Positions 1-64,000 of a DNA stretch of 64,000 bases are shown one piece after another (position 1 is the stretch's first letter; each line of letters starts with the position of its first letter). The notes below the pieces were generated by a model. The model was not told the DNA's origin. It did not search any database and was given only the letters and a program-made list of their open reading frames with translations. The DNA is taken from positions 3,100,001-3,164,000 of the forward strand of contig OY783208.1 of assembly GCA_963678705.1 (NCBI GenBank), read 5' to 3'. A program made the translations under genes and the position numbers. The stretch is from Panorpa germanica. Lineage: Eukaryota > Arthropoda > Insecta > Mecoptera > Panorpidae.

Positions 1-3000
1 GAGTCCGTTGTTGGATGTACTCTGTAGAATGGCAAAAGCGTGGATTGCCACATGCGCACATTTTAGTCTGGTTAGTGGACAAAATAAGGCCAGATGAGAT
101 TGATTCTATAATTTCAGCTGAAATTCCAGATGAAATAGTTGACCCAAAATTGCATGCAGTAGTAACCAAACACATGATACATGGACCTTGCGGACATTTC
201 AACTACAATTCACCCTGTATGGTCGACGGTAGGTGTTCCAAACGATACCCAAGAGACCTGCTTGCTGAAACCATAACGGGAAATGATGGATACCCATTGT
301 ATCGTCGGCGATCAGTTGCGGACAGTGGGCGATCGGTAGTTGTGAAGGTAAGAGGACAAAATGTTGATGTAGACAATCGTTGGATTGTGCCATACTCGCC
401 AATATTGTCCAAAGCTTTTGAGACTCACATCAATGTGGAATATTGTAATTCTGTGAAGTCGATAAAGTACATATGTAAATATGTTAATAAAGGTAGTGAT
501 ATGGCTGTCTTCGGTGTAACCAATGCAAATGATGAAATATCACAGTACCAGATGGGTCGCTATGTAAGTAGCAACGAAGCTATTTGGCGTATCTTTTCAT
601 TTGCGATCCATGAAAGACACCCTACAGTAGTCCATTTGGCAGTCCATTTAGAAAATGGTCAACGAGTTTATTTTAATGAATCTAACGCGGCAGACAGGGC
701 GGCACATCCACCGTCGACAACATTAACAAGTTTCTTCACAGTTTGTCAAACTGATGATTTTGCTCGCACTTTGCTGTATGCTGACATGCCACGCTATTAC
801 ACATGGAACGCATCATCGAAATCGTTTCAGCGTCGAAAACAAGGAACACCAGTTGAAGGACATCCAAATGTATTTGCTTCAGATGCTCTGGGTCGCATCT
901 ACACAGTACATCCAAATAACGATGAATGTTATTATTTGCGGTTGTTGTTGGTGAATGTTCGTGGTCCGACATCGTTTAAACAACTGAGAACAGTTAATGG
1001 ACAGCTGTGTGCGACTTACCGTGAGGCATGTCAACTATTACATTTACTTGAGAACGATTCGCACTGGGATGATACGCTCAAGGATTCCGTAATATCTTCG
1101 TCGCCGCATCAAATTCGTACATTGTTTGCGATTATCATATCGACATGTTTCCCCTCGAATCCAAAAGATTTGTGGGTTAAGTATAGAGATGACATGTCTG
1201 AGGATGTTTTGTATCGTGTGCGCCGTCAAACTTTGAATCCTACACTACAAATGACTGAAGAAATTTACAATGACACATTGATCATGATAGAAGATATGTG
1301 TTTATTTATGGCAAATAAAGTATTGTCGTGTTTGGGAATGACAGCACCCAATCGTCATATGCACGATGCATTAAACCACGAGTTGCAAAGAGAACATCAG
1401 TACGACATTGAAGCATTGGCCGAAACAGTTCGTACAAATGTTCCACAATTAAATCAACAACAAAGAATTGCGTACGACACTTTGATAGAAGCTGTGAACA
1501 GTGGATCTGGTGGAATTTATTTCCTTGATGCTCCCGGAGGAACCGGAAAAACGTTTTTAATTTCATTGCTTTTGGCGAGGATCAGATCGCGAAATGATGT
1601 TGCTCTAGCGTTGGCTTCATCTGGAATAGCTGCAACTCTGCTCGAAGGCGGGCGAACTGCACATTCTGCCTTGAAATTACCACTAAACATGCAAATCACC
1701 GAAACACCAATTTGCAACATCGCCAAAAATAGCGCAATGGCCAAGATCCTACAGGTATGCAAATTAATTGTTTGGGATGAATGCACAATGGCCCATAAGA
1801 GGTCACTGGTGGCACTGGACAGAACGTTGAAAGATATTTTCGGTGGGGCCATGATTCTGTTGTCAGGTGATTTTCGTCAGACTCTTCCAGTTATTCCCCG
1901 ATCAACTGTTGCTGATGAACTAAATGCATGCCTAAAATCATCAAATTTGTGGCAGTACGTAAAGACACTCCACTTAACAACTAACATGCGAGTATTTTTG
2001 CAACAAGATGAAACTGCTAATGTGTTTGCGAAGCAGTTGTTAGACATTGGAAATAATAAAGTTGCAGTGGACACCTCGACCGGATTCATCACATTACCTA
2101 CAGATTTCTGTCACATCACAGACTCAAAAGTGGAGCTTATTCAGCGAGTTTTCCCAGATATAGCGCAAAAGTTCAATAACCATAATTGGCTGGGTGAACG
2201 AGCAATATTAGCAGCGAAAAATAATGATGTAGAGGATCTTAATGCGACCATTCAGAATTTTCTTCCAGGACAGTTGGTTTCCTTCAAATCAGTCGACACC
2301 GTAATGAACCAGGATGACGTAATCAACTATCCCACTGAGTTTTTAAATTCACTGGAATTGCCTGGATTACCACCTCACAATTTGCAGTTAAAAGTAGGAT
2401 CAGTTGTCATCATGCTGCGTAACATTAATCAACCTCGACTATGCAATGGAACAAGACTGGCTGTGAAAAGACTGATGAATAACGTCATTGAGGCGACAAT
2501 CATAAAAGGAAAATACAAAGGAGAGGATGTCTTGATCCCGCGGATACCGATGATTCCAACGGACTTACCATTCGATTTTAAACGCTTACAATTTCCAGTA
2601 CGTCTGGCCTTTGCGATGACCATAAATAAATCGCAAGGACAGTCTTTAGAAGTTTGTGGAATCAACTTGGAGTTTCCCTGTTTCGCGCATGGACAATTAT
2701 ACGTCGCGTGTTCGCGCGTCGGAAAACCGTCTTCTTTGTTTATTTACGCACCACAAAACAAAACAAAAAATATAGTTTATGAGAAAGCTTTAAATTAATT
2801 AACAGACTGTATTTTCACAGTGTGTGTCTGTGAATATCAAATTTAAACCTTATAAATAGCCAGTATTTCAGGAAAACTCTGATTTCTAAGTAAGCAACAT
2901 GATGTATCGAAAATAATAATAAAACTTCATGCTTTATTCAATAAATGCTTTTTCATTAATAATTATTTTGTTTGTTTTAAAATCATTTTATACAAAAGAT

Positions 3001-3051
3001 TAGGTCTTTTATTTATCGATGAGGCAGTACGAAGTCTGCCGGGTCAGCTAG
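1..3051 (+). mobile_element. Helitron copy 1, 5' part cut by window edge
   Basis: This is the 3' half of an autonomous-type Helitron rolling-circle transposon. The Rep/helicase reading frame is already open at the first base of the window, so the 5' end lies outside. The 3' terminus is visible: a short hairpin (GGCAG at 3023-3027 pairing with CTGCC at 3036-3040), then CTAG at 3048-3051 followed by T, the standard Helitron 3' end. By eye the copy is almost identical to the minus-strand element at 8353-14021, including the noncoding 2799-3051 stretch, so the two form a recent inverted pair around LRR gene A. Confidence 0.93.
3..2798 (+). pseudogene. Helitron Rep/helicase, C-terminal part (copy 1)
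   Basis: The frame encodes the end of the HUH-type Rep endonuclease and the whole PIF1-like helicase of a Helitron; it would act in the nucleus on element ends. Visible are the HUH residues in PHAHIL, the paired tyrosines in YICKYVNK, a Walker A GGTGKT, the Walker B-like WDECT, GDFRQTLP, and near the end INKSQGQSL and YVACSRV. The first in-window ATG (15) is internal: the matching protein at 8606-13194 continues upstream. Compared with that copy, an 18-nt in-frame deletion near 1834 removes six residues (LRDNQN) just before FGGAM, next to an E to V change. This lies between helicase motifs and probably damages the enzyme. Two other differences are minor. It is called a pseudogene for that deletion and the window truncation. 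Confidence 0.85.
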
Positions 3052-3608
3052 TAGTTTAATAAATTAAAAATTACCTATAATTAATATCAAATTTATATTA
3101 ATTCAATTTAAATACAAATTAAATATTTTGAAAAGGAATAATAAATTTGGCAACGCTGCAAATTTACGTGTGTTGACGCATGCGTGATTTGGTTTTTTGA
3201 CAAATAAATTCTTATATTTCATAAAATATTTATTCCGATTTTGAATTTCCCGCTCAAATTGGCATTTGCAACGTTGCCGGCTTATAACCTACATTTACTG
3301 TTTCTTAAAGGTTTTATTTAAATAATTTCGTAAATAGGTATTCTTTTGATAATTTTCTTTTTGCAATAGTTACAGAAAAGATTCTTTTATATACACCTAG
3401 TTTTTTATAGTTAAAAGTTATATTATGTGGTGAAATTGAGCTAAAAATTATGATATGTATGGAAAATGACTATTTTTAATCATGTATAAAAAGAAAACTA
3501 TGAACCCTAGGTCTCTAAAATTTTCAGACAGCATGTATTTTAACTATTTGTATCGACCCTCCAAATTTCACAACGTTTTCATCATTTACGTTAACGTCCT
3601 GTACCTCC
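3052..3608. other. AT-rich intergenic spacer, no gene seen
   Basis: Stretch between the Helitron 3' end and the start of the LRR-type 3' flank at 3609. It has no convincing ORF, terminal inverted repeats or RNA gene. It is not repeated elsewhere in the window as far as I can see. Confidence 0.5.
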
Positions 3609-4600
3609 TTAACTGGCAGTAGTTTATATTATATTTATACGTTCTAAATAAAAATCTTATTTTATGAAAAACATTTTTATAATTATTTTTAGTTCCTACT
3701 TTTTATTTGAAATTATATTTCTTATCTGCTGATATACTTGTCACAGGAAAACCATTAATGGTCCTATTTTTGAGCCAAACATGTAAACAAATAAACAAAT
3801 ACACCTAAACATTATAATATACTAGCGTTCAGCCCGTCTCGAAGCGACGTTAAATAAAATAATTTGTAGTTTCAAATTTGAATTCCATTTTTAAATTAGA
3901 ATGTGTGACTTGACTATAATGGCCGTCGTTTCTATAAAATGGCGCCGTACTCGTATATTGATAAAGTTTCAATTTGAGTTAATGCAGAGATATATGTAAA
4001 ACTGTATTCTCTACCTCTTTCAATACTCAGACAAGTCGAATATTTATTTCGTCGTTCTTTCAAAACTCAATATTTTGAGTTGTGTCACTAATGAACTGCA
4101 CGATCGATATATTTTAATAAAAATGTAAAAAACCCAACTTTAAAATATGATTTCACAGTCCGATTTGAATCATTTCTAATCAAAACGGAAATGCGGTATC
4201 AGATCCGCTCCGTGCGTCCATCGGACAACGAACACACACTGCCATTACGCAACTAACGTGTAAGGGTTCTCTCACACTGGTTCAAAAGACTTGCAGCGTC
4301 CGAGTTATGCAGTCGCATTTATTTGATAAAGTGTGTTATTGCGAAACAACTCTAATTCTTGTTACTAAAAAGGTTGGCATCACTAGTAGACAGTTCCAGT
4401 GTGAGAACAGCCTTAACCAACACGCTGCGCTGGTTCCTACGTAGGCCCGGTCTGCCTTACAGGGGATCCGGATGCGGACAACCTCATGACCCCCCTCTCA
4501 CTCCACTTCTACTTACATGACTAAAATTTATCAAAAGTTAGGACTTACGTAATTTAAGTTTGCCAAATAAATTTTTAATTTGAAATTAATTGAATTTCTT
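3609..4600 (+). repeat. Orphan LRR-unit 3' flank (relic of a lost unit upstream of A)
   Basis: This segment matches the 3' flanks of LRR units B (from about 17330), D (from about 51980) and E (from about 62330): the TTAACTGGCAGTAG block, an AATAAA poly(A) region, the CTAGCGTTCAGCCCGTC motif and the CTACGTAGGCC block. No LRR gene lies immediately upstream; homology starts abruptly at 3609. The simplest reading is that another array unit once lay to the left and was deleted or moved. It carries the same nested MITE (4263-4413) as the other units. Confidence 0.7.
4263..4413. mobile_element. MITE nested in unit 3' flank (copy 1 of 4)
   Basis: Short inverted repeats (AGGG..TCTCACACTGG against CCAGTGTGAGA..CAGCCT) are bounded by TA on both sides. 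Sister copies sit at the equivalent place in units B, D and E, so insertion predates the array expansion. There is no coding capacity. The superfamily is unclear; a TA target would fit Tc1/mariner. Confidence 0.5.
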
Positions 4601-5229
4601 AAAATTAATGAAACAATTTCTCAATTCGCTACGGTAGGCCCTTTTATGTCGGGAATTAGAGAAGCTGATGAGTTACTAGTTACAGCTGTCACGTGCAACA
4701 CATAAAGTTTTGATATTATGAATGTTGTAAACAAACGTAAACAAAATCGATTTATTAGTAGTCTACAAATCGATTGACGGCAAAGTTGGGTTAAAAAGTA
4801 ATCGACAAAACAAACATTTAAAACTTTAAATATCTATATCTCTTTCTAGTGCTTTACGTAATACTTGACTTAGTGTTCCAAAATAATAATTTGTATGAAT
4901 GTATGTATTATTTGATGGTAGATAATAATAAAGGGTGTGCACATGTTCAATTTATGTAGTTTTATAAAACGCCTGAAAAATATGCAACTTATTTAACTGT
5001 GGTAAACTTTCAAGGGATTCAAACTTTTATATTATGTGAGGCCTATCTAAAAATTAGCCCTCGTTTTCTACGGATTGAAAGAAAAACAAATTATCTCGAA
5101 TTCTTACATAATTTTACTATTTAAAATTAATAGAAATATTTTGAAATCGATGAATGATGAAGAAGGGAAAATAAAACGTCATCTAGTGCGTAGGGGATTA
5201 ACTAGTTTCGTAAACAAAAACACTATCGA
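4601..5229. other. Intergenic upstream of LRR gene A
   Basis: AT-rich, with no ORF. Part of it (about 4670-4770, around ACACATAAAGTTTTGATAT) matches the region upstream of unit C near 24880-24950, showing that the duplicated units include about 1 kb of upstream DNA. Confidence 0.45.
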
Positions 5230-5230
5230 C

Positions 5231-5238
5231 TATAAAAG
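5231..5238 (+). promoter_or_regulatory. TATA-like box upstream of gene A
   Basis: TATAAAAG lies about 400 bp before the ATG. It is not present in the equivalent place in unit B, which is otherwise alignable from just downstream. It would imply a long 5' UTR or an unseen leader intron, so its use is uncertain. Confidence 0.3.
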
Positions 5239-5384
5239 GCGCGTTCTCATCTGATTTTAATCGTAACTTTATTCTGGTGTTAGTCACATTGAAATGTTAA
5301 TTTCATTATTTGTCATTTTCCTTCTTGTGACAAATTTGTTCCATGTAAATGACTAAATCCAATTAATTAATATTTTGTGGCTTC

Positions 5385-5393
5385 AAATTCCCC
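5385..5393. promoter_or_regulatory. Conserved kappaB-like motif upstream of gene A
   Basis: AAATTCCCC (reverse complement GGGGAATTT) is found at the same place upstream of B (14460), D (48326) and E (58651) but is lost in C. It resembles an NF-kappaB/Rel site without matching the insect consensus perfectly. It is reported because it is retained in four units. Confidence 0.3.
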
Positions 5394-5454
5394 GGGTCTA
5401 GTTTTTCGGGTCTTCCTCCCAGGAAATTTGAGGTTGTTAAAATAAATAAAATAA

Positions 5455-5570
5455 TTAACCAAAGGAAATGCGTCAGTGATAACCCGATGGAACCCAATGA
5501 CAAAACGTTGCAGAATATGAGAAGTGGAATCAGTTAAAAGAGCCTCGCGCGTCTAAGCAGTTCACAGTGA
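5455..5570 (+). promoter_or_regulatory. Conserved proximal promoter block, unit A
   Basis: A block beginning AACCAAAGGAAATGCG and containing AACCCGATGGAACCCAATG and GTTAAAAGAGCCTCGCG precedes all five LRR genes (B 14531-14647, C 25104-25200, D 48398-48530, E 58741-58870). A weak TATA-like TTAAAAG (about 5535) lies about 30 bp before an initiator-like TTCACAGTG (5561-5569). The core promoter is inferred from conservation and spacing only. Confidence 0.45.
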
Positions 5571-5629
5571 TCTAAGAAGAAGAAGAAAAGTCAGTTTTAT
5601 TGAATAGCTGTGATTTCATTGAAATTAAA

Positions 5630-8185
5630 ATGTTCGGGTTAACAATTAGCGTGTTGTTTGTTTTTGCTGTGTGCGTGTTCGCTCAGATAGGCTATCGTGA
5701 CTCGTATATTTGGTTGGATGATGCAAACAAATCGACATCTATCCCAGACGATTGGGACGTTAAAAACCCATCGATTGTTACAAACATTTATGTGAGTGAT
5801 GTACACGTTGAGAAGATAAACACCGGTGCTTTTGAGAACTTCACCAGCCTCGAAGAGCTGTGGCTAACAGGAAGAATAACCGCCATAGAGGACGATGCCT
5901 TCACTGGATTGGACAAATTATATAGCATAACACTAAATGGAGTTGGTATTAAAGACATCGGCCCAAAAGTGTTCCATAATTTAAATAGTTTAATTAGCTT
6001 AAAATTAGTAAAAAATGAAATTACGAAAATGCATCTAACTAACTTAACAGTGTTGACAGAACTGAATTTATCCCATAATAATATCACGGAATTAGGTGAT
6101 ATCGTTATTACAAACTAAGAAAACCTGAAATTTATTGACTTAAGAGAGAATAAAATCCGTGAATTAAAGAACGGGGCATTCAAAGGTTGTCCAGGTCTAA
6201 CTACTTTAAATTTAAATAAAAATCATATTACAGATATTGAAGGATATACCTTGGTACACGTGTCCAAGTTGGAAGTATTGTCCTTAAGTCATAACAATTT
6301 AACGAGAATAAATGATGATCAGTTCGACGAGTTGAAGAATTTAAAGCGATTAGAATTGTCAAATAATTTAATAAATGACATTCCTGATTTTAGTTTCATA
6401 AATCTTAATGCATTGACCAATTTAGATTTGTCACATAATAAGATTACATCTCTTGGTTATTTGTCGTTGTATGAACTGACTGAACTCAAGTTGGATCATA
6501 ACTCAATAACGAGTGTACCTGCAAACACATTTGTTTACACACGTAAATTAGAATATTTAGACTTAGGATTTAATTTAATAAAAGAATTTAATTTACCTAT
6601 TGAATTAGAAAGGTTAAGTCGTCTCAACTTAGAACATAACCAATTAGATTTTATTGAATTACCAGCCACAACTCAAATGAACATAGAGGTACTAGATTTA
6701 AGTGACAACAACTTCACTCACCTTGACGAATCGTTTCAACATTTAATTAACCTTCAACAATTGTCATTAAGGAAAAACAAAGTTAAAAGTTTTCCCCTGT
6801 GTATACCGGGTAGTTTAACAAATTTGGATTTATCTGACAATAAACTTCATGGGATAGCCCTGGATAAATTCTGTGACTCTGCAACTCAAGGGAAGCTGCA
6901 AATAGTAGATTTATCTTCTAATCAGTTTACATCTTACAACTTGACCTACACCAACAAATCTTTACAAGAAACGCAACCAGATTTGAACGAAATTGATTTA
7001 AGTCATAATTTATTGAATGCCGACTCATTGAAACAATTTCAAAATTCTGAGTTACGTCATATAACAGTTCTAAAAATTGAGCCGCAACAAAAAGTTGACG
7101 AAAATCAGAACACAATATGGATCGTGGTAATTTCGGCTGCACTGGCTGCTATTGGTGTATTTGCAGGTTAGAATTACAATCCTATTTATCTTAATTGTAA
7201 AATAGGCAACCCTCCTAACAATTAACGGTGGCCTACAATCTTAATTCAGAGAGAGTTCAGAAAGTGGGGATGACATGCGTTATATGTTCCAGGCCGATGT
7301 TTTCCTACTCTTAACATTCTCGTAGCTATTTTGTGCTATTTTAGTTATTTTTCTCTAGTGCACATCTTCCCTTCCCCCGTCCCTCCATAGAAAATATTCA
7401 GGGGCACCACATTTTGGCATTATTCCGGTCAGGAAAAGTTTCTCGCGAAATTTACATCGTAGCACGGTCCTGTAGGAACCACGTGTCTTGTAGGTCCACG
7501 TTACAGCATCCTGAATTAAATAACACCGACCTGGAACATAAAACGCTCCCTGTACATCCAGGTTAAAATGAATTTCAAATTTATTGAGTACAAAACATAA
7601 TTAAGTGTTCCTAACTCATAATAATAATAATTACTACATGGAAAACCTGTTCCTTTTCAGTAATTGGCGCCATATTCTTTGTGTGCAAACAGCGGAGAAG
7701 GACGAACCCGAATCCGAATGTCAACGATGCAATTATGCTAAATAACCTTTATGATGACGTCAGAGGCGCACCATTTTATCATTATCCCATTTTTCCAATT
7801 TACGACTCCTTGGGAACACCTCACATTTATCACTACCCCACGTTCCGTCCATGGTATGACGAAGTTCGCCCACAACCTATTTATTTATCGGTCCTGCCCG
7901 ATATTCCAGGTACGTAATTAGAGAACGCCCAACATGAATTGAACCTAATTATTGAAAAGTCAATTAGTTGCTTTTACAAGCACATTGTGTAACATTGTTA
8001 CTTAAAGCTTCAAATACAACAATTAAACAATAATTAAAAAATGTAAATACAAAGAAAGTAAGGTAGTTTTAATTGGGTATGTTCACTATTATAACTCGAT
8101 GTGTTTTTCAAATGTTTTAGGGCCCCAACCTTTGGAACAGGAGGACAACGGACCCGAAGAAAATATTTATGAGGAAATTGAATGA
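5630..8185 (+). pseudogene. LRR type I receptor A with one in-frame stop
   Basis: Three exons: 5630-7166, 7661-7909 and 8121-8185. Both introns are phase 1 with GT/AG ends, and the ATG at 5630 starts a clear signal peptide (MFGLTISVLFVFAVCVFA). The LRR ectodomain is one module of 23-24-residue LxxLxLxxN repeats with many N-glycosylation sites. It ends in an LCIPGS...KFC cysteine region, then a helix split by intron 1 (WIVVISAALAAIGVFA + VIGAIFFVC), KQRRR, and a tail with YDDV, YDSL, YDEV, YLSV and YEEI. TAA at 6116-6118 (codon 163) replaces the Leu codon TTA seen in C. The remaining 453 codons are open in the same frame, with no other lesion. It may be a pseudogene, a read-through gene, or a source of a 162-residue secreted fragment. 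AATAAA is at 8287. Confidence 0.8.
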
Positions 8186-8605
8186 ATATGGTTTTGTTCT
8201 GATGAAGATTTTTATTTTTAGTTAAGCTTAATTTATATTAAACTTGGATTAACTGACAGTAGTTTATATTATATTTATACGTTCTAAATAAAAATCTTAT
8301 TTGATGAAAAACATTTTTATAATTATTTTTAGTTCCTACTTTTTATTTGTAACTAGCTGACCCGGCAGACTTCGTACTGCCTCATCGATAAATAAAAGAC
8401 CTAATCTTTTGTATAAAATGATTTTAAAACAAACAAAATAATTATTAATGAAAAAGCATTTATTGAATAAAGCATGAAGTTTTATTATTATTTTCGATAC
8501 ATCATGTTGCTTACTTAGAAATCAGAGTTTTCCTGAAATACTGGCTATTTATAAGGTTTAAATTTGATATTCACAGACACACACTGTGAAAATACAGTCT
8601 GTTAA

Positions 8606-11600
8606 TTAATTTAAAGCTTTCTCATAAACTATATTTTTTGTTTTGTTTTGTGGTGCGTAAATAAACAAAGAAGACGGTTTTCCGACGCGCGAACACGCGA
8701 CGTATAATTGTCCATGCGCGAAACAGGGAAACTCCAAGTTGATTCCACAAACTTCTAAAGACTGTCCTTGCGATTTATTTATGGTCATCGCAAAGGCCAG
8801 ACGTACTGGAAATTGTAAGCGTTTAAAATCGAATGGTAAGTCCGTTGGAATCATCGGTATCCGCGGGATCAAGACATCCTCTCCTTTGTATTTTCCTTTT
8901 ATGATTGTCGCCTCAATGACGTTATTCATCAGTCTTTTCACAGCCAGTCTTGTTCCATTGCATAGCCGAGGTTGATTAATGTTACGCAGCATGATGACAA
9001 CTGATCCTACTTTTAACTGCAAATTGTGAGGTGGTAATCCAGGCAATTCCAGTGAATTTAAAAACTCAGTGGGATAGTTGATTACGTCATCCTGGTTCAT
9101 TACGGTGTCGACTGATTTGAAGGAAACCAACTGTCCTGGAAGAAAATTCTGAATGGTCGCATTAAGATCCTCTACATCATTATTTTTCGCTGCTAATATT
9201 GCTCGTTCACCCAGCCAATTATGGTTATTGAACTTTTGCGCTATATCTGGGAAAACTCGCTGAATAAGCTCCACTTTTGAGTCTGTGATGTGACAGAAAT
9301 CTGTAGGTAATGTGATGAATCCGGTCGAGGTGTCCACTGCAACTTTATTATTTCCAATGTCTAACAACTGCTTCGCAAACACATTAGCAGTTTCATCTTG
9401 TTGCAAAAATACTCGCATGTTAGTTGTTAAGTGGAGTGTCTTTACGTACTGCCACAAATTTGATGATTTTAGGCATGCATTTAGTTCATCAGCAACAGTT
9501 GATCGGGGAATAACTGGAAGAGTCTGACGAAAATCACCTGACAACAGAATCATGGCCCCACCGAAAATATTTTGGTTGTCACGAAGATCTTTCAACGTTC
9601 TGTCCAGTGCCTCCAGTGACCTCTTATGGGCCATTGTGCATTCATCCCAAACAATTAATTTGCATACCTGTAGGATCTTGGCCATTGCGCTATTTTTGGC
9701 GATGTTGCAAATTGGTGTTTCGGTGATTTGCATGTTTAGTGGTAATTTCAAGGCAGAATGTGCAGTTCGCCCGCCTTCGAGCAGAGTTGCAGCTATTCCA
9801 GATGAAGCCAACGCTAGAGCAACATCATTTCGCGATCTGATCCTCGCCAAAAGCAATGAAATTAAAAACGTTTTTCCGGTTCCTCCGGGAGCATCAAGGA
9901 AATAAATTCCACCAGATCCACTGTTCACAGCTTCTATCAAAGTGTCGTACGCAATTCTTTGTTGTTGATTTAATTGTGGAACATTTGTACGAACTGTTTC
10001 GGCCAATGCTTCAATGTCGTACTGATGTTCTCTTTGCAACTCGTGGTTTAATGCATCGTGCATATGACGATTGGGTGCTGTCATTCCCAAACACGACAAT
10101 ACTTTATTTGCCATAAATAAACACATATCTTCTATCATGATCAATGTGTCATTGTAAATTTCTTCAGTCATTTGTAGTGTAGGATTCAAAGTTTGACGGC
10201 GCACACGATACAAAACATCCTCAGACATGTCATCTCTATACTTAACCCACAAATCTTTTGGATTCGAGGGGAAACATGTCGATATGATAATCGCAAACAA
10301 TGTACGAATTTGATGCGGCGACGAAGATATTACGGAATCCTTGAGCGTATCATCCCAGTGCGAATCGTTCTCAAGTAAATGTAATAGTTGACATGCCTCA
10401 CGGTAAGTCGCACACAGCTGTCCATTAACTGTTCTCAGTTGTTTAAACGATGTCGGACCACGAACATTCACCAACAACAACCGCAAATAATAACATTCAT
10501 CGTTATTTGGATGTACTGTGTAGATGCGACCCAGAGCATCTGAAGCAAATACATTTGGATGTCCTTCAACTGGTGTTCCTTGTTTTCGACGCTGAAACGA
10601 TTTCGATGATGCGTTCCATGTGTAATAGCGTGGCATGTCAGCATACAGCAAAGTGCGAGCAAAATCATCAGTTTGACAAACTGTGAAGAAACTTGTTAAT
10701 GTTGTCGACGGTGGATGTGCCGCCCTGTCTGCCGCGTTAGATTCATTAAAATAAACTCGTTGACCATTTTCTAAATGGACTGCCAAATGGACTACTGTAG
10801 GGTGTCTTTCATGGATCGCAAATGAAAAGATACGCCAAATAGCTTCGTTGCTACTTACATAGCGACCCATCTGGTACTGTGATATTTCATCATTTGCATC
10901 GGTTACACCGAAGACAGCCATATCACTACCTTTATTAACATATTTACATATGTACTTTATCGACTTCACAGAATTACAATATTCCACATTGATGTGAGTC
11001 TCAAAAGCTTTGGACAATATTGGCGAGTATGGCACAATCCAACGATTGTCTACATCAACATTTTGTCCTCTTACCTTCACAACTACCGATCGCCCACTGT
11101 CCGCAACTGATCGCCGACGATACAATGGGTATCCATCATTTCCCGTTATGGTTTCAGCAAGCAGGTCTCTTGGGTATCGTTTGGAACACCTACCGTCGAC
11201 CATACAGGGTGAATTGTAGTTGAAATGTCCGCAAGGTCCATGTATCATGTGTTTGGTTACTACTGCATGCAATTTTGGGTCAACTATTTCATCTGGAATT
11301 TCAGCTGAAATTATAGAATCAATCTCATCTGGCCTTATTTTGTCCACTAACCAGACTAAAATGTGCGCATGTGGCAATCCACGCTTTTGCCATTCTACAG
11401 AGTACATCCAACAACGGACTCGGCCATACACACAATGCTTTATTAAAAAATTCATGAGAGATTTTAATTTTTGTTTAAAAACTCTGGCAGTTATGTCATG
11501 TCTATCAACTGGTGTTTGGCTATGTAGTAATTCCTTCTCGATTTCGGACCATTTTGGGTTACATGTGAATGTAACAAATAAATCTGGGCGGCCATAATGC

Positions 11601-13194
11601 TTAACATATGACATAGCATCCTGAGCATATTCATGCATGTGACGTGGGCTTCCTATATAAGTAGCTGGCAAAATTGTCATTCTTCCTACATTATTCACAT
11701 TGCCATCAGCATTTATAGCATCGCGGAGATGGATGTATTCCTCTGACCGTAGCCGTCGTTGGTTCAAACGGATGTATGTCAATCGTTCAGTCTCAATTTT
11801 GACATACATGTCAACTGCAAACTGATGAAAAAGTCGTTGACACATCAAAATATGATTTACTTCACCTTGACGGATCATGAGTCTGTATGAATAGAAATTC
11901 ATAGCACTAACTTTTTTGTTGGTTTCAGCACCTGCGATCAAAAATGATAAATGTTTAAATTGTTACTTAGATGTATTGAATTTAAAAATATTATTTAATC
12001 TTGTTCAATTCATTTACCTGTTACTTGATTTACCATTTTGATATTAAAATGGTATCCATCTTCCCCTTGCCAGAAGATCAAAGGATATTGTAGTGCATCA
12101 TAACTCCTGTGTGTTTCAGATACACGTTTTAACTCACTATTCGGACGATGAAGCACAATATCTCTAGATTGTAAATTTTCGCCCACAATGACAACAGCCA
12201 CTTCATCAATGGTAGGTGAATTGAACCTCCTTGTGTGTTCACCGGCAGGTGTTTTGTCAGCTCGAATAATAATATTATGGCTATCAGATGGCATCCGATC
12301 CAATGCTATTTTGAACATGTTTACTAAATTGTTATTATGATGAAGAAATATTTGTAATTGTTGGACAATGGTTCTCTTCACTGTTGGATTGTGAGCACAA
12401 CGATTATTAATTTCCGCATCTGAATTGCCCATAAAATAAATTTGTAAAAATTGATGATCTGCATCAGTTAGTGGTAACAGAGTTCCCAGTAAGTGATAAA
12501 TTTGTCCTTGAATCTGTAATTTTTAAAAATTTGTCCATTAATAATTTCCGATATATATATTTTAGTACAAACTTGAATAATATAAAAAAATATTCTTATA
12601 TAATACCTTGAAAGTGGGCATGAAATTGTCTTGTATAATATGTGTAGCACCGAATGATGTCATCTGGAAACAGTTGTTATATTTCTGAATGTTGGTCAAG
12701 AAGTGCTTAGAATCATTTCCAATCCCAGAAACCAAAGAGCGTAAAGGATCTGGTGGTGGGACCAATTGTGGCAATTTTACTTTGCCTTCAGCACAACATA
12801 ATCCAGTAGATTCACCAGTGTATTTTAACGCCTTACAATATTTACAAATTGTTTTCATTTCCCCAATTGTTACCGATTTGTCGGCACAATAATCAATTGC
12901 CGGATCATAGTGGAATGCAGCTCGTTCAAGAATCACAGGAGCACTGCGTCTGCGGATTCGCTCAATTTCATTATGTCTAGCTTGCTGTTGTTGTGTTTGA
13001 TGTGCACGAACTCGTTGCATTCTAAGCCTATCTCCTACATTGTCACTCACCAAAGAACGCAATTCTGACATAGCAATACGACTATTTTCTTGATCTGTCT
13101 GTCTCTGGTCATCAGTGCGGTTAGCACGTGAGGTAGCTCTTCGCACATTTGATTGACTACGACGACCTAAGTTAGGTCGTCTTCTCCTCGGCAT
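8606..13194 (-). CDS. Helitron Rep/helicase transposase, three exons, intact
   Basis: Exons (minus): 13194-12607, 12513-12018 and 11931-8606. The introns are 93 and 86 bp with GT/AG ends. The second splits a glycine codon, and both joins keep the frame, giving 1470 codons (1469 aa plus stop), the usual length for animal Helitron proteins. Exon 1 starts MPRRRRPNLGRR, a basic N-terminus also seen in the decayed copy at 37487. The HUH Rep domain has HAH at about residues 549-551 and the two tyrosines of YICKY at about 688 and 692. The PIF1-like helicase has Walker A GGTGKT at about 1044-1049, WDECT, GDFRQTLPV, INKSQGQS and CSRV. Rep nicks and joins the element ends while the helicase unwinds DNA. 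No stop or frameshift was found, so this copy could be active. Confidence 0.93.
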
Positions 13195-13530
13195 CGTAAA
13201 TTGTAATTAATCAAAGTGAGAAAATTTCCCGCTCATTTAGCAGTAAAGTGTCACTATCACAAAAAAGAACACATTACTTGGAATGTCACTATCACAAAGG
13301 ATCACCAAAGTAAAGAAAGTTCTCGCGCACGTAGCCACAAAGATAGATATAACGATAATATAATTTTTTCCGTGCTCTGAAATGCGACAGGATGGAATGA
13401 CATATCAGTTGGTTGTCAAATCTAATGTCAAATACATATTGAGATTGCGTTCAGAATTTAACTTAAGATTTATAATTTAATTTGTCTTTATTATTATTGA
13501 TTTATCTTTCGATTTCTATATAGTCTTATT

Positions 13531-13659
13531 AAAAAAATAATCGGACAGAGTAACAACTTAAGTTAGCTAAAATAAAAAAATAATCGGACACAGTAACAAC
13601 TTAAGTTAGCTAAAATAAAAAAATAATCGGACAGAGTAACAACTGAAGTTAGCTAAAAT
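13531..13659. repeat. Three 43-bp tandem repeats inside Helitron 2
   Basis: Three copies of a 43-bp unit starting AAAAAAATAATCGGACA begin at 13531, 13574 and 13617, with only one or two base differences. They lie between the transposase start and the 5' terminus, possibly in its promoter or replication-origin region. Confidence 0.9.
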
Positions 13660-14021
13660 TGTGTTTATTTATGTACTATGTATTTTGAGACTATGCAATT
13701 TTGTCGCGTTCGCGATTCACTTTCACTTTTGTTGAGTTTCAGAACGCGATATTAGGTCCTCCAACGCGCACGCGAATTTGAACTTTATGCAGCGGTAATA
13801 AATTACAAATTGACTCTCCATTTTATTTAGAAAACGTTTGTATGGGAAATAGAAAAATGCTGTTTTGAGGATTTTCCCGGCAATTATTCGAATTTTTCTC
13901 ACCTTTTAAACCTTCCCTAGACCTCCACGAATAATTCAAGACCAAGATAAGATAAATCCGTTCAGCCGTTCTCGAGTTTTAGCGAGACTAACGAACAGCA
14001 ATTGATTTTTATATATATAGA

Positions 14022-14310
14022 TTTGAAGTTTTTACTTTTCTTGTGAGCTCCATATTTCTTGAAAAATTTTTGACAAGTGTACACCGTGTATTCGTACTTG
14101 TCAAGTATTTGAATTATTAAATATTTGAATATTTTGAATGTCGTGATTGGTCAGTTTATACTGTTTCACCGCTGTATATTATAAGGGCGATGGAACATTT
14201 TGCATACAGAATACCACTTTAGATATTTTAAATACAGCGACCTTATTCTATCGCTGAAAAAATTAAATATTTCCACCGCTGAAAAAATAAGGTCAATTTT
14301 TTGAAAAGTT
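14022..14310. other. Unit-B-specific spacer with short hairpins
   Basis: Sequence between the Helitron 5' end and the start of unit B homology (about 14312). It has a 9-bp perfect inverted repeat, TTGACAAGT at 14070 with ACTTGTCAA at 14096, and a weaker pair GACCTTATT/AATAAGGTC near 14247-14302. No gene is seen. Confidence 0.4.
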
Positions 14311-14530
14311 ACAGAGCGTTCTCATCTGACTTTAATCGTAACTTTATTCTGGTGTAAGTCACATTGAAATGTTAATTTTATTATTTGTCATTTTCCTTCC
14401 TGTGACAAATTTGTTCTATGCAAATGACTAAATCCAATTAATTATTATTTTGTGGTTTCAAATTCCCCGGCCTTGTTCCTCTTCGAGTCATCCTCTCAGG
14501 AAATATGAGGTTGTTAAAATGAATAAAATA

Positions 14531-14647
14531 ATTAACCAAAGGAAATGCGTCATTGACAACCCGATGGAACCCAATGACAAAACGTTGCAGAAAATGAGAA
14601 GTGGAGTTATTTAAAAAAACCTCGCGCGTCTAAGCAGTTCACAGTGA
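14531..14647 (+). promoter_or_regulatory. Conserved proximal promoter block, unit B
   Basis: Counterpart of the unit A block, close to it in sequence, with the same CCTCGCGCGTCTAAGCAGTT and initiator-like TTCACAGTG. The TTAAAAGAG of A reads TTAAAAAAA here. A kappaB-like AAATTCCCC lies at 14460. Confidence 0.45.
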
Positions 14648-14706
14648 TCTAAGAAGAAGAAGAAAAGTCAGTTTTATTGAATAGCTGTGATTTCATTGAA
14701 ATTAAA

Positions 14707-17261
14707 ATGTTCGGGTTAACAATTAGCGTGTTGTTTGTTTTTATTGTGTGTGTGAACACTCAGATAAGCATTTATGACTCAGTTCTTTCGTTCGATGATG
14801 CAAACAAATCAGCATCTATTCCAGCCGACTGGAACGTTAAACACCCAAGGATTGTGTCAAGAATTAATGTGATTAATGTACACGTTGAGAAGATAAACAC
14901 CGGTGCTTTTAAAAACTTCGTCAACCTCATACTGCTGCAGCTAACAGGAAGAATAACCGCCATTGAGGACAACGCCTTCACTGGATTGGACGAATTAATA
15001 AGCATAACATTAAGTGGAGTTGGAATTCAACACATCGGCCCAAAAGTGTTCCATAATTTAAATAGTTTAATTAGCTTAAAATTAGTAAAAAATGAAATTA
15101 CGAAAATGCATCTAACTAACTTAACAGTGTTGACAGAACTGAATTTATCCCATAATAATATCACGGAATTAGGTGATATCGTTATTACAAACTAAGAAAA
15201 CCTGAAATTTATTGACTTAAGAGAGAATAAAATCCGTGTAGTAAAGAACGGGGCATTCAAAGGTTGTCCAGGTCTAACTACTTTAAATTTAAATAAAAAT
15301 CATATTACAGATATTGAAGGATATACCTTGGTACACGTGTCCAAGTTGGAAGTATTGTCCTTAAGTCATAACAATTTAACGACATTAACAGAATATCAGT
15401 TCAGCAGGTTGGAGAATTTAAAACGATTAGATTTGTCAAATAATTTAATAAATAAAATTCCTGATTTTAGTTTCATAACTCTTAATGCATTGACTAGATT
15501 AGATTTGTCACATAACAAGATTACATCTATTGATACGTTGTGGTTGTATGAACTGACTGAACTCAGGTTGAATCATAACTCAATAACGACTTTACCTGAA
15601 TACATATTTCTTAACACACCTAAATTAGAATATTTAGACTTAGGATTTAATTTAATAAAAGAATTGTATTTATCTGATGAATTAGATAGGTTAAGACGTC
15701 TCAACTTAGAACACAACCAATTAGATTCTATAGAATTACCAGCCACAACTCAATTGAACATTGAGGTACTAGATTTAAGTTACAACAACTTGACTCACCT
15801 TGACGAATCGTTTCAACATTTAATTAACCTTCAACAATTGTCATTAAAGAAAAACAAAATTAAAAATTTTCCTCTGTGTATACCGGGTAGTTTAACAAAT
15901 TTGGATTTATCTGAGAATAAACTTCATGGGGTAGCACTGGATAAATTATGTTGCTCTGTGACTCAAGGGATGCTGCAAATAGTAGATTTATCTGCTAATC
16001 AGTTTATATCTTACAACTTGACCTACACCAACAAATCTTTACAAGAAACGCAACCAGACTTAAACGAAATTGATTTAAGTCATAATTTATTGAATGCCGA
16101 CACTGTAAAACAAATTCAAAATTCTGAGTTACGTCATATTGCACTTCTACAAATTGAGCCGCAACTAAAAGTTGACGAAAAGCAGAACACAACATGGATC
16201 GTTGCAACTTCGGCTGCACTGGCTGCTGTTGGTGTATTTGCAGGTTAGAATTACAATCCTATTTATCTTAATTGTAGAATAGGTAACCCTCCTAACAATT
16301 AACAGTGGCCTACAATCTTAATTCAGAGAGAGTTCAGAAAGTGGGGATGACATGCGTTTTATGTTCCAGGCCGATGTTTTTCTACTCTTAACATTCTCGT
16401 AGCTATTTTGTGCTATTTTAGTTATTTTTCTCTAGTGCACATCTTCCCTTCCCCCGTCCCTCCATAGAAAATATTCAGGGGCACCACATTTTGGCATTAT
16501 TCCGGTCAGGAAAAGTTTCTCGCGAAATTTACATCGTAGCACGGTCCTGTAGGAACCACGTGTCCTATAGGTCCACGTTACAGCATCCTGAATTAAATAA
16601 CACCGACCTGGAACATAAAACGCTCCCTGCACATCCAGGTTAAAATGAATTTCAAATTTATTGAGTACAAAACATAATTAAGTGTTCCTAACTCATAATA
16701 TTAATAATTACTACATGGAAAACCTGTTCCTTTCAGTAATTGGCGCCATATTGGTTGTGTGCAAACAACGGAGAAGGACGAACCCGAATCCGAATGTCAA
16801 CGATGCAATTATGCTAAATAACCTTTATGATGACGTCAGAGGCGCACCATTTTATCATTATCCCATTTTTCCAATTTACGACTCCTTGGGAACACCTCAC
16901 ATTTATCACTACCCCACGTTCCGTCCATGGTATGACGAAGTTCGCCCACAACCTATCTATTTATCGGTCCTGCCCGATATTCCAGGTACGTAATTAGAGA
17001 ACGCCCAACGTGAAGTGAACCTAATTATTGAAAAGTCAATTAGTTGCTTTTACAAGCACATTGTGTAACATTGTTACTTAAAGCTTCAAATACAACAATT
17101 AAACAATAATTAAAAAATGCAAATACAAAGAAAGTAAGGTAGTTTTAATTGGGTATGTTCACTATTATAACTCGATGTGTTTTTCGAATGTTTTAGGGCC
17201 CCAACCTTTGGAACAGAAGGACAACGGACTCGAAGAAAATATTTATGAGGAAATTGAATGA
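14707..17261 (+). pseudogene. LRR type I receptor B with the same in-frame stop as A
   Basis: Exons 14707-16243, 16737-16985 and 17197-17261, with the same phases and lengths as gene A. It has a signal peptide (MFGLTISVLFVFIVCV), one LRR module, a helix ending VIGAILVVC, KQRRR, and a tail with YDDV, YDSL, YDEV, YLSV and YEEI. TAA at 15193-15195 is codon 163, exactly as in A. The rest of the frame is open despite many amino-acid differences from A in both ectodomain halves. About 345 bp around the stop (15038-15382) is nearly identical to A, while flanking coding DNA is more diverged, which suggests gene conversion. AATAAA is at 17366. Pseudogene, read-through and short secreted product all remain possible. 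Confidence 0.8.
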
Positions 17262-18290
17262 ATATGGTTTTGTTCTGATGAAGATTTTCCTTATTTTTAG
17301 TTAAGCTTAGTTTATATTAAACTTGGATTAACTGACAGTAGTTTATATTATATTTATACGTTCTAAATAAAAATCTTATTTGATGAAAAACATTTTTATA
17401 ATTATTTTTAGTTCCTACTTTTTATTTGTAATTATATTTCTTATCTGCTGATATACTTGTCACAGAAAAACCATTAATGGTCCTATTTTTGAGCGAAACA
17501 TGTAAACAAATAAACAAATACATCTGAACAATAAAATATACTAGCGTTCAGCCCGTCTCGAAGCGACGTTGAATTAAATAATTTGTAGTTTCAAATTTGA
17601 ATTCCATTTTTAAATTAGAATGTGTGACTTGACTATAATGGCTGTCGTTTCTATAAAATGGCGCCGTACTCGTATATTGATAACGTTATAATTTGGGTTA
17701 ATGCAGACTTATATGTAAAATTGCATCCTTTATCTGTTTCAATACTCAGACAAGTCGAATATTTATTTCGTCGTTCTTTCAAAACTCAATATTTTGAGTT
17801 GTGTCACTAATGAACTGCACGATTGATATATTTTAATAAAAATGTAAAAAACCCAACTTTAAAATATGATTTCACAGTCCGAGTTGAATCACTTCTAATC
17901 AAAACGGAAATGCGGTATCAGATCCGCTCCGTGCGTCCATCGAACAACGAACACAAACCGCCATTACACAGCTAACGTGTAAGGGCGCTCTCACACTGGT
18001 TCAAAATACTTGCAGCGTCCGAGTTATGCAGTAGGGTGCGGTCGCATTTATTTCATAAAGTGTGCTAATGCGGAACAACTCCAATACTCGTTACTAAAAA
18101 AGTCAACATCGCTAGTAGACAGTTTCAGTGTGAGAGCAGCCTTAACCAACACGCTGCGCTGGTTCCTACGTAGGCCCGGTCTGCCTTACAGGGGATCCGG
18201 ATGTGGACAACCTCATGACCCCCCTCTCACACCACTTCCACTTACATGACTAAAATTTAACAAAAGTTTGGACTTACGTAATTTAAGTTT
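17262..18290 (+). repeat. Unit B 3' flank (shared tail block)
   Basis: Contains the 3' UTR and poly(A) signal of B, then the same downstream block seen at 3609-4600, 51914-52975 and 62268-63300, including the CTAGCGTTCAGCCCGTC motif near 17542 and the nested MITE. It marks the end of the duplicated unit; sequence after about 18300 is unique to this place. Confidence 0.7.
17982..18142. mobile_element. MITE nested in unit 3' flank (copy 2 of 4)
   Basis: Inverted repeats AGGGCGCTCTCACACTGG and CAGTGTGAGAGCAGCCT with TA on each side. Orthologous in position to those at 4263, 52627 and 62971. Confidence 0.5.
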
Positions 18291-18299
18291 ATTAAATAA

Positions 18300-21200
18300 A
18301 TTTTTAATTGAATTTCTTCAAATTAATTTTATGATAATATTTTAAAACTTCATTGATGTATAGATTACGTAACATATATATAACTTGGACAACATATCAT
18401 AGTATGAGTGAAATAATTAATTAAAATAGAATATAAATTTTAGATATTTTAAGCGCACCACGCTTTTATTATTATAATACGGCTAAAATGTTTTTCTCTT
18501 CCATTAATTACTTCATTCGTTTGAAACAAATTAAAGATTATTTTATAAAAAACATTTTCCATTAAATTTTAATTTTCTTTTTTAGTCACTTTAGTTATCA
18601 AAGTAAAACGTAGAAAAGAAAATAAAGAATCTTTTGTATTTATTATCTAGTGCAAGCATTGGACGTGTCATTTCTTTCTGGTTGCAATTTATCCATCAGC
18701 AGAGCATATTGTCGCACTATACGAAGAGCTTATCAGGAATCATGGCGAGAAACAGCCTCCATGATGGGTCGTACTGGAATTACGCGCACGTGTCTATTCA
18801 AAATGGAATCACAACCAATTTGTGAACAACATCATAATAGTTCAACTGTCAAACATCCAATGGGCTTGTGGTCTTTGTCTTAATTTCTATAAAACTGTGG
18901 AACCCTCCGTTTATTGTAATGTGCCAGGTGTATGTTTATATTCTTAAATGATTATACTTGCAACTCAGGCGGCAACGCAAGGGGCGGCTGAACTAGCGAC
19001 ATCAAATTACAACATTTAAAAAATCAATTTATGATTTGTTGCACGCCACTGCTTATGCGTTGTTAGTATACTTTGATATCCGTTTCCAGTGCAGGAGCAC
19101 CGTTACAGGAACCCAATTAGGAAAAGTGCAGCAAAGAATTTCTAGCCGAACTGAAGTTAGCGCCGGAACGAGAAAACGACCATTTGATGATTTTGATAAA
19201 TATACAAAAAACCTGCTCAATTAAATTCTGGACGTAGCCCTTAATTCTCCAAGAGAGTCAATTCTTTCCCTCGCTACCTCACGCTGCCCATCCCCAGTTC
19301 ACGAATTTACTACAGCTAAAGCTAGGAGGGTTGAACTGTAGCAGATCATCATTTGAAAGTTGTTTTTATTTTCAAGATGTAAATAACGTTTGTAGATTTT
19401 GTGCTGTTTCCCCTTAAATCGCAATAAATGTTCATTTTAAGGAAGAAATATTCAAGGGGCGGCATTTCGAGGGGCTTGCATCACCCTGGGATAATTCACT
19501 GCACTTAATTTTAACAGAAAACCAAATCATCTCCAATATAAACAAGAATTCCACCTGAAAACATCCGGAAGAGACAACGACGACCTATTTGCGACACTTG
19601 TCATAAAGAATTGACATTTGAACACCTGCTACTGCGTGTAATACATTTTACCACTAGACGGCAACATTCCTGGCCTACTTTATGACAATGACACTAATAT
19701 TAACAAACTATAAAAATGTTTGCAGGACACAAAATTAACAAATAAAACAGGAAAAGGATCTGTGCAATTACACTGTCCTAAAACTAAATTAAATAAATTA
19801 GGAAAATCTGCAACATAAAAGAAAATGCTTTCGTGAATTTAAGGTTTATTTAACATAATTAAAAGTACCTGTTTAGTACACAATGTTAAATAATGCACAA
19901 CGTTTTGTGACCTATTTTGAGTAGCATTGGGTTCTTCCTTCTTCAAAGAAATACAGTTTGGTGTGTTTTTATTTTGCAAAGACTTAAATTTATTTTTATA
20001 TTAGCCTTAGTCTTGAGCGCTGTACCCCCTTAAGACATTTTGTCCATCAAATTCAATTCATCGCGTAAACAAAACTATGATAACGTTATCAACGAATTTG
20101 CTGTAGAACCAAGCAAGAAAGGAACCGGAAATCACACTTTGGAACCGTGCTCCAGTGAGACGCATACGAAATCATATTTTGTGTGAATCATTTTTCTTCA
20201 ATTTCATTTTTTCATGATTTTTTGTTCGATTTGAAAAATCAATTTTATTCAAATAATTCAATGACCTGACATTCTCATACCCCGTGGTACCTCGGGTTAG
20301 GAACGCACAAACGTTGGTGCGTTGTTCTTAATACAACTTGCTGTTGTTTTTTATGTAATATATATGTAATACACAGAACATAAATATTACGAATATGTAG
20401 AAGTTAAATAAGTATACATAAAATAATTTTGTATTAAATTTACCGCCATTATGGCTCCAAGAAAGTGACGGTGGCGTAATGAAGCCTAAGCGTATTACAG
20501 TAGAAACGAATAATAACTTGTGGCCTTGAATCTAGCGGTATTTCGCTTGACCAACAAATATTAGTTATTTTTGGTTTGTGACAATATTTCATCTACTTTT
20601 TGTTGTATTCATTATTTTGCTAATTTCTTCTTGTTTTTTTAATTTGATGAAGTGGACCTGTGTCCAGGGCTCGGAGGGGCCTTCAGCTCAGGCCGTTTTG
20701 AAATTTAGTTTTGCAATAATGGACCATTCTAACTTTTTGGTGATTTTGAATCTATTTTGCATCGACGATAAACGCCAGAGCGAATAAGTTGTTATTTTTG
20801 TGTTTTGGAACACCGCACGGACCTGATGTCTGGGACGCCATGGTTTTTGGTATTTTATTAATTTCTATTCGTGCGGTATTCTCTTTATTTTAGGTTTTGC
20901 TTATTCCATTAATTACTCATTTTATTATCATCAACGCAAAAAGGATTTTTATTGGTTTTCTTTCCAGTTATCATTATTGGGATAAATCTAACATCTCTAG
21001 ATGCAACATTTTATGGATTAAATTGTTACTTAACTTTACTAGTGAATCCATTATTTATTTAATCCTAGTTCTTGCTCATTGTCACCCTGATTAATCACTG
21101 ATCCGGCCCATCTGATACCTGTCATGAAGGAATTACATCCCCATGGTTTCTTCGCTGCAAACTAAAACCATCAAACAAACCAGTACCACCTTAAAGAAAC

Positions 21201-22010
21201 AAGATGCACTAAGGACGGTTTGTCGGCTGTAGTTTTATTTATTAGTAGGAAAGAGACCTATATCGTAATCATTAGAAACATAACACATTCATGTACACGA
21301 CGTATGCGACTTTTTAATGCTCTGAATTATTGAATAATTTTCGGGTGGTCGCTGAAACCTTAGATTTAAAATGGACTGTCTGATTTGTTAACTTGAAAGA
21401 GAAATATAATATTTCTTGTTCTTACGAGTAATTTGTTGTTTTATACTAAAACGATGATTCTACTAACTATATCTATTATGTTGCAACGATAGGTTGGAAC
21501 TAGGTAATAATGATATATACTAGGTTCTACGACAACGATGGGTTCTACTGACTATATCCATTGTAAATAAGTTTGCTAGTACGAGGTTATATTGAATATA
21601 TTTAATACACATCTGCGGCTATGTTAATGATGGAATAATTCTAATTACCAAACGTAAACTACTAATTACTACAGCGAAGTGTTTTGCTTTAAACCATTTG
21701 GGCGGTGACAATATTTGGAATAGCGGAATGCTTTTTACTAGAAACAACTAGGCAGCGGTTTGGTTGTATTACTATTTATATTAAGTATAAGTTTATTTGT
21801 CGTATTTTATATTTATTATATTATTAGCATATGGTGGTTTGCAGATTGTTACGAGTTTGTCCGGAAATTGTAATTTTATAATTTTTAAATAATAATGTCA
21901 CCCTGTAGTTACTTAATATTAATTATATTTTTAAATGAATATTTTGCTTAGACATTAGCAGCATATGTTGTTTTTATTGAAGTTAAAATTATTTCTTTAA
22001 GACTTTGCAC
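18300..22010. other. Long AT-rich intergenic region between units B and C
   Basis: No gene could be supported. Short ORFs near 18634-18883 and 19036-19224 have no recognised motif. The 18650-18883 frame reads like ordinary protein for about 60 codons and could be a gene fragment, but I do not recognise it. A diverged piece of the dispersed repeat (CTTAATTTCTATAAAACTG) lies near 18877. Confidence 0.4.
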
Positions 22011-22012
22011 TT

Positions 22013-22440
22013 ATACTAGAGTTTACCCCCGTCGCAAAGCGACGTCTTTTGGCGTGTATGATTTGAATCCAATAAAATAATTCGTAATTACATTTCATAT
22101 TTAATTCTATTTTTAAATTGAAATAATAAACTCGCGCAATAATAAAATAATTTTTCAATTTATTAAAATAAAAAATATTTTCAATTTATGCGTTATTTGA
22201 CCAACTTTTTTTCAAAAGTTGGGATTTTTTTTTGCGATTCGAAAATAAGTTACCAAGGTTAGTCTATATAGAAAATTTCAACTTTTTATCTTTTACGAAT
22301 TAAAAGTAATACAGCAAATAAGGCTCACTTTATTTACAGTTTTTTCAAAATTATGGATTTCCAAGAAATTCAGGGGAAAATCCTGGAACGACAAAAGCCT
22401 TATAATTTTTTTCTCTACGAAACAGGAAATTTTCAAAAAC
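22013..22440 (-). mobile_element. Non-autonomous Helitron-like 3' end plus dispersed repeat
   Basis: Read on the minus strand, the left edge ends with a strong hairpin (GTCGC ttt GCGAC), then a G-rich run and CTCTAG followed by T near 22015, the form of a Helitron 3' end. The adjacent sequence resembles the block beside CTAGCGTTCAGCCCGTC in the LRR-unit tails. From about 22160 the DNA matches 40000-40500, so this is a dispersed repeat. It is interrupted by a LINE at 22441 and resumes at 23424. The 5' boundary was not identified. Confidence 0.45.
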
Positions 22441-23415
22441 AACAACTACAACAAACAAGCAATATAAGTTTAAGTTAAATAATATATCAAGTTCATTCAA
22501 TGCTGAACTTATAGCTATATTGAAGACAATGAAGATAATTAAAAACACTAAAGAGTCTAACATATTAATAGTAACAGATGCATATAGTGTATTAGCAGCT
22601 ATAAATAATAACAACTTCAAAAACAATAATAATAATAATATTTGTAAAATAAAAGCAATATATTGTAAACTGAAAAAGAGTGGAGTGAACATACAATTTT
22701 TATGGGTACCAGGTCATTCTAGAATTTTAGGAAATGAAACTGCAGATAAGTTAGCAAAAGAAGCATGTACTGACGGTAAATTAATAGATATAAAATCTTC
22801 CTTAAATGAAATGAAAATTATTATCAAGGAAAAGGCATATATGGACTGGCAAATAATATACAAGGAGGCAAGTCAAACCACAGGCAAAACATTCTACCTT
22901 TTCAACAATAAAATTAAAGATAACATGTGGATCAATAAAAATGTATCTAGAAAATTCGTTTATACAATATGCCGACTAAGATCAGGTCATTGTAAAGTCC
23001 CATCACACCTAGCAACAATAAAAATAATACAATATTCTAATTGCATCTGTGGAGAGGAAGGTATTATAGACCACATGATACTAGGATGTAAATTCAAAAA
23101 GCAGGCAGTCGACCACTTATGGAGTAATTTATGTAAACATACCATGATGCCAGTAAACGTGTTAAGTCTAATATACGATATAAATAGTACCATTGCAAAA
23201 TATGTGATTGAATTTATATTTAACAATGGAATTGATATATAAAATGCAAGGAAAATCTTCAAAGAACAAGAGTAATAAATATAGTAGATATATATGTATA
23301 TTTATAAATAATTTTTATGTATTATAAATTGTAATATTTGTTTATATTCTAAAATAGCAAGAAGGCTGAATAAGCCAAAGCTTAATAAATAAATATAAAA
23401 AAAAAAAAAAAAAAT
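22441..23415 (+). mobile_element. 5'-truncated LINE with 8-bp target duplication
   Basis: A LINE 3' fragment ending in a long A run (23398-23415). It sits inside a repeat whose empty version is at 40480-40520. The flanks TCAAAAAC at 22433-22440 and 23416-23423 are a direct target-site duplication. This is a classic 5'-truncated insertion made by target-primed reverse transcription. Confidence 0.88.
22442..23242 (+). pseudogene. LINE ORF2 C-terminus: RNase H and CCHC-like end
   Basis: The open frame runs from the insertion point. It shows RNase H landmarks: AELIAILK (catalytic Glu), VTDAYSVL (Asp), FLWVPGHSRILGNETADKLAK (Asp and His context), then a C-terminal CNCICGEEG...DHMILGC zinc-binding-like end. 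RNase H placed after the reverse transcriptase points to the I/R1/LOA group of LINEs. The reverse transcriptase and endonuclease are absent, so it is a dead fragment. Confidence 0.85.
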
Positions 23416-23423
23416 CAAAAACA

Positions 23424-24860
23424 TTGACTGAGGCGTTTTCGCGCTGCCATTCAGTATCAAAGATATAAAATCATAAATATACAGTTGGAACATTATAAAT
23501 AAAAAGTAATTTGTAGATAACGGTAGTTGTCACGACAGACTCACATTACACACTTATTAACTAAATTAAACACACACGGGCAACGCCGGGTGATACAATC
23601 AAAACACGATGGTAAGTCCCTACTATCAGACTTCTAAAACTCATATCACAACTTCAGTGTTTTTCTTTGGTCATTCCTTATAATTTTTTCTTTTGTTTTC
23701 TAATTCTCAATCTCAAACCAAACCCTTCAATAATTCAATAAATATTCAACATCCAACATCAATCAACGAACAACAACGAAATCGAAATTGTCAAATTAAT
23801 AGAATTATTTATTTACGAACAAAATTTGGAACACAGAGAACTTATAAATAAAATGAATTATATTTTATGTGTGAGAGCTAATTGTGAAACATAAAATTGT
23901 ATTGAATTGTGAGAGTTAAACTTAATTTTATTATTTTCAAAATGTACCGAGCTCCTCTTTTGTTCACGCCGGCCCTGACTAATTCATTTAAAATAGTTTT
24001 AAAGATTAAAAATTTTAAGTTTAAGCGGAAACTTGTAGAAAATGTTTATCAAAAATTATCGAAATAATGAACTAACGGAAGTGTGAAACTGTTGGGCTAT
24101 GGAACAAACGTTCAAGCGTGTACACTGTCTGCTGACCATTAGAAAAGTTGATAGAAATTATTTTGTCTTTCAATTTGCCGCCGTTCTAAAATGCAGACCA
24201 CGTGGCCCCCTAGAAACGGCTCTGCATAAGTAAGACCAGCGTTAAAATTCATAAAAAGTGTTTGATTGGAAGGGCGCGTATAATTTGTGGACTATAAGGG
24301 TACGCCTAAGTACAGGGGGCGCTTTTAACAGCCCCTTGGTTCTAACGAACTAAAATAACCAACTTTTTAGCATTTGACGCATTCAGACCCCGGTGCATTA
24401 ATTTTCATAGAATTGTTCAACAAATTCAAACAACAATTCGTCTTGAAACAAAAATTAATAACCGGCTCTTAATTCTAATGAGCATTTGTCTATTAAATTT
24501 GTATTAAAGTTAGGAATAATTTTAACAGTGTAGATGATAACCATATCTGCGTTTTACAGGAACATTATTCCAGAAATTCGTACGAAAATAAGATCAGTTT
24601 AATGGGGAAGTGTCGCATGTTTTAATTTCTATAAATCTGTGCCATTTATTGATAAAGTTGGTCAGGACTTCAATTGTCCAATTATTTGTTAATAACTCGC
24701 TGTATTTAGGTGATATGAAGAAATCAATTTTGTCCTTTAATTATTAAAGAAATTAAAGTTAAGAAGTTAGGTTCGATTGCCGCCCTCTTTTCACGCCCAT
24801 GCATTTCCTACTCGTTCGTACAACAGAGTGTAAAAGAGAGCACAAAGGATCTAATGAAAC
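23424..24860. other. Intergenic region before unit C
   Basis: The first about 60 bp are the rest of the repeat interrupted by the LINE. No supported gene follows. A CGGGCAACGCCGGGT stretch near 23578 resembles a degraded transposon terminus but cannot be assigned. A diverged dispersed-repeat piece lies near 24625. Confidence 0.4.
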
Positions 24861-25103
24861 GTCAGATAATACCTATTGCAGCTGTCTAGTACAACACATA
24901 AAGTTTTGATATGATTTTTTATTAGTCTGCAAATTTAAATACTAATCGATCTGTTCTTTCCTGTACAAATTTGTGCAATAAATAGTAAAGTACATTCAGT
25001 TAATATTTTGTAATTCGGAAGGCCCGGGGCTCGCCTTTGTTCGGACCTGTCTTTAAGGAAATTTGACGATTTTAATATAAACGGATGCAAAAATAAATAA
25101 AAT

Positions 25104-25200
25104 AATTAACCAAAGGAAATGCGATAGCGATAACCCGATGGAGCCCAATGGCAAAACGTTGCAGAAAATAAGAAGTAGAATTAGTTAATAGAGCTTCTCT
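25104..25200 (+). promoter_or_regulatory. Conserved proximal promoter block, unit C
   Basis: Counterpart of the block in other units (AACCAAAGGAAATGCG, AACCCGATGGAGCCCAATG, then GTTAATAGAGCTTCTC). It is the most diverged of the five, and the kappaB-like AAATTCCCC upstream is missing. Confidence 0.42.
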
Positions 25201-25326
25201 CACCCAAGTAGCATCTATTAAGAAGTACGGTGTGAACAAAGTGTGTATAGAGTGATTGAAAGTGTGTTGAAGAAGAAGAATAACAGTTTACTTTGCCGAA
25301 AATTCAATTTTTTAATCTAATTTAAA

Positions 25327-28300
25327 ATGTGCGGTTTAAGGATAAGCCTGTTTATTACATTTCTTGCGATTGTAAATGTCCAGGCAGACTTTCGTGACAC
25401 ATTACTTTTCTTGGATGATGCAAACAAATTGAAATCTATCCCAGACGATTGGAACATTAAAAATCAATCGATTGTGACAGACATTAGTGTGATTAATGTG
25501 AACGTTGACAAGATAAACACCGGTGCTTTTGAGAACTTCACCAGCCTCGAAGAGCTTCTGCTAACAGGGAGAATAACCGTCATAGAGGACGACGCCTTCA
25601 CTGGAATGAACGAATTAGAACGCTTAATACTAAGTGGAGTTGGCATTCAACACGTCGGCCCTAAAGTGTTCTATGATTTAAAAAGTTTGAAGTGGTTAGA
25701 AATCGCAAGTAATGAAATTAAAGAAATAAATCTAAGTAACTTAACAATGTTAACATATCTGAATTTATCTTATAATAAAATCACGGAATTAAGTGATATC
25801 ACTTTTGTAAACTTAGAGAATCTGGAAACTATTGACTTAAGTGGGAATAAAATCGGTGCATTAAAATCCAGGGCATTCAACGAGTGTCCAAATCTAATTA
25901 CATTATATTTGAATAAAAATCAGATTGCAGATATTGAACCAAGTGTTTGGATAGACCTGCCCAAGTTGGAAGTATTGTCCCTAAGTCATAACAATTTAAC
26001 GACAATAACAGTGCTACAGTTGCCTGAATTGTTTGACATCAGGTTGGATCATAACTTAATAACGAGAGTAGATAAAGATTATTTTATTAACACACCTAAA
26101 TTAAAATATTTAAACTTAGAATTTAATTTAATACAAGAATTTAATTTACCTGATACATTAGAAAAGTTAAGCTATGTCTATTTACAAGACAATCAATTAC
26201 AGTCTATCAAATTACCAGCCGCAACTCAGAGAAACATAAAGGTTTTAAATTTAAGTGACAACAACTTGACTCACCTGGACGAATCGTTTCAACATTTAAT
26301 TAACCTTCAGTATTTGCGTTTAAACAACAACAAACTTAAAAGTTTTCCTCTGTGTATACCGGGTAGTTTAACTGATTTGGTGTTAGCTCACAATGAACTT
26401 CAAGAGATAGTGTTGGATAAATTCTGTGGCTCTGTAACTCAAGGGATGCTGCGATTAGTTAATTTATCTGATAACGCAATTACAGAATTAAATAACAATA
26501 GTTTTGGAAACTTGCCAGAGCTGGTTTATATTATGATGGTTAATAATAAAATCCGTTCAATAAAGTCCGGCACATTCGCTGGTTGTCCTAACCTAATTGA
26601 ATTGTATTTGGATGACAACCAGCTGGCTGATATTGAACCAGACGCATTTAGGGACCTCTATAAGTTGGAATTATTAACTTTAAAGAAAAACAATTTAACG
26701 ATGATATCGTCAAATCATTTCAAAGGGTTGACGAGTTTAAAGGCATTATATTTGTCACATAACAAAATCACATCCCTTGATCCGTTTCTTTTAAACAATT
26801 TGACTGAATTGACTGACATTTCGTTCGAGAACAATTCAATAACGAGTTTACCTGAAAGATTCTTTAACGGCACGCCTAAATTAGAATTGATAAACTTTGA
26901 ATTTAATTTGTTAAAGGAATTTCATTTACCTGATAAATTAGAAAAGTTAAGCTATGTCTATTTACAAGAAAATCAATTACAGTCTATCGAATTATCAGCT
27001 GCAACTCAAATGAACATAAAGGTACTAGATTTAAGTGACAACAACTTGACTCACCTTGACGAATCGTTTCAACATTTAATTAACCTTCAAAGATTGTATT
27101 TAAACAACAACAAACTTAAAAAAATTGCTCTGTGCATGCCCGCCAATTTAACACAATTAGATTTATCTCAGAACGAACTTCATGGATTAGCGTTGGATAA
27201 ATTCTGTGGCTCTGTAACTCAAGGGAAGCTGAGAAGAGTAGATTTATCTTCTAATCAGTTCACATCTTACAACTTAACCTACACCAACAAATCTTTACAA
27301 GAAACGCAACCAGATTTGAACTTTGTTGATTTAAGTATAAATTTATTGAATGCCGACTCAGTGAAACAAATTAAAACTTCTAAGCTACGTCACATAGAAT
27401 TTCTGAAAATTGAACCGCAGGTAAAAGTTATCGTCAAAATCATTCATAATGAGAGCATGAACAAGGAAGGGAACACTACGTGGATAGTTACTACTTCCGC
27501 TGCACTGGCTGCTGTTGGTGTAATTGCAGGTTAGAATTCCAATCCGTTTTATTTAAATTATAGAATAGGGAACCCTCCTAACAATTAACGGTGGCCTACA
27601 ATACTAATTCAGAGAGAGCTTTTGTCATTACTCCGTTCAGGAAAAGTTTCTCGCGAAGTTTACATCGTAGCACGGTCCTGTAGGAACCACGTGTCCTGTA
27701 GGTCCACGTTACAGCATCCTGAATTAAATAACACCCACCTGGAACATAAAACGCTCCCTGCACGTCCACAGTAAAATGAATTTCAAATTTATTGAGTACA
27801 AAACATAATTAAGTGTTCCTAACTCATAATATTAATAATTACTACATGGAAAACCTGTTCCTTTTCAGTAATTGCCGCCATATTGTTATATAAACAACGG
27901 AGAAGGACGAACCCGAACCCGAATGTCAACGATGCAGTTATGTTAAATGAACTTTATGATGACGTCAGAGGCGCTCCATTTTATGACTATCCTAGGTTTC
28001 CAATTTACGACTACGTGAGAAGACCTCACATTTATCACTACCCCACGTTCCGTCCATGGTATGACGAAGTTCGCCCACAACCTGTCTATTTATCGGTCCT
28101 GCCCGATATTTCAGGTACGTAATTAGAGAACGCCCAACGTGAATTGAACCTAATTATTGAAAAGTCAATTAGTTGCTTTTACAAGCACATTGTGTAACAT
28201 TGTTACCTAAAGCTTCAAATACAACAATTAAACAATAATTAAAAAATGTAAATACAAAGAAAGTAAGGTAGTTTTAATTGGGTATATTCACTATTATAAG

Positions 28301-28390
28301 TTGATGTGTTTTTTGAATGTTTCAGGGCCCCAACCTTTGGAACAGGAAGGGACCGAGACTGAAGAAAATATTTACGAAGAAATTGGCTGA
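25327..28390 (+). CDS. LRR type I receptor C with tyrosine-rich tail, intact
   Basis: Exons 25327-27529, 27869-28114 and 28326-28390 encode 837 aa. The signal peptide is MCGLRISLFITFLAIVNVQA. Two LRR modules follow (about residues 20-380 and 380-700), each containing LTHLDESFQHLINLQ. The first then has FPLCIPGSLT, the second IALCMPANLT, and both have LDKFCGSVTQG. The helix spans intron 1 (TWIVTTSAALAAVGVIA + VIAAILLY), followed by KQRRR. The tail has YDDV, YDYV, YDEV, YLSV and a final IYEEI. Module 1 is 23 residues shorter than in D and E: one LRR is missing at a repeated LQLP motif. The ectodomain should face outside; the tail could bind SH2 proteins when phosphorylated or AP-2 through YxxV/L/I. 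No TIR or kinase domain is present. The 3' UTR differs from other units; AATAAA is at 28630. Confidence 0.88.
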
Positions 28391-28777
28391 ACGTCCAAAA
28401 TATTCTAAAACGTCATTAATGATGACGTCATTAATTTCGCTCACGGCAAGCTCACATCGACCTATCTGAAGAGTTGGGTCGTAGTGGTCGTTGTTGAGCA
28501 TTTCGGCGCAATCTTTAAACATAACGCAAAACTTAAAGATGGCGATGACAGAAATAATTACTTTATATGATTCGGAAAGAGATATTTTATTGGATTTTAT
28601 TTTATTATATAATTATGTTAAATAAGCTTAATAAAATTAATTTTAATTCATATTTAACTGCCATTTATACACTTTTCCTCAGACCATAACCTAACTTAAT
28701 AAATAAACAATGTTCATTATCATTTAGAATATATTTCTTTTAATCCAGTCATAATAAACAATAAAATAAGGGTAGAT
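28391..28777. other. Unit C 3' flank, unlike other units
   Basis: Homology to the other LRR tails stops just after the stop codon. The new sequence begins with a palindromic stretch around TGATGACGTCATTAA (about 28418-28432, a CRE-like TGACGTCA) and holds the AATAAA at 28630. No gene is seen. Confidence 0.45.
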
Positions 28778-29784
28778 TAGCTATAATTCGCATAGAGCTG
28801 AAAGTTGGTATACACCTTGGGGACACTGTTACAAATAAAATACTAAAAGTCCTCACCGATCGCACATCTGCATAAAAAGTTATTCAATGTTAAAGGTCAA
28901 CAAAAATGGTTTTTCTAATTTTTACGGTAAACGGTAAGTTTTATCATAAAAATAGATTAGACAAAAGTTGTAGATCATGAAATTATCTACAATAATTGCT
29001 CTTATACTTTTTTTTCTAAAATTCACCATTCCTGAGATATTGCGATTCTAATTCACCGAAAACAATAATATGTACGCTGAACCGCCTTAATGGTGTACAC
29101 GTCATCGGATGTTTAATATGAGTAAAAATATTGGTTTGTGTAACTTGTAAATACAAATTATACGATTGTGAGAATATACAGAGTGTTCCGAAATTACACA
29201 GTTATGCAATGTGATTTGAATTGACTATTTAAAGTAAAAGTTAAAATATTTTATGTAAAGCACAAATAAACTTAACACATGTTAAGATATTCACATAATA
29301 CAAGAATTATGAGACCGTTTTACTTTTACGTGCTCAAGGATCTCTAGGATAACATCACAATAGTGTTATCTTGATTCAGTAATAGTCAATTTTTATCACA
29401 TATTATTGACATTACAACAAATTAGATTCAAAAACAGTAGAACGAAACACTACCTCACAGGTGGTGCGGAAATGTGTGCATATTATGTGGAATACGACTT
29501 GTTCAACTTTTAGAATTGCAATATCTCAGGATTGGTGATTCTTAGAAAGAAAAGTATAAAAACAATTATTGTAGATAATTTCATGATCTACAACTTTCGT
29601 CTGATCTATTTTTATGATAAAACTTACCGTTTATCGTAAAAATTAGAAAAACCATTTTAGTTGACATTTAATCTTGAATAACTTTTTTTGCAGATGTGCG
29701 ATCGGTGAGGACTTTTAGTATTTTATTTGTAACAGTGTACCCAAGGTCTGTACCAACTTTCAGCTCTATGCAAAATATAGCTTA
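28778..29784. mobile_element. Fold-back element with about 275-bp inverted repeats
   Basis: The left arm (about 28778-29052, TTAGCTATA..GCATAGAGCTG inward) is matched in reverse by the right arm (about 29510-29784), with roughly 460 bp of unique sequence between. There are scattered differences but clear long-range pairing. No ORF or transposase is present. It is a non-autonomous DNA element of unassigned superfamily; exact ends are approximate. Confidence 0.7.
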
Positions 29785-30740
29785 TTCATATATAGCTTAA
29801 ATATAATTTATTTTGTTTGTAGATATAGCTTTTGCTACAGAGCTATTTAATCAACTACCGCAATCCTTGTTGTCCTTGTTGATATCTTGTTTCCTATGCT
29901 GTAAATGACATTTAGTGTTATAAGTAAAATTGTAGAGCATACAATTCTCTACAAATTTGACTTTAAGCATTTTTTTGTATGATCAGCCGATCCCGTGGTA
30001 TAACGCGGGAAGTGGGAGACGCACATACGTTTGTAGTGTAACAGAGAGATAATGCAAGTTAACACTGCACTTTCTGATAGAAATGTGAAATTTGGTACAA
30101 TGAATGAATTTAATAAGTAGATAACTTTTAGATGTGGAGCCACTTAAACTTTCACTCCCCTTCCCTGTTTCGCCATCGTATAAATTGCGATATCTTAAGA
30201 ACCACTTAACATATTTATTAAAATGATCAACGCTGTACATTTTATATTTAAAAAAAACTAGTAGTTTAATTTTATACACTCGCAGCCTGTGACATCTATT
30301 GAGCATTTTTCTAAGTAAGTCAGGTTTATATCCGCGCCCGTATTTATCAATCCAGTAATCAAACCTTTTTTTCGTGTATTCAAACCAACTATTGGAAGAT
30401 GTGATTCCTCGATAAAAGTAGCATCACAGATTATTATGCTTACATAACAATATAAACTTAACTTGTTGATTGAAATATTAATTAATAAACGTATATTAGC
30501 ATTTTTATTTTATTAAATATTCAATATGTGATGGATATATATACAAATCTATATAAAGTTTGAATTTTGTTTTACTGTGCAATATTCTGGCTATTATTCT
30601 AGTATTTAATGACGTCTCATGTATTTTTCGTTTTATATCACGACATTATGCTGCTGGTTTGTTGTCAATCTGAAACAATATATAGTCGGTTAAATTAGTG
30701 TTTTATATGAACTCCATAGACGTTTAATTAATTTGTTGCA
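29785..30740. other. AT-rich intergenic, no gene
   Basis: No supported ORF. Around 30470-30545 is an old diverged copy of the dispersed repeat (TTAATAAACGTATATTAGC, TTTTATTAAATATTCAATA) whose better copies are at 32090, 36640 and 47690. Confidence 0.4.
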
Positions 30741-30743
30741 AAT

Positions 30744-31005
30744 ATGGTAATTATTAGATATAGCTACACCTTTTATTTTGCATGACATACTTATTTATGG
30801 AACTGTCATATTATTTCTAACCTCAAATTTGAAATATTAACTTTAACCATTAATATTGCCTTTTTCTAAATAGAAAATGGTATAATGTATATTACGTAAG
30901 ATTTGTACATGTCTTTAGGATATAACAAATACCATAAAACATACAAAAATGCAGTAGTTTTTTTTAAGATCCAAAACAAAAGGTGTAGCTATATCGAATA
31001 ATTAC
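30744..31005. mobile_element. Small MITE with about 35-bp inverted repeats
   Basis: GGTAATTATTAGATATAGCT at the left is matched in reverse by the right end (AGCTATATCGAATAATTACC), and the pairing continues through CACCTTTT. The element is about 260 bp with no coding capacity. It ends about 40 bp from the stop codon of the minus-strand LRR gene. Confidence 0.6.
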
Positions 31006-31048
31006 CCAAATAAGCAACTTACATCATTGACACTTACAAGTGGTTCTT

Positions 31049-31978
31049 CTAAATCCGTAGTTTCCAGCCTGGTAGTCTGACCTCTGCGTGTTTGTTAATA
31101 TGTCTAAATGCTCTATCAGGTATTACATAAAAATCATTATTAGTCAAATCCAGCATCTTAATATTCTCCAATCCAGCGAAAGAATCATGATTAATAAATG
31201 TCAAGTTGTTATACTGTAAAAATAACATTTCCAGCAAAGGAAGGTTAATAAACATATTCCCTGGTACATTGGTAAGCCTGTTTTGATGGATAAACAGAAA
31301 TACCAAGTTATCCAACTTGTGAAACGCTTTTGGATGTATACTCGTTATTCTATTATCATTAATATTTAGTTTCTTCAGTTTCAGCAAACCATCGAATGTG
31401 TGCTCTTCGATTTTCGTCAATTTATTAGCAGAAAGATCCAATTTCGTCAGGTTGGTGAGTTGTCTAAAAGACCCGTCGACAATCTCTGTGATTTCGTTGG
31501 TGGCTAAGAAGATGTCATCTATCTGGGGGATGCCACTAAACATATCAATAGTAATGCGTTCTATTTTATTACTTGGCAACGAAATGTAACTCAACTTGGT
31601 CAATCCTTTAAAAGCGAAGGAATTCACTGTCCTTAAATTCGTATCATGGATATAAATAGACTCCAGGAGCACCGATATATCGAAAGCGCGTTCGTGGATG
31701 CTACCCAGGGGGCATTCTGCGATTGATAATTTCTTTATATTCTTAGTCTAAGAGAATTTATGCGTAGTAAGGTTTTGTTCTTTAGCGTATTTATCCACAC
31801 AAACTATTTTCAGCTCCTTGATTCCATCGAGGGAGGTGTCATCATTGGGGAGGTGGTGCAGATTGTCACAGGCTAAGGTGTTCTTCACTACGTAACCTTC
31901 TTTACGGCAGAATCTTGAATCGAACGCACTAATATTGTAAAATAACGCGAAAACTAACAAACTAAATATTAAATTCAT
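31049..31978 (-). pseudogene. Secreted LRR protein F with one in-frame TAG
   Basis: A single-exon minus-strand frame of 309 codons. The ATG at 31978 opens a signal peptide (MNLIFSLLVFALFYNISAF), then a cysteine-containing N-cap and about ten LRRs (for example LTKLDLSANKLTKIEEHTFDGL). No membrane helix is present. TAG at 31750-31748 (codon 77) interrupts it, and the frame is open on both sides. The neighbouring gene at 40810 aligns straight through this position with no intron, so the stop is a real lesion or a read-through site. A TATATAAG on the same strand (32041-32034) sits properly upstream. An ATG 39 nt further up is also open, but the TATA spacing and signal peptide favour 31978. Confidence 0.75.
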
Positions 31979-32033
31979 TTTGATTTGCAAATTAGTAAGA
32001 TTGATTGTAAATGACATTGATGTGCGACCTTGT

Positions 32034-32041
32034 CTTATATA
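32034..32041 (-). promoter_or_regulatory. TATA box of secreted LRR gene F
   Basis: TATATAAG on the minus strand, 56-63 bp before the ATG. Transcription would start near 32010 in CACATCAATG, leaving a leader of about 30 nt. Placement is inferred from TATA spacing. Confidence 0.55.
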
Positions 32042-32077
32042 TCGATTAATCTGTACGACGAATAACAGGGCTGGATT

Positions 32078-32660
32078 ACAACGAGCAGGGTTTACTAGTT
32101 ATCTAAATGTTGACGGAGATATAGCAATTAAAAGTTTGAATTGTAGTTTTAGCGCTAGAAATGGTCGGCCATATTTGTATGACGTGAAATGCATTTTAAC
32201 GTCAGTTATTTGTTGAGTAGGTCAGTGCAGTGGTAATGTTTTGTAGCTGTTGGTAGTCGAAATAATCAAGTCAAGTCAAAGAATAATAAGTTTTTATTTC
32301 ATTTAACACTGTTACGGCAGATATAATATTGGAATTTAAGTGTTCATTGAAATAGCTGTAAAAAATATTTGATATTTTGATATATAAATACATATAGCTG
32401 AGATTTATGAGCTGTAAGGTTGGTAACCTTACACAAGGATTGTGATGTTACATGCACTTGGAATGTGTACAACGTTGAATCCCTTTAATAATTAAAGAGA
32501 CAAAATGACTTTTTTAATTGTTAATGGGCTTGTGTCCTATGTCTTAATTTCTATAAAACTGCACTGTATATTGATAAAGTGGGTTACTAGAACCTCAAAT
32601 GTTTAATTATTTGTTAAAAACTCCTTATATGTTAAGAGATATTAACAATTAAAAAAGTCA
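32078..32660 (+). repeat. Dispersed repeat copy X1
   Basis: Contains the family core (GTTGACGGAGATATAGCAAT, TAGTTTTAGCGCTAGAAATG, ATGTTTTGTAGCTGTTGG) shared with 36555-36938, 46105-46450 (reverse) and 47648-47940. It runs on through GAGATTTATGAGCTGTAAGG to a segment bounded by inverted 20-bp repeats (TGACTTTTTTAATTGTTAAT at 32505-32524 and its complement at 32641-32660). No coding sequence is seen; class unknown. Confidence 0.7.
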
Positions 32661-34095
32661 TTTTTTTTTTAAATTTATGTATTTATTTATTTGCCTTGAT
32701 TTTTATTCGTCATACCCACCATCAAACATTTTTTATACATATTTCACATTTTATAATTCTATATTACAAATTTCTAAATATTTAAATAATTCACCAATTA
32801 ATTTTGAATCACTCAACAAAAATTTAGTATTTAGTATTTATTTTAAAATTTAGTATTAACAGTAAAAGTTTTAATCACATCTAATATTTTACTATTGAAT
32901 TTAGATATTTCTAAACTATAATTTATGCATTCAAATATAATATGATCCAAAGTTCCTTCTTCACCACATTGACATCTGTCGTCAGATTTAATATTAATTT
33001 TGTACAGGTGAGCTGGACAGGTGAGTTTTACAATGATTACTTTTGATTCTGATTATAGTTGATATCATTTTGCGAAGCTCATTTCTAAACCATCTCTTCT
33101 TACTTAAATTTGGATGTAACATATAATAATCTCTTCCTTTTAACTGACTTTTGTTAATGAAATCTTGGTTTCTCAAATTGAAGTTTAATTTTTTGATTAT
33201 ATTAAAAATTTCATATGAAGGTAATTTCACTTTCATCTCAATTTCCAAATTTATTGATTCCTTTGCCAATTTATCCGCATTTTCGTTTCCTCTTATTCCA
33301 CAATGTCCTGGTATCCACATAAATTTTATGGTATTATTTTTATTTATTAAATTGAAATACATCCCCTTAATTTTGCGTGTCAAAATATCATTATTTGATT
33401 TGTTATCATTAGAATTTAAATTGTTTAAAACACTTAAAGAATTCGTTATTATTATAATTTTATTATTGTTCATATTTTCATTAATTTCCAATGCTTTTAA
33501 TATTGCTAATTGTTCTCCAGTATAAGAGCTAACTTTGTTATTTCATTTAAATTTATCAAATAATAAATGTATTTGTTCATATTTAGCAAATCCTGATTTA
33601 TTTCTTTCTAAATCAATGGACCAATGCATCTGTATATATTATTTTTGTAAAATTTGTATTAAATTGATGCATTAGATTTAAAAACATTTCATTATTTATC
33701 GCATTATTAAATGATTTTGACAATAATTGTGTGTTCATATATATCCATAGGTTTAATTAATGATTCAAAAGGAATAGAGTATATAGGAGATTTGGAATTT
33801 CTTTGTATATTTAGATCCTTTAATTTATTAAGATAGGTTTATTCTTTTTGGTCCAGTAAGAAGAGTTTTGAATAGAAGTAGATAATAACTTAATTTTATC
33901 AATAATTTGGAATTTCGATAATGATTCACATTTAACATAAAATTTATCACTAAGGAGTTGGTTTCTAAATTGTAATGGAGCTATATTAGATTCAGCTTGA
34001 AGTATATGAGTTGGAGTTGAAGTCATGCAACCTAAAGCGATTCTTAAGCTTCTGTATTGTATTCTATCCAATTTTAATAATCTTGATTTGGTTAA
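32661..34095 (-). mobile_element. LINE fragment, minus strand, with poly(A)
   Basis: The 3' end is a ten-T run at 32661-32670 (poly(A) on the minus strand). It joins the dispersed repeat exactly at its terminal inverted repeat. The body carries reverse transcriptase C-terminal and RNase H fragments in several frames. Same family as the piece at 44640. Confidence 0.75.
32994..34071 (-). pseudogene. Broken LINE ORF2 C-terminal region
   Basis: On the minus strand, 34071-33820 encodes a segment typical of the region after the reverse transcriptase (DRIQYRSLRIALGCMTSTPT). After frame breaks, 33491-32994 encodes RNase H (FMWIPGHCGIRGNENADKLAK). The usual catalytic Asp of the TDS motif reads TNS here. 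The zinc-like CQCGEEGTLDHIIFEC end follows in another frame (32985-32935). Several lesions make it inactive. Confidence 0.75.
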
Positions 34096-34635
34096 TATTT
34101 AATTAACATATTTTTTTATTAAATATTTTTGTTAAAATGTCCAGAATACAAAGACACAAGTAAAATACAAATTTTCGTTACTTTTTGGACCACGCCAAAA
34201 GCTGCTTGTATATTAATAATAATAATAAATTATTTTTCAGTTCCTCAAAAAAGTAAGACTGCACCGCTTCATGGAAGTTGCTTTAGTGCCAATAACAAAA
34301 TGGTGAAAACATCAAACTGACTTTCCCAGCGCCACCACTGGATCCCTTTAACGATGAAAGGACCAAAAACGACTGTTAATTTTAACTACCTCTTATAATA
34401 AATCGATTTATTAAGAAATAGTTTGCAATTTGAGGCTCCTATAGCCAATTTTATCTACTTATAGAATAGTTTTATAGAAATTAAGGCATGGCTCACAAAA
34501 CCATTAATTATCTCAGAAATAAATTAAATAACTAAAGAGTAAGGACATTTTGCGCCTGAATACTCTGCAACCTAAATCACACCACACTTTTAATAAGTAA
34601 TAATATAAGTATAATAATTTTAACTTTAAGTAATA
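34096..34635. other. Intergenic with dispersed-repeat remnants
   Basis: No gene. About 34330-34500 is a diverged reverse-oriented piece of the repeat family (AATTTATC..TTATAGAAATTAAG). Confidence 0.4.
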
Positions 34636-35076
34636 CAGGGTGTTTAGTAGCTGGTGAGAATGGGTGAGATATCAGCTTAAATGATACCTTAAAAGTAGGG
34701 CCAATAACCGAGCATGTTTTTAAAAAGGTTTGAACGACCGAGGCTATTTTATTTATTTTTTTAAATGCCATAAACTGCGCAGTTTTTTTTTTGAATTTAA
34801 AAGTTTTTACAATTTCAAAATCGTCTAGCATTTTTTTTAAATAACGCAGATGCTTGAAAATTGGTTTATTAGATTAGGTACACATCTGACAAACCCCAAA
34901 AATAAAACAATTAACATACCTACTTAAATTGGGCCACTGTTGGCATTTAACTGTCAGAAATTGTGTTTTTATAAAAATTAAATAAAAATAGCAGTAAAAA
35001 ATAAATGATAATAAATGGTGTCAACTATCATCCCCTTAAGGCTTTGCACCTTGCTACCACCCTGTCAAACACCCTG
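34636..35076. mobile_element. Mariner-type MITE, 441 bp
   Basis: Ends in CAGGGTGTTT at 34636 and AAACACCCTG at 35076, with TA immediately outside on both sides (34634-34635 and 35077-35078). No transposase. The CAGGGTGT terminus and TA target fit Tc1/mariner and resemble the larger element at 53187. Confidence 0.75.
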
Positions 35077-35694
35077 TATATAGTTCAAATTACAAAAGTT
35101 CGGCGGTGACTTGTTGTGCCTTATAACTCTGCGATACAATGAAATTACACTGTCAATTATTTTTTACAATGTATATAGAAGCGAATAAGATAAAATTCAT
35201 CATTGTATCATAGATTTATACGGTATTTTAAGCATGAATAGCAAGCGATCGCTCTTAATTTAAACTATATAATACACAGCTTCGATTCTTTGCATAAAAT
35301 ATTAATTGTCTAATTTTAATTAACGTTAAACAATAGTTTTGCATTATTGAAAGCGTCGAGCCAAAATTACAAATTAATTATTTTCACTTAATAAATAATA
35401 TTTCACAAAAGAAACAACAGCAAATGTCTAAAAATAGTATAAATGAACTAAATAAAGGTATTTTACTTTTATTTGTTTTTTTTTGTGCGATTTAATATTT
35501 TATTTTAGTAATTGAGCTGTGAAATGACTTTTTATGGTCGATTTTCTAATTCTTTATTGAAATATTAGTTAATAAACGTATGTTGTCGTTTTTATTTTAT
35601 CAAATATCCAAAAAATGACAGAGATATAGCTATTTAAAGTTTTACTGCGTAATATTTGTTGGTGTCAAAACGCTGTAACATATAACTTTCATCT
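35077..35694. other. AT-rich intergenic, no gene
   Basis: No ORF or inverted repeat stands out. A diverged dispersed-repeat piece is at about 35560-35660. Confidence 0.4.
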
Positions 35695-35702
35695 CTTTTG
35701 TA

Positions 35703-36358
35703 CAGTGGCGTAGCTAGGTAACCAAAGGCCCCGGTGCAAAAAGAAACTGGGGCCCTAACTGGAGCGAAACATTTTACGAATCACTTTTAAAAGTGAACAT
35801 AATGTGAAGATAACAATAATTAATAATAAAATCCAGTAAATGTACAGGAATACTCTTTTAAAAGTAATTCGTAAAATGTTTCACTCAGTAAATCAGATCT
35901 GTTCGATCACGATCATTGTTCGCAAGACTCAGGAATAGGGGCCCTGGTTATTACTGCATACCTCACAACAATGCTTAGCTGGTCTACCTTCGATAAATCT
36001 AAATCTAAACTGTTCTTTTTATAAAATGAAACAAAAACTGTGATTTCTCATAAGCCTCAATGTTAATTCAAAGTTCAATATCTTTTTACTGGTTCTCTGC
36101 AGTTTTCCTAAAATTTAACGAGATCATTGTCTTATTATAATCTACTAATTTGCTAAATTTTAGAAAATATTAAACGGTAACTCTCTGACCGACAGTAATA
36201 CCTTAAAGTCGTGTTGCATTCTATTTTATTAACATTCCAAAGGTGGGAGAATTTTTAGCTAGTACAATACGAGGTTTGCTGGTCAGGGTCCGAGGGCCCC
36301 CTGAGCTTGAGAGCCCCGGTGCCCAGCACCGACTGGTCCATACCTAGCTACGCCAGTG
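35703..36358. mobile_element. hAT-type MITE with perfect 8-bp target duplication
   Basis: Terminal inverted repeats CAGTGGCGTAGCTAGGTA (left) and TACCTAGCTACGCCAGTG (right) differ at one base. They are flanked by CTTTTGTA at 35695-35702 and 36359-36366. The length is 656 bp with no transposase. An 8-bp duplication and the CAGTGGCGTAGC terminus identify the hAT superfamily. Relatives start at 55497 and 63676. Confidence 0.92.
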
Positions 36359-36366
36359 CTTTTGTA

Positions 36367-36938
36367 CTTCTTTATTGTAATGAATTTTTTTACCTCTTTA
36401 ATTATTCAAAGAACTATTTCAATCGTTAATAACTTCTATAATATTGCGAATTGAATCAAAATAATTGGATATTTGAGGTTTTGAGCCAACTTTATCAATA
36501 TACGGTGCAGTTTTATAGAAATTGAGTTTTGGTTCAAATAAATATTAAGTGTACAATGATCTCAATGGGCCCTTATTGTGTCCTTATTTTTTAGTGGTCG
36601 ATTTTTCAATTGTTGATTGAAATTGATGTTAATAAATGTGTATTGGCGTGTCTATTATATTAAATATCTAAATATTGACGGAGACATAGCAATTAAAAGT
36701 TTGAATTGTAGTTTTAGCGCTAGAAATGGTCGGCCATATTTGTATGACGTGAAATTCATTTTAACGTCAGTTATTTGTTGAGTAGGTCAGTGCTGTGGTA
36801 ATGTTTTGTAGCTGTTGGTAGTCAAATAATCAAGTCAAATCAAAGAATAATAAGTTTTTATTTTATTTAACCCTGCTAAGGCAGACATAATATTGAAATT
36901 TGATTGTTCCCTGAAATAGCTGTAAATAATATTTGATA
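36367..36938 (+). repeat. Dispersed repeat copy X2
   Basis: The same family as 32078, here with its 5' part (CCTTATTTTTTAGTGGTCGA) and core up to ATATTTGATA, where Helitron 3 is inserted. The uninterrupted version at about 32350-32380 shows the empty site. Confidence 0.65.
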
Positions 36939-39900
36939 TCTACTATATAAAAATAAGTCGGGTTTTCCTTCCTGACGTTATAACTCTAGAACGCACGAAC
37001 CGATTTCCACGGTTTTGCATTCGTTGGAAAGGTCTCGGGCTCCGTGAGGTTTATAGCAAAGAAAATTCAGGAATTCAGGAAAAATTTCAACAGAAAAGCG
37101 GGAAAATCTTTTTTCACATACAGCGCCTACTCTGATACATAGCATATATACAAACCAATATTTTAAGTAGACCGGTGTTTTAAGTAGTAGGCGCCGGTGC
37201 GTGATACATTGTTTGACAGCTACTCATTATTCTCTGCTCAGTTAATTAATTTCATGTGACAAACCGGTATTGTGTTCATTGTGAAATTGTGAAAAAAAAG
37301 TTAAAAAAATAAGTTATTCATTTCCTAACATTTAAATTGGAAACCATCAAATCAATCACGTGTATTGTGCAAATTTTTATTCAATTTCAACAGCAGGCAT
37401 TTGTCTTTAAGGTGGTAAGTTGAACTGTGTAAATTATGTGGATCGTGCATTTAAGGTTACATTCACCACTCTGTCCATAGTCCAAAATGCCTAGAGGACG
37501 ACGTGCGAACATCGGCCGCCGCGCAAGAAATGCAAGCCAGCAACAACTGTATTCACAGAACTTAAGCGAAGAAGGACAAAATATAATAACAGAAAATGCC
37601 CGATTGAGACAACGCGTGAGCACACGAAGATCATTGGCATCATACAATCGCTTGGCATTCCAATATGATCCCACTGCGAACTACAGTGATGATGGAAATT
37701 TAGATATTGGACGAACGACGACTATATGCCGATATTGCAATGCGTTAAAGTTCAAAAGAGTAACGGCTTGATTGTGCTGCGCAAGTGGAAAAGTCAAACT
37801 GGATCCATTACTTACACCACCACAGCCACTGAAACCATTGTTCGATGGAAGTGATCCCGATTCCAGCCATTTTCTTCAACACATCCTTGAATACAATAAC
37901 TGCTTTCGCATGATTTCCTTTGGAGCTAATATCATCCGAGAAGGCGGCTTCATGCCGACTTGCAAGGTAAAAGATACAACACAAATAACCAGTCACTCAC
38001 ACCAACACAATGAATTGCAACACATAACAACTACATATACACCACATACTACACCATCACACGATCAGAAGTTACACCGTATTCTTCAACAAATGATTGT
38101 TTGCAATTACAGATACAAGGACAAATATATCATTTGCATGGTTCAATGGTGCCAACACCAGATGAACCGCATCAATTTCTGCAAATATATTTCATTTCGT
38201 CGATGGTGGATCAGCTGAATGTGCGGTGCAATATACAGGGAACACAACAGTTAGAGACGAATTATTGAACAGTTGCAAGCATTTTTCACGCTAATAATGC
38301 TGTGGTTAATATGTTCAAAACAGCATTGGAACGAATGCCATCGGATACGCACAAATTTGTCATAAGAGCGGATTGTACCCCAACAGGTGAACATGTGCGA
38401 AGATTCAATGCATCCACCGTTAATGATGTTGCTGCAATTATTGTTGGCGATCCAACTAAATCGCGAGACATTGTCGTTTAGCGAAGAAGCAATATCATGC
38501 ATCGTGTAAACGAGTCACATCGTTTGTACGATGCGTTACAATATCCAATCATTTATTGGCAAGGGCAAGACGGATACGACATCACGTTGAAGATGGTCGA
38601 TCCAATTACACAATTGATACTCCAACATGCAATATTTCCCGATCCAGTGCAATGGGAAAATTGTTGATGCAATGCAACCTCATTGTTTGGGATGAGTGCA
38701 CAATGTCACATAAGAAATAACTTGAAGCACTTAACTTCACACTGAAGGATCTTCGGCGAAATAACAACATCTTTGGCGGCTTGATGATATTGTTGGCAGG
38801 CGATTTCAGGCAGACGTTGCCAGTAATTCCCCGTGGAACGCCTGCAGATGAATTGAATGCTTGCCTGAAGGCGATCCTTTATGGAATAACGTAAAAACAT
38901 TATCGCTAACCACTAATATGAGAGTTCAACTTCAAAACGATCAAAGTGCTGCACAATTTTCCAAACAATTGTTAGCTGTTGGAAATGGAAAAGTCCCAGT
39001 TGATGCGACATCTGGATTAATTACTCTTACAAACGACTTTTGCCGATTTGTAGACTCTCATTTAGCTCTTATTGAAAATGTTTTCCCAAACATTAGTGAG
39101 AATTATCATAATTATGCTTGGTTAAGTCAACGAGCAATTCTTGCCGCAAAGAATAATGATGTACACGCACTGAATTTCACCATTCAATCAAAAATTGCTG
39201 GCGATTTTGTGACATACAAATCCGTTGATTCCATAACAAATCCCGATGATGTAGTAAATTATCCAACGGAGTTTTTGAACTCTCTGGAGTTACCAGGATT
39301 TCCACCACATAACTTGCAACTCAAAGTTGGTACAGTTATTATGATATTGCGTAATTTGAATCCACCGCGACTTTGCAACGGTACTCGACTTTCGATAAAA
39401 ACACTTATGCCGAATTTTATTGAGGCAACCATTATTAACGGAAAGTACGCAGGTGAAAATGTATGTATTCCTCGAATACCAATGATTCCGACTGATCTTC
39501 CGTTTGACTTCAAACGATTGCAATTTCCAGTTCGCCTTGCGTTCGCAATGACAATTAACAAGTCGCAAGGCCAATCGCTTAGTGTTTGCGGGATAAATTT
39601 AGAAAATCATTGTTTTTCACATGGGCAGTTATACGTTGCGTGTTCACGAGTTGGGAAACCATCCGCTTTGTTTTTGTTAACGTCAGACCAAAAAACAAAA
39701 AATGTGGTTTACCAAAGAGCACTTCAATGAAACGGATAATTTGCGGACACGTATAACGCTTCGATTCAGTATTTACTTTGGATTCACTTTCATTTACTTA
39801 GAGAAGTTCAACTAAATAACACTAATCGAAATGAATTCATTACTGTTGTGAAATGAAATAAAATTTTTCCTTTTCAAATATAAAAAAAAAAAAAAAATTT

Positions 39901-39983
39901 TTCTTCATCTTTTAATCACCGAACGAAATGTTACATAAAACGAAGCCATCTGATGGCGAAACGGAGTTCGCCGGGTTTGCTAG
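36939..39983 (+). mobile_element. Helitron 3, deleted and decayed, both ends present
   Basis: The 5' end TCTACTATATAAAAATAAGT follows an A. The 3' end has the GGCGAA/TTCGCC hairpin (39955-39972), then CTAG at 39980-39983, followed by T. This is a different Helitron family from copies 1 and 2. Host sequence GATA|TTTT across the insertion matches the paralogous repeat at 32360-32385, confirming both boundaries. The internal gene is broken and lacks the Rep core. Confidence 0.92.
37487..39730 (+). pseudogene. Degenerate Helitron Rep/helicase
   Basis: The N-terminus (MPRGRRANIGRR) runs from 37487 to a TGA at 37769-37771, which replaces the glycine codon before LCCA of the intact protein. The frame then continues to an intron donor near 37968 (same site as in Helitron 2). 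Exon 2 starts near 38112 and has at least two stops. Near 38610-38630 the sequence jumps from the exon-2 end to just before helicase WDECT, deleting all of the HUH Rep domain and Walker A. A frameshift near 38870 precedes the open helicase C-terminus (38861-39730, with INKSQGQSL and CSRV). It cannot encode a transposase. Confidence 0.88.
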
Positions 39984-40530
39984 TTTTACATATAAAAATT
40001 TGTTCATTATTTGATCAACTTTTTTTCAAAATTTAGAATTTTTGTTTTCAATTTGTAAATTAGGTACCAAAGTTAGCCTATATATAAAATTTCAACTTTC
40101 TAGCACAATTTTTACTCTCGGTAAATACTGCCACCAAATAAAATTTTGAAATTTTTTTTATTAATAATATACTTAATTATTCTAGAATATGATCTTTCTC
40201 CAAAGTCCCCTACCGGGCCCCCGAATTTCTTCAACCTCTCTTTTTTCAATTTTTTAATTTTTGAATTTCTAATTTTTGAGAAATGTCAGCATTGAATACC
40301 TTAATACACATGCAAAATTTCAACTTTTATCTTTTACGAATTAAAAGTAATACAGCAAAACAGGGCTCACTTTATTTCCAGTTTTTCCAAAATTACGGGT
40401 TTCCAGGAAATTCAGGGAAAAATCCGAGGACGCCAAAAGTCTTAGAATTTTTTTCTCTACGAAATAGGCAATTTTCAAAAACATTGACTGAGCCGTTTTC
40501 GCGCTATCATATAAAATTCGATCCAAACAT
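39984..40530. repeat. Dispersed repeat, empty-site version of 22160-23480
   Basis: Matches the repeat disrupted by the LINE at 22441; here ATTTTCAAAAACATTGACTG is continuous (about 40470-40489). No gene. Confidence 0.6.
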
Positions 40531-40809
40531 ATAAACATATAAGAATATAAGTAAACAATAGCTTTGACGTTTAATTCTGCATCTCTTTTGCACTTCTCTT
40601 GTTTAACTTTGATGGCAAATGGTAGTGAGGAAGAAGGTGATTATTTCAATCGTTAATAACTTCTATAATTGGATATTTGAGATTATGACAAACAACTTTA
40701 TCAATATATATTAAGTACTGTTTGAGAAGCACTGGCAACACTATCGGCCAATATTTCGACGTAAATAGATAACTGTATTTGTGTCAACAGTTCACATTCA
40801 AACCGCATC

Positions 40810-41781
40810 ATGTTTTTGAAGTTGTATTTAATTTTATGTGCGATTTTCTCAACTGTTTTTCCACAAGAAGAGTATTGTGCTTTAACCATCAACGAAGCAA
40901 AAACCTTAACATGTAGTGGGTTCAGAGAATTCCCTAAGCAACGAATAGAAGAAGAAGACATCGAAGAATTCAACATCCAGTGTCAAAATGAACAAGATTT
41001 CAACAAAAATTTAACATCTCTTGAATACGTGTTCAAGAAATGTTGCAAGAGATTTAGGATCTTCAATTGTGATTTATTTTCCATAGAAAATAACACGTTT
41101 TACGGGTCAACGAGCTTGGAGGAGTTAACGGTGTTCGACAGTGGTCTTCAAATTCTTCAGAAACAGGCTTTTAATAAGGTAGATGGATTGAAATCAATAC
41201 TAATTCACAAAAACCAGATTAAACATATCCTGGAGGGTGATTTCGCGGGGTTGCAATCGTTGGAAACTTTATCTTTGTTTGATAATTTAATAGAAGATGT
41301 CGAAAACTTCGCTTTTGAAGATTTAAACTCTCTTATTCGCTTGGAACTGCAAGGCAATAAAATCAGTGAGTTGCGTGAGGATATATTCCACGGGTTGTAC
41401 AGTCTCCAAAGCTTAGATTTATCCAGGAACTCCCTAAAGGAAGTGCGCAGGGACGTGTTTCATCATCTAAAGGAGCTGAAGGATCTATGGTTGAAATATA
41501 ACAAGATAAAAACGATCGAAGGGAGTACTTTTACGCCAAATAAGAAGTTGAGGATGATAGATTTAAGTTTTAATAATATTGATAGTGTTGAGAGTGACAC
41601 CTTTCGTGAATTGTCTGAACTGAGTGACGTTTATTTGATGAGGAACCCACTGAACTATATTGCGGAAGATGCTTTTGTTAATGCCAACAGCAAGAAGTTG
41701 TGTCTCGCTTGGATTCATGGACTCAAACCGAGAACGATCGGCGGATGGGACAAATATTTCGGCGGATGTAAGTTCATTTAA
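40810..41781 (+). CDS. Secreted LRR protein G, intact
   Basis: Single exon, 323 aa. The ATG at 40810 starts a signal peptide (MFLKLYLILCAIFSTVFPQ). A cysteine-rich N-cap (including CC at about residues 78-79) is followed by about nine LRRs (LxxLxLxxNxI pattern) and a short C-terminal region with WIHGLKPRT and a late cysteine. There is no membrane helix or GPI-like tail, so it is probably extracellular. It is related to the broken gene F at 31049, with the same N-cap layout. AATAAA at 41880 lies about 100 bp past the stop. It could bind or assist membrane LRR receptors, as some insect secreted LRR proteins do, but nothing in the sequence shows this. Function unknown. Confidence 0.85.
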   Translation: MFLKLYLILCAIFSTVFPQEEYCALTINEAKTLTCSGFREFPKQRIEEEDIEEFNIQCQNEQDFNKNLTSLEYVFKKCCKRFRIFNCDLFSIENNTFYGSTSLEELTVFDSGLQILQKQAFNKVDGLKSILIHKNQIKHILEGDFAGLQSLETLSLFDNLIEDVENFAFEDLNSLIRLELQGNKISELREDIFHGLYSLQSLDLSRNSLKEVRRDVFHHLKELKDLWLKYNKIKTIEGSTFTPNKKLRMIDLSFNNIDSVESDTFRELSELSDVYLMRNPLNYIAEDAFVNANSKKLCLAWIHGLKPRTIGGWDKYFGGCKFI

Positions 41782-41785
41782 TGTT

Positions 41786-42135
41786 AAACGATACTTTGCC
41801 ATTTTTATTTGACTGGTAACATTTCTGAGGGTTTGTCATAAATTTTATACCCTTCTCAAACTTACGCTTAAGACTTAAAAATAAATAGAGTATTTAACAA
41901 TAGCAATATTCATTTTCAAAACTTATTTTTGTAGTTCCAACTCATTAAAAGTCAGTGGAAGAAAGCTTAAAATGTAGATACGTTATTCATCTAACTAATT
42001 GCAGCTTTAGATTTTGATTCGCGTTTATAGTTACTTACATAAAACGATTTAAACATAAAAAAAACATGGTTTTTTTGATAATATTTAACCTGCTGTATAG
42101 TATCGCCGTCAAAAATGGCCAAGTATCGTTTCACA
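41786..42135. other. 3' flank of gene G, no gene
   Basis: Holds the AATAAA at 41880 and then AT-rich sequence up to the poly(A) end of the minus-strand LINE. Nothing else is supported. Confidence 0.45.
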
Positions 42136-42205
42136 TTTTTTTTTTATTGATATTCATTTATTTCTTAATATTACAACTACAAAACAAGGATCTTAGTAAA
42201 ACATT

Positions 42206-42823
42206 TTATAGTAGGAGTATTCTACAGTGAGGGCTATCTTCAGAAACATAAACTCTATCAATTCTTGATGCTATGTTCATTCCCCTAAAGTAAGTGAAGC
42301 CCTGTTGAGTTTTATTCTTGAGGATCCAAATATCAGATAGAATTCGTTCAGTTATTAACCTATTTAATCCAGAACAGAAGTTTAGATTCCCAAGTTGGTC
42401 TCTCTGGTTCAGCACACAGTTAAAATCGCCAGCAATGATTAGAGGTAGTCTAAAGTTAATATGTTTGACAATAGTTTCATTAGCAAGCTTTATGCGTTGT
42501 TGTCTATATTTGGATCCTGAGAAATTATATATATTTACTAATCTATGACCTTCAACAGTTATCGATAGGATACGTCCATCTTCTTCACATATGCAATCTG
42601 TAGCTTCTATTCCAGGCCTTAACAAAATTGCAGTTCCTCTATTATTTATGCCAATGTTCGAGATATAGGAATAATGTTTGAAGATACTTAAATTTTCTAT
42701 ATTAACTTCTTGTAATAAAATTATGTCCAAATCGTGGTCTATAATAAATTGTTTCAGCATAATTTTAGATGTTACAGATGATAATCCATTGATATTAAAT
42801 GTTGCAAATGTTCTTAGTACCAT
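42206..42823 (-). pseudogene. LINE ORF2 apurinic-type endonuclease, truncated
   Basis: 205 residues from ATG 42823. The endonuclease/exonuclease/phosphatase fold motifs are visible: FNINGL near the start, LLQEVN (catalytic Glu), GDFNCVLNQRD and SRIDRVYVS. The final SDH motif is absent; the frame ends in unrelated residues just after the expected place. This enzyme normally nicks the target to prime reverse transcription. The deletion leaves it without a reverse transcriptase. Confidence 0.8.
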
Positions 42824-42948
42824 ATTAATAAGATATTGAATAAATTAAGGTTATTCAATTGTTTTATCTTTTACATCCATTGCTTTTCCTGTCACTTTTT
42901 TTTGTTTCTTTGGTCTTTTGTTATTTTTCTTATCTTTTTTTTCCAATC

Positions 42949-43887
42949 CTATATCCATTTTGGATGCAGCGGAATTATCTGAGCAATCTTCAATTTCAGA
43001 ATTTGCCAAAGTTCTTCATTTGACGATGATTCTACAATTTTTCTCTTAATTTCTTTGTGTGCTGTAGGAATTTTGGACAAATTATCATTATTATTTACAA
43101 TCGCAATAGTATCATCATTAATAGCTGTTGAAATGATTTTTGTTTCATTTTGCGTATTCTTTGGCATTAAGGGTGGAAAAATTGAATTATTGACAAAACT
43201 TAATTCTTCATTTTTTGATTCAGTTGGAACAACACAATCAGTTACCGCTTTGTCATTCATTGTATTCCCCGCAATGGCTGCATAGCTGCGTGCGAAACCA
43301 TTTGAATTTATTCTGTTGCTAATTTTAGTAGGGCAATCTTGTCCTAAATGGTCTTCTTTATCACAAAACCTACAAGTTTTCTTTTGGGTAGCATAGCTAA
43401 CCCAAACCTTTCTGCCAATCATTGGTATGTACGACGGGATTTCTTTCTTTAAAATCAGCTTTATTGCTCTTGTTCCGTTATAAACTGGAAAAGGCATATC
43501 TCTACCCCATGTTTCCTTTTTGATGCTAATAACTGTACCATATCCTTGTAGTGCGTGTTGTATCGTTATATCTTGAATTTCATATTCTATATTGTGCATT
43601 CTTACAATTGTGAATTTATCGGCTCTTTCTATATACACATTATAATTATTGTCATCCGTACCTTTGTAAATTATTTTCCCATTTGTCATTTCAATAATGT
43701 TATCAATTAATAAATGTTCTGCAATTTTCACAATCATCTTGTTTCCATTCACTTGAATTGCCATCACATCTTCCACTGATAATTTTAAATCGTTTTTTAA
43801 AAATAAGTGTAATTCGGTAAACGTCATTCTATAAATCACTTCGACGAAGTCTAGACTTAAGGTGTTTTTCCTATTATTATTTTCCAT
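42949..43887 (-). CDS. LINE ORF1 gag-like nucleic-acid-binding protein
   Basis: An intact 312-aa frame from ATG 43887. Its N-terminal part (about 1-160) is a conserved-looking domain; a CX2CX4HX4C zinc knuckle (CRFCDKEDHLGQDC) follows at about residues 171-184, then a low-complexity acidic and asparagine-rich C-terminus. ORF1 proteins of this kind bind LINE RNA. It sits 125 bp before ORF2 on the same strand. The reading frame is undamaged although ORF2 is deleted. Confidence 0.82.
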   Translation of the reverse strand: MENNNRKNTLSLDFVEVIYRMTFTELHLFLKNDLKLSVEDVMAIQVNGNKMIVKIAEHLLIDNIIEMTNGKIIYKGTDDNNYNVYIERADKFTIVRMHNIEYEIQDITIQHALQGYGTVISIKKETWGRDMPFPVYNGTRAIKLILKKEIPSYIPMIGRKVWVSYATQKKTCRFCDKEDHLGQDCPTKISNRINSNGFARSYAAIAGNTMNDKAVTDCVVPTESKNEELSFVNNSIFPPLMPKNTQNETKIISTAINDDTIAIVNNNDNLSKIPTAHKEIKRKIVESSSNEELWQILKLKIAQIIPLHPKWI

Positions 43888-43900
43888 TTTTTTTAATCAA

Positions 43901-44639
43901 ATCAAATTCTTACACCTATTTATTAATTTATGATAATTTATTTAAATTATTTAAATAATTTTTAAATACATTTATTTTTAAATGCGCGGAAAGGATGACA
44001 CATTAAGATATAATAAATATTAAATATGTAAAGAAATTATGTTTCTTTAGTTGGTACAAAGCTCGTCTGACGGTAAAACAGTGACCGTTCAGTGAAAACA
44101 TAAACTGACGTTTTTAGTTATATTTATATATAGTTTATTTATATTTATACATATTTACATTATGCTACATTAATATAATGTCATATTTAAAAACTGTCAC
44201 TTTCGACGCATGCGCATAGAGAACAAATAGGAACTTTCAGTTCCAGCATTCTCTCTCCATATATATATATATATATGCTTTAATGTTTTTACCAAATCTA
44301 AATATGCCCCTGGATTATATGCAACAACTTAAGCAGTTTTAATATTAATAAAATCTTTTGTATTTGCCGTGCAAATAATTTTAGTGTTTCATAATCTTTG
44401 TATAGATTAGTATAAAGTTATAAATATTTAAGAGTATGCGAAGATAAAGATGGTTTAATTAATTAATTTAAATATTTCTTTCAGTAACAACTTACCGATG
44501 CAGTAGAACACTACCAGCTGCGTAGAAGATGTCTTTAGAGAATTGGTTTGCGTCCTCGATATTTGAAGATTAAACAAATGTGAAATTTATATTGTATCAA
44601 CACTTCGATATTTCTAAAAAATATGTTTATTGGAATACT
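43901..44639. other. AT-rich intergenic with an AT microsatellite
   Basis: No gene. An (AT)n tract lies at about 44257-44276. Confidence 0.45.
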
Positions 44640-45540
44640 GGAATTGAGATGAAAGTGAAATTACCTTCATATGAAATTTTTAATATAATCAAAAAATTAA
44701 ACTTCAATTTGAGAAACCAAGATTTCATTGACAAAAGTCAGTTAAAAGGAAGAGATTATTATATGTTACATCCAAATTTAAGTAAGAAAAGATGGTTTAG
44801 AAATGAGCCCCGCAAAATTATATCAACTATAATCAGCATCAGTAGTAATCATTGTAAAACTCACCTGTCCAGCTCACCTGTACAAAATTAATATTAAATC
44901 CGACGATAGATGTCAATGTGGTGAAGAAGGAACTTTGGATCATATTATATTTGAATGCATAAACCCAGTAAACATTTTGGAGTAAATTCTACTTAATTTT
45001 TATTACGTATCATGAATTTTTTGTCTGGAACGTGTTCGTTTTCTATTCAGTCGTTCAAAGGAAAGGTCCTTTTTATGAGCTACAGACATTGCAACGACGG
45101 TTCACTGCTGAATTAAAAGCGGAGTAGGTTTATGATTTATGACCGGATAATAAAAATATACCCATGTGGGAAAGAAACAGAAATACTTAATGAATGATGT
45201 TGGAAAAAGAAAGAATATTATTATGAAAAACTAACACAAAATCTGTGACAGGTAGAGAACTTGTAAAGCGTTAGAATAGAATTGTACGAGTGACTCGAAC
45301 TTCACCAAATAGGACACTTCACCAAATTGTTTACTGGGAATTATAGTTTAGAAAGATCTAAATTCAATAGTAAAATATTAGATGTAATTAAAACTTTTTC
45401 TGTTAATACTAAATTTTTGTTAAGTGATTCAAAATTAATTAGTGAATTATTTAAATATTTAAAAATTTGTAAAATTGAATTATAAATTAAAAGAGATGTA
45501 TAAAAAATGTTTGATGGTGGCTATGACGAAAGAAAGTCAA
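44640..45540 (+). mobile_element. LINE 3' fragment interrupted by a MITE
   Basis: Encodes (44643-44891) the stretch after RNase H also found at 32994-33230 on the other strand. Next comes the zinc-like CQCGEEGTLDHIIFEC segment (44900-44960). The sequence breaks at 44964 and resumes at 45339 with TTATAGTTTAGAAA, continuing to TGTTTGATGGTGGC. The copy at 32661-34095 gives the uninterrupted order. Confidence 0.8.
44964..45338. mobile_element. 375-bp MITE inside the LINE fragment
   Basis: Perfect 11-bp terminal inverted repeats CCCAGTAAACA and TGTTTACTGGG. Comparison with the uninterrupted LINE (GCATAAATTATAG) fixes both ends and suggests a 2-bp AA duplication. No coding capacity. The superfamily is uncertain. 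Confidence 0.82.
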
Positions 45541-46104
45541 GACAGTTAGTTTAACTGGCTGATAAGTTCGTCAATTTTGTAACACATAAATATTAAACTT
45601 CCAAATCGGAGTTTGAACTACTATAATATTGCAATTAGGTGTTTTATGTATTTATATTAATTTTTTTTGTATTTTTGTAATAAATATTGAAAATTTCTTT
45701 CGTTGAGTTTATTACATACCTAGTTACATAAGTTCTGCATATGACGTAATGGAAGAAATGTGTAATGTAGGGTCTTTTTCTTTACTCGTAACAATCATAT
45801 ATCTCATACATCACACGACGATTTAATTTTTTCTCAGATTGTTAATAATGCGACTTATTAACAAATAATTGAATATTTGTGATTCTTATAGTCAATTTTA
45901 TCAATATGTAGAAATTAAGACCTTTTATTACTAAAAGTTTCATTGTTTGAAGTGTTGCATATCAATTAGGTGCATCGGATTATATAGTTAAGATTTAAAC
46001 CAACCAAGAACTTATAAAAAATTGGTTTGTGTCCTATGTCTTAATTTCTATAAAAGTGTTCTACATATTGATAAAGTTGGTTACTAGAACCTCAAATCTT
46101 TATA
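45541..46104. other. Intergenic with possible mariner terminus
   Basis: GGCTGATAAGTTCGTCAA at about 45559-45576 resembles the inner end of a mariner inverted repeat, but no partner or transposase was found. About 46020-46100 is a dispersed-repeat piece. No gene. Confidence 0.35.
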
Positions 46105-46450
46105 TATTAAATATTATTTACAGCTATTTCAAGGAATAATAAAATTTCAATATTACGTCTTCCGTAACAGGGTTAAATAAAATAAAAACTTATTATTCTT
46201 TGCCTACTAGATACACAGGACTACCAACAGCTACAAAACATTACCACAGCACTGACCTATCCCACTACATGTTACGTCATAAATATGGCCGATATCTCTA
46301 AAGCTAAAACTACAATTCAAATTTTTAATTGCTATATCTCCGTCAACATTTAGATATTTAATAAAATAGACACGCCAATATACATTTATTAACATCAATT
46401 GAAAAAATCGACCACTAAAAAATGAGAACACAAGCCTATTAAAGAGTTTA
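46105..46450 (-). repeat. Dispersed repeat copy X3 (reverse)
   Basis: Reverse-oriented copy of the family at 32078 and 36555, including the TATCTCCGTCAACATTTAGA core. Confidence 0.65.
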
Positions 46451-47647
46451 TTATTATTTAAATATTTAAGTAAAGGTAAATATAAATAAACGCCTAATAT
46501 GTATGCAACTATTTATACACAGTTTAAACTTTTATTTGTATTCTACTATTTTCAGCAGTTTTTGTGTAAATAATTAAACGTAAAAATCTTCTTTGGAGTA
46601 AATATCATTTTTAATATCATATTTAAGGGAATGCATAAAGAAAGACACTTTTAAAGATATTTCTTAATTGTCACATATCATTATAGCAGAAGATATCTTT
46701 AATAAATTGGTTTGCGTCCTGGGTAAATTCGTTCTAAGTGATAATGCACATTTAAATTAATAATATCTCGCTTTACAGCTGGTCAAAACATTTTAAACTT
46801 TGTAGTGAAATTAAGGACACTTATATTAACATCATATTTAAATTTCATCAAATTCTATAAAGCAGAACTAGTACAAAACAGAAGGACAATTTTAAAGAAT
46901 TTCTTATTTCTTTTTATATGATCAAACCAGGAGCTACTATAATTGACACGGGGTGTTTTTTCGATTCAAAGATGTCTGATTATCCAATGGGGTAACAGAT
47001 TGTGATGACGTTAAAGGAATAAAGCTGCTACCATCCCCAGAAACGTTTCCAAAGTCAATCATTTTCATTTTTAGCCATTTTTCAACTTTACTGATCACTT
47101 TCATGTCAATGGTGTCTTTTATTCTTCAATATATGCTAATTTCTTTTGTGTACACTTTTATCGATATGTTTTAAAGATTTATTGTCGATAAAGAATGTAA
47201 AATACTATTTCTGATGATAAAATCAATGAATCTAATTTAATCTCTGTATTTTAATGACACATACTCGTGTTTATAGATTGTTAATTGTGTTTTACAAATG
47301 TAAATATTGATTTAAGTGCTAAGAACTACCGAAAGGTGATGAACTTAAATTAAATTTTAAAGAAAAAGAAAGGTTTTAGAAACTAAGTGTAATAGATTCG
47401 TTCCTTCTAGAAGCTGTTTGCAAGATGATAATTATTTCGTAGATTAAGGGCAAGAAATTTTAATTACTTTGTGTAGTTAAGGGATTGTGCAAGGATAGAT
47501 TTGTATCACTACACGAAGAAGACCAATTTACTATATTATTTTAAGATTCCACCAAAACTTAAAAAAAAAGAAAACAGATTCTAATTCTAAATTATTAAAT
47601 ACTTTATTCTATAAAATATAATAATTCTTTGATGAAATAAAAATGTA
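46451..47647. other. AT-rich intergenic, no gene
   Basis: No ORF above about 60 codons, no recognisable element and no RNA gene. Confidence 0.45.
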
Positions 47648-48200
47648 ATGGGCTTCTGTCCTCATTTTTTAGTGGTCAATTGATGTTAATAAATGTGTAT
47701 TGGCGTGTCTATTTTATTAAATATCTAAATGTTGACGGAGATATAGCAATTAAAAGTTTTAATTGTAGTTTTAGCGCTAGAACTGGCCGGCCATATTTGT
47801 ATGACGTGAAATGCATTTTAACGTCAGTTATTTGTTGATTCGGTCAGTGCTGTGGTAATGTTTTGTAGCTGTTGGCAGTCGAAATAATCAAGTCAATTCA
47901 AAAAATAATAAATTTTTATTTTATTTTATCCTTTATTTTTACAACAGAGATTTATGAGCTGTAAGGTTGGCAGCGGTTGTCATGTCACATGCATTTGGAA
48001 TGTTGTACAACGTTGAATTCCTTTAATAATTAAAGAGACAAAATGACTTTTTTAATTGTTAATATCTCCTAACATATAAGGAGTTATTAATAAATAATTG
48101 AACATTTGAGGTTCTAGTAACCCACTTTATCAATATGTAGTACACTTTTATAGATATTAAGACATAGGACTCAAGCCCATTGTCATTGGCTCGTTACAAT
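47648..48200 (+). repeat. Dispersed repeat copy X4 and second block upstream of D
   Basis: The core family copy runs to 47940. From 47950 comes the GAGATTTATGAGCTGTAAGG block through AAGCCCATTGTCATTGGCTC, the latter shared with 58205-58455 upstream of E. The piece after TTTTTTAATTGTTAAT is in opposite orientation to that in copy X1. Confidence 0.65.
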
Positions 48201-48397
48201 ATATTTTCTAAGAGATCTTCTAGACGTAATCGGTATAATCGGGTCATTCCCTTTATGGGAAGCACAAATTGAAATGTTAATTTTATTATTTATCATTTTC
48301 CTTTCTGTGATAAATTTGTGGTTTCAAATTCCCCGGGCCTCGTTTTCTTGTTAATCTTTCTCCACAGGACATTTGAGGTTGCTAAAATAAATAAAAT

Positions 48398-48530
48398 AAT
48401 TAACCAAAGGAAATGCGTCAGTGATAACCCGATGGAACCCAATGGCAAAACTTTTCAGAAAATGAGAAGTGGAATTAGTTAAAAGAGCCTCGCGCGTCTA
48501 AGCAACATCTATTAAGACTACAGTGTGATT
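48398..48530 (+). promoter_or_regulatory. Conserved proximal promoter block, unit D
   Basis: Same block as in A, with AACCCGATGGAACCCAATG and GTTAAAAGAGCCTCGCGCG. Like C and E it has an ACATCTATTAAGA stretch in place of the A/B initiator, then TACAGTG. A kappaB-like AAATTCCCC is at 48326. Confidence 0.45.
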
Positions 48531-48598
48531 AAAGTGTGTTTAAGAAGAAGAAAAATAACAGTGTACTTTATAGAATAGTTTTTGGTGTCTAAATTAAA

Positions 48599-51500
48599 AT
48601 GAGCGGTTTAAAGATTTCTCTGTTTATCGTATTTCTTGCGATTGTAAATGTTGAGTCAGGCCTTCGTGGCACATTTGTTTGGTTGGATGATAAAAACCAA
48701 TCAACATTTATCCCAGACGATTGGGACGTTGAAGACCCGTCGATTGTGATAAACATTGATGTGATTAATGTAAATGTTGATAAGATAAACACCGGTGCTT
48801 TTAAGAACTTCACCAACCTCGAAACACTGAAGCTAACAGGAAGAATAGCCGCCATAGAGGACGATGCCTTCGCTGGATTAGACAAATTATATCACATAGA
48901 ACTAAATGGAGTTGGAATTCAACACATCGGCCCTAAAGTCTTCCATAATTTAAAAAGTTTGACGTTGTTAAACGTGGCAAGTAATAAAATTAGTGAAATA
49001 CATCTCACTGACTTAACAATGTTAACAACTCTGTATTTATTCCATAATGCAATCACAGAGTTAAGTCAGGACACTTTTGTAAACTTAGAGAACGTAAAAT
49101 TTATTGACTTAAGTGAGAATAAATTACGTGCATTAAAGAACGGGTCGTTCGACGGTTGTCCAAACCTTGCTACTATATATTTGAGTAACAATCAGATTGC
49201 AGATATTGAACCAAATGCTTTTATACACCTGCCTAAGTTGAAAGTATTGTCCTTAAGTCATAACAATTTAACGACAGTAACAGTGCAACAGTTGCCGAAT
49301 TTAAAGCAATTAAGTTTATCATATAACAAGATCACATTTCTTGAAAAGGACACTTTAATGCAGTTGCCTGAACTGACTGACATCTGGTTAGATCATAACT
49401 TAATAACGAGTGTAGATAAAGATTATTTTATTAACACACCTAAATTAGAATATTTAGACTTAGAATTTAATTCATTAAAAGAATTTAATTTATCTGATAA
49501 ATTAGAAAAGTTAACACGTGTCTTGTTACAACACAATAAATTAGAATCTATAAAATTATCAGCTGCAACCCAAATGAACATAAAGGTATTACGTTTAACT
49601 GACAACAACTTGCCTCACCTGGACGAATCGTTTCAACATTTAATTAACCTTCAACAACTGTATTTAAAGAAAAACAAACTTAAAAGTTTTCCTCTGTGTA
49701 TACCGGGTAGTTTAACAAATTTAGATTTAGCTCAGAATGAACTTCAAGAGATAGCCCTGGATAAATTCTGTGGCTCTGTAACTCAAGGGATGCTGCGAAT
49801 AGTAGATTTATCTTACAACGCAATTACAGAATTAAATAACAACAGTTTTATAAACTTACAAGAGCTGATTTCCATTGGGGTAAATAATAATAAAATCCGT
49901 TCAATAAAGTCGGGCACATTCTCTGGTTGTTCAAACCTAACTAAATTATATTTGTATAACAATCAGATTGCAGATATCGAATCAGACGCTTTTAGGGACC
50001 TTCATAAGTTGGAATTGTTAAGTTTAAAGAACAACAATTTAAAGACGATAACACCAAATCATTTCAAAGGGTTGACGAGTTTAGAGCAATTAGATTTGTC
50101 ATTTAACAATATCACATCCCTTGATCCGCTTCTTTTAAACAATTTGACGGAATTGACTTTCATTTGGTTCAAACACAACTCAATAACGAGTTTACCTGAA
50201 AGATTCTTTAACAACACGCCTAAATTAACGGTAATAAGCTTTACCTTAAATTTGTTAAAAGAATTTTATTTGTACGATAACTTAGTCCATTTGACACATG
50301 TCTCCTTGGAACATAATCAAATTGAGTCTATTAAATTATCACCAGCAGTTCAGAATAGCATCTTCTTCATAAATTTAGAGGACAACAACTTGACTCACCT
50401 GGACGAATCGTTTCAACATTTAATTAATCTTCGCGAATTGTCATTAAAGCGAAACAAACTTAAAAGTTTTCCTCTGTGTATACCGGGTAGTTTAACTGAA
50501 TTGGATTTATCTGACAACGAACTTCATGGGATAGCACTGGATAAATTCTGTGGCTCTGTGACTCAAGGGAATCTGCGAATAGTAGATTTATCTTCTAATC
50601 ATTTTACATCTTACAACTTGACCTACACCAACAAATCTTTACAAGAAACGCAACCAGAGTTGAACGAAATTGATTTAAGTGTTAATTTCTTGAATGCCGA
50701 CTCAGTGACGCTAATTGAAGATTTAGAGTTGCGTCATGTAACACTTCTTAAAATTGAGCCGCAGCGAAAAGATGACGTCAACATCAATCTTAATGAGAGC
50801 ATGAACGGGAAAGGGAACGCTACATGGATAGTGGTCACTTCAGCTGCACTGGCTGTTGCTGTATTTGCAGGTTAGAATTACAATCCTATTTATCTTAATT
50901 GTAGAATAGGCAACCCTCCTAACAATTAACGGTGGCCTACAATCCTAATTCAGAGAGAGTTCAGAAAATAGGGATGACATGCGTTTTATGTTCCAGGCCG
51001 ATATTTTCCTACTCTTAACATTCTCGTAGCTATGTTGTGCTATTTTAGTTATTTGTCTCTGGTACACATCTTCCCTTCCCCCGTCCCTCCGTAGGAAATA
51101 TTCAGGGGCACCACATTTTGACATTATTCCGTTCAGGAAAAGTTTCTCGCGAAATTAACTTCGTAGCACGGTCCTGTAGGAACCACGTGTCCTGTAGGTC
51201 CACGTTACAGCATCCTGAATTAAATAACACCGACCTGGAACATAAAATGCTCCCTGTACATCCAGAGTAAAATGAATTTCAAATATATTGAGTACAAAAC
51301 ATAATTAAGTCTTCCTAACTCATATATTAATAATTACTACATGGAAAACCTGTTCCTTTTCAGTAATTGCCGCCATATTGTTTGTGTGCAAACAACGGAG
51401 AAGGACGAACCCGAACCCGAATGTCAACGATGCAGTTATGTTAGATGAGCTTTATGATGATGTTGGACCTGCGAGGGCTCATGATGATGACAGATCCAGT

Positions 51501-51913
51501 CCATTTTATCATTATCCCATCTTTCCAATTTACGACTCCTTGGGAAGACCTCACATTTATCACTACCCCACGTTCCGTCCATGGTATGACGAAGTTCGGC
51601 CACAACCTATCTATTTATCGGTCCTGCCCGATATTCCAGGTACGTAATTAGAGAACGCGCAACGTGAATTGAACCTAATTATTAAAAAGTCAATTAGTTG
51701 CTTTTACAAGCACATTGTGTAACATTGTTACCTAAAGCTTCAAATACAACAATTAAACAATAATTAAAAAATGTAAATACAAAGAAAGTAAGGTAGTTTT
51801 AATTGGGTATGTTCACTATTAACTCGATGTGTTTTTTCAATGTTTTAGGGCCCCAACAATTGGAACAAGAGGACAACGGGGAAGAAGAAAATATTTACGA
51901 GGAAATTTACTGA
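48599..51913 (+). CDS. LRR type I receptor D with tyrosine-rich tail, intact
   Basis: Exons 48599-50870, 51364-51639 and 51849-51913 encode 870 aa. The signal peptide is MSGLKISLFIVFLAIVNVES. The ectodomain has two related LRR modules, each ending in DESFQHLIN, FPLCIPGSLT and LDKFCGSVTQG. The single-pass helix is at about 743-766 (TWIVVTSAALAVAVFA joined to VIAAILFVC), then KQRRR. The 104-residue tail has YDDV, YDSL, YDEV, YLSV and terminal NIYEEIY. Relative to A-C, the tail has a 9-residue insertion rich in Asp after YDDV. The GT at 50871 and the AG before 51364 restore the frame and complete the helix, which supports the splice. AATAAA is at 52019. E is its closest relative. Function is inferred as surface recognition only. 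Confidence 0.9.
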
Positions 51914-52975
51914 ATATGGTTTTGTTCTGAAGAAGATTTTCTTTATTTTTAAGTTAACCTTAGTTTATATTAAACTTGGATTAACTGGCAGTAGTTTATA
52001 TTATACTTATACGTTCTAAATAAAAATCTTATTTAATGAAAAACATTTTTATAATTATTTTTAGTTCCTACTTTTTATTTGTAATTATATTTCTTATCTG
52101 CTGATATACTTGTCACAGAAAAACCATTAATGGTCCTATTTTTGAGCCAAACAAGTAAACAAATACACCTGAACATTATAATATACTAGCGTTCAGCCCG
52201 TCTGGAAGCGACGTTGAATAAAATAATTTGTAGTTTCAAATGTGAATTCCATTTTTAAATTAGAATGTGTGACTTGACTATAATGGCCGTCGTTTCTATA
52301 AAATGGCGCCGTACTCATATATTGATAAAGTTTTAATTTGGGTTAATGCAGACTTATATGTAAAATTGTAGCCTGTATCTAATTCAATACTCAGACAACT
52401 CGAATATTTATTTCGTCGTTCGTTCAAAACTCAATATTTTGAGTTGTCATACTAATGAACTGCACGATCGATATATTTTAATTAAAATGTAAAAAACCCA
52501 ACTTTAAAATATGATTTCACAGTCCGATTTGAATCATTTCTAATCAAAACGGAAATGCGGTATCAGATCCGCTCCGTGCGTCCATCGAACAACGAACAAA
52601 AACCGCCATTAAGCAGCTAACGTGTAAGGGCGCTCTCACACTGGTTCAAAATACTTGCAGCGTCCGAGTTATGCAGTAGGGTGTGGTCGCATTTAATTGA
52701 TAAAGTGTGCTAATGCAAAACAACTTCAGTACTCGATACTAAAAAAGTCGGCATCGTTAGTAGATAGTTCCAGTGTGAGAGCAGCCTTAACCAACACGCT
52801 GCGCTGGTTCCTACGTAGGCCCAGTCTGCCTTACAGGGAATCCGGATGCGGACAACCTCACGACGCCCCTCTCACTCCACTTCTACTTACATGACTAAAA
52901 TTTATCAAAAGTTAGGACTTACGTAATTTAAGTTTATTAAATAAATTTTTAATTTGAAATTAATTGAATTTCTTT
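51914..52975 (+). repeat. Unit D 3' flank (shared tail block)
   Basis: The 3' UTR with AATAAA at 52019, the CTAGCGTTCAGCCCGTCTGG motif near 52187, the nested MITE and the CTACGTAGGCC block, all as in the other units. From 52980 it continues as a D/E-only segment. Confidence 0.7.
52627..52787. mobile_element. MITE nested in unit 3' flank (copy 3 of 4)
   Basis: AGGGCGCTCTCACACTGG and CCAGTGTGAGAGCAGCCT bounded by TA, in the same place as in units B and E. Confidence 0.5.
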
Positions 52976-53186
52976 ATCACTAGTGTTTATGCCTAACAAC
53001 GAATTTATGACGTCACGCATTGTAGTCCGGATATACGACCAAAACGTATTGTATGTATCAATATCCAATTAAAAAAATTTAATTTTAATTAAAACAGTCT
53101 AATCGTTATGCATTTAAAGATTTATTTACAAAGTATAATAAAAAATTAATAATATTAAAGTTAAGATATATGAGTTAAGATATATA

Positions 53187-55190
53187 CAGGGTGTCCCAAA
53201 ATTCAACGATAAGCCGGCACCAGAAGATGGTCCTGCTCATGACTACTCAAGAAAAGAAGAAATAAAAAATTTATCTCATTTTGTTTATTAATTAGAAAAA
53301 AAATAATTTTTTTTTCGAAAATTGAAACATTTTAAGATGTTTTTAACTACCATGACCACAATTTATTTCTGATTTTTTTTTTGAATCGGCAACCTAAATA
53401 GCACTGCTATCCATCACAACCATTAAAACTCCCAGAATGCTAGTAGTTTTTACACAAAAATCAATCGAAATTACATTTTTCCCTAAATTTTTTAAAGATT
53501 TTTACTTTCAGTCCACTTTAACTCATCGTGGTGTAAAAAAAAAGTATGAACATTACTATGGCAAGTTTTTTTTAAAATTGGCGCAACTCTTCAGGATTCC
53601 AAAATAGTATAATACTCCAGGAAAACTAGCAATAAAAAAAAATTATGCATACTGTTTCTAAAAAAGAACCATATTTCATAAATTGTTGTTGTTGATAGTT
53701 ATCATTTTTACAATACCCAAAAGAGGTTTTTTATTGTTGAATGAATTAAAACAAATGATACAAACATTTTTTCATTTATTTTATAAATTTTATAGTTGAT
53801 TTACATTATAGTAAATGTTCAAAATGTTTGCCACCAGCATAAATACAGGCACGACATCGCCTTAAAAGAAATCTTTTTCATATCATATCGTTTACCTTTC
53901 ATATGATGTGCAACCTGAGTATTTTTTTGTCGAAGCTCGTCCAATGTTGCTACGGGTTTTGAATAAACTCTTTCTTTAAGACAACCCCAATAGAAGAAGT
54001 CCAGAGGTTTAGATCGGGTGAATAAGGTGGCCATAATATTGGACCAAATCGTCCAATCCCACGCCCTGGATACTCTTCGTTTAGGTATTCTCGCACAGGG
54101 CGAGCATAGTGAGCTGAGCAACCATCATTTTGTAAATCACTTATGGGCACGTCTTTTAATAATTCTGACAAATCATTTTGTAAAAAGTTCAAATAATTAT
54201 TGCCATCTAATATCCTTGTACCTCAAAGAGCCCAAGCACTTTTCCATTTAATATCCCGTCCATAGGTTAATCTTAAATTGATATTGGGATTTGTCTAGTC
54301 TCATTAGGTGCGGATTTTCATTGCTCCAGCTATGTAGGTTATAAAGATTTAAATAACCATCTATCTTGCAGGTTGTTTCATCCGACTATAGAATTTTACC
54401 TAAGAATTGGGGATCTTCCCTAAGTTTTTGCAGCATAACACGGCAAAATGCAACCCGTTGTGGATATTATCCAATGGTAATAACGTCCGAAAAAAAAAAC
54501 AATCTTTTTTAAGGCGGTGTTGTGGCTGTATTAATGCCAGTGGGAAACAATTTGAACATTTACTGTAATGTAAATAAGGCAATAAATTTATAAAGTGAAT
54601 TAAAATTGTTTGTACCATTTGTTTTAATTCATTCAACAATAAAAAACCTATTTTGGGTATTGTAAAAGTGATAACTATCAACATCAACAATTTATGAAAT
54701 TTGGTTCTTGTTTAGAAATAGTATGCATAATTTTTTTTTATTGCTAGTTTTCCTGGAGTATTATACCATTTTGGAATCCTGAAGAGTTGCGCCAATTTTT
54801 AAAAAAACTTGCCATAGTAGTGTTCATACTTTTTTTTACACCACGATGAGTTAAAGTGGACTGAAAGTAAAAATCTTTAAAAATTTTAGGGAAAAAAGTA
54901 ATTTCGATTGACTTTTGTGTAAAAACTACTAGCATTCTGGGAGTTTTAATGGTTGTGATGGATAGCAGTGCTATTTAGGTTGCCGATACAAAAAAAAAAT
55001 CAGAAATATTTGAAAAATTGTGGTCATGGTAGTTAAAAACATCTTAAGGTGTTTTAATTTTCGAAAAAAAAATTTTTTTTTTTCTAATTCCTAAACAAAA
55101 TGAGATAATTTTTTTTTCTTCTTTTCTTGTGTAGTCATGAGCAGGACCATCTTCTGGTGCCGGCTTATCGTTGAATTTTGGGACACCCTG
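53187..55190. mobile_element. Mariner-like fold-back element with about 640-bp inverted repeats
   Basis: Starts CAGGGTGTCCCAAAATTCAA and ends in the reverse complement, with TA on both sides (53185-53186 and 55191-55192). The inverted repeats extend inward to about 53830 and 54535, far longer than normal mariner ends. The roughly 700-bp centre holds part of a transposase on the minus strand. The equivalent place in unit E (about 63385-63400) lacks the element, so insertion followed the D/E duplication or was lost in E. Confidence 0.85.
53825..54435 (-). pseudogene. Mariner-like transposase fragment
   Basis: Minus-strand pieces in several frames: WSDET (first Asp) near 54390, NDGCSAHYARPVREYLN (second Asp), then WPPYSPDLN and DFFYWG (third Asp region). 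These are the DDD landmarks of mariner transposases. The N-terminal DNA-binding half is missing because the inverted repeat begins there, and stops and frameshifts occur. Confidence 0.78.
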
Positions 55191-55199
55191 TATATAGCT

Positions 55200-55496
55200 T
55201 ATAAAGCTATCAACCTAATGATATATAAAAATTAATATAAAAATCATAATTAAGAAAAAAAGAAGGGATTGAAATATATTTATTTTATTAAAGTAATTAA
55301 TTTTCTTTTTCTTGATGGTTTTTCATTTACATAAATTATTTTACATTATATTGGTTGATATCCACACTATCCTTTTATGGTACAAATATTATAATAACTA
55401 TGGCAGCAATCTAATTTGTCTTCCCAGAGCAATTCTCTTATTTCCAATACTTTTATTGATTGATTTACTTGTCTATTAGTATTTTTCGTTTACACT
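55200..55496. repeat. D/E segmental-duplication flank
   Basis: Matches 63390-63675 after unit E (for example TTGGTTGATATCCACACTAT). No gene. Confidence 0.6.
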
Positions 55497-56370
55497 CAGT
55501 GGCGTAGCTAGGCAACCAAGGGCCCCGGTGCAAAAAGAAATCCGGGCCCCTAACTAAACTGTTTAGGTTTTTCAAGTCAGATATAATTATATATATGTAA
55601 ATACTTTAAAGGTACAAAGCTATTAGTTTACCATCAGCTCTTTATCATGCACTGCATGACACAGCAAAACTACTTACTACATGTATGTGTGTGTGTGTCT
55701 TGTGTGAGCTTTAGTGCTCCCCTAGGTGAAGAGTTTAGGAACGTATACTTGGATTTATATTATTGGCATTAATCAATAAAACGAAGTAAATCAAAAGATG
55801 TATGTATGTATGTATGTAAAACATTTATTGTACATAAAACATTAATAGTATATTACACACCGAGGGAAGAAAACTGACCCCTATCCAAAGGCAAGGGTGG
55901 CAAACACGCGGACTGGAATATCCTACTTTCTTCACTAGCGGGTATACTATTTTGCACCAAAGTATGTCACTCCTTCTATCTTATCCAGATCAATTATTAT
56001 GATGTTTTAATAGTAGACCAAAGGAAATATACATCTGCCTTTTCTGTATATTGTTAGCGATATTACGCTCTAAGACTCTAAGTACAATCCTGCAGCTACT
56101 TTTGTTCCAACTTAATCTCAACATAAACAACTCTAGAATGCGTACCTCTGCCTGAGAGAATTACGTAATAGACTTAGACCCTTGCCTGGTCCATGTTTCC
56201 CCCCTCCCGTTATTGTTTATGTTTTTGTTATAAAAGTTTTGTAAGCATTGTCGGGAATAACTATTTACTAAGAGTATTACATCACTGTGAAACCGTTAAA
56301 ATATAAATATAAGTTATAAAAGTCCGAGGGCCCCCTGAGCTTGGGGGCCCCGGTGCACTGCACCGACTCG
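55497..56370. mobile_element. hAT-related element, right end degraded
   Basis: Begins CAGTGGCGTAGCTAGGCAAC like the MITE at 35703, and near the right end has GGGGCCCCGGTGCACTGCAC, matching that element's subterminal region. The expected terminal CTAGCTACGCCACTG is missing, so the right terminus is lost. A TATG microsatellite lies at about 55798-55816. No transposase is seen. It is duplicated after unit E from 63676. Confidence 0.65.
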
Positions 56371-56881
56371 CCCCGTCATACTTTTAAAAGCTCAGCTGTA
56401 TAACGCTACGACACATTAAAAAAGCATTGTCTCACTCTTATTACTATAATATATATGGGAGTGAAAAGGATAAAAAATACACTACTTGTCTACTATATTA
56501 AGTATAGACTGAAGTATGTCTGTGCTTATTTTGTAAACAAATTTAAATTTATCAAATTTATTTATTGTAATAGAACGAACTGTCAAATTTATTGTCAAAT
56601 ATTATAAGCAAATAAGGTGTGGAAATGTTTAGATCTTTAAAAAGAAAAGCATTGCGATATTTTAAAAATGATGGACCAACATTATTGCCGTTGACATTTC
56701 CAATATTAGTAAAGTTTAACATAAATATTGGATTATTATCCAAATATTACTTAAAGCTGCAATAGAACTACAATTCCGGATTGGCTTGAACCCGAATTAG
56801 TCTGGATAATTGGAGCCCTACAATACAAACATTTTCTGTACGTGTAGAGGACAACAGAAGCATGTAGTATAGGAGAAAAAT
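56371..56881. other. Intergenic before the IS630-like remnant
   Basis: No supported gene. It may include the decayed 5' end of the neighbouring transposon. Confidence 0.35.
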
Positions 56882-57580
56882 CAGTGTGAGTGTCAAAAAG
56901 CGTGTAGTTGATGCTGGTTCAGGAGTACCCATTTCTCCACAGAAAACACGTGTCAAAGCTCAGTCGGAAGATGAATTTGTTAAAGATGCCGTAATAAGCG
57001 ATTAATTTATGAGAAGAATTTTCAATGTAAGAATATATTTAGATGTAGGCACTTATTTTGAAGTATTAATTATTTGCAAACTAATTTCAGTGGAGAATGC
57101 GTCACTAATATTGTCAATAAAGTGTCAGATATTGGATTACCATGGCATGAATGCGGAATTGTTCAAGAAATGGCTCAAAGAACGACTTATTCCCAATTTA
57201 CAAGAGCTATTCTTAATCATCATGGATAACGCTACAGACATTCCAAATAATATTGGAACCCCTATCTAATACAACATGGAAAAAAACGATTTGGTTATTT
57301 ATCTACAAAAAAATAATATCTCAACCACACCAGAAATGCTAAAAACCGAACTTTCGCGTCCTGCCAAGGAAAACCGTCTATTAAAAGTATATGAAATTCA
57401 CAGCATCGCAAAGGAACATGGTCACAAAGTATGCGTCTTCCACCTTATCACTGTAATTTCAATGCTATTGACTTAGTACAGGCCAACTGTAAAGAATTTT
57501 ATATCAAAAACATTGATACAGATCAACTGAAAAATGAAAATGTTTTTCCGATGCGTGTATTTTAGAAATTGCATAAAGAC
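56882..57580 (+). pseudogene. Decayed IS630/Tc1-like DDE transposase
   Basis: Plus-strand fragments read in order like an insect IS630-family transposase: a basic KTRVKAQSEDEF segment ending in a stop at 57003, LDYHGMNAELFKKWL, IIMDNAT (second catalytic Asp), TWKKNDLVIYLQKNNIS and, after a frameshift, RLPPYHCNFNAIDLV, where the usual Glu reads Asp. At least two stops or frameshifts separate the pieces. Terminal repeats were not found. Confidence 0.72.
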
Positions 57581-58200
57581 TGTGGAAAACAAGATTTTGC
57601 AATGGTGGGATATTATAGAAAAGCACGGCCGAAGATTTTTTTCTTATACAGATAGGAGATCCTGACAATGATATGAAGAGTAATTAAAGAGGACCTATTA
57701 ATAATTGTTATTTAACAGCGTTGTAGCACTGATGACTTCTTAGAATGTTGGCAGTATCTATAGTGTCGTCACCTCACATATGTGTGCCACACCGCTGCTT
57801 CATAAATTTTATTACTGTAAGCGCATAGTAAATTTAATTGTTGAAACAACCAAACCGAACACGAAGACACAAGCATAATTGCTCTGAGCTATTGTGCCAT
57901 AATTATTAATTGTGCATATTACATTATAAAACAAATATATAAAGAAACATGAAAAAAGAATTAATTTTTAACTCAGATGTTTGTTATTTACAAAAGTAAC
58001 AGGCATTACAAATATTTCAATATGAATCATTTCTAAACATACTCATACATATATTTTTTAAAATTATTTCACGATAGCTCTCATAGATGACGCTGTTATA
58101 AAATATATTTTGCTGTATAATAAGTGAAATACGTTCATCAAATCTTAGTCCTAGTTCCTAGTTCCTAGCCATACGTCATCGCCGATCTATCGTAACTTTG
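57581..58200. other. Intergenic, no gene
   Basis: AT-rich sequence between the transposase remnant and the upstream repeat of unit E; nothing recognised. Confidence 0.4.
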
Positions 58201-58204
58201 ACTA

Positions 58205-58455
58205 TATCAAAGATTTATGAGCTGTACGTTAATGTCACATGCATTTGGAATGTGTACAACGTTAAGTCCCTTTAATAATTAAAGAGACAAAAAGACTTTT
58301 TTAATTGTTAATATCTCTTAACATATATGGAGTTATTAACAAATAATTGGACATTTGAGGTTCTAGTAACCCTAGTATATTGATAAAGATCAATATGTAG
58401 TACACTTTTATAGAAATTAAGTCATAGGACACAAGCCCATTGTCATTGGCTCGTT
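58205..58455 (+). repeat. Dispersed repeat upstream of E, shared with D
   Basis: Matches 47950-48200. Together with the following TTCTAGACGTAATCG stretch it defines the left part of the D/E segmental duplication. Confidence 0.6.
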
Positions 58456-58740
58456 ACAATATATTTTCCAAGAGCTGTTCTAGACGTAATCGTTAGTGCG
58501 GTCATTCCCTTTCTGGAAAATCACACATTGTAACTTTAATTTGGTGTAAGTCACATTGAAATGTTAATTTTATTATTTGTCATTATCTTTCCTGTGACAA
58601 ATTTGTTCATGCAAATGACTAAATCCAATTAATTAATATTTTGTGGTTTCAAATTCCCCGGGCTTCGTTTTTTTTTCGAGTCTTTCTCTCAGGAAATTTG
58701 AGGTTGTTAAAAATGAACGGATGCAAAATTGAATAAAATA

Positions 58741-58870
58741 ATTAACCAAACAAAATGCGTCAGTGATAACCCGATGGAACCCAATGACAAAACGTTGCAG
58801 AAAATAAGAAGTGGAATCAGTTAAAAGAGCCTCGCGTGTCTAAGCAGCATCTATTAAGACTACAGTGTTT
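58741..58870 (+). promoter_or_regulatory. Conserved proximal promoter block, unit E
   Basis: Same block as D, including GTTAAAAGAGCCTCGCG and CATCTATTAAGACTACAGTG. A kappaB-like AAATTCCCC is at 58651. Confidence 0.45.
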
Positions 58871-58945
58871 AGAGTGATTGAAAGTGTGTTAAAGAAGAAG
58901 AATAATAGTTTACTTTATAGAATAGTTTTTGGTTTCTAAATCAAA

Positions 58946-61900
58946 ATGAGCGGTTTAAGGATTTGTCTGCTTATTGCATTTCTTGCGATTGTTTTTGTTC
59001 GGGCAGTCTTTCGTGGCACATTTGTTTCGTTTGATGATGCAAACATATTAAGATCTATTCCAGGCGACTGGGATGTTGAAGACCCGTCGATTGTGATAAA
59101 CATTGATGTGAGTAGTGTAAACGTTGACAAGATAAACACCGGTGCTTTTAAAGATTTTGTCAATGTCAAAGAGCTGGAGCTAACAGGGAGAATAGCCGCC
59201 ATAGAGGATAACGCCTTCGCTGGATTGGACAAATTAGAACGCATAACACTAAATGAAGTTGGAATTCAACACATCGGCCCAAAAGTGTTCTATAATTTAA
59301 AAAGTTTGACGTTGTTAGACTTGGCAAGCAATGAACTTATGGAAATAATTCTAACTAACTTAACAATGTTGACAAAACTGGATTTATCTCAAAATAATAT
59401 CACAGAAATAAGTAATGACACTTTTGTAAACTTAGAGAACCTGGAATCTATTAACTTAAGTGAGAATAAAATCCGTGCATTGAAGAACGGGTCGTTCAAC
59501 GGTTGTCCGAATCTTGCTACTATAAATTTAAATAAAAATCAGATTGCAGATATTGAACCAAATGCTTTTATACACCTGCCTAAGTTGGAAATATTGTACT
59601 TAAGTCATAACAATTTAACGACATTAACAGTGCTTCAGTTGCCGAATTTAAAGGAATTAAATTTGCCACATAACAGGATCACATTTCTTGAAAAGGACAC
59701 TTTATTGCAGTTGCCTGAATTGACTGACATCGTGTTGCATCATAACTTAATAACGAGAGTAGATAAAGATTATTTTGTTAACACACCTAAATTAGAATAT
59801 TTAGACTTAGATTTTAATTCATTAAAAGAATTTAATTTACCTGATAAATTAGAAAAGTTAAGTTATGTCTCTTTACAACACAATAAATTACAGTCTATAG
59901 AGTTATCAGCCGAAACTCAAATGAACTTAGAGGTATTAGATTTAAGTGACAACAACTTGACTCACCTGGACGAATCGTTTCAACATTTAATTAACCTTCA
60001 AGACTTGTATTTAAGCAATAATAAACTCAAAAGTTTTCCTCTGTGTATACCGGGTAGTTTAACAGGTTTGGTGTTATTTCGCAATGATCTTCATGAGATA
60101 GCGCTAAATAAATTCTGTGGCTCTGCAACTCAAGAGATGCTGCGAAATGTTTATTTGTCTGATAACGCAATTACAGAATTAAATAACAACAGTTTTGGAA
60201 ACTTGCCAGAGCTGGTTTATATTGGGATGAGTAATAATAAAATCCGTTCAATAAAGTCTGGCACATTCTCTGGTTGTTCCAACCTAACTATATTGTATTT
60301 GTATGACAATCAGCTGGCAGATATCGAACCAGACGCATTTAGGGACCTCCATAAGTTGGAACAGTTAATTTTAAGGAACAACAATTTAAAGACGATAACA
60401 TCAAACCATTTCAAGGGGTTGACGAGTTTAGAGAGATTAGATTTATCATTTAACAAATTCACATCCCTTGATCCGCTTCTTTTAAACAATTTGACGGAAT
60501 TGACTCACATTTGGTACCACAACAACTCAATAACGAGTTTACCAGAAAGATTCTTCAACAACACGCCTAAATTAATACAAATGGACTTTGAATTTAATTT
60601 GTTAAAAGAAGTTAATTTGTACGATAACTTAGTCCATCTGACATATGTCTACTTACAACACAACCAAATAGAGTCTATCAAATTATCACAAGCAACTCAG
60701 TATAACATCAGGGTAATAAATTTACAAGACAACAACTTGACTCACCTGGACGAATCGTTTCAACATTTAATTAAACTTCAGTATTTGTTTTTAAGCAACA
60801 ATAAACTTAAAAGTTTTCTTCAGTGTTTCCCAGAAAGCTTAACTAATTTGGATTTATCTCACAATGAACTTCATGGGATAACACTGGATAAATTTTGTGG
60901 TTCTGTGACTCAAGGAAAGCTGCAATCAGTTTATTTATCTTCTAATCATTTTACATCTTATAATTTGACGAAAACCAAGAAATCTTTAGAAAAAACGCAA
61001 CCAGAATTAAGGATTATTGATTTAAGTTTTAATTTCTTGAATGCCGACACTGTAAAACAAATTCAAACTTCTAATCTGCGTCATATAGCACTTCAAAAAT
61101 TTGAACCGCAGCGAAAAGATGACGTCAAAGTCAGTCCTAATGAGAACATAAACGGGGAGGGGAACACTACATGGATCGTGGTAACTTCGGCTGCACTGGT
61201 TGTTGCTGTATTTGCAGGTTAGAATTACAATCCTATTTATCTTAATTGTAGAACAGGCAACCCTCCTAACAATTAACGGTGGCCTACAATGTTAATTCAG
61301 AGAGAGTTCAGAAAGTGGGGATGATATGCGTTTTATGTTCCAGGCCGATGTTTTCCTACTCTTAACATTCTCGTAGCTATTTTGTGCTATTTTAGTTATT
61401 TTTCTCTGATGCACATCTTCCCTTCCCCCGTACCCCCATAGTAAATATTCAGGGGCACCAAATTTTGACATTATTCCGTTTAGGAAAAGTTTCTCGCGAA
61501 ATTTACATCGCAGCACGGTCCTGTAGAAACCACGTGTCCTGCAGGTCCACGTTACAGCTTTCTTAATTAAATAACACCGACCTGAAACATAAAACGCACC
61601 CTGTACATCCAGAGTAAAATGAATTACAAATTTATTGAGTACAAAACATAATTAAGTGTTCCTAACTCACAATAATGATATTAACTACATGGAAAACCTG
61701 TTCCTTTTTAGTAATTGCCGCCATGTTGGTTGTGTGCAAACAACGGAGAACGACGAACCAGAACCCGAACTCGAATGTCAACGATGCAGTTATGTTAGAT
61801 GAACTCTATGATGATGTTGGACCTGCGAGGGCTAATGATGATGACAGAGCCAACCTAGATTATGATTATCCCAGGTTCCCAATTTACGACTCCTTGGGAA

Positions 61901-62267
61901 GACCTCACATTTATCACTACCCCACGTTCCGTCCATGGTATGACGAAGTTCGCCCACAACCTGTCTATTTATCGGTCCTGCCTGATATTCCAGGTACGTA
62001 ATTAGAGAACGCCCAACGTGAATTGAACCTAATTATTGAAAAGTCAATTAGTTGCTTTTACAAGCACATTGTGTAACTTTGTTACCTAAAGCTTCAAATA
62101 CAATAATTAAACAATAATTAAAAAATGTAAATACAAAGAAAGTAAGGTAGTTTTAATTGGGTATGTTCACTATTAACTCGATGTGTTTTTTCAATGTTTT
62201 AGGGCCCCAACAATTGGAACAACAGGACAACGGGCCAGAAGAGGATATTTATGAGGAAATTGACTGA
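58946..62267 (+). CDS. LRR type I receptor E with tyrosine-rich tail, intact
   Basis: Exons 58946-61217, 61712-61993 and 62203-62267 encode 872 aa. The signal peptide is MSGLRICLLIAFLAIVFVRA. Two LRR modules have the same landmarks as D. In module 2 the usual FPLCIPGSLT reads FLQCFPESLT. The helix is TWIVVTSAALVVAVFA joined to VIAAMLVVC, followed by KQRRT. The tail has YDDV, the Asp-rich insertion, YDSL, YDEV, YLSV and terminal DIYEEID. Exon 2 is 6 nt longer than in D, and its acceptor is TTTTTAG rather than the TTTCAG of the other units. AATAAA is at 62372. Divergence from D is spread through the LRR surface positions, while tail and introns stay close. Confidence 0.9.
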
Positions 62268-63300
62268 ATATGGTTTTTCTTCTGAAGAAATTTTCTTTAT
62301 TTTAAGTTAACCTTAGTTTATATTAAACTTGGATTAACTGGCAGTAGTTTAAATTATACTTATACGTTCTAAATAAAAATCTTATTTAATGAAAAACATT
62401 TTTATAATTATTTCTAGTTCCTACTTTTTATTTGTAATTATATTTCTTATCTGCTGATACACTTGTCACAGAAAAACCATCAATCCTATTCATCGGTCCT
62501 ATTTTTGAGCCAAACATGTAAACAAATACATCTGAACATTATAATATACTAGCGTTCAACCCGTCTGGAAGCGACGTTAAACAAAATAATTTGTAGTTTC
62601 AAATTTGAATTCCATTTTTAAATTAGAATGTGTGACTTGACTATAATGGCCGTCGTTTCTATAAAATGGCGCCGTACTCGTATATTGATAAAGTTTTACT
62701 TTGGGTTAATTGCATCCTTCATCTGTTTCAATACTCAGACAACTCAAATATTTATTTTGTCGTTCTTTCAAAACTGAATATTTTAAGTTGTCTCACTAAT
62801 GAACTGTACGATCGATATATTTTAATAAAAATGTAAAAAACCCAACTTTAAAATATGATTTCACAGTCCGATTTGAATCATTTCTAATCAAAACGGAAAT
62901 GCGGTATCAGATCCGCTCCGTGTGTCCATCGAACAACGAACACAGACCGCCATTACGCAGCTAACGTGTAAGGGCGCTCTCACACTGGTTCAAAATACTT
63001 GCAGCGTCGCATTTAATTGATAAAGTGTGCTAATGCGAAATAACTCCAATACTCGTTACTAAAAAAGTCGGCATCGCTAGTAGACAGTTCCAGTGTGAGA
63101 GGTGCCTTAACCAACACGCTGCGCTGGTTCCTACGTAGGCCTGGTCTGTCTTACAGGGAATCCGGATGCGGACAACCTTATGACCCCCCTCTCACTCCAC
63201 TTCTACTTACATGACTAAAATTTATCAAAAGTTAGGACTTACGTAATTTAAGTTTATTAAATAAATTTTTAATTTGAAATTAATTGAATTTCTTAATCAC
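62268..63300 (+). repeat. Unit E 3' flank (shared tail block)
   Basis: Same order as in D: poly(A) region, CTAGCGTTCAACCCGTCTGG motif, nested MITE, CTACGTAGGCC block, then the D/E-only CACTAGTGTTTATGCC segment. Confidence 0.7.
62971..63107. mobile_element. MITE nested in unit 3' flank (copy 4 of 4)
   Basis: The same inverted repeats as the other three, with a small internal deletion and a changed right end (GAGAGGTGCCT). Confidence 0.5.
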
Positions 63301-63675
63301 TAGTGTTTATGCCTAACAACGAATTTATGACGTCACGCATTGTAGTCCGGATATACGACCAAAACGTATTGTATGTATCAATATCCATATAAAAAAATGA
63401 TATATAAAAATAAATATAAAAAACATAATTAAGAAGAAAAGAATGGATTGAAATATATTTATTCTATTAAAGTAATTAATTTTCTGTTTCTTGATGGTTT
63501 TTCATTAACATAAATTATTTTACATTATATTGGTTGATATCCACACTATCCTTTTATGGTACAAATATTATAATAACTATGGCAGCAATCTAATTTGTCT
63601 TCCCAGAGCAATTCTCTTATTTTCAATACTTTTATTGATTGATTTACTTGTCTATTGGTATTTTTTGTTTACACT

Positions 63676-64000
63676 CAGTGGCGTAGCTAGGCAACCAAGT
63701 GCCCCGGTGCAAAAAAAAATCCGGGCCCCTAACTAAACTGTTTAGGTTTTTCAAGTCAGATATAAATATATATAAATACTTTAAAGGTACAAAGGCTATT
63801 ACTTTACCATCAGCTCTTTATCGTGCACTGCATGGCACAGCAAAACTACTTACTACATGTATGTGTGTGTGTGTCTTGTGTGAGCTTTAGTGATCGCCTA
63901 CGTGAAGAGTTTAGGAATGTATACTTGGATTTATATTATTGGTATTAATCAATAAAACGAAGTAAATCAAAAGATGTATGTATGTATGTGTGTAAAACAT
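63676..64000. mobile_element. hAT-related element, cut by window edge
   Basis: Begins CAGTGGCGTAGCTAGGCAAC and matches 55497-55820 nearly base for base; it runs off the window. Duplicated together with unit E. Confidence 0.65.

Follow-up and report, generated by a model that had tools for sequence, protein, structure and literature searches.

A very large family of LRR receptor-like genes with a conserved five-motif tyrosine tail in Panorpa germanica

Insect immune recognition is usually described as a small set of germline receptors together with Dscam splicing. Toll and the Toll-like receptors possess a leader, a long LRR horseshoe, and a single membrane pass. Vertebrate KIR/LILR, fish NITR, and Hydractinia Alr have clustered, fast-evolving ectodomains of the Ig-like type, conserved tails with tyrosine motifs (ITIM/ITAM), and segment exchange. 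In plant hvNLRs and LRR-RLPs, selection acts on the concave LRR face. The Drosophila receptor Draper has an EMI/NIM/EGF ectodomain. Its pathway, Draper–Src42A–Shark, is an ITAM receptor pathway in which a Src-family kinase uses the cytoplasmic tyrosines, as outlined in the relevant part of PMC4503800. Mosquito LRIMs, as portrayed in the pertinent sections of PMC3020904, harbor 6–14 LRRs, C-C and double-cysteine patterns, and either coiled coils or a TM; these sections attribute no known signalling domain to the family.

The window, i.e., the whole 64,000-nucleotide stretch of Panorpa germanica DNA that was analyzed, harbors five paralogous genes, A–E (Table 1). The preliminary description had placed five three-exon paralogs here with a five-motif tail, in which the second site of gene C is YDYV; all models could be rebuilt, and the translations agree. 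Both introns are GT-AG and of phase 1 in all five genes. The order of elements is the same throughout: a hydrophobic leader, an LRR ectodomain, a membrane segment split by a phase 1 intron, KQRR, and the tyrosine tail, with the leader (signal peptide) and the membrane segment assigned by eye. Exon 3 codes for about 21 residues. Including the final stop, the coding length is 617 codons in A and B, 838 in C, 871 in D, and 873 in E. The ectodomain frame is open only in C, D, and E, and is interrupted in A and B. C, D, and E also contain an internal LRR duplication with a spacing of 699–780 nt, which the first reading had overlooked. The three-exon structure is constant in the window genes and in most of the additional loci retrieved from the genome.

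Table 1. Features of genes A–E (positions in the window)
Feature	Position	Strand	Content
Gene A exon 1	5630..7166	+	leader, LRRs, start of membrane segment; in-frame TAA 6116-6118
Gene A exon 2	7661..7909	+	remaining membrane segment, KQRR, YDDV, YDSL, YDEV, YLSV
Gene A exon 3	8121..8185	+	terminal YEEI-E-stop
Gene B exon 1	14707..16243	+	in-frame TAA 15193-15195, same as A
Gene B exon 2	16737..16985	+	tail
Gene B exon 3	17197..17261	+	YEEI
Gene C exon 1	25327..27529	+	open; long LRR ectodomain, internal duplication
Gene C exon 2	27869..28114	+	YDDV, YDYV, YDEV, YLSV
Gene C exon 3	28326..28390	+	YEEI
Gene D exon 1	48599..50870	+	open; 28 LRR strand motifs
Gene D exon 2	51364..51639	+	tail
Gene D exon 3	51849..51913	+	YEEI
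Gene E exon 1	58946..61217	+	open; 28 LRR strand motifs
Gene E exon 2	61712..61993	+	tail
Gene E exon 3	62203..62267	+	YEEI
Near-identical A/B tract	6000..6299	+	2 differences over three 100-nt bins; includes shared stop

The ectodomain is an LRR protein by its Pfam matches, which are LRR models only for exon 1 of D and both parts of A; in D, LRR_8 matches with an E value of 1.9e-98 over 13 stretches. A Pfam search with exon 2 of D, A, and C yields nothing at E<=1, and the tail profile has no match at E<=1 among PDB sequences, i.e., no solved relative. With exon 1 containing LRRs only, exon 2 lacking any Pfam match, and exon 3 being so short, no TIR, kinase, or death domain is found (exon 1 of D/A, exon 2 of D/A/C), in agreement with the initial reading. 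AlphaFold predicts an LRR horseshoe for exon 1 of D (mean pLDDT 78.1, pTM 0.72), the strands of which coincide with the LRR motif positions. Sequence neighbors of the ectodomain in the PDB are IGFALS, LGR4, TLR3, and TLR13, while its fold neighbors are TLR13, TLR9, SHOC2, TLR3, and, lower, Drosophila Toll. Sixteen genes (C, D, E, and 13 other loci) have an open exon 1, with 14–28 strand motifs each and 2–7 scattered cysteines that form no cysteine-rich LRR caps. None has a cysteine pair after the last LRR motifs, and adjacent cysteines occur only in L047 (186-187).

The family thus resembles Toll and the Toll-like receptors in its leader, long LRR horseshoe, and predicted single pass. In contrast to these, it lacks the TIR and the cysteine-rich LRR caps, carries a tail of tyrosine motifs, and is very large; membership in the Toll-like receptors was rejected on the absence of TIR within the exons searched. 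Like mosquito TM-LRIM and LRIM1-APL1, the products are predicted secretory or membrane LRR proteins of an insect with variable LRR number, insofar as the cited portions of PMC3020904 describe them. The family differs from that portrayal in having 14–28 strand motifs, no LRIM cysteine pattern, and a conserved tyrosine tail. LRIM membership was therefore rejected, as 15 of the 16 open exon 1 products have at least 15 strand motifs (L040 has 14) and 15 of 16 lack the cysteine pair.

The tail, of roughly 80–100 residues, is common to the family and contains five YxxPhi sites (YDDV, YD[S/Y/T]L/V, YDEV, YL[S/A]V, and YEEI) and two YxYP repeats. Among 56 distinct tails, site 1 is YDDV in 51, site 3 is YDEV in 48 and YDDV in 4, and site 4 is YLSV, YLAV, or YLTV in 54. 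The sequence YEEI is the standard example of a ligand for Src-family SH2 domains. It closes 55 of the 56 tails, a set for which the exon 3 finder favored YEEI, and 70 of 74 entries when exon 3 is located by DNA homology instead. The motifs are thus kept among paralogs of the same genome, where loss of conservation would have told against the initial reading. Measured among these paralogs, the motif tyrosines hardly vary at all: pN/pS is 0.03 at the tyrosines, 0.03 at +1, 0.25 at +3, and 0.44 in the other tail columns. The residue preceding the tyrosine is L in 56/56 at Y1, I or V in 50/56 at Y2, W in 37/56 at Y3, I or V in 53/56 at Y4, and I in 41/56 at Y5; at Y1, Y2, Y4, and Y5 it fits the preference of Src kinases. 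The -2 residue is usually E, P, P, P, and N at the five sites, respectively.

The spacing between YDEV and YLSV had been flagged as short for an ITAM, and rightly so: the gap between Y3 and Y4 is 5 residues in 55/56 tails, +3 is V, and none of the 56 fits YxxL/I x6-12 YxxL/I. The ITIM pattern [SIVL]xYxx[LIV] occurs in just 5/56 and the ITSM pattern TxYxx[VI] in 0/56. On these counts, the family was set apart from ITAM, ITIM, and ITSM receptors alike. A hemITAM is a single acidic-flanked YxxL bound by a Syk-type SH2; the EEN-I-YEEI context is acidic-flanked but ends in I. As a predicted insect membrane receptor with cytoplasmic tyrosines, the family resembles Draper as presented in that part of PMC4503800, use of a Src-family kinase being proposed here. 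It differs from Draper, which has an ITAM and NPxY, in its LRRs, the lack of a consensus ITAM, and the presence of NPxY in only 1/56 tails. Arthropod Dscam, according to the relevant passages of PMC6851185 and PMC13428168, similarly combines a hypervariable ectodomain and a tail in which SH2/ITAM motifs are predicted; there, a single gene with Ig-type domains is diversified by alternative splicing, in contrast to the multigene germline LRR family described here.

Genes A–E make up just a minor fraction of a family with well over 100 copies, some of them broken. The tail exon of D has 174 matches in the genome, 150 of which, as listed, merge to at least 141 places. A full open tail frame, by the gene model used, is present in 63 of 77 entries (72 loci and the five window genes), a sample that leans to D-like tails and lies outside the most diverged ones (about 47% identity, e.g., C2:13200807 and C5:8713729). 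Given these matches and open frames, the tail is not a product of chance. Mosaic genes, in which segments have been exchanged between family members, are present. In their clustering and tail logic, the genes can be likened by description to KIR/LILR, NITR, and Alr, from which they differ in lacking Ig-like ectodomains and ITIM/ITAM tails. A scan of viral contigs with the tail profile returned 59 pattern matches and 0 tblastn-confirmed relatives, and a virus or polydnavirus origin was rejected. The genome itself has 145 matches to the insect odorant-receptor family (7tm_6), which mark it as that of an insect. By title and the start of the abstract, no description of an LRR family with a five-tyrosine tail was found in the open-licence PMC literature.

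The concave LRR face is under diversifying selection in the long-ectodomain class. Between D and E, 82/140 concave positions differ versus 61/509 other LRR positions (Fisher p 4.9e-28). Over pooled dS, D/E dN is 1.87 for the concave face, 0.21 for the core, and 0.29 for the convex face; the concave values are 1.85 for C/D and 1.44 for C/E. In D/E, concave dN exceeds dS with p 3.4e-5 against pooled dS and 0.007 against concave dS alone (rounded counts), so that this class shows dN > dS on the predicted ligand face. Across 26 pairs from the 16 open exon 1 genes, which are not independent and in which mosaicism disturbs dN/dS, the concave face exceeds the rest in 23, and the ratio is above 1 in 18 for the concave face and in 2 for the rest. 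The excess is weak in the short-ectodomain class, where many pairs lie at 0.8–1.1 and the remaining positions are just as variable. The plant hvNLRs and LRR-RLPs (PMC8226289) are likewise large families of LRR receptors whose binding surface is diversified; those are plant proteins with other signalling modules. The receptor-like family distinct from Toll and its conserved tail, as initially proposed, are supported, while the variability of the concave face, the family size, and the stop shared by A and B had been missed.

This in-frame TAA lies at codon 163 of both ectodomains; among 42 aligned entries, the other 40 have TTA or TTG. As it sits in a near-identical tract, which is either a conversion tract or a recent duplication, a recent conversion event may have spread it. 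The equal coding length and the 136 A/B ectodomain substitutions that introduce no further stop (about 5.9 expected) would suit intact genes that undergo readthrough of the TAA or yield a short LRR fragment for secretion. This is improbable given that the stop is private to A and B, that its spread may be recent, and that the concave excess is absent downstream of it; readthrough was accordingly weighed and not favored. The shared stop also suits a recently amplified, largely decaying family, in which conservation would reflect recency and gene conversion, not function. Introns that are on average 93–94% alike between copies, exact or near-exact duplicates, and loci L033-L072, of which just 13/40 have a complete open exon 1 by the method used (several others have stops, and some gave no resolved exon 1), point the same way, and L051 combines an open exon 1 with a stop in the tail. 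However, 16 genes retain an open exon 1, and recency cannot produce contrasts within the same genes, such as those between tyrosines and neighboring tail columns or between concave and other LRR positions, which makes general decay quite improbable.

The five YxxPhi sites could instead be AP-2/AP-1 mu-subunit ligands of endocytic or sorting receptors that drive ligand uptake without phosphotyrosine signalling. The last residue of nearly all motifs is the V, L, or I that AP-2 requires, with five YxxV/L/I sites in 46/56 tails, four in 8, and six in 2. AP-2 recognition reads the tyrosine and +3, yet here +1 is as constrained as the tyrosine and tighter than +3, and both YEEI and the acidic residues at +1 and +2 are in keeping with SH2 binding. 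On account of the +1 constraint, phosphotyrosine signalling is preferred to plain AP-2 sorting, and the sorting reading is judged unlikely. Somewhat less doubtful is recognition outside immunity, in gamete/allorecognition or contact chemosensation, which would follow the same molecular logic. It is consistent with the mosaic diversification and with the location of 135 of at least 141 places on one 24.8 Mb contig, among the matches listed. It also agrees with the kappaB sites, present in 1/18 upstream regions versus 1.7 expected by shuffling; an NF-kappaB-driven promoter was rejected on this count, and nothing points to Toll/Imd induction. GATA (13/18 versus 14.5 expected) and STAT (4 versus 5.5) are not enriched either. 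Against it, the proximity in fold of the LRR horseshoes to Toll-like receptors is a weak pointer to immunity; an immune role for the family is a guess.

The preferred reading, which we consider probable, is that these genes form a large family of single-pass recognition receptors, diversified in the germline, in which selection acts on the ligand face and Src-type kinases phosphorylate a common tail that SH2 proteins then read. Outside the cell, the leader would be followed by an LRR horseshoe, the concave face of which would bind ligands that differ between paralogs, and the genes also swap segments. Ligand-induced clustering would most likely let a Src-family kinase phosphorylate the tail tyrosines, which could then dock SH2 proteins, comparable to the Src42A–Draper–Shark pathway of Drosophila.

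A bolder and more tentative proposal is a germline-diversified, antigen-receptor-like system in some insects, comprising a chromosome-scale LRR array reshuffled through segment exchange, a hypervariable concave face, and a shared Src/SH2-type tail. Many specificities would then feed one phosphotyrosine pathway independent of Toll, similar to KIR/NITR or Alr but built of LRRs. The family has the appearance of a receptor system for recognition, possibly in immunity, that one would not expect in an insect. If true, an insect has evolved an extensive repertoire of recognition receptors, with tail exons at 141 or more places, and coupled it to phosphotyrosine signalling. Self/non-self or pathogen recognition by such repertoires without somatic rearrangement would become testable, and the family provides a naturally occurring collection of LRR binders that differ in their faces.

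The five paralogs of the window, A–E, all lie on the + strand in a single orientation and, when rebuilt exon by exon, share a three-exon structure. Exon 1 encodes the LRR ectodomain, preceded by a hydrophobic leader and followed by the initial half of a hydrophobic segment (leader and membrane segment called by eye), and its 3′ boundary is GCAG/GTTAGA. Exon 2, which starts at AG/TAATTG, supplies the remainder of the membrane segment, the sequence KQRR, and the tail, and exon 3 contributes approximately 21 residues, with YEEI followed by a single terminal residue. In all five genes, the two introns are of phase 1. LRR models are the only Pfam matches for exon 1 of D and for two parts of exon 1 of A. 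No match at E ≤ 1 was found in a Pfam search of exon 2 from D, A, and C, or in a PDB search with the tail profile.

The window lies at C5:3100001–3164000 of a 464 Mb assembly (249 contigs), which is from an insect on the evidence of 145 matches to the insect odorant receptor family 7tm_6, unmatched in all 14 control genomes. In this assembly, the tail exon of D has 174 matches. Merging of 150 listed tail-exon matches yields at least 141 places, 135 of which are on C5, the 24.8 Mb contig carrying the window, where the listed places span 1.53–18.41 Mb; this count takes in broken copies, exact or near-exact duplicates, and possibly unmerged haplotypes. Among the other loci fetched by or beside tail-exon matches (L001–L072), L018 and L019 are identical over a 3.3 kb stretch, and L003 and L004 have one difference over a stretch of the same length. 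Many listed tail matches are paired ~1.1 Mb apart (C5 9.1–9.3 versus 10.2–10.4 Mb), a pattern suggestive of either a duplication on the megabase scale or a haplotype left unmerged. D and E also have a second copy ~30 kb downstream, outside the window (C5:3179–3192 kb); across 3.3 kb surrounding the tail, 1 of 3273 bases differs for D and identity is 98.4% for E, representing a recent duplication or an unmerged haplotype. By a simple method, exon 1 is complete and open in 13 of the 40 loci L033–L072, including L051, which has a stop in its tail; the remaining loci have stops or are left unassigned by this method, some with long open frames.

The tyrosine motifs are strongly conserved. The 72 loci and five window genes (77 entries, ~73 distinct genes) all have a tail match by virtue of how they were fetched; 63 have a full open tail frame, giving 56 distinct tails, and the 14 dropped entries have stops (three), lack splice or exon-3 anchors, or reach the locus end. 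The first motif is YDDV in 51 tails (YDDI 2, YDDF 1, YNDV 1, NDDV 1), the third YDEV in 48 (YDDV 4, YVEV 2, YDVV 2), and the fifth YEEI in 55 (YEES 1). The second is YDSL in 26, YDYV in 11, YDSV in 7, YDTV in 5, YDDV in 2, YDFL in 1, and deleted in 4, and the fourth is YLSV in 28, YLAV in 22, YLTV in 4, YLVV in 1, and CLAV in 1. Because the exon-3 finder was biased to YEEI, exon 3 was relocated by DNA homology, successfully in 74 of 77 entries (D and E counted twice, also as L003 and L026): YEEI occurs in 70 and YEES in one, the exceptions being L059 (YGEI), L063 (YEKL), and L054, whose alignment stops short of the exon. In the 56 distinct tails, Tyr and the +1 position of the motifs both have a pN/pS of 0.03, compared with 0.45 at +2, 0.25 at +3, 0.44 across the remaining tail columns, and 0.52 for the helix/basic part. 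AP-2 sorting recognition reads Tyr and +3; thus, the constrained +1 position is what one would expect for kinase or SH2 recognition rather than AP-2 sorting. None of the 56 tails matches the ITAM or ITSM consensus, and five match that of ITIM, such that by consensus the family falls outside these classes.

Between long paralogs, diversification is concentrated on the concave face of the LRR horseshoe. The LRR frame of D contains 28 strand motifs (LxxLxLxxNxL), selected from a larger set of motif hits, with positions 2, 3, 5, 7, and 8 forming the concave face. D and E differ at 82 of 140 concave positions versus 61 of 509 other LRR positions (p 4.9e-28). Differences number 12, 22, 18, 16, and 14 of 28 at these five positions, respectively, and 0–5 of 28 at each of positions 1, 4, 6, 9, 10, and 11; the peak outside the concave set is at position −4 (9/28). 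The D/E dN over pooled dS is 1.87 for concave, 0.21 for core, and 0.29 for convex sites, and concave values are 1.85 for C/D and 1.44 for C/E. From rounded counts, D/E concave dN exceeds dS with p 3.4e-5 (pooled dS) or 0.007 (concave dS alone). The 16 genes with an open exon 1 give 26 pairs whose lengths lie within 12 residues of each other; in 23 of these the concave ratio exceeds the rest, in 18 it exceeds 1, and in two the rest exceeds 1. AlphaFold, given D exon 1 with three sequences, predicts a horseshoe (mean pLDDT 78.1, pTM 0.72) with strands that coincide with the predicted motif positions; the closest folds are TLR13, TLR9, SHOC2, and TLR3, with modest TM scores. Weighing against a diversifying ectodomain are the 22 shorter-class pairs, in which the concave sites stand out little and positions −4, −1, and 15–17 on the flanks are about equally variable, and the A/B pair, in which the concave excess is lost after the stop (concave 0.97, convex 1.96).

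This stop is an in-frame TAA at codon 163 of both A (6116–6118) and B (15193–15195). Among 42 aligned entries (including the overlapping pair L001/L043), only A and B carry it, the remaining 40 having TTA or TTG. A and B show 2 base differences across three 100-nt bins from 6000 and up to 22 per 100 in other ectodomain bins; given this near-identical tract, the stop probably spread via conversion or was copied by recent duplication. It is best to regard A and B as broken or truncated genes; the frames of C, D, and E are open.

The nearest relative among the entries compared switches along the gene in all eight genes tested. From nt 1275 onward, E matches L020 (C5:1.60 Mb) at 96–100%, and its nearest relatives ahead of that point are L041, D, C, and others (87–97%). 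D has 17 different nearest relatives over 29 windows, excluding the downstream copies of D and E. Duplication has thus been accompanied by conversion or unequal exchange. Mean divergence is 0.063 in intron 2 versus 0.186 at tail-exon fourfold sites (1540 non-independent pairs, 56 tails; ~30–40 such sites per pair among the window pairs listed), the latter being higher in 1462 pairs and lower in 77, A/B included; for intron 1, it is 0.073 (528 pairs, 480–540 nt introns only). The introns (e.g., 7167–7660 and 7910–8120) are thus, on average, ~3-fold less diverged than the surrounding fourfold sites. Any one of three factors could produce this: constraint on the introns, exchange limited to exons, or a mutational cause; similar patterns are known in fast-evolving toxin genes and MHC genes.

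An upstream block is conserved in 17 of 18 genes aligned, L067 being the unclear case; kappaB sites are not enriched in the upstream regions of these 18 genes. Around a Helitron frame lie two stretches, of 1.8 and 1.2 kb, that recur inverted at 1–3052 with 100% identity, and the element is therefore probably very young.

Features accompanying the receptor genes in the window
Feature	Position	Strand	Description
Conserved upstream block	about 5440–5560, upstream of A, and matching places		alignment of 18 genes
Helitron reading frame	8606–11962	−	between A and B; Helitron_like_N and PIF1 helicase domains
Further LRR reading frame	40765–41781	+	other sequence than A–E by eye; looks secreted
Further LRR reading frame	31049–31747	−	other sequence than A–E by eye

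In the most likely view, the concave face would bind varied ligands, clustering of receptors would expose the tail to a Src-family kinase, and the YxxΦ sites, once phosphorylated, would recruit SH2 proteins; these steps are putative, as is any role in immunity. The Drosophila Src42A–Draper–Shark chain, as outlined in excerpts of PMC4503800, exemplifies such wiring in insects. The family lacks Toll features in Pfam searches (exon 1 of D and A; exon 2 of D, A, and C) and differs from LRIM in the features that excerpts of PMC3020904 describe. The nearest arthropod precedent found is Dscam, in which, according to excerpts of PMC6851185, the ectodomain is hypervariable and the tail carries predicted SH2/ITAM-type motifs. 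No description of such a family was found in searches of the open-licence PMC literature. Four loci (L065, L067, L071, and L072) have a tail subtype without the second YxxΦ site and the YxYP behind it, in which LLYDDV or PLYDDV is fused to VQPxYLAV. This subtype is a natural deletion, helpful for asking which tyrosines matter.
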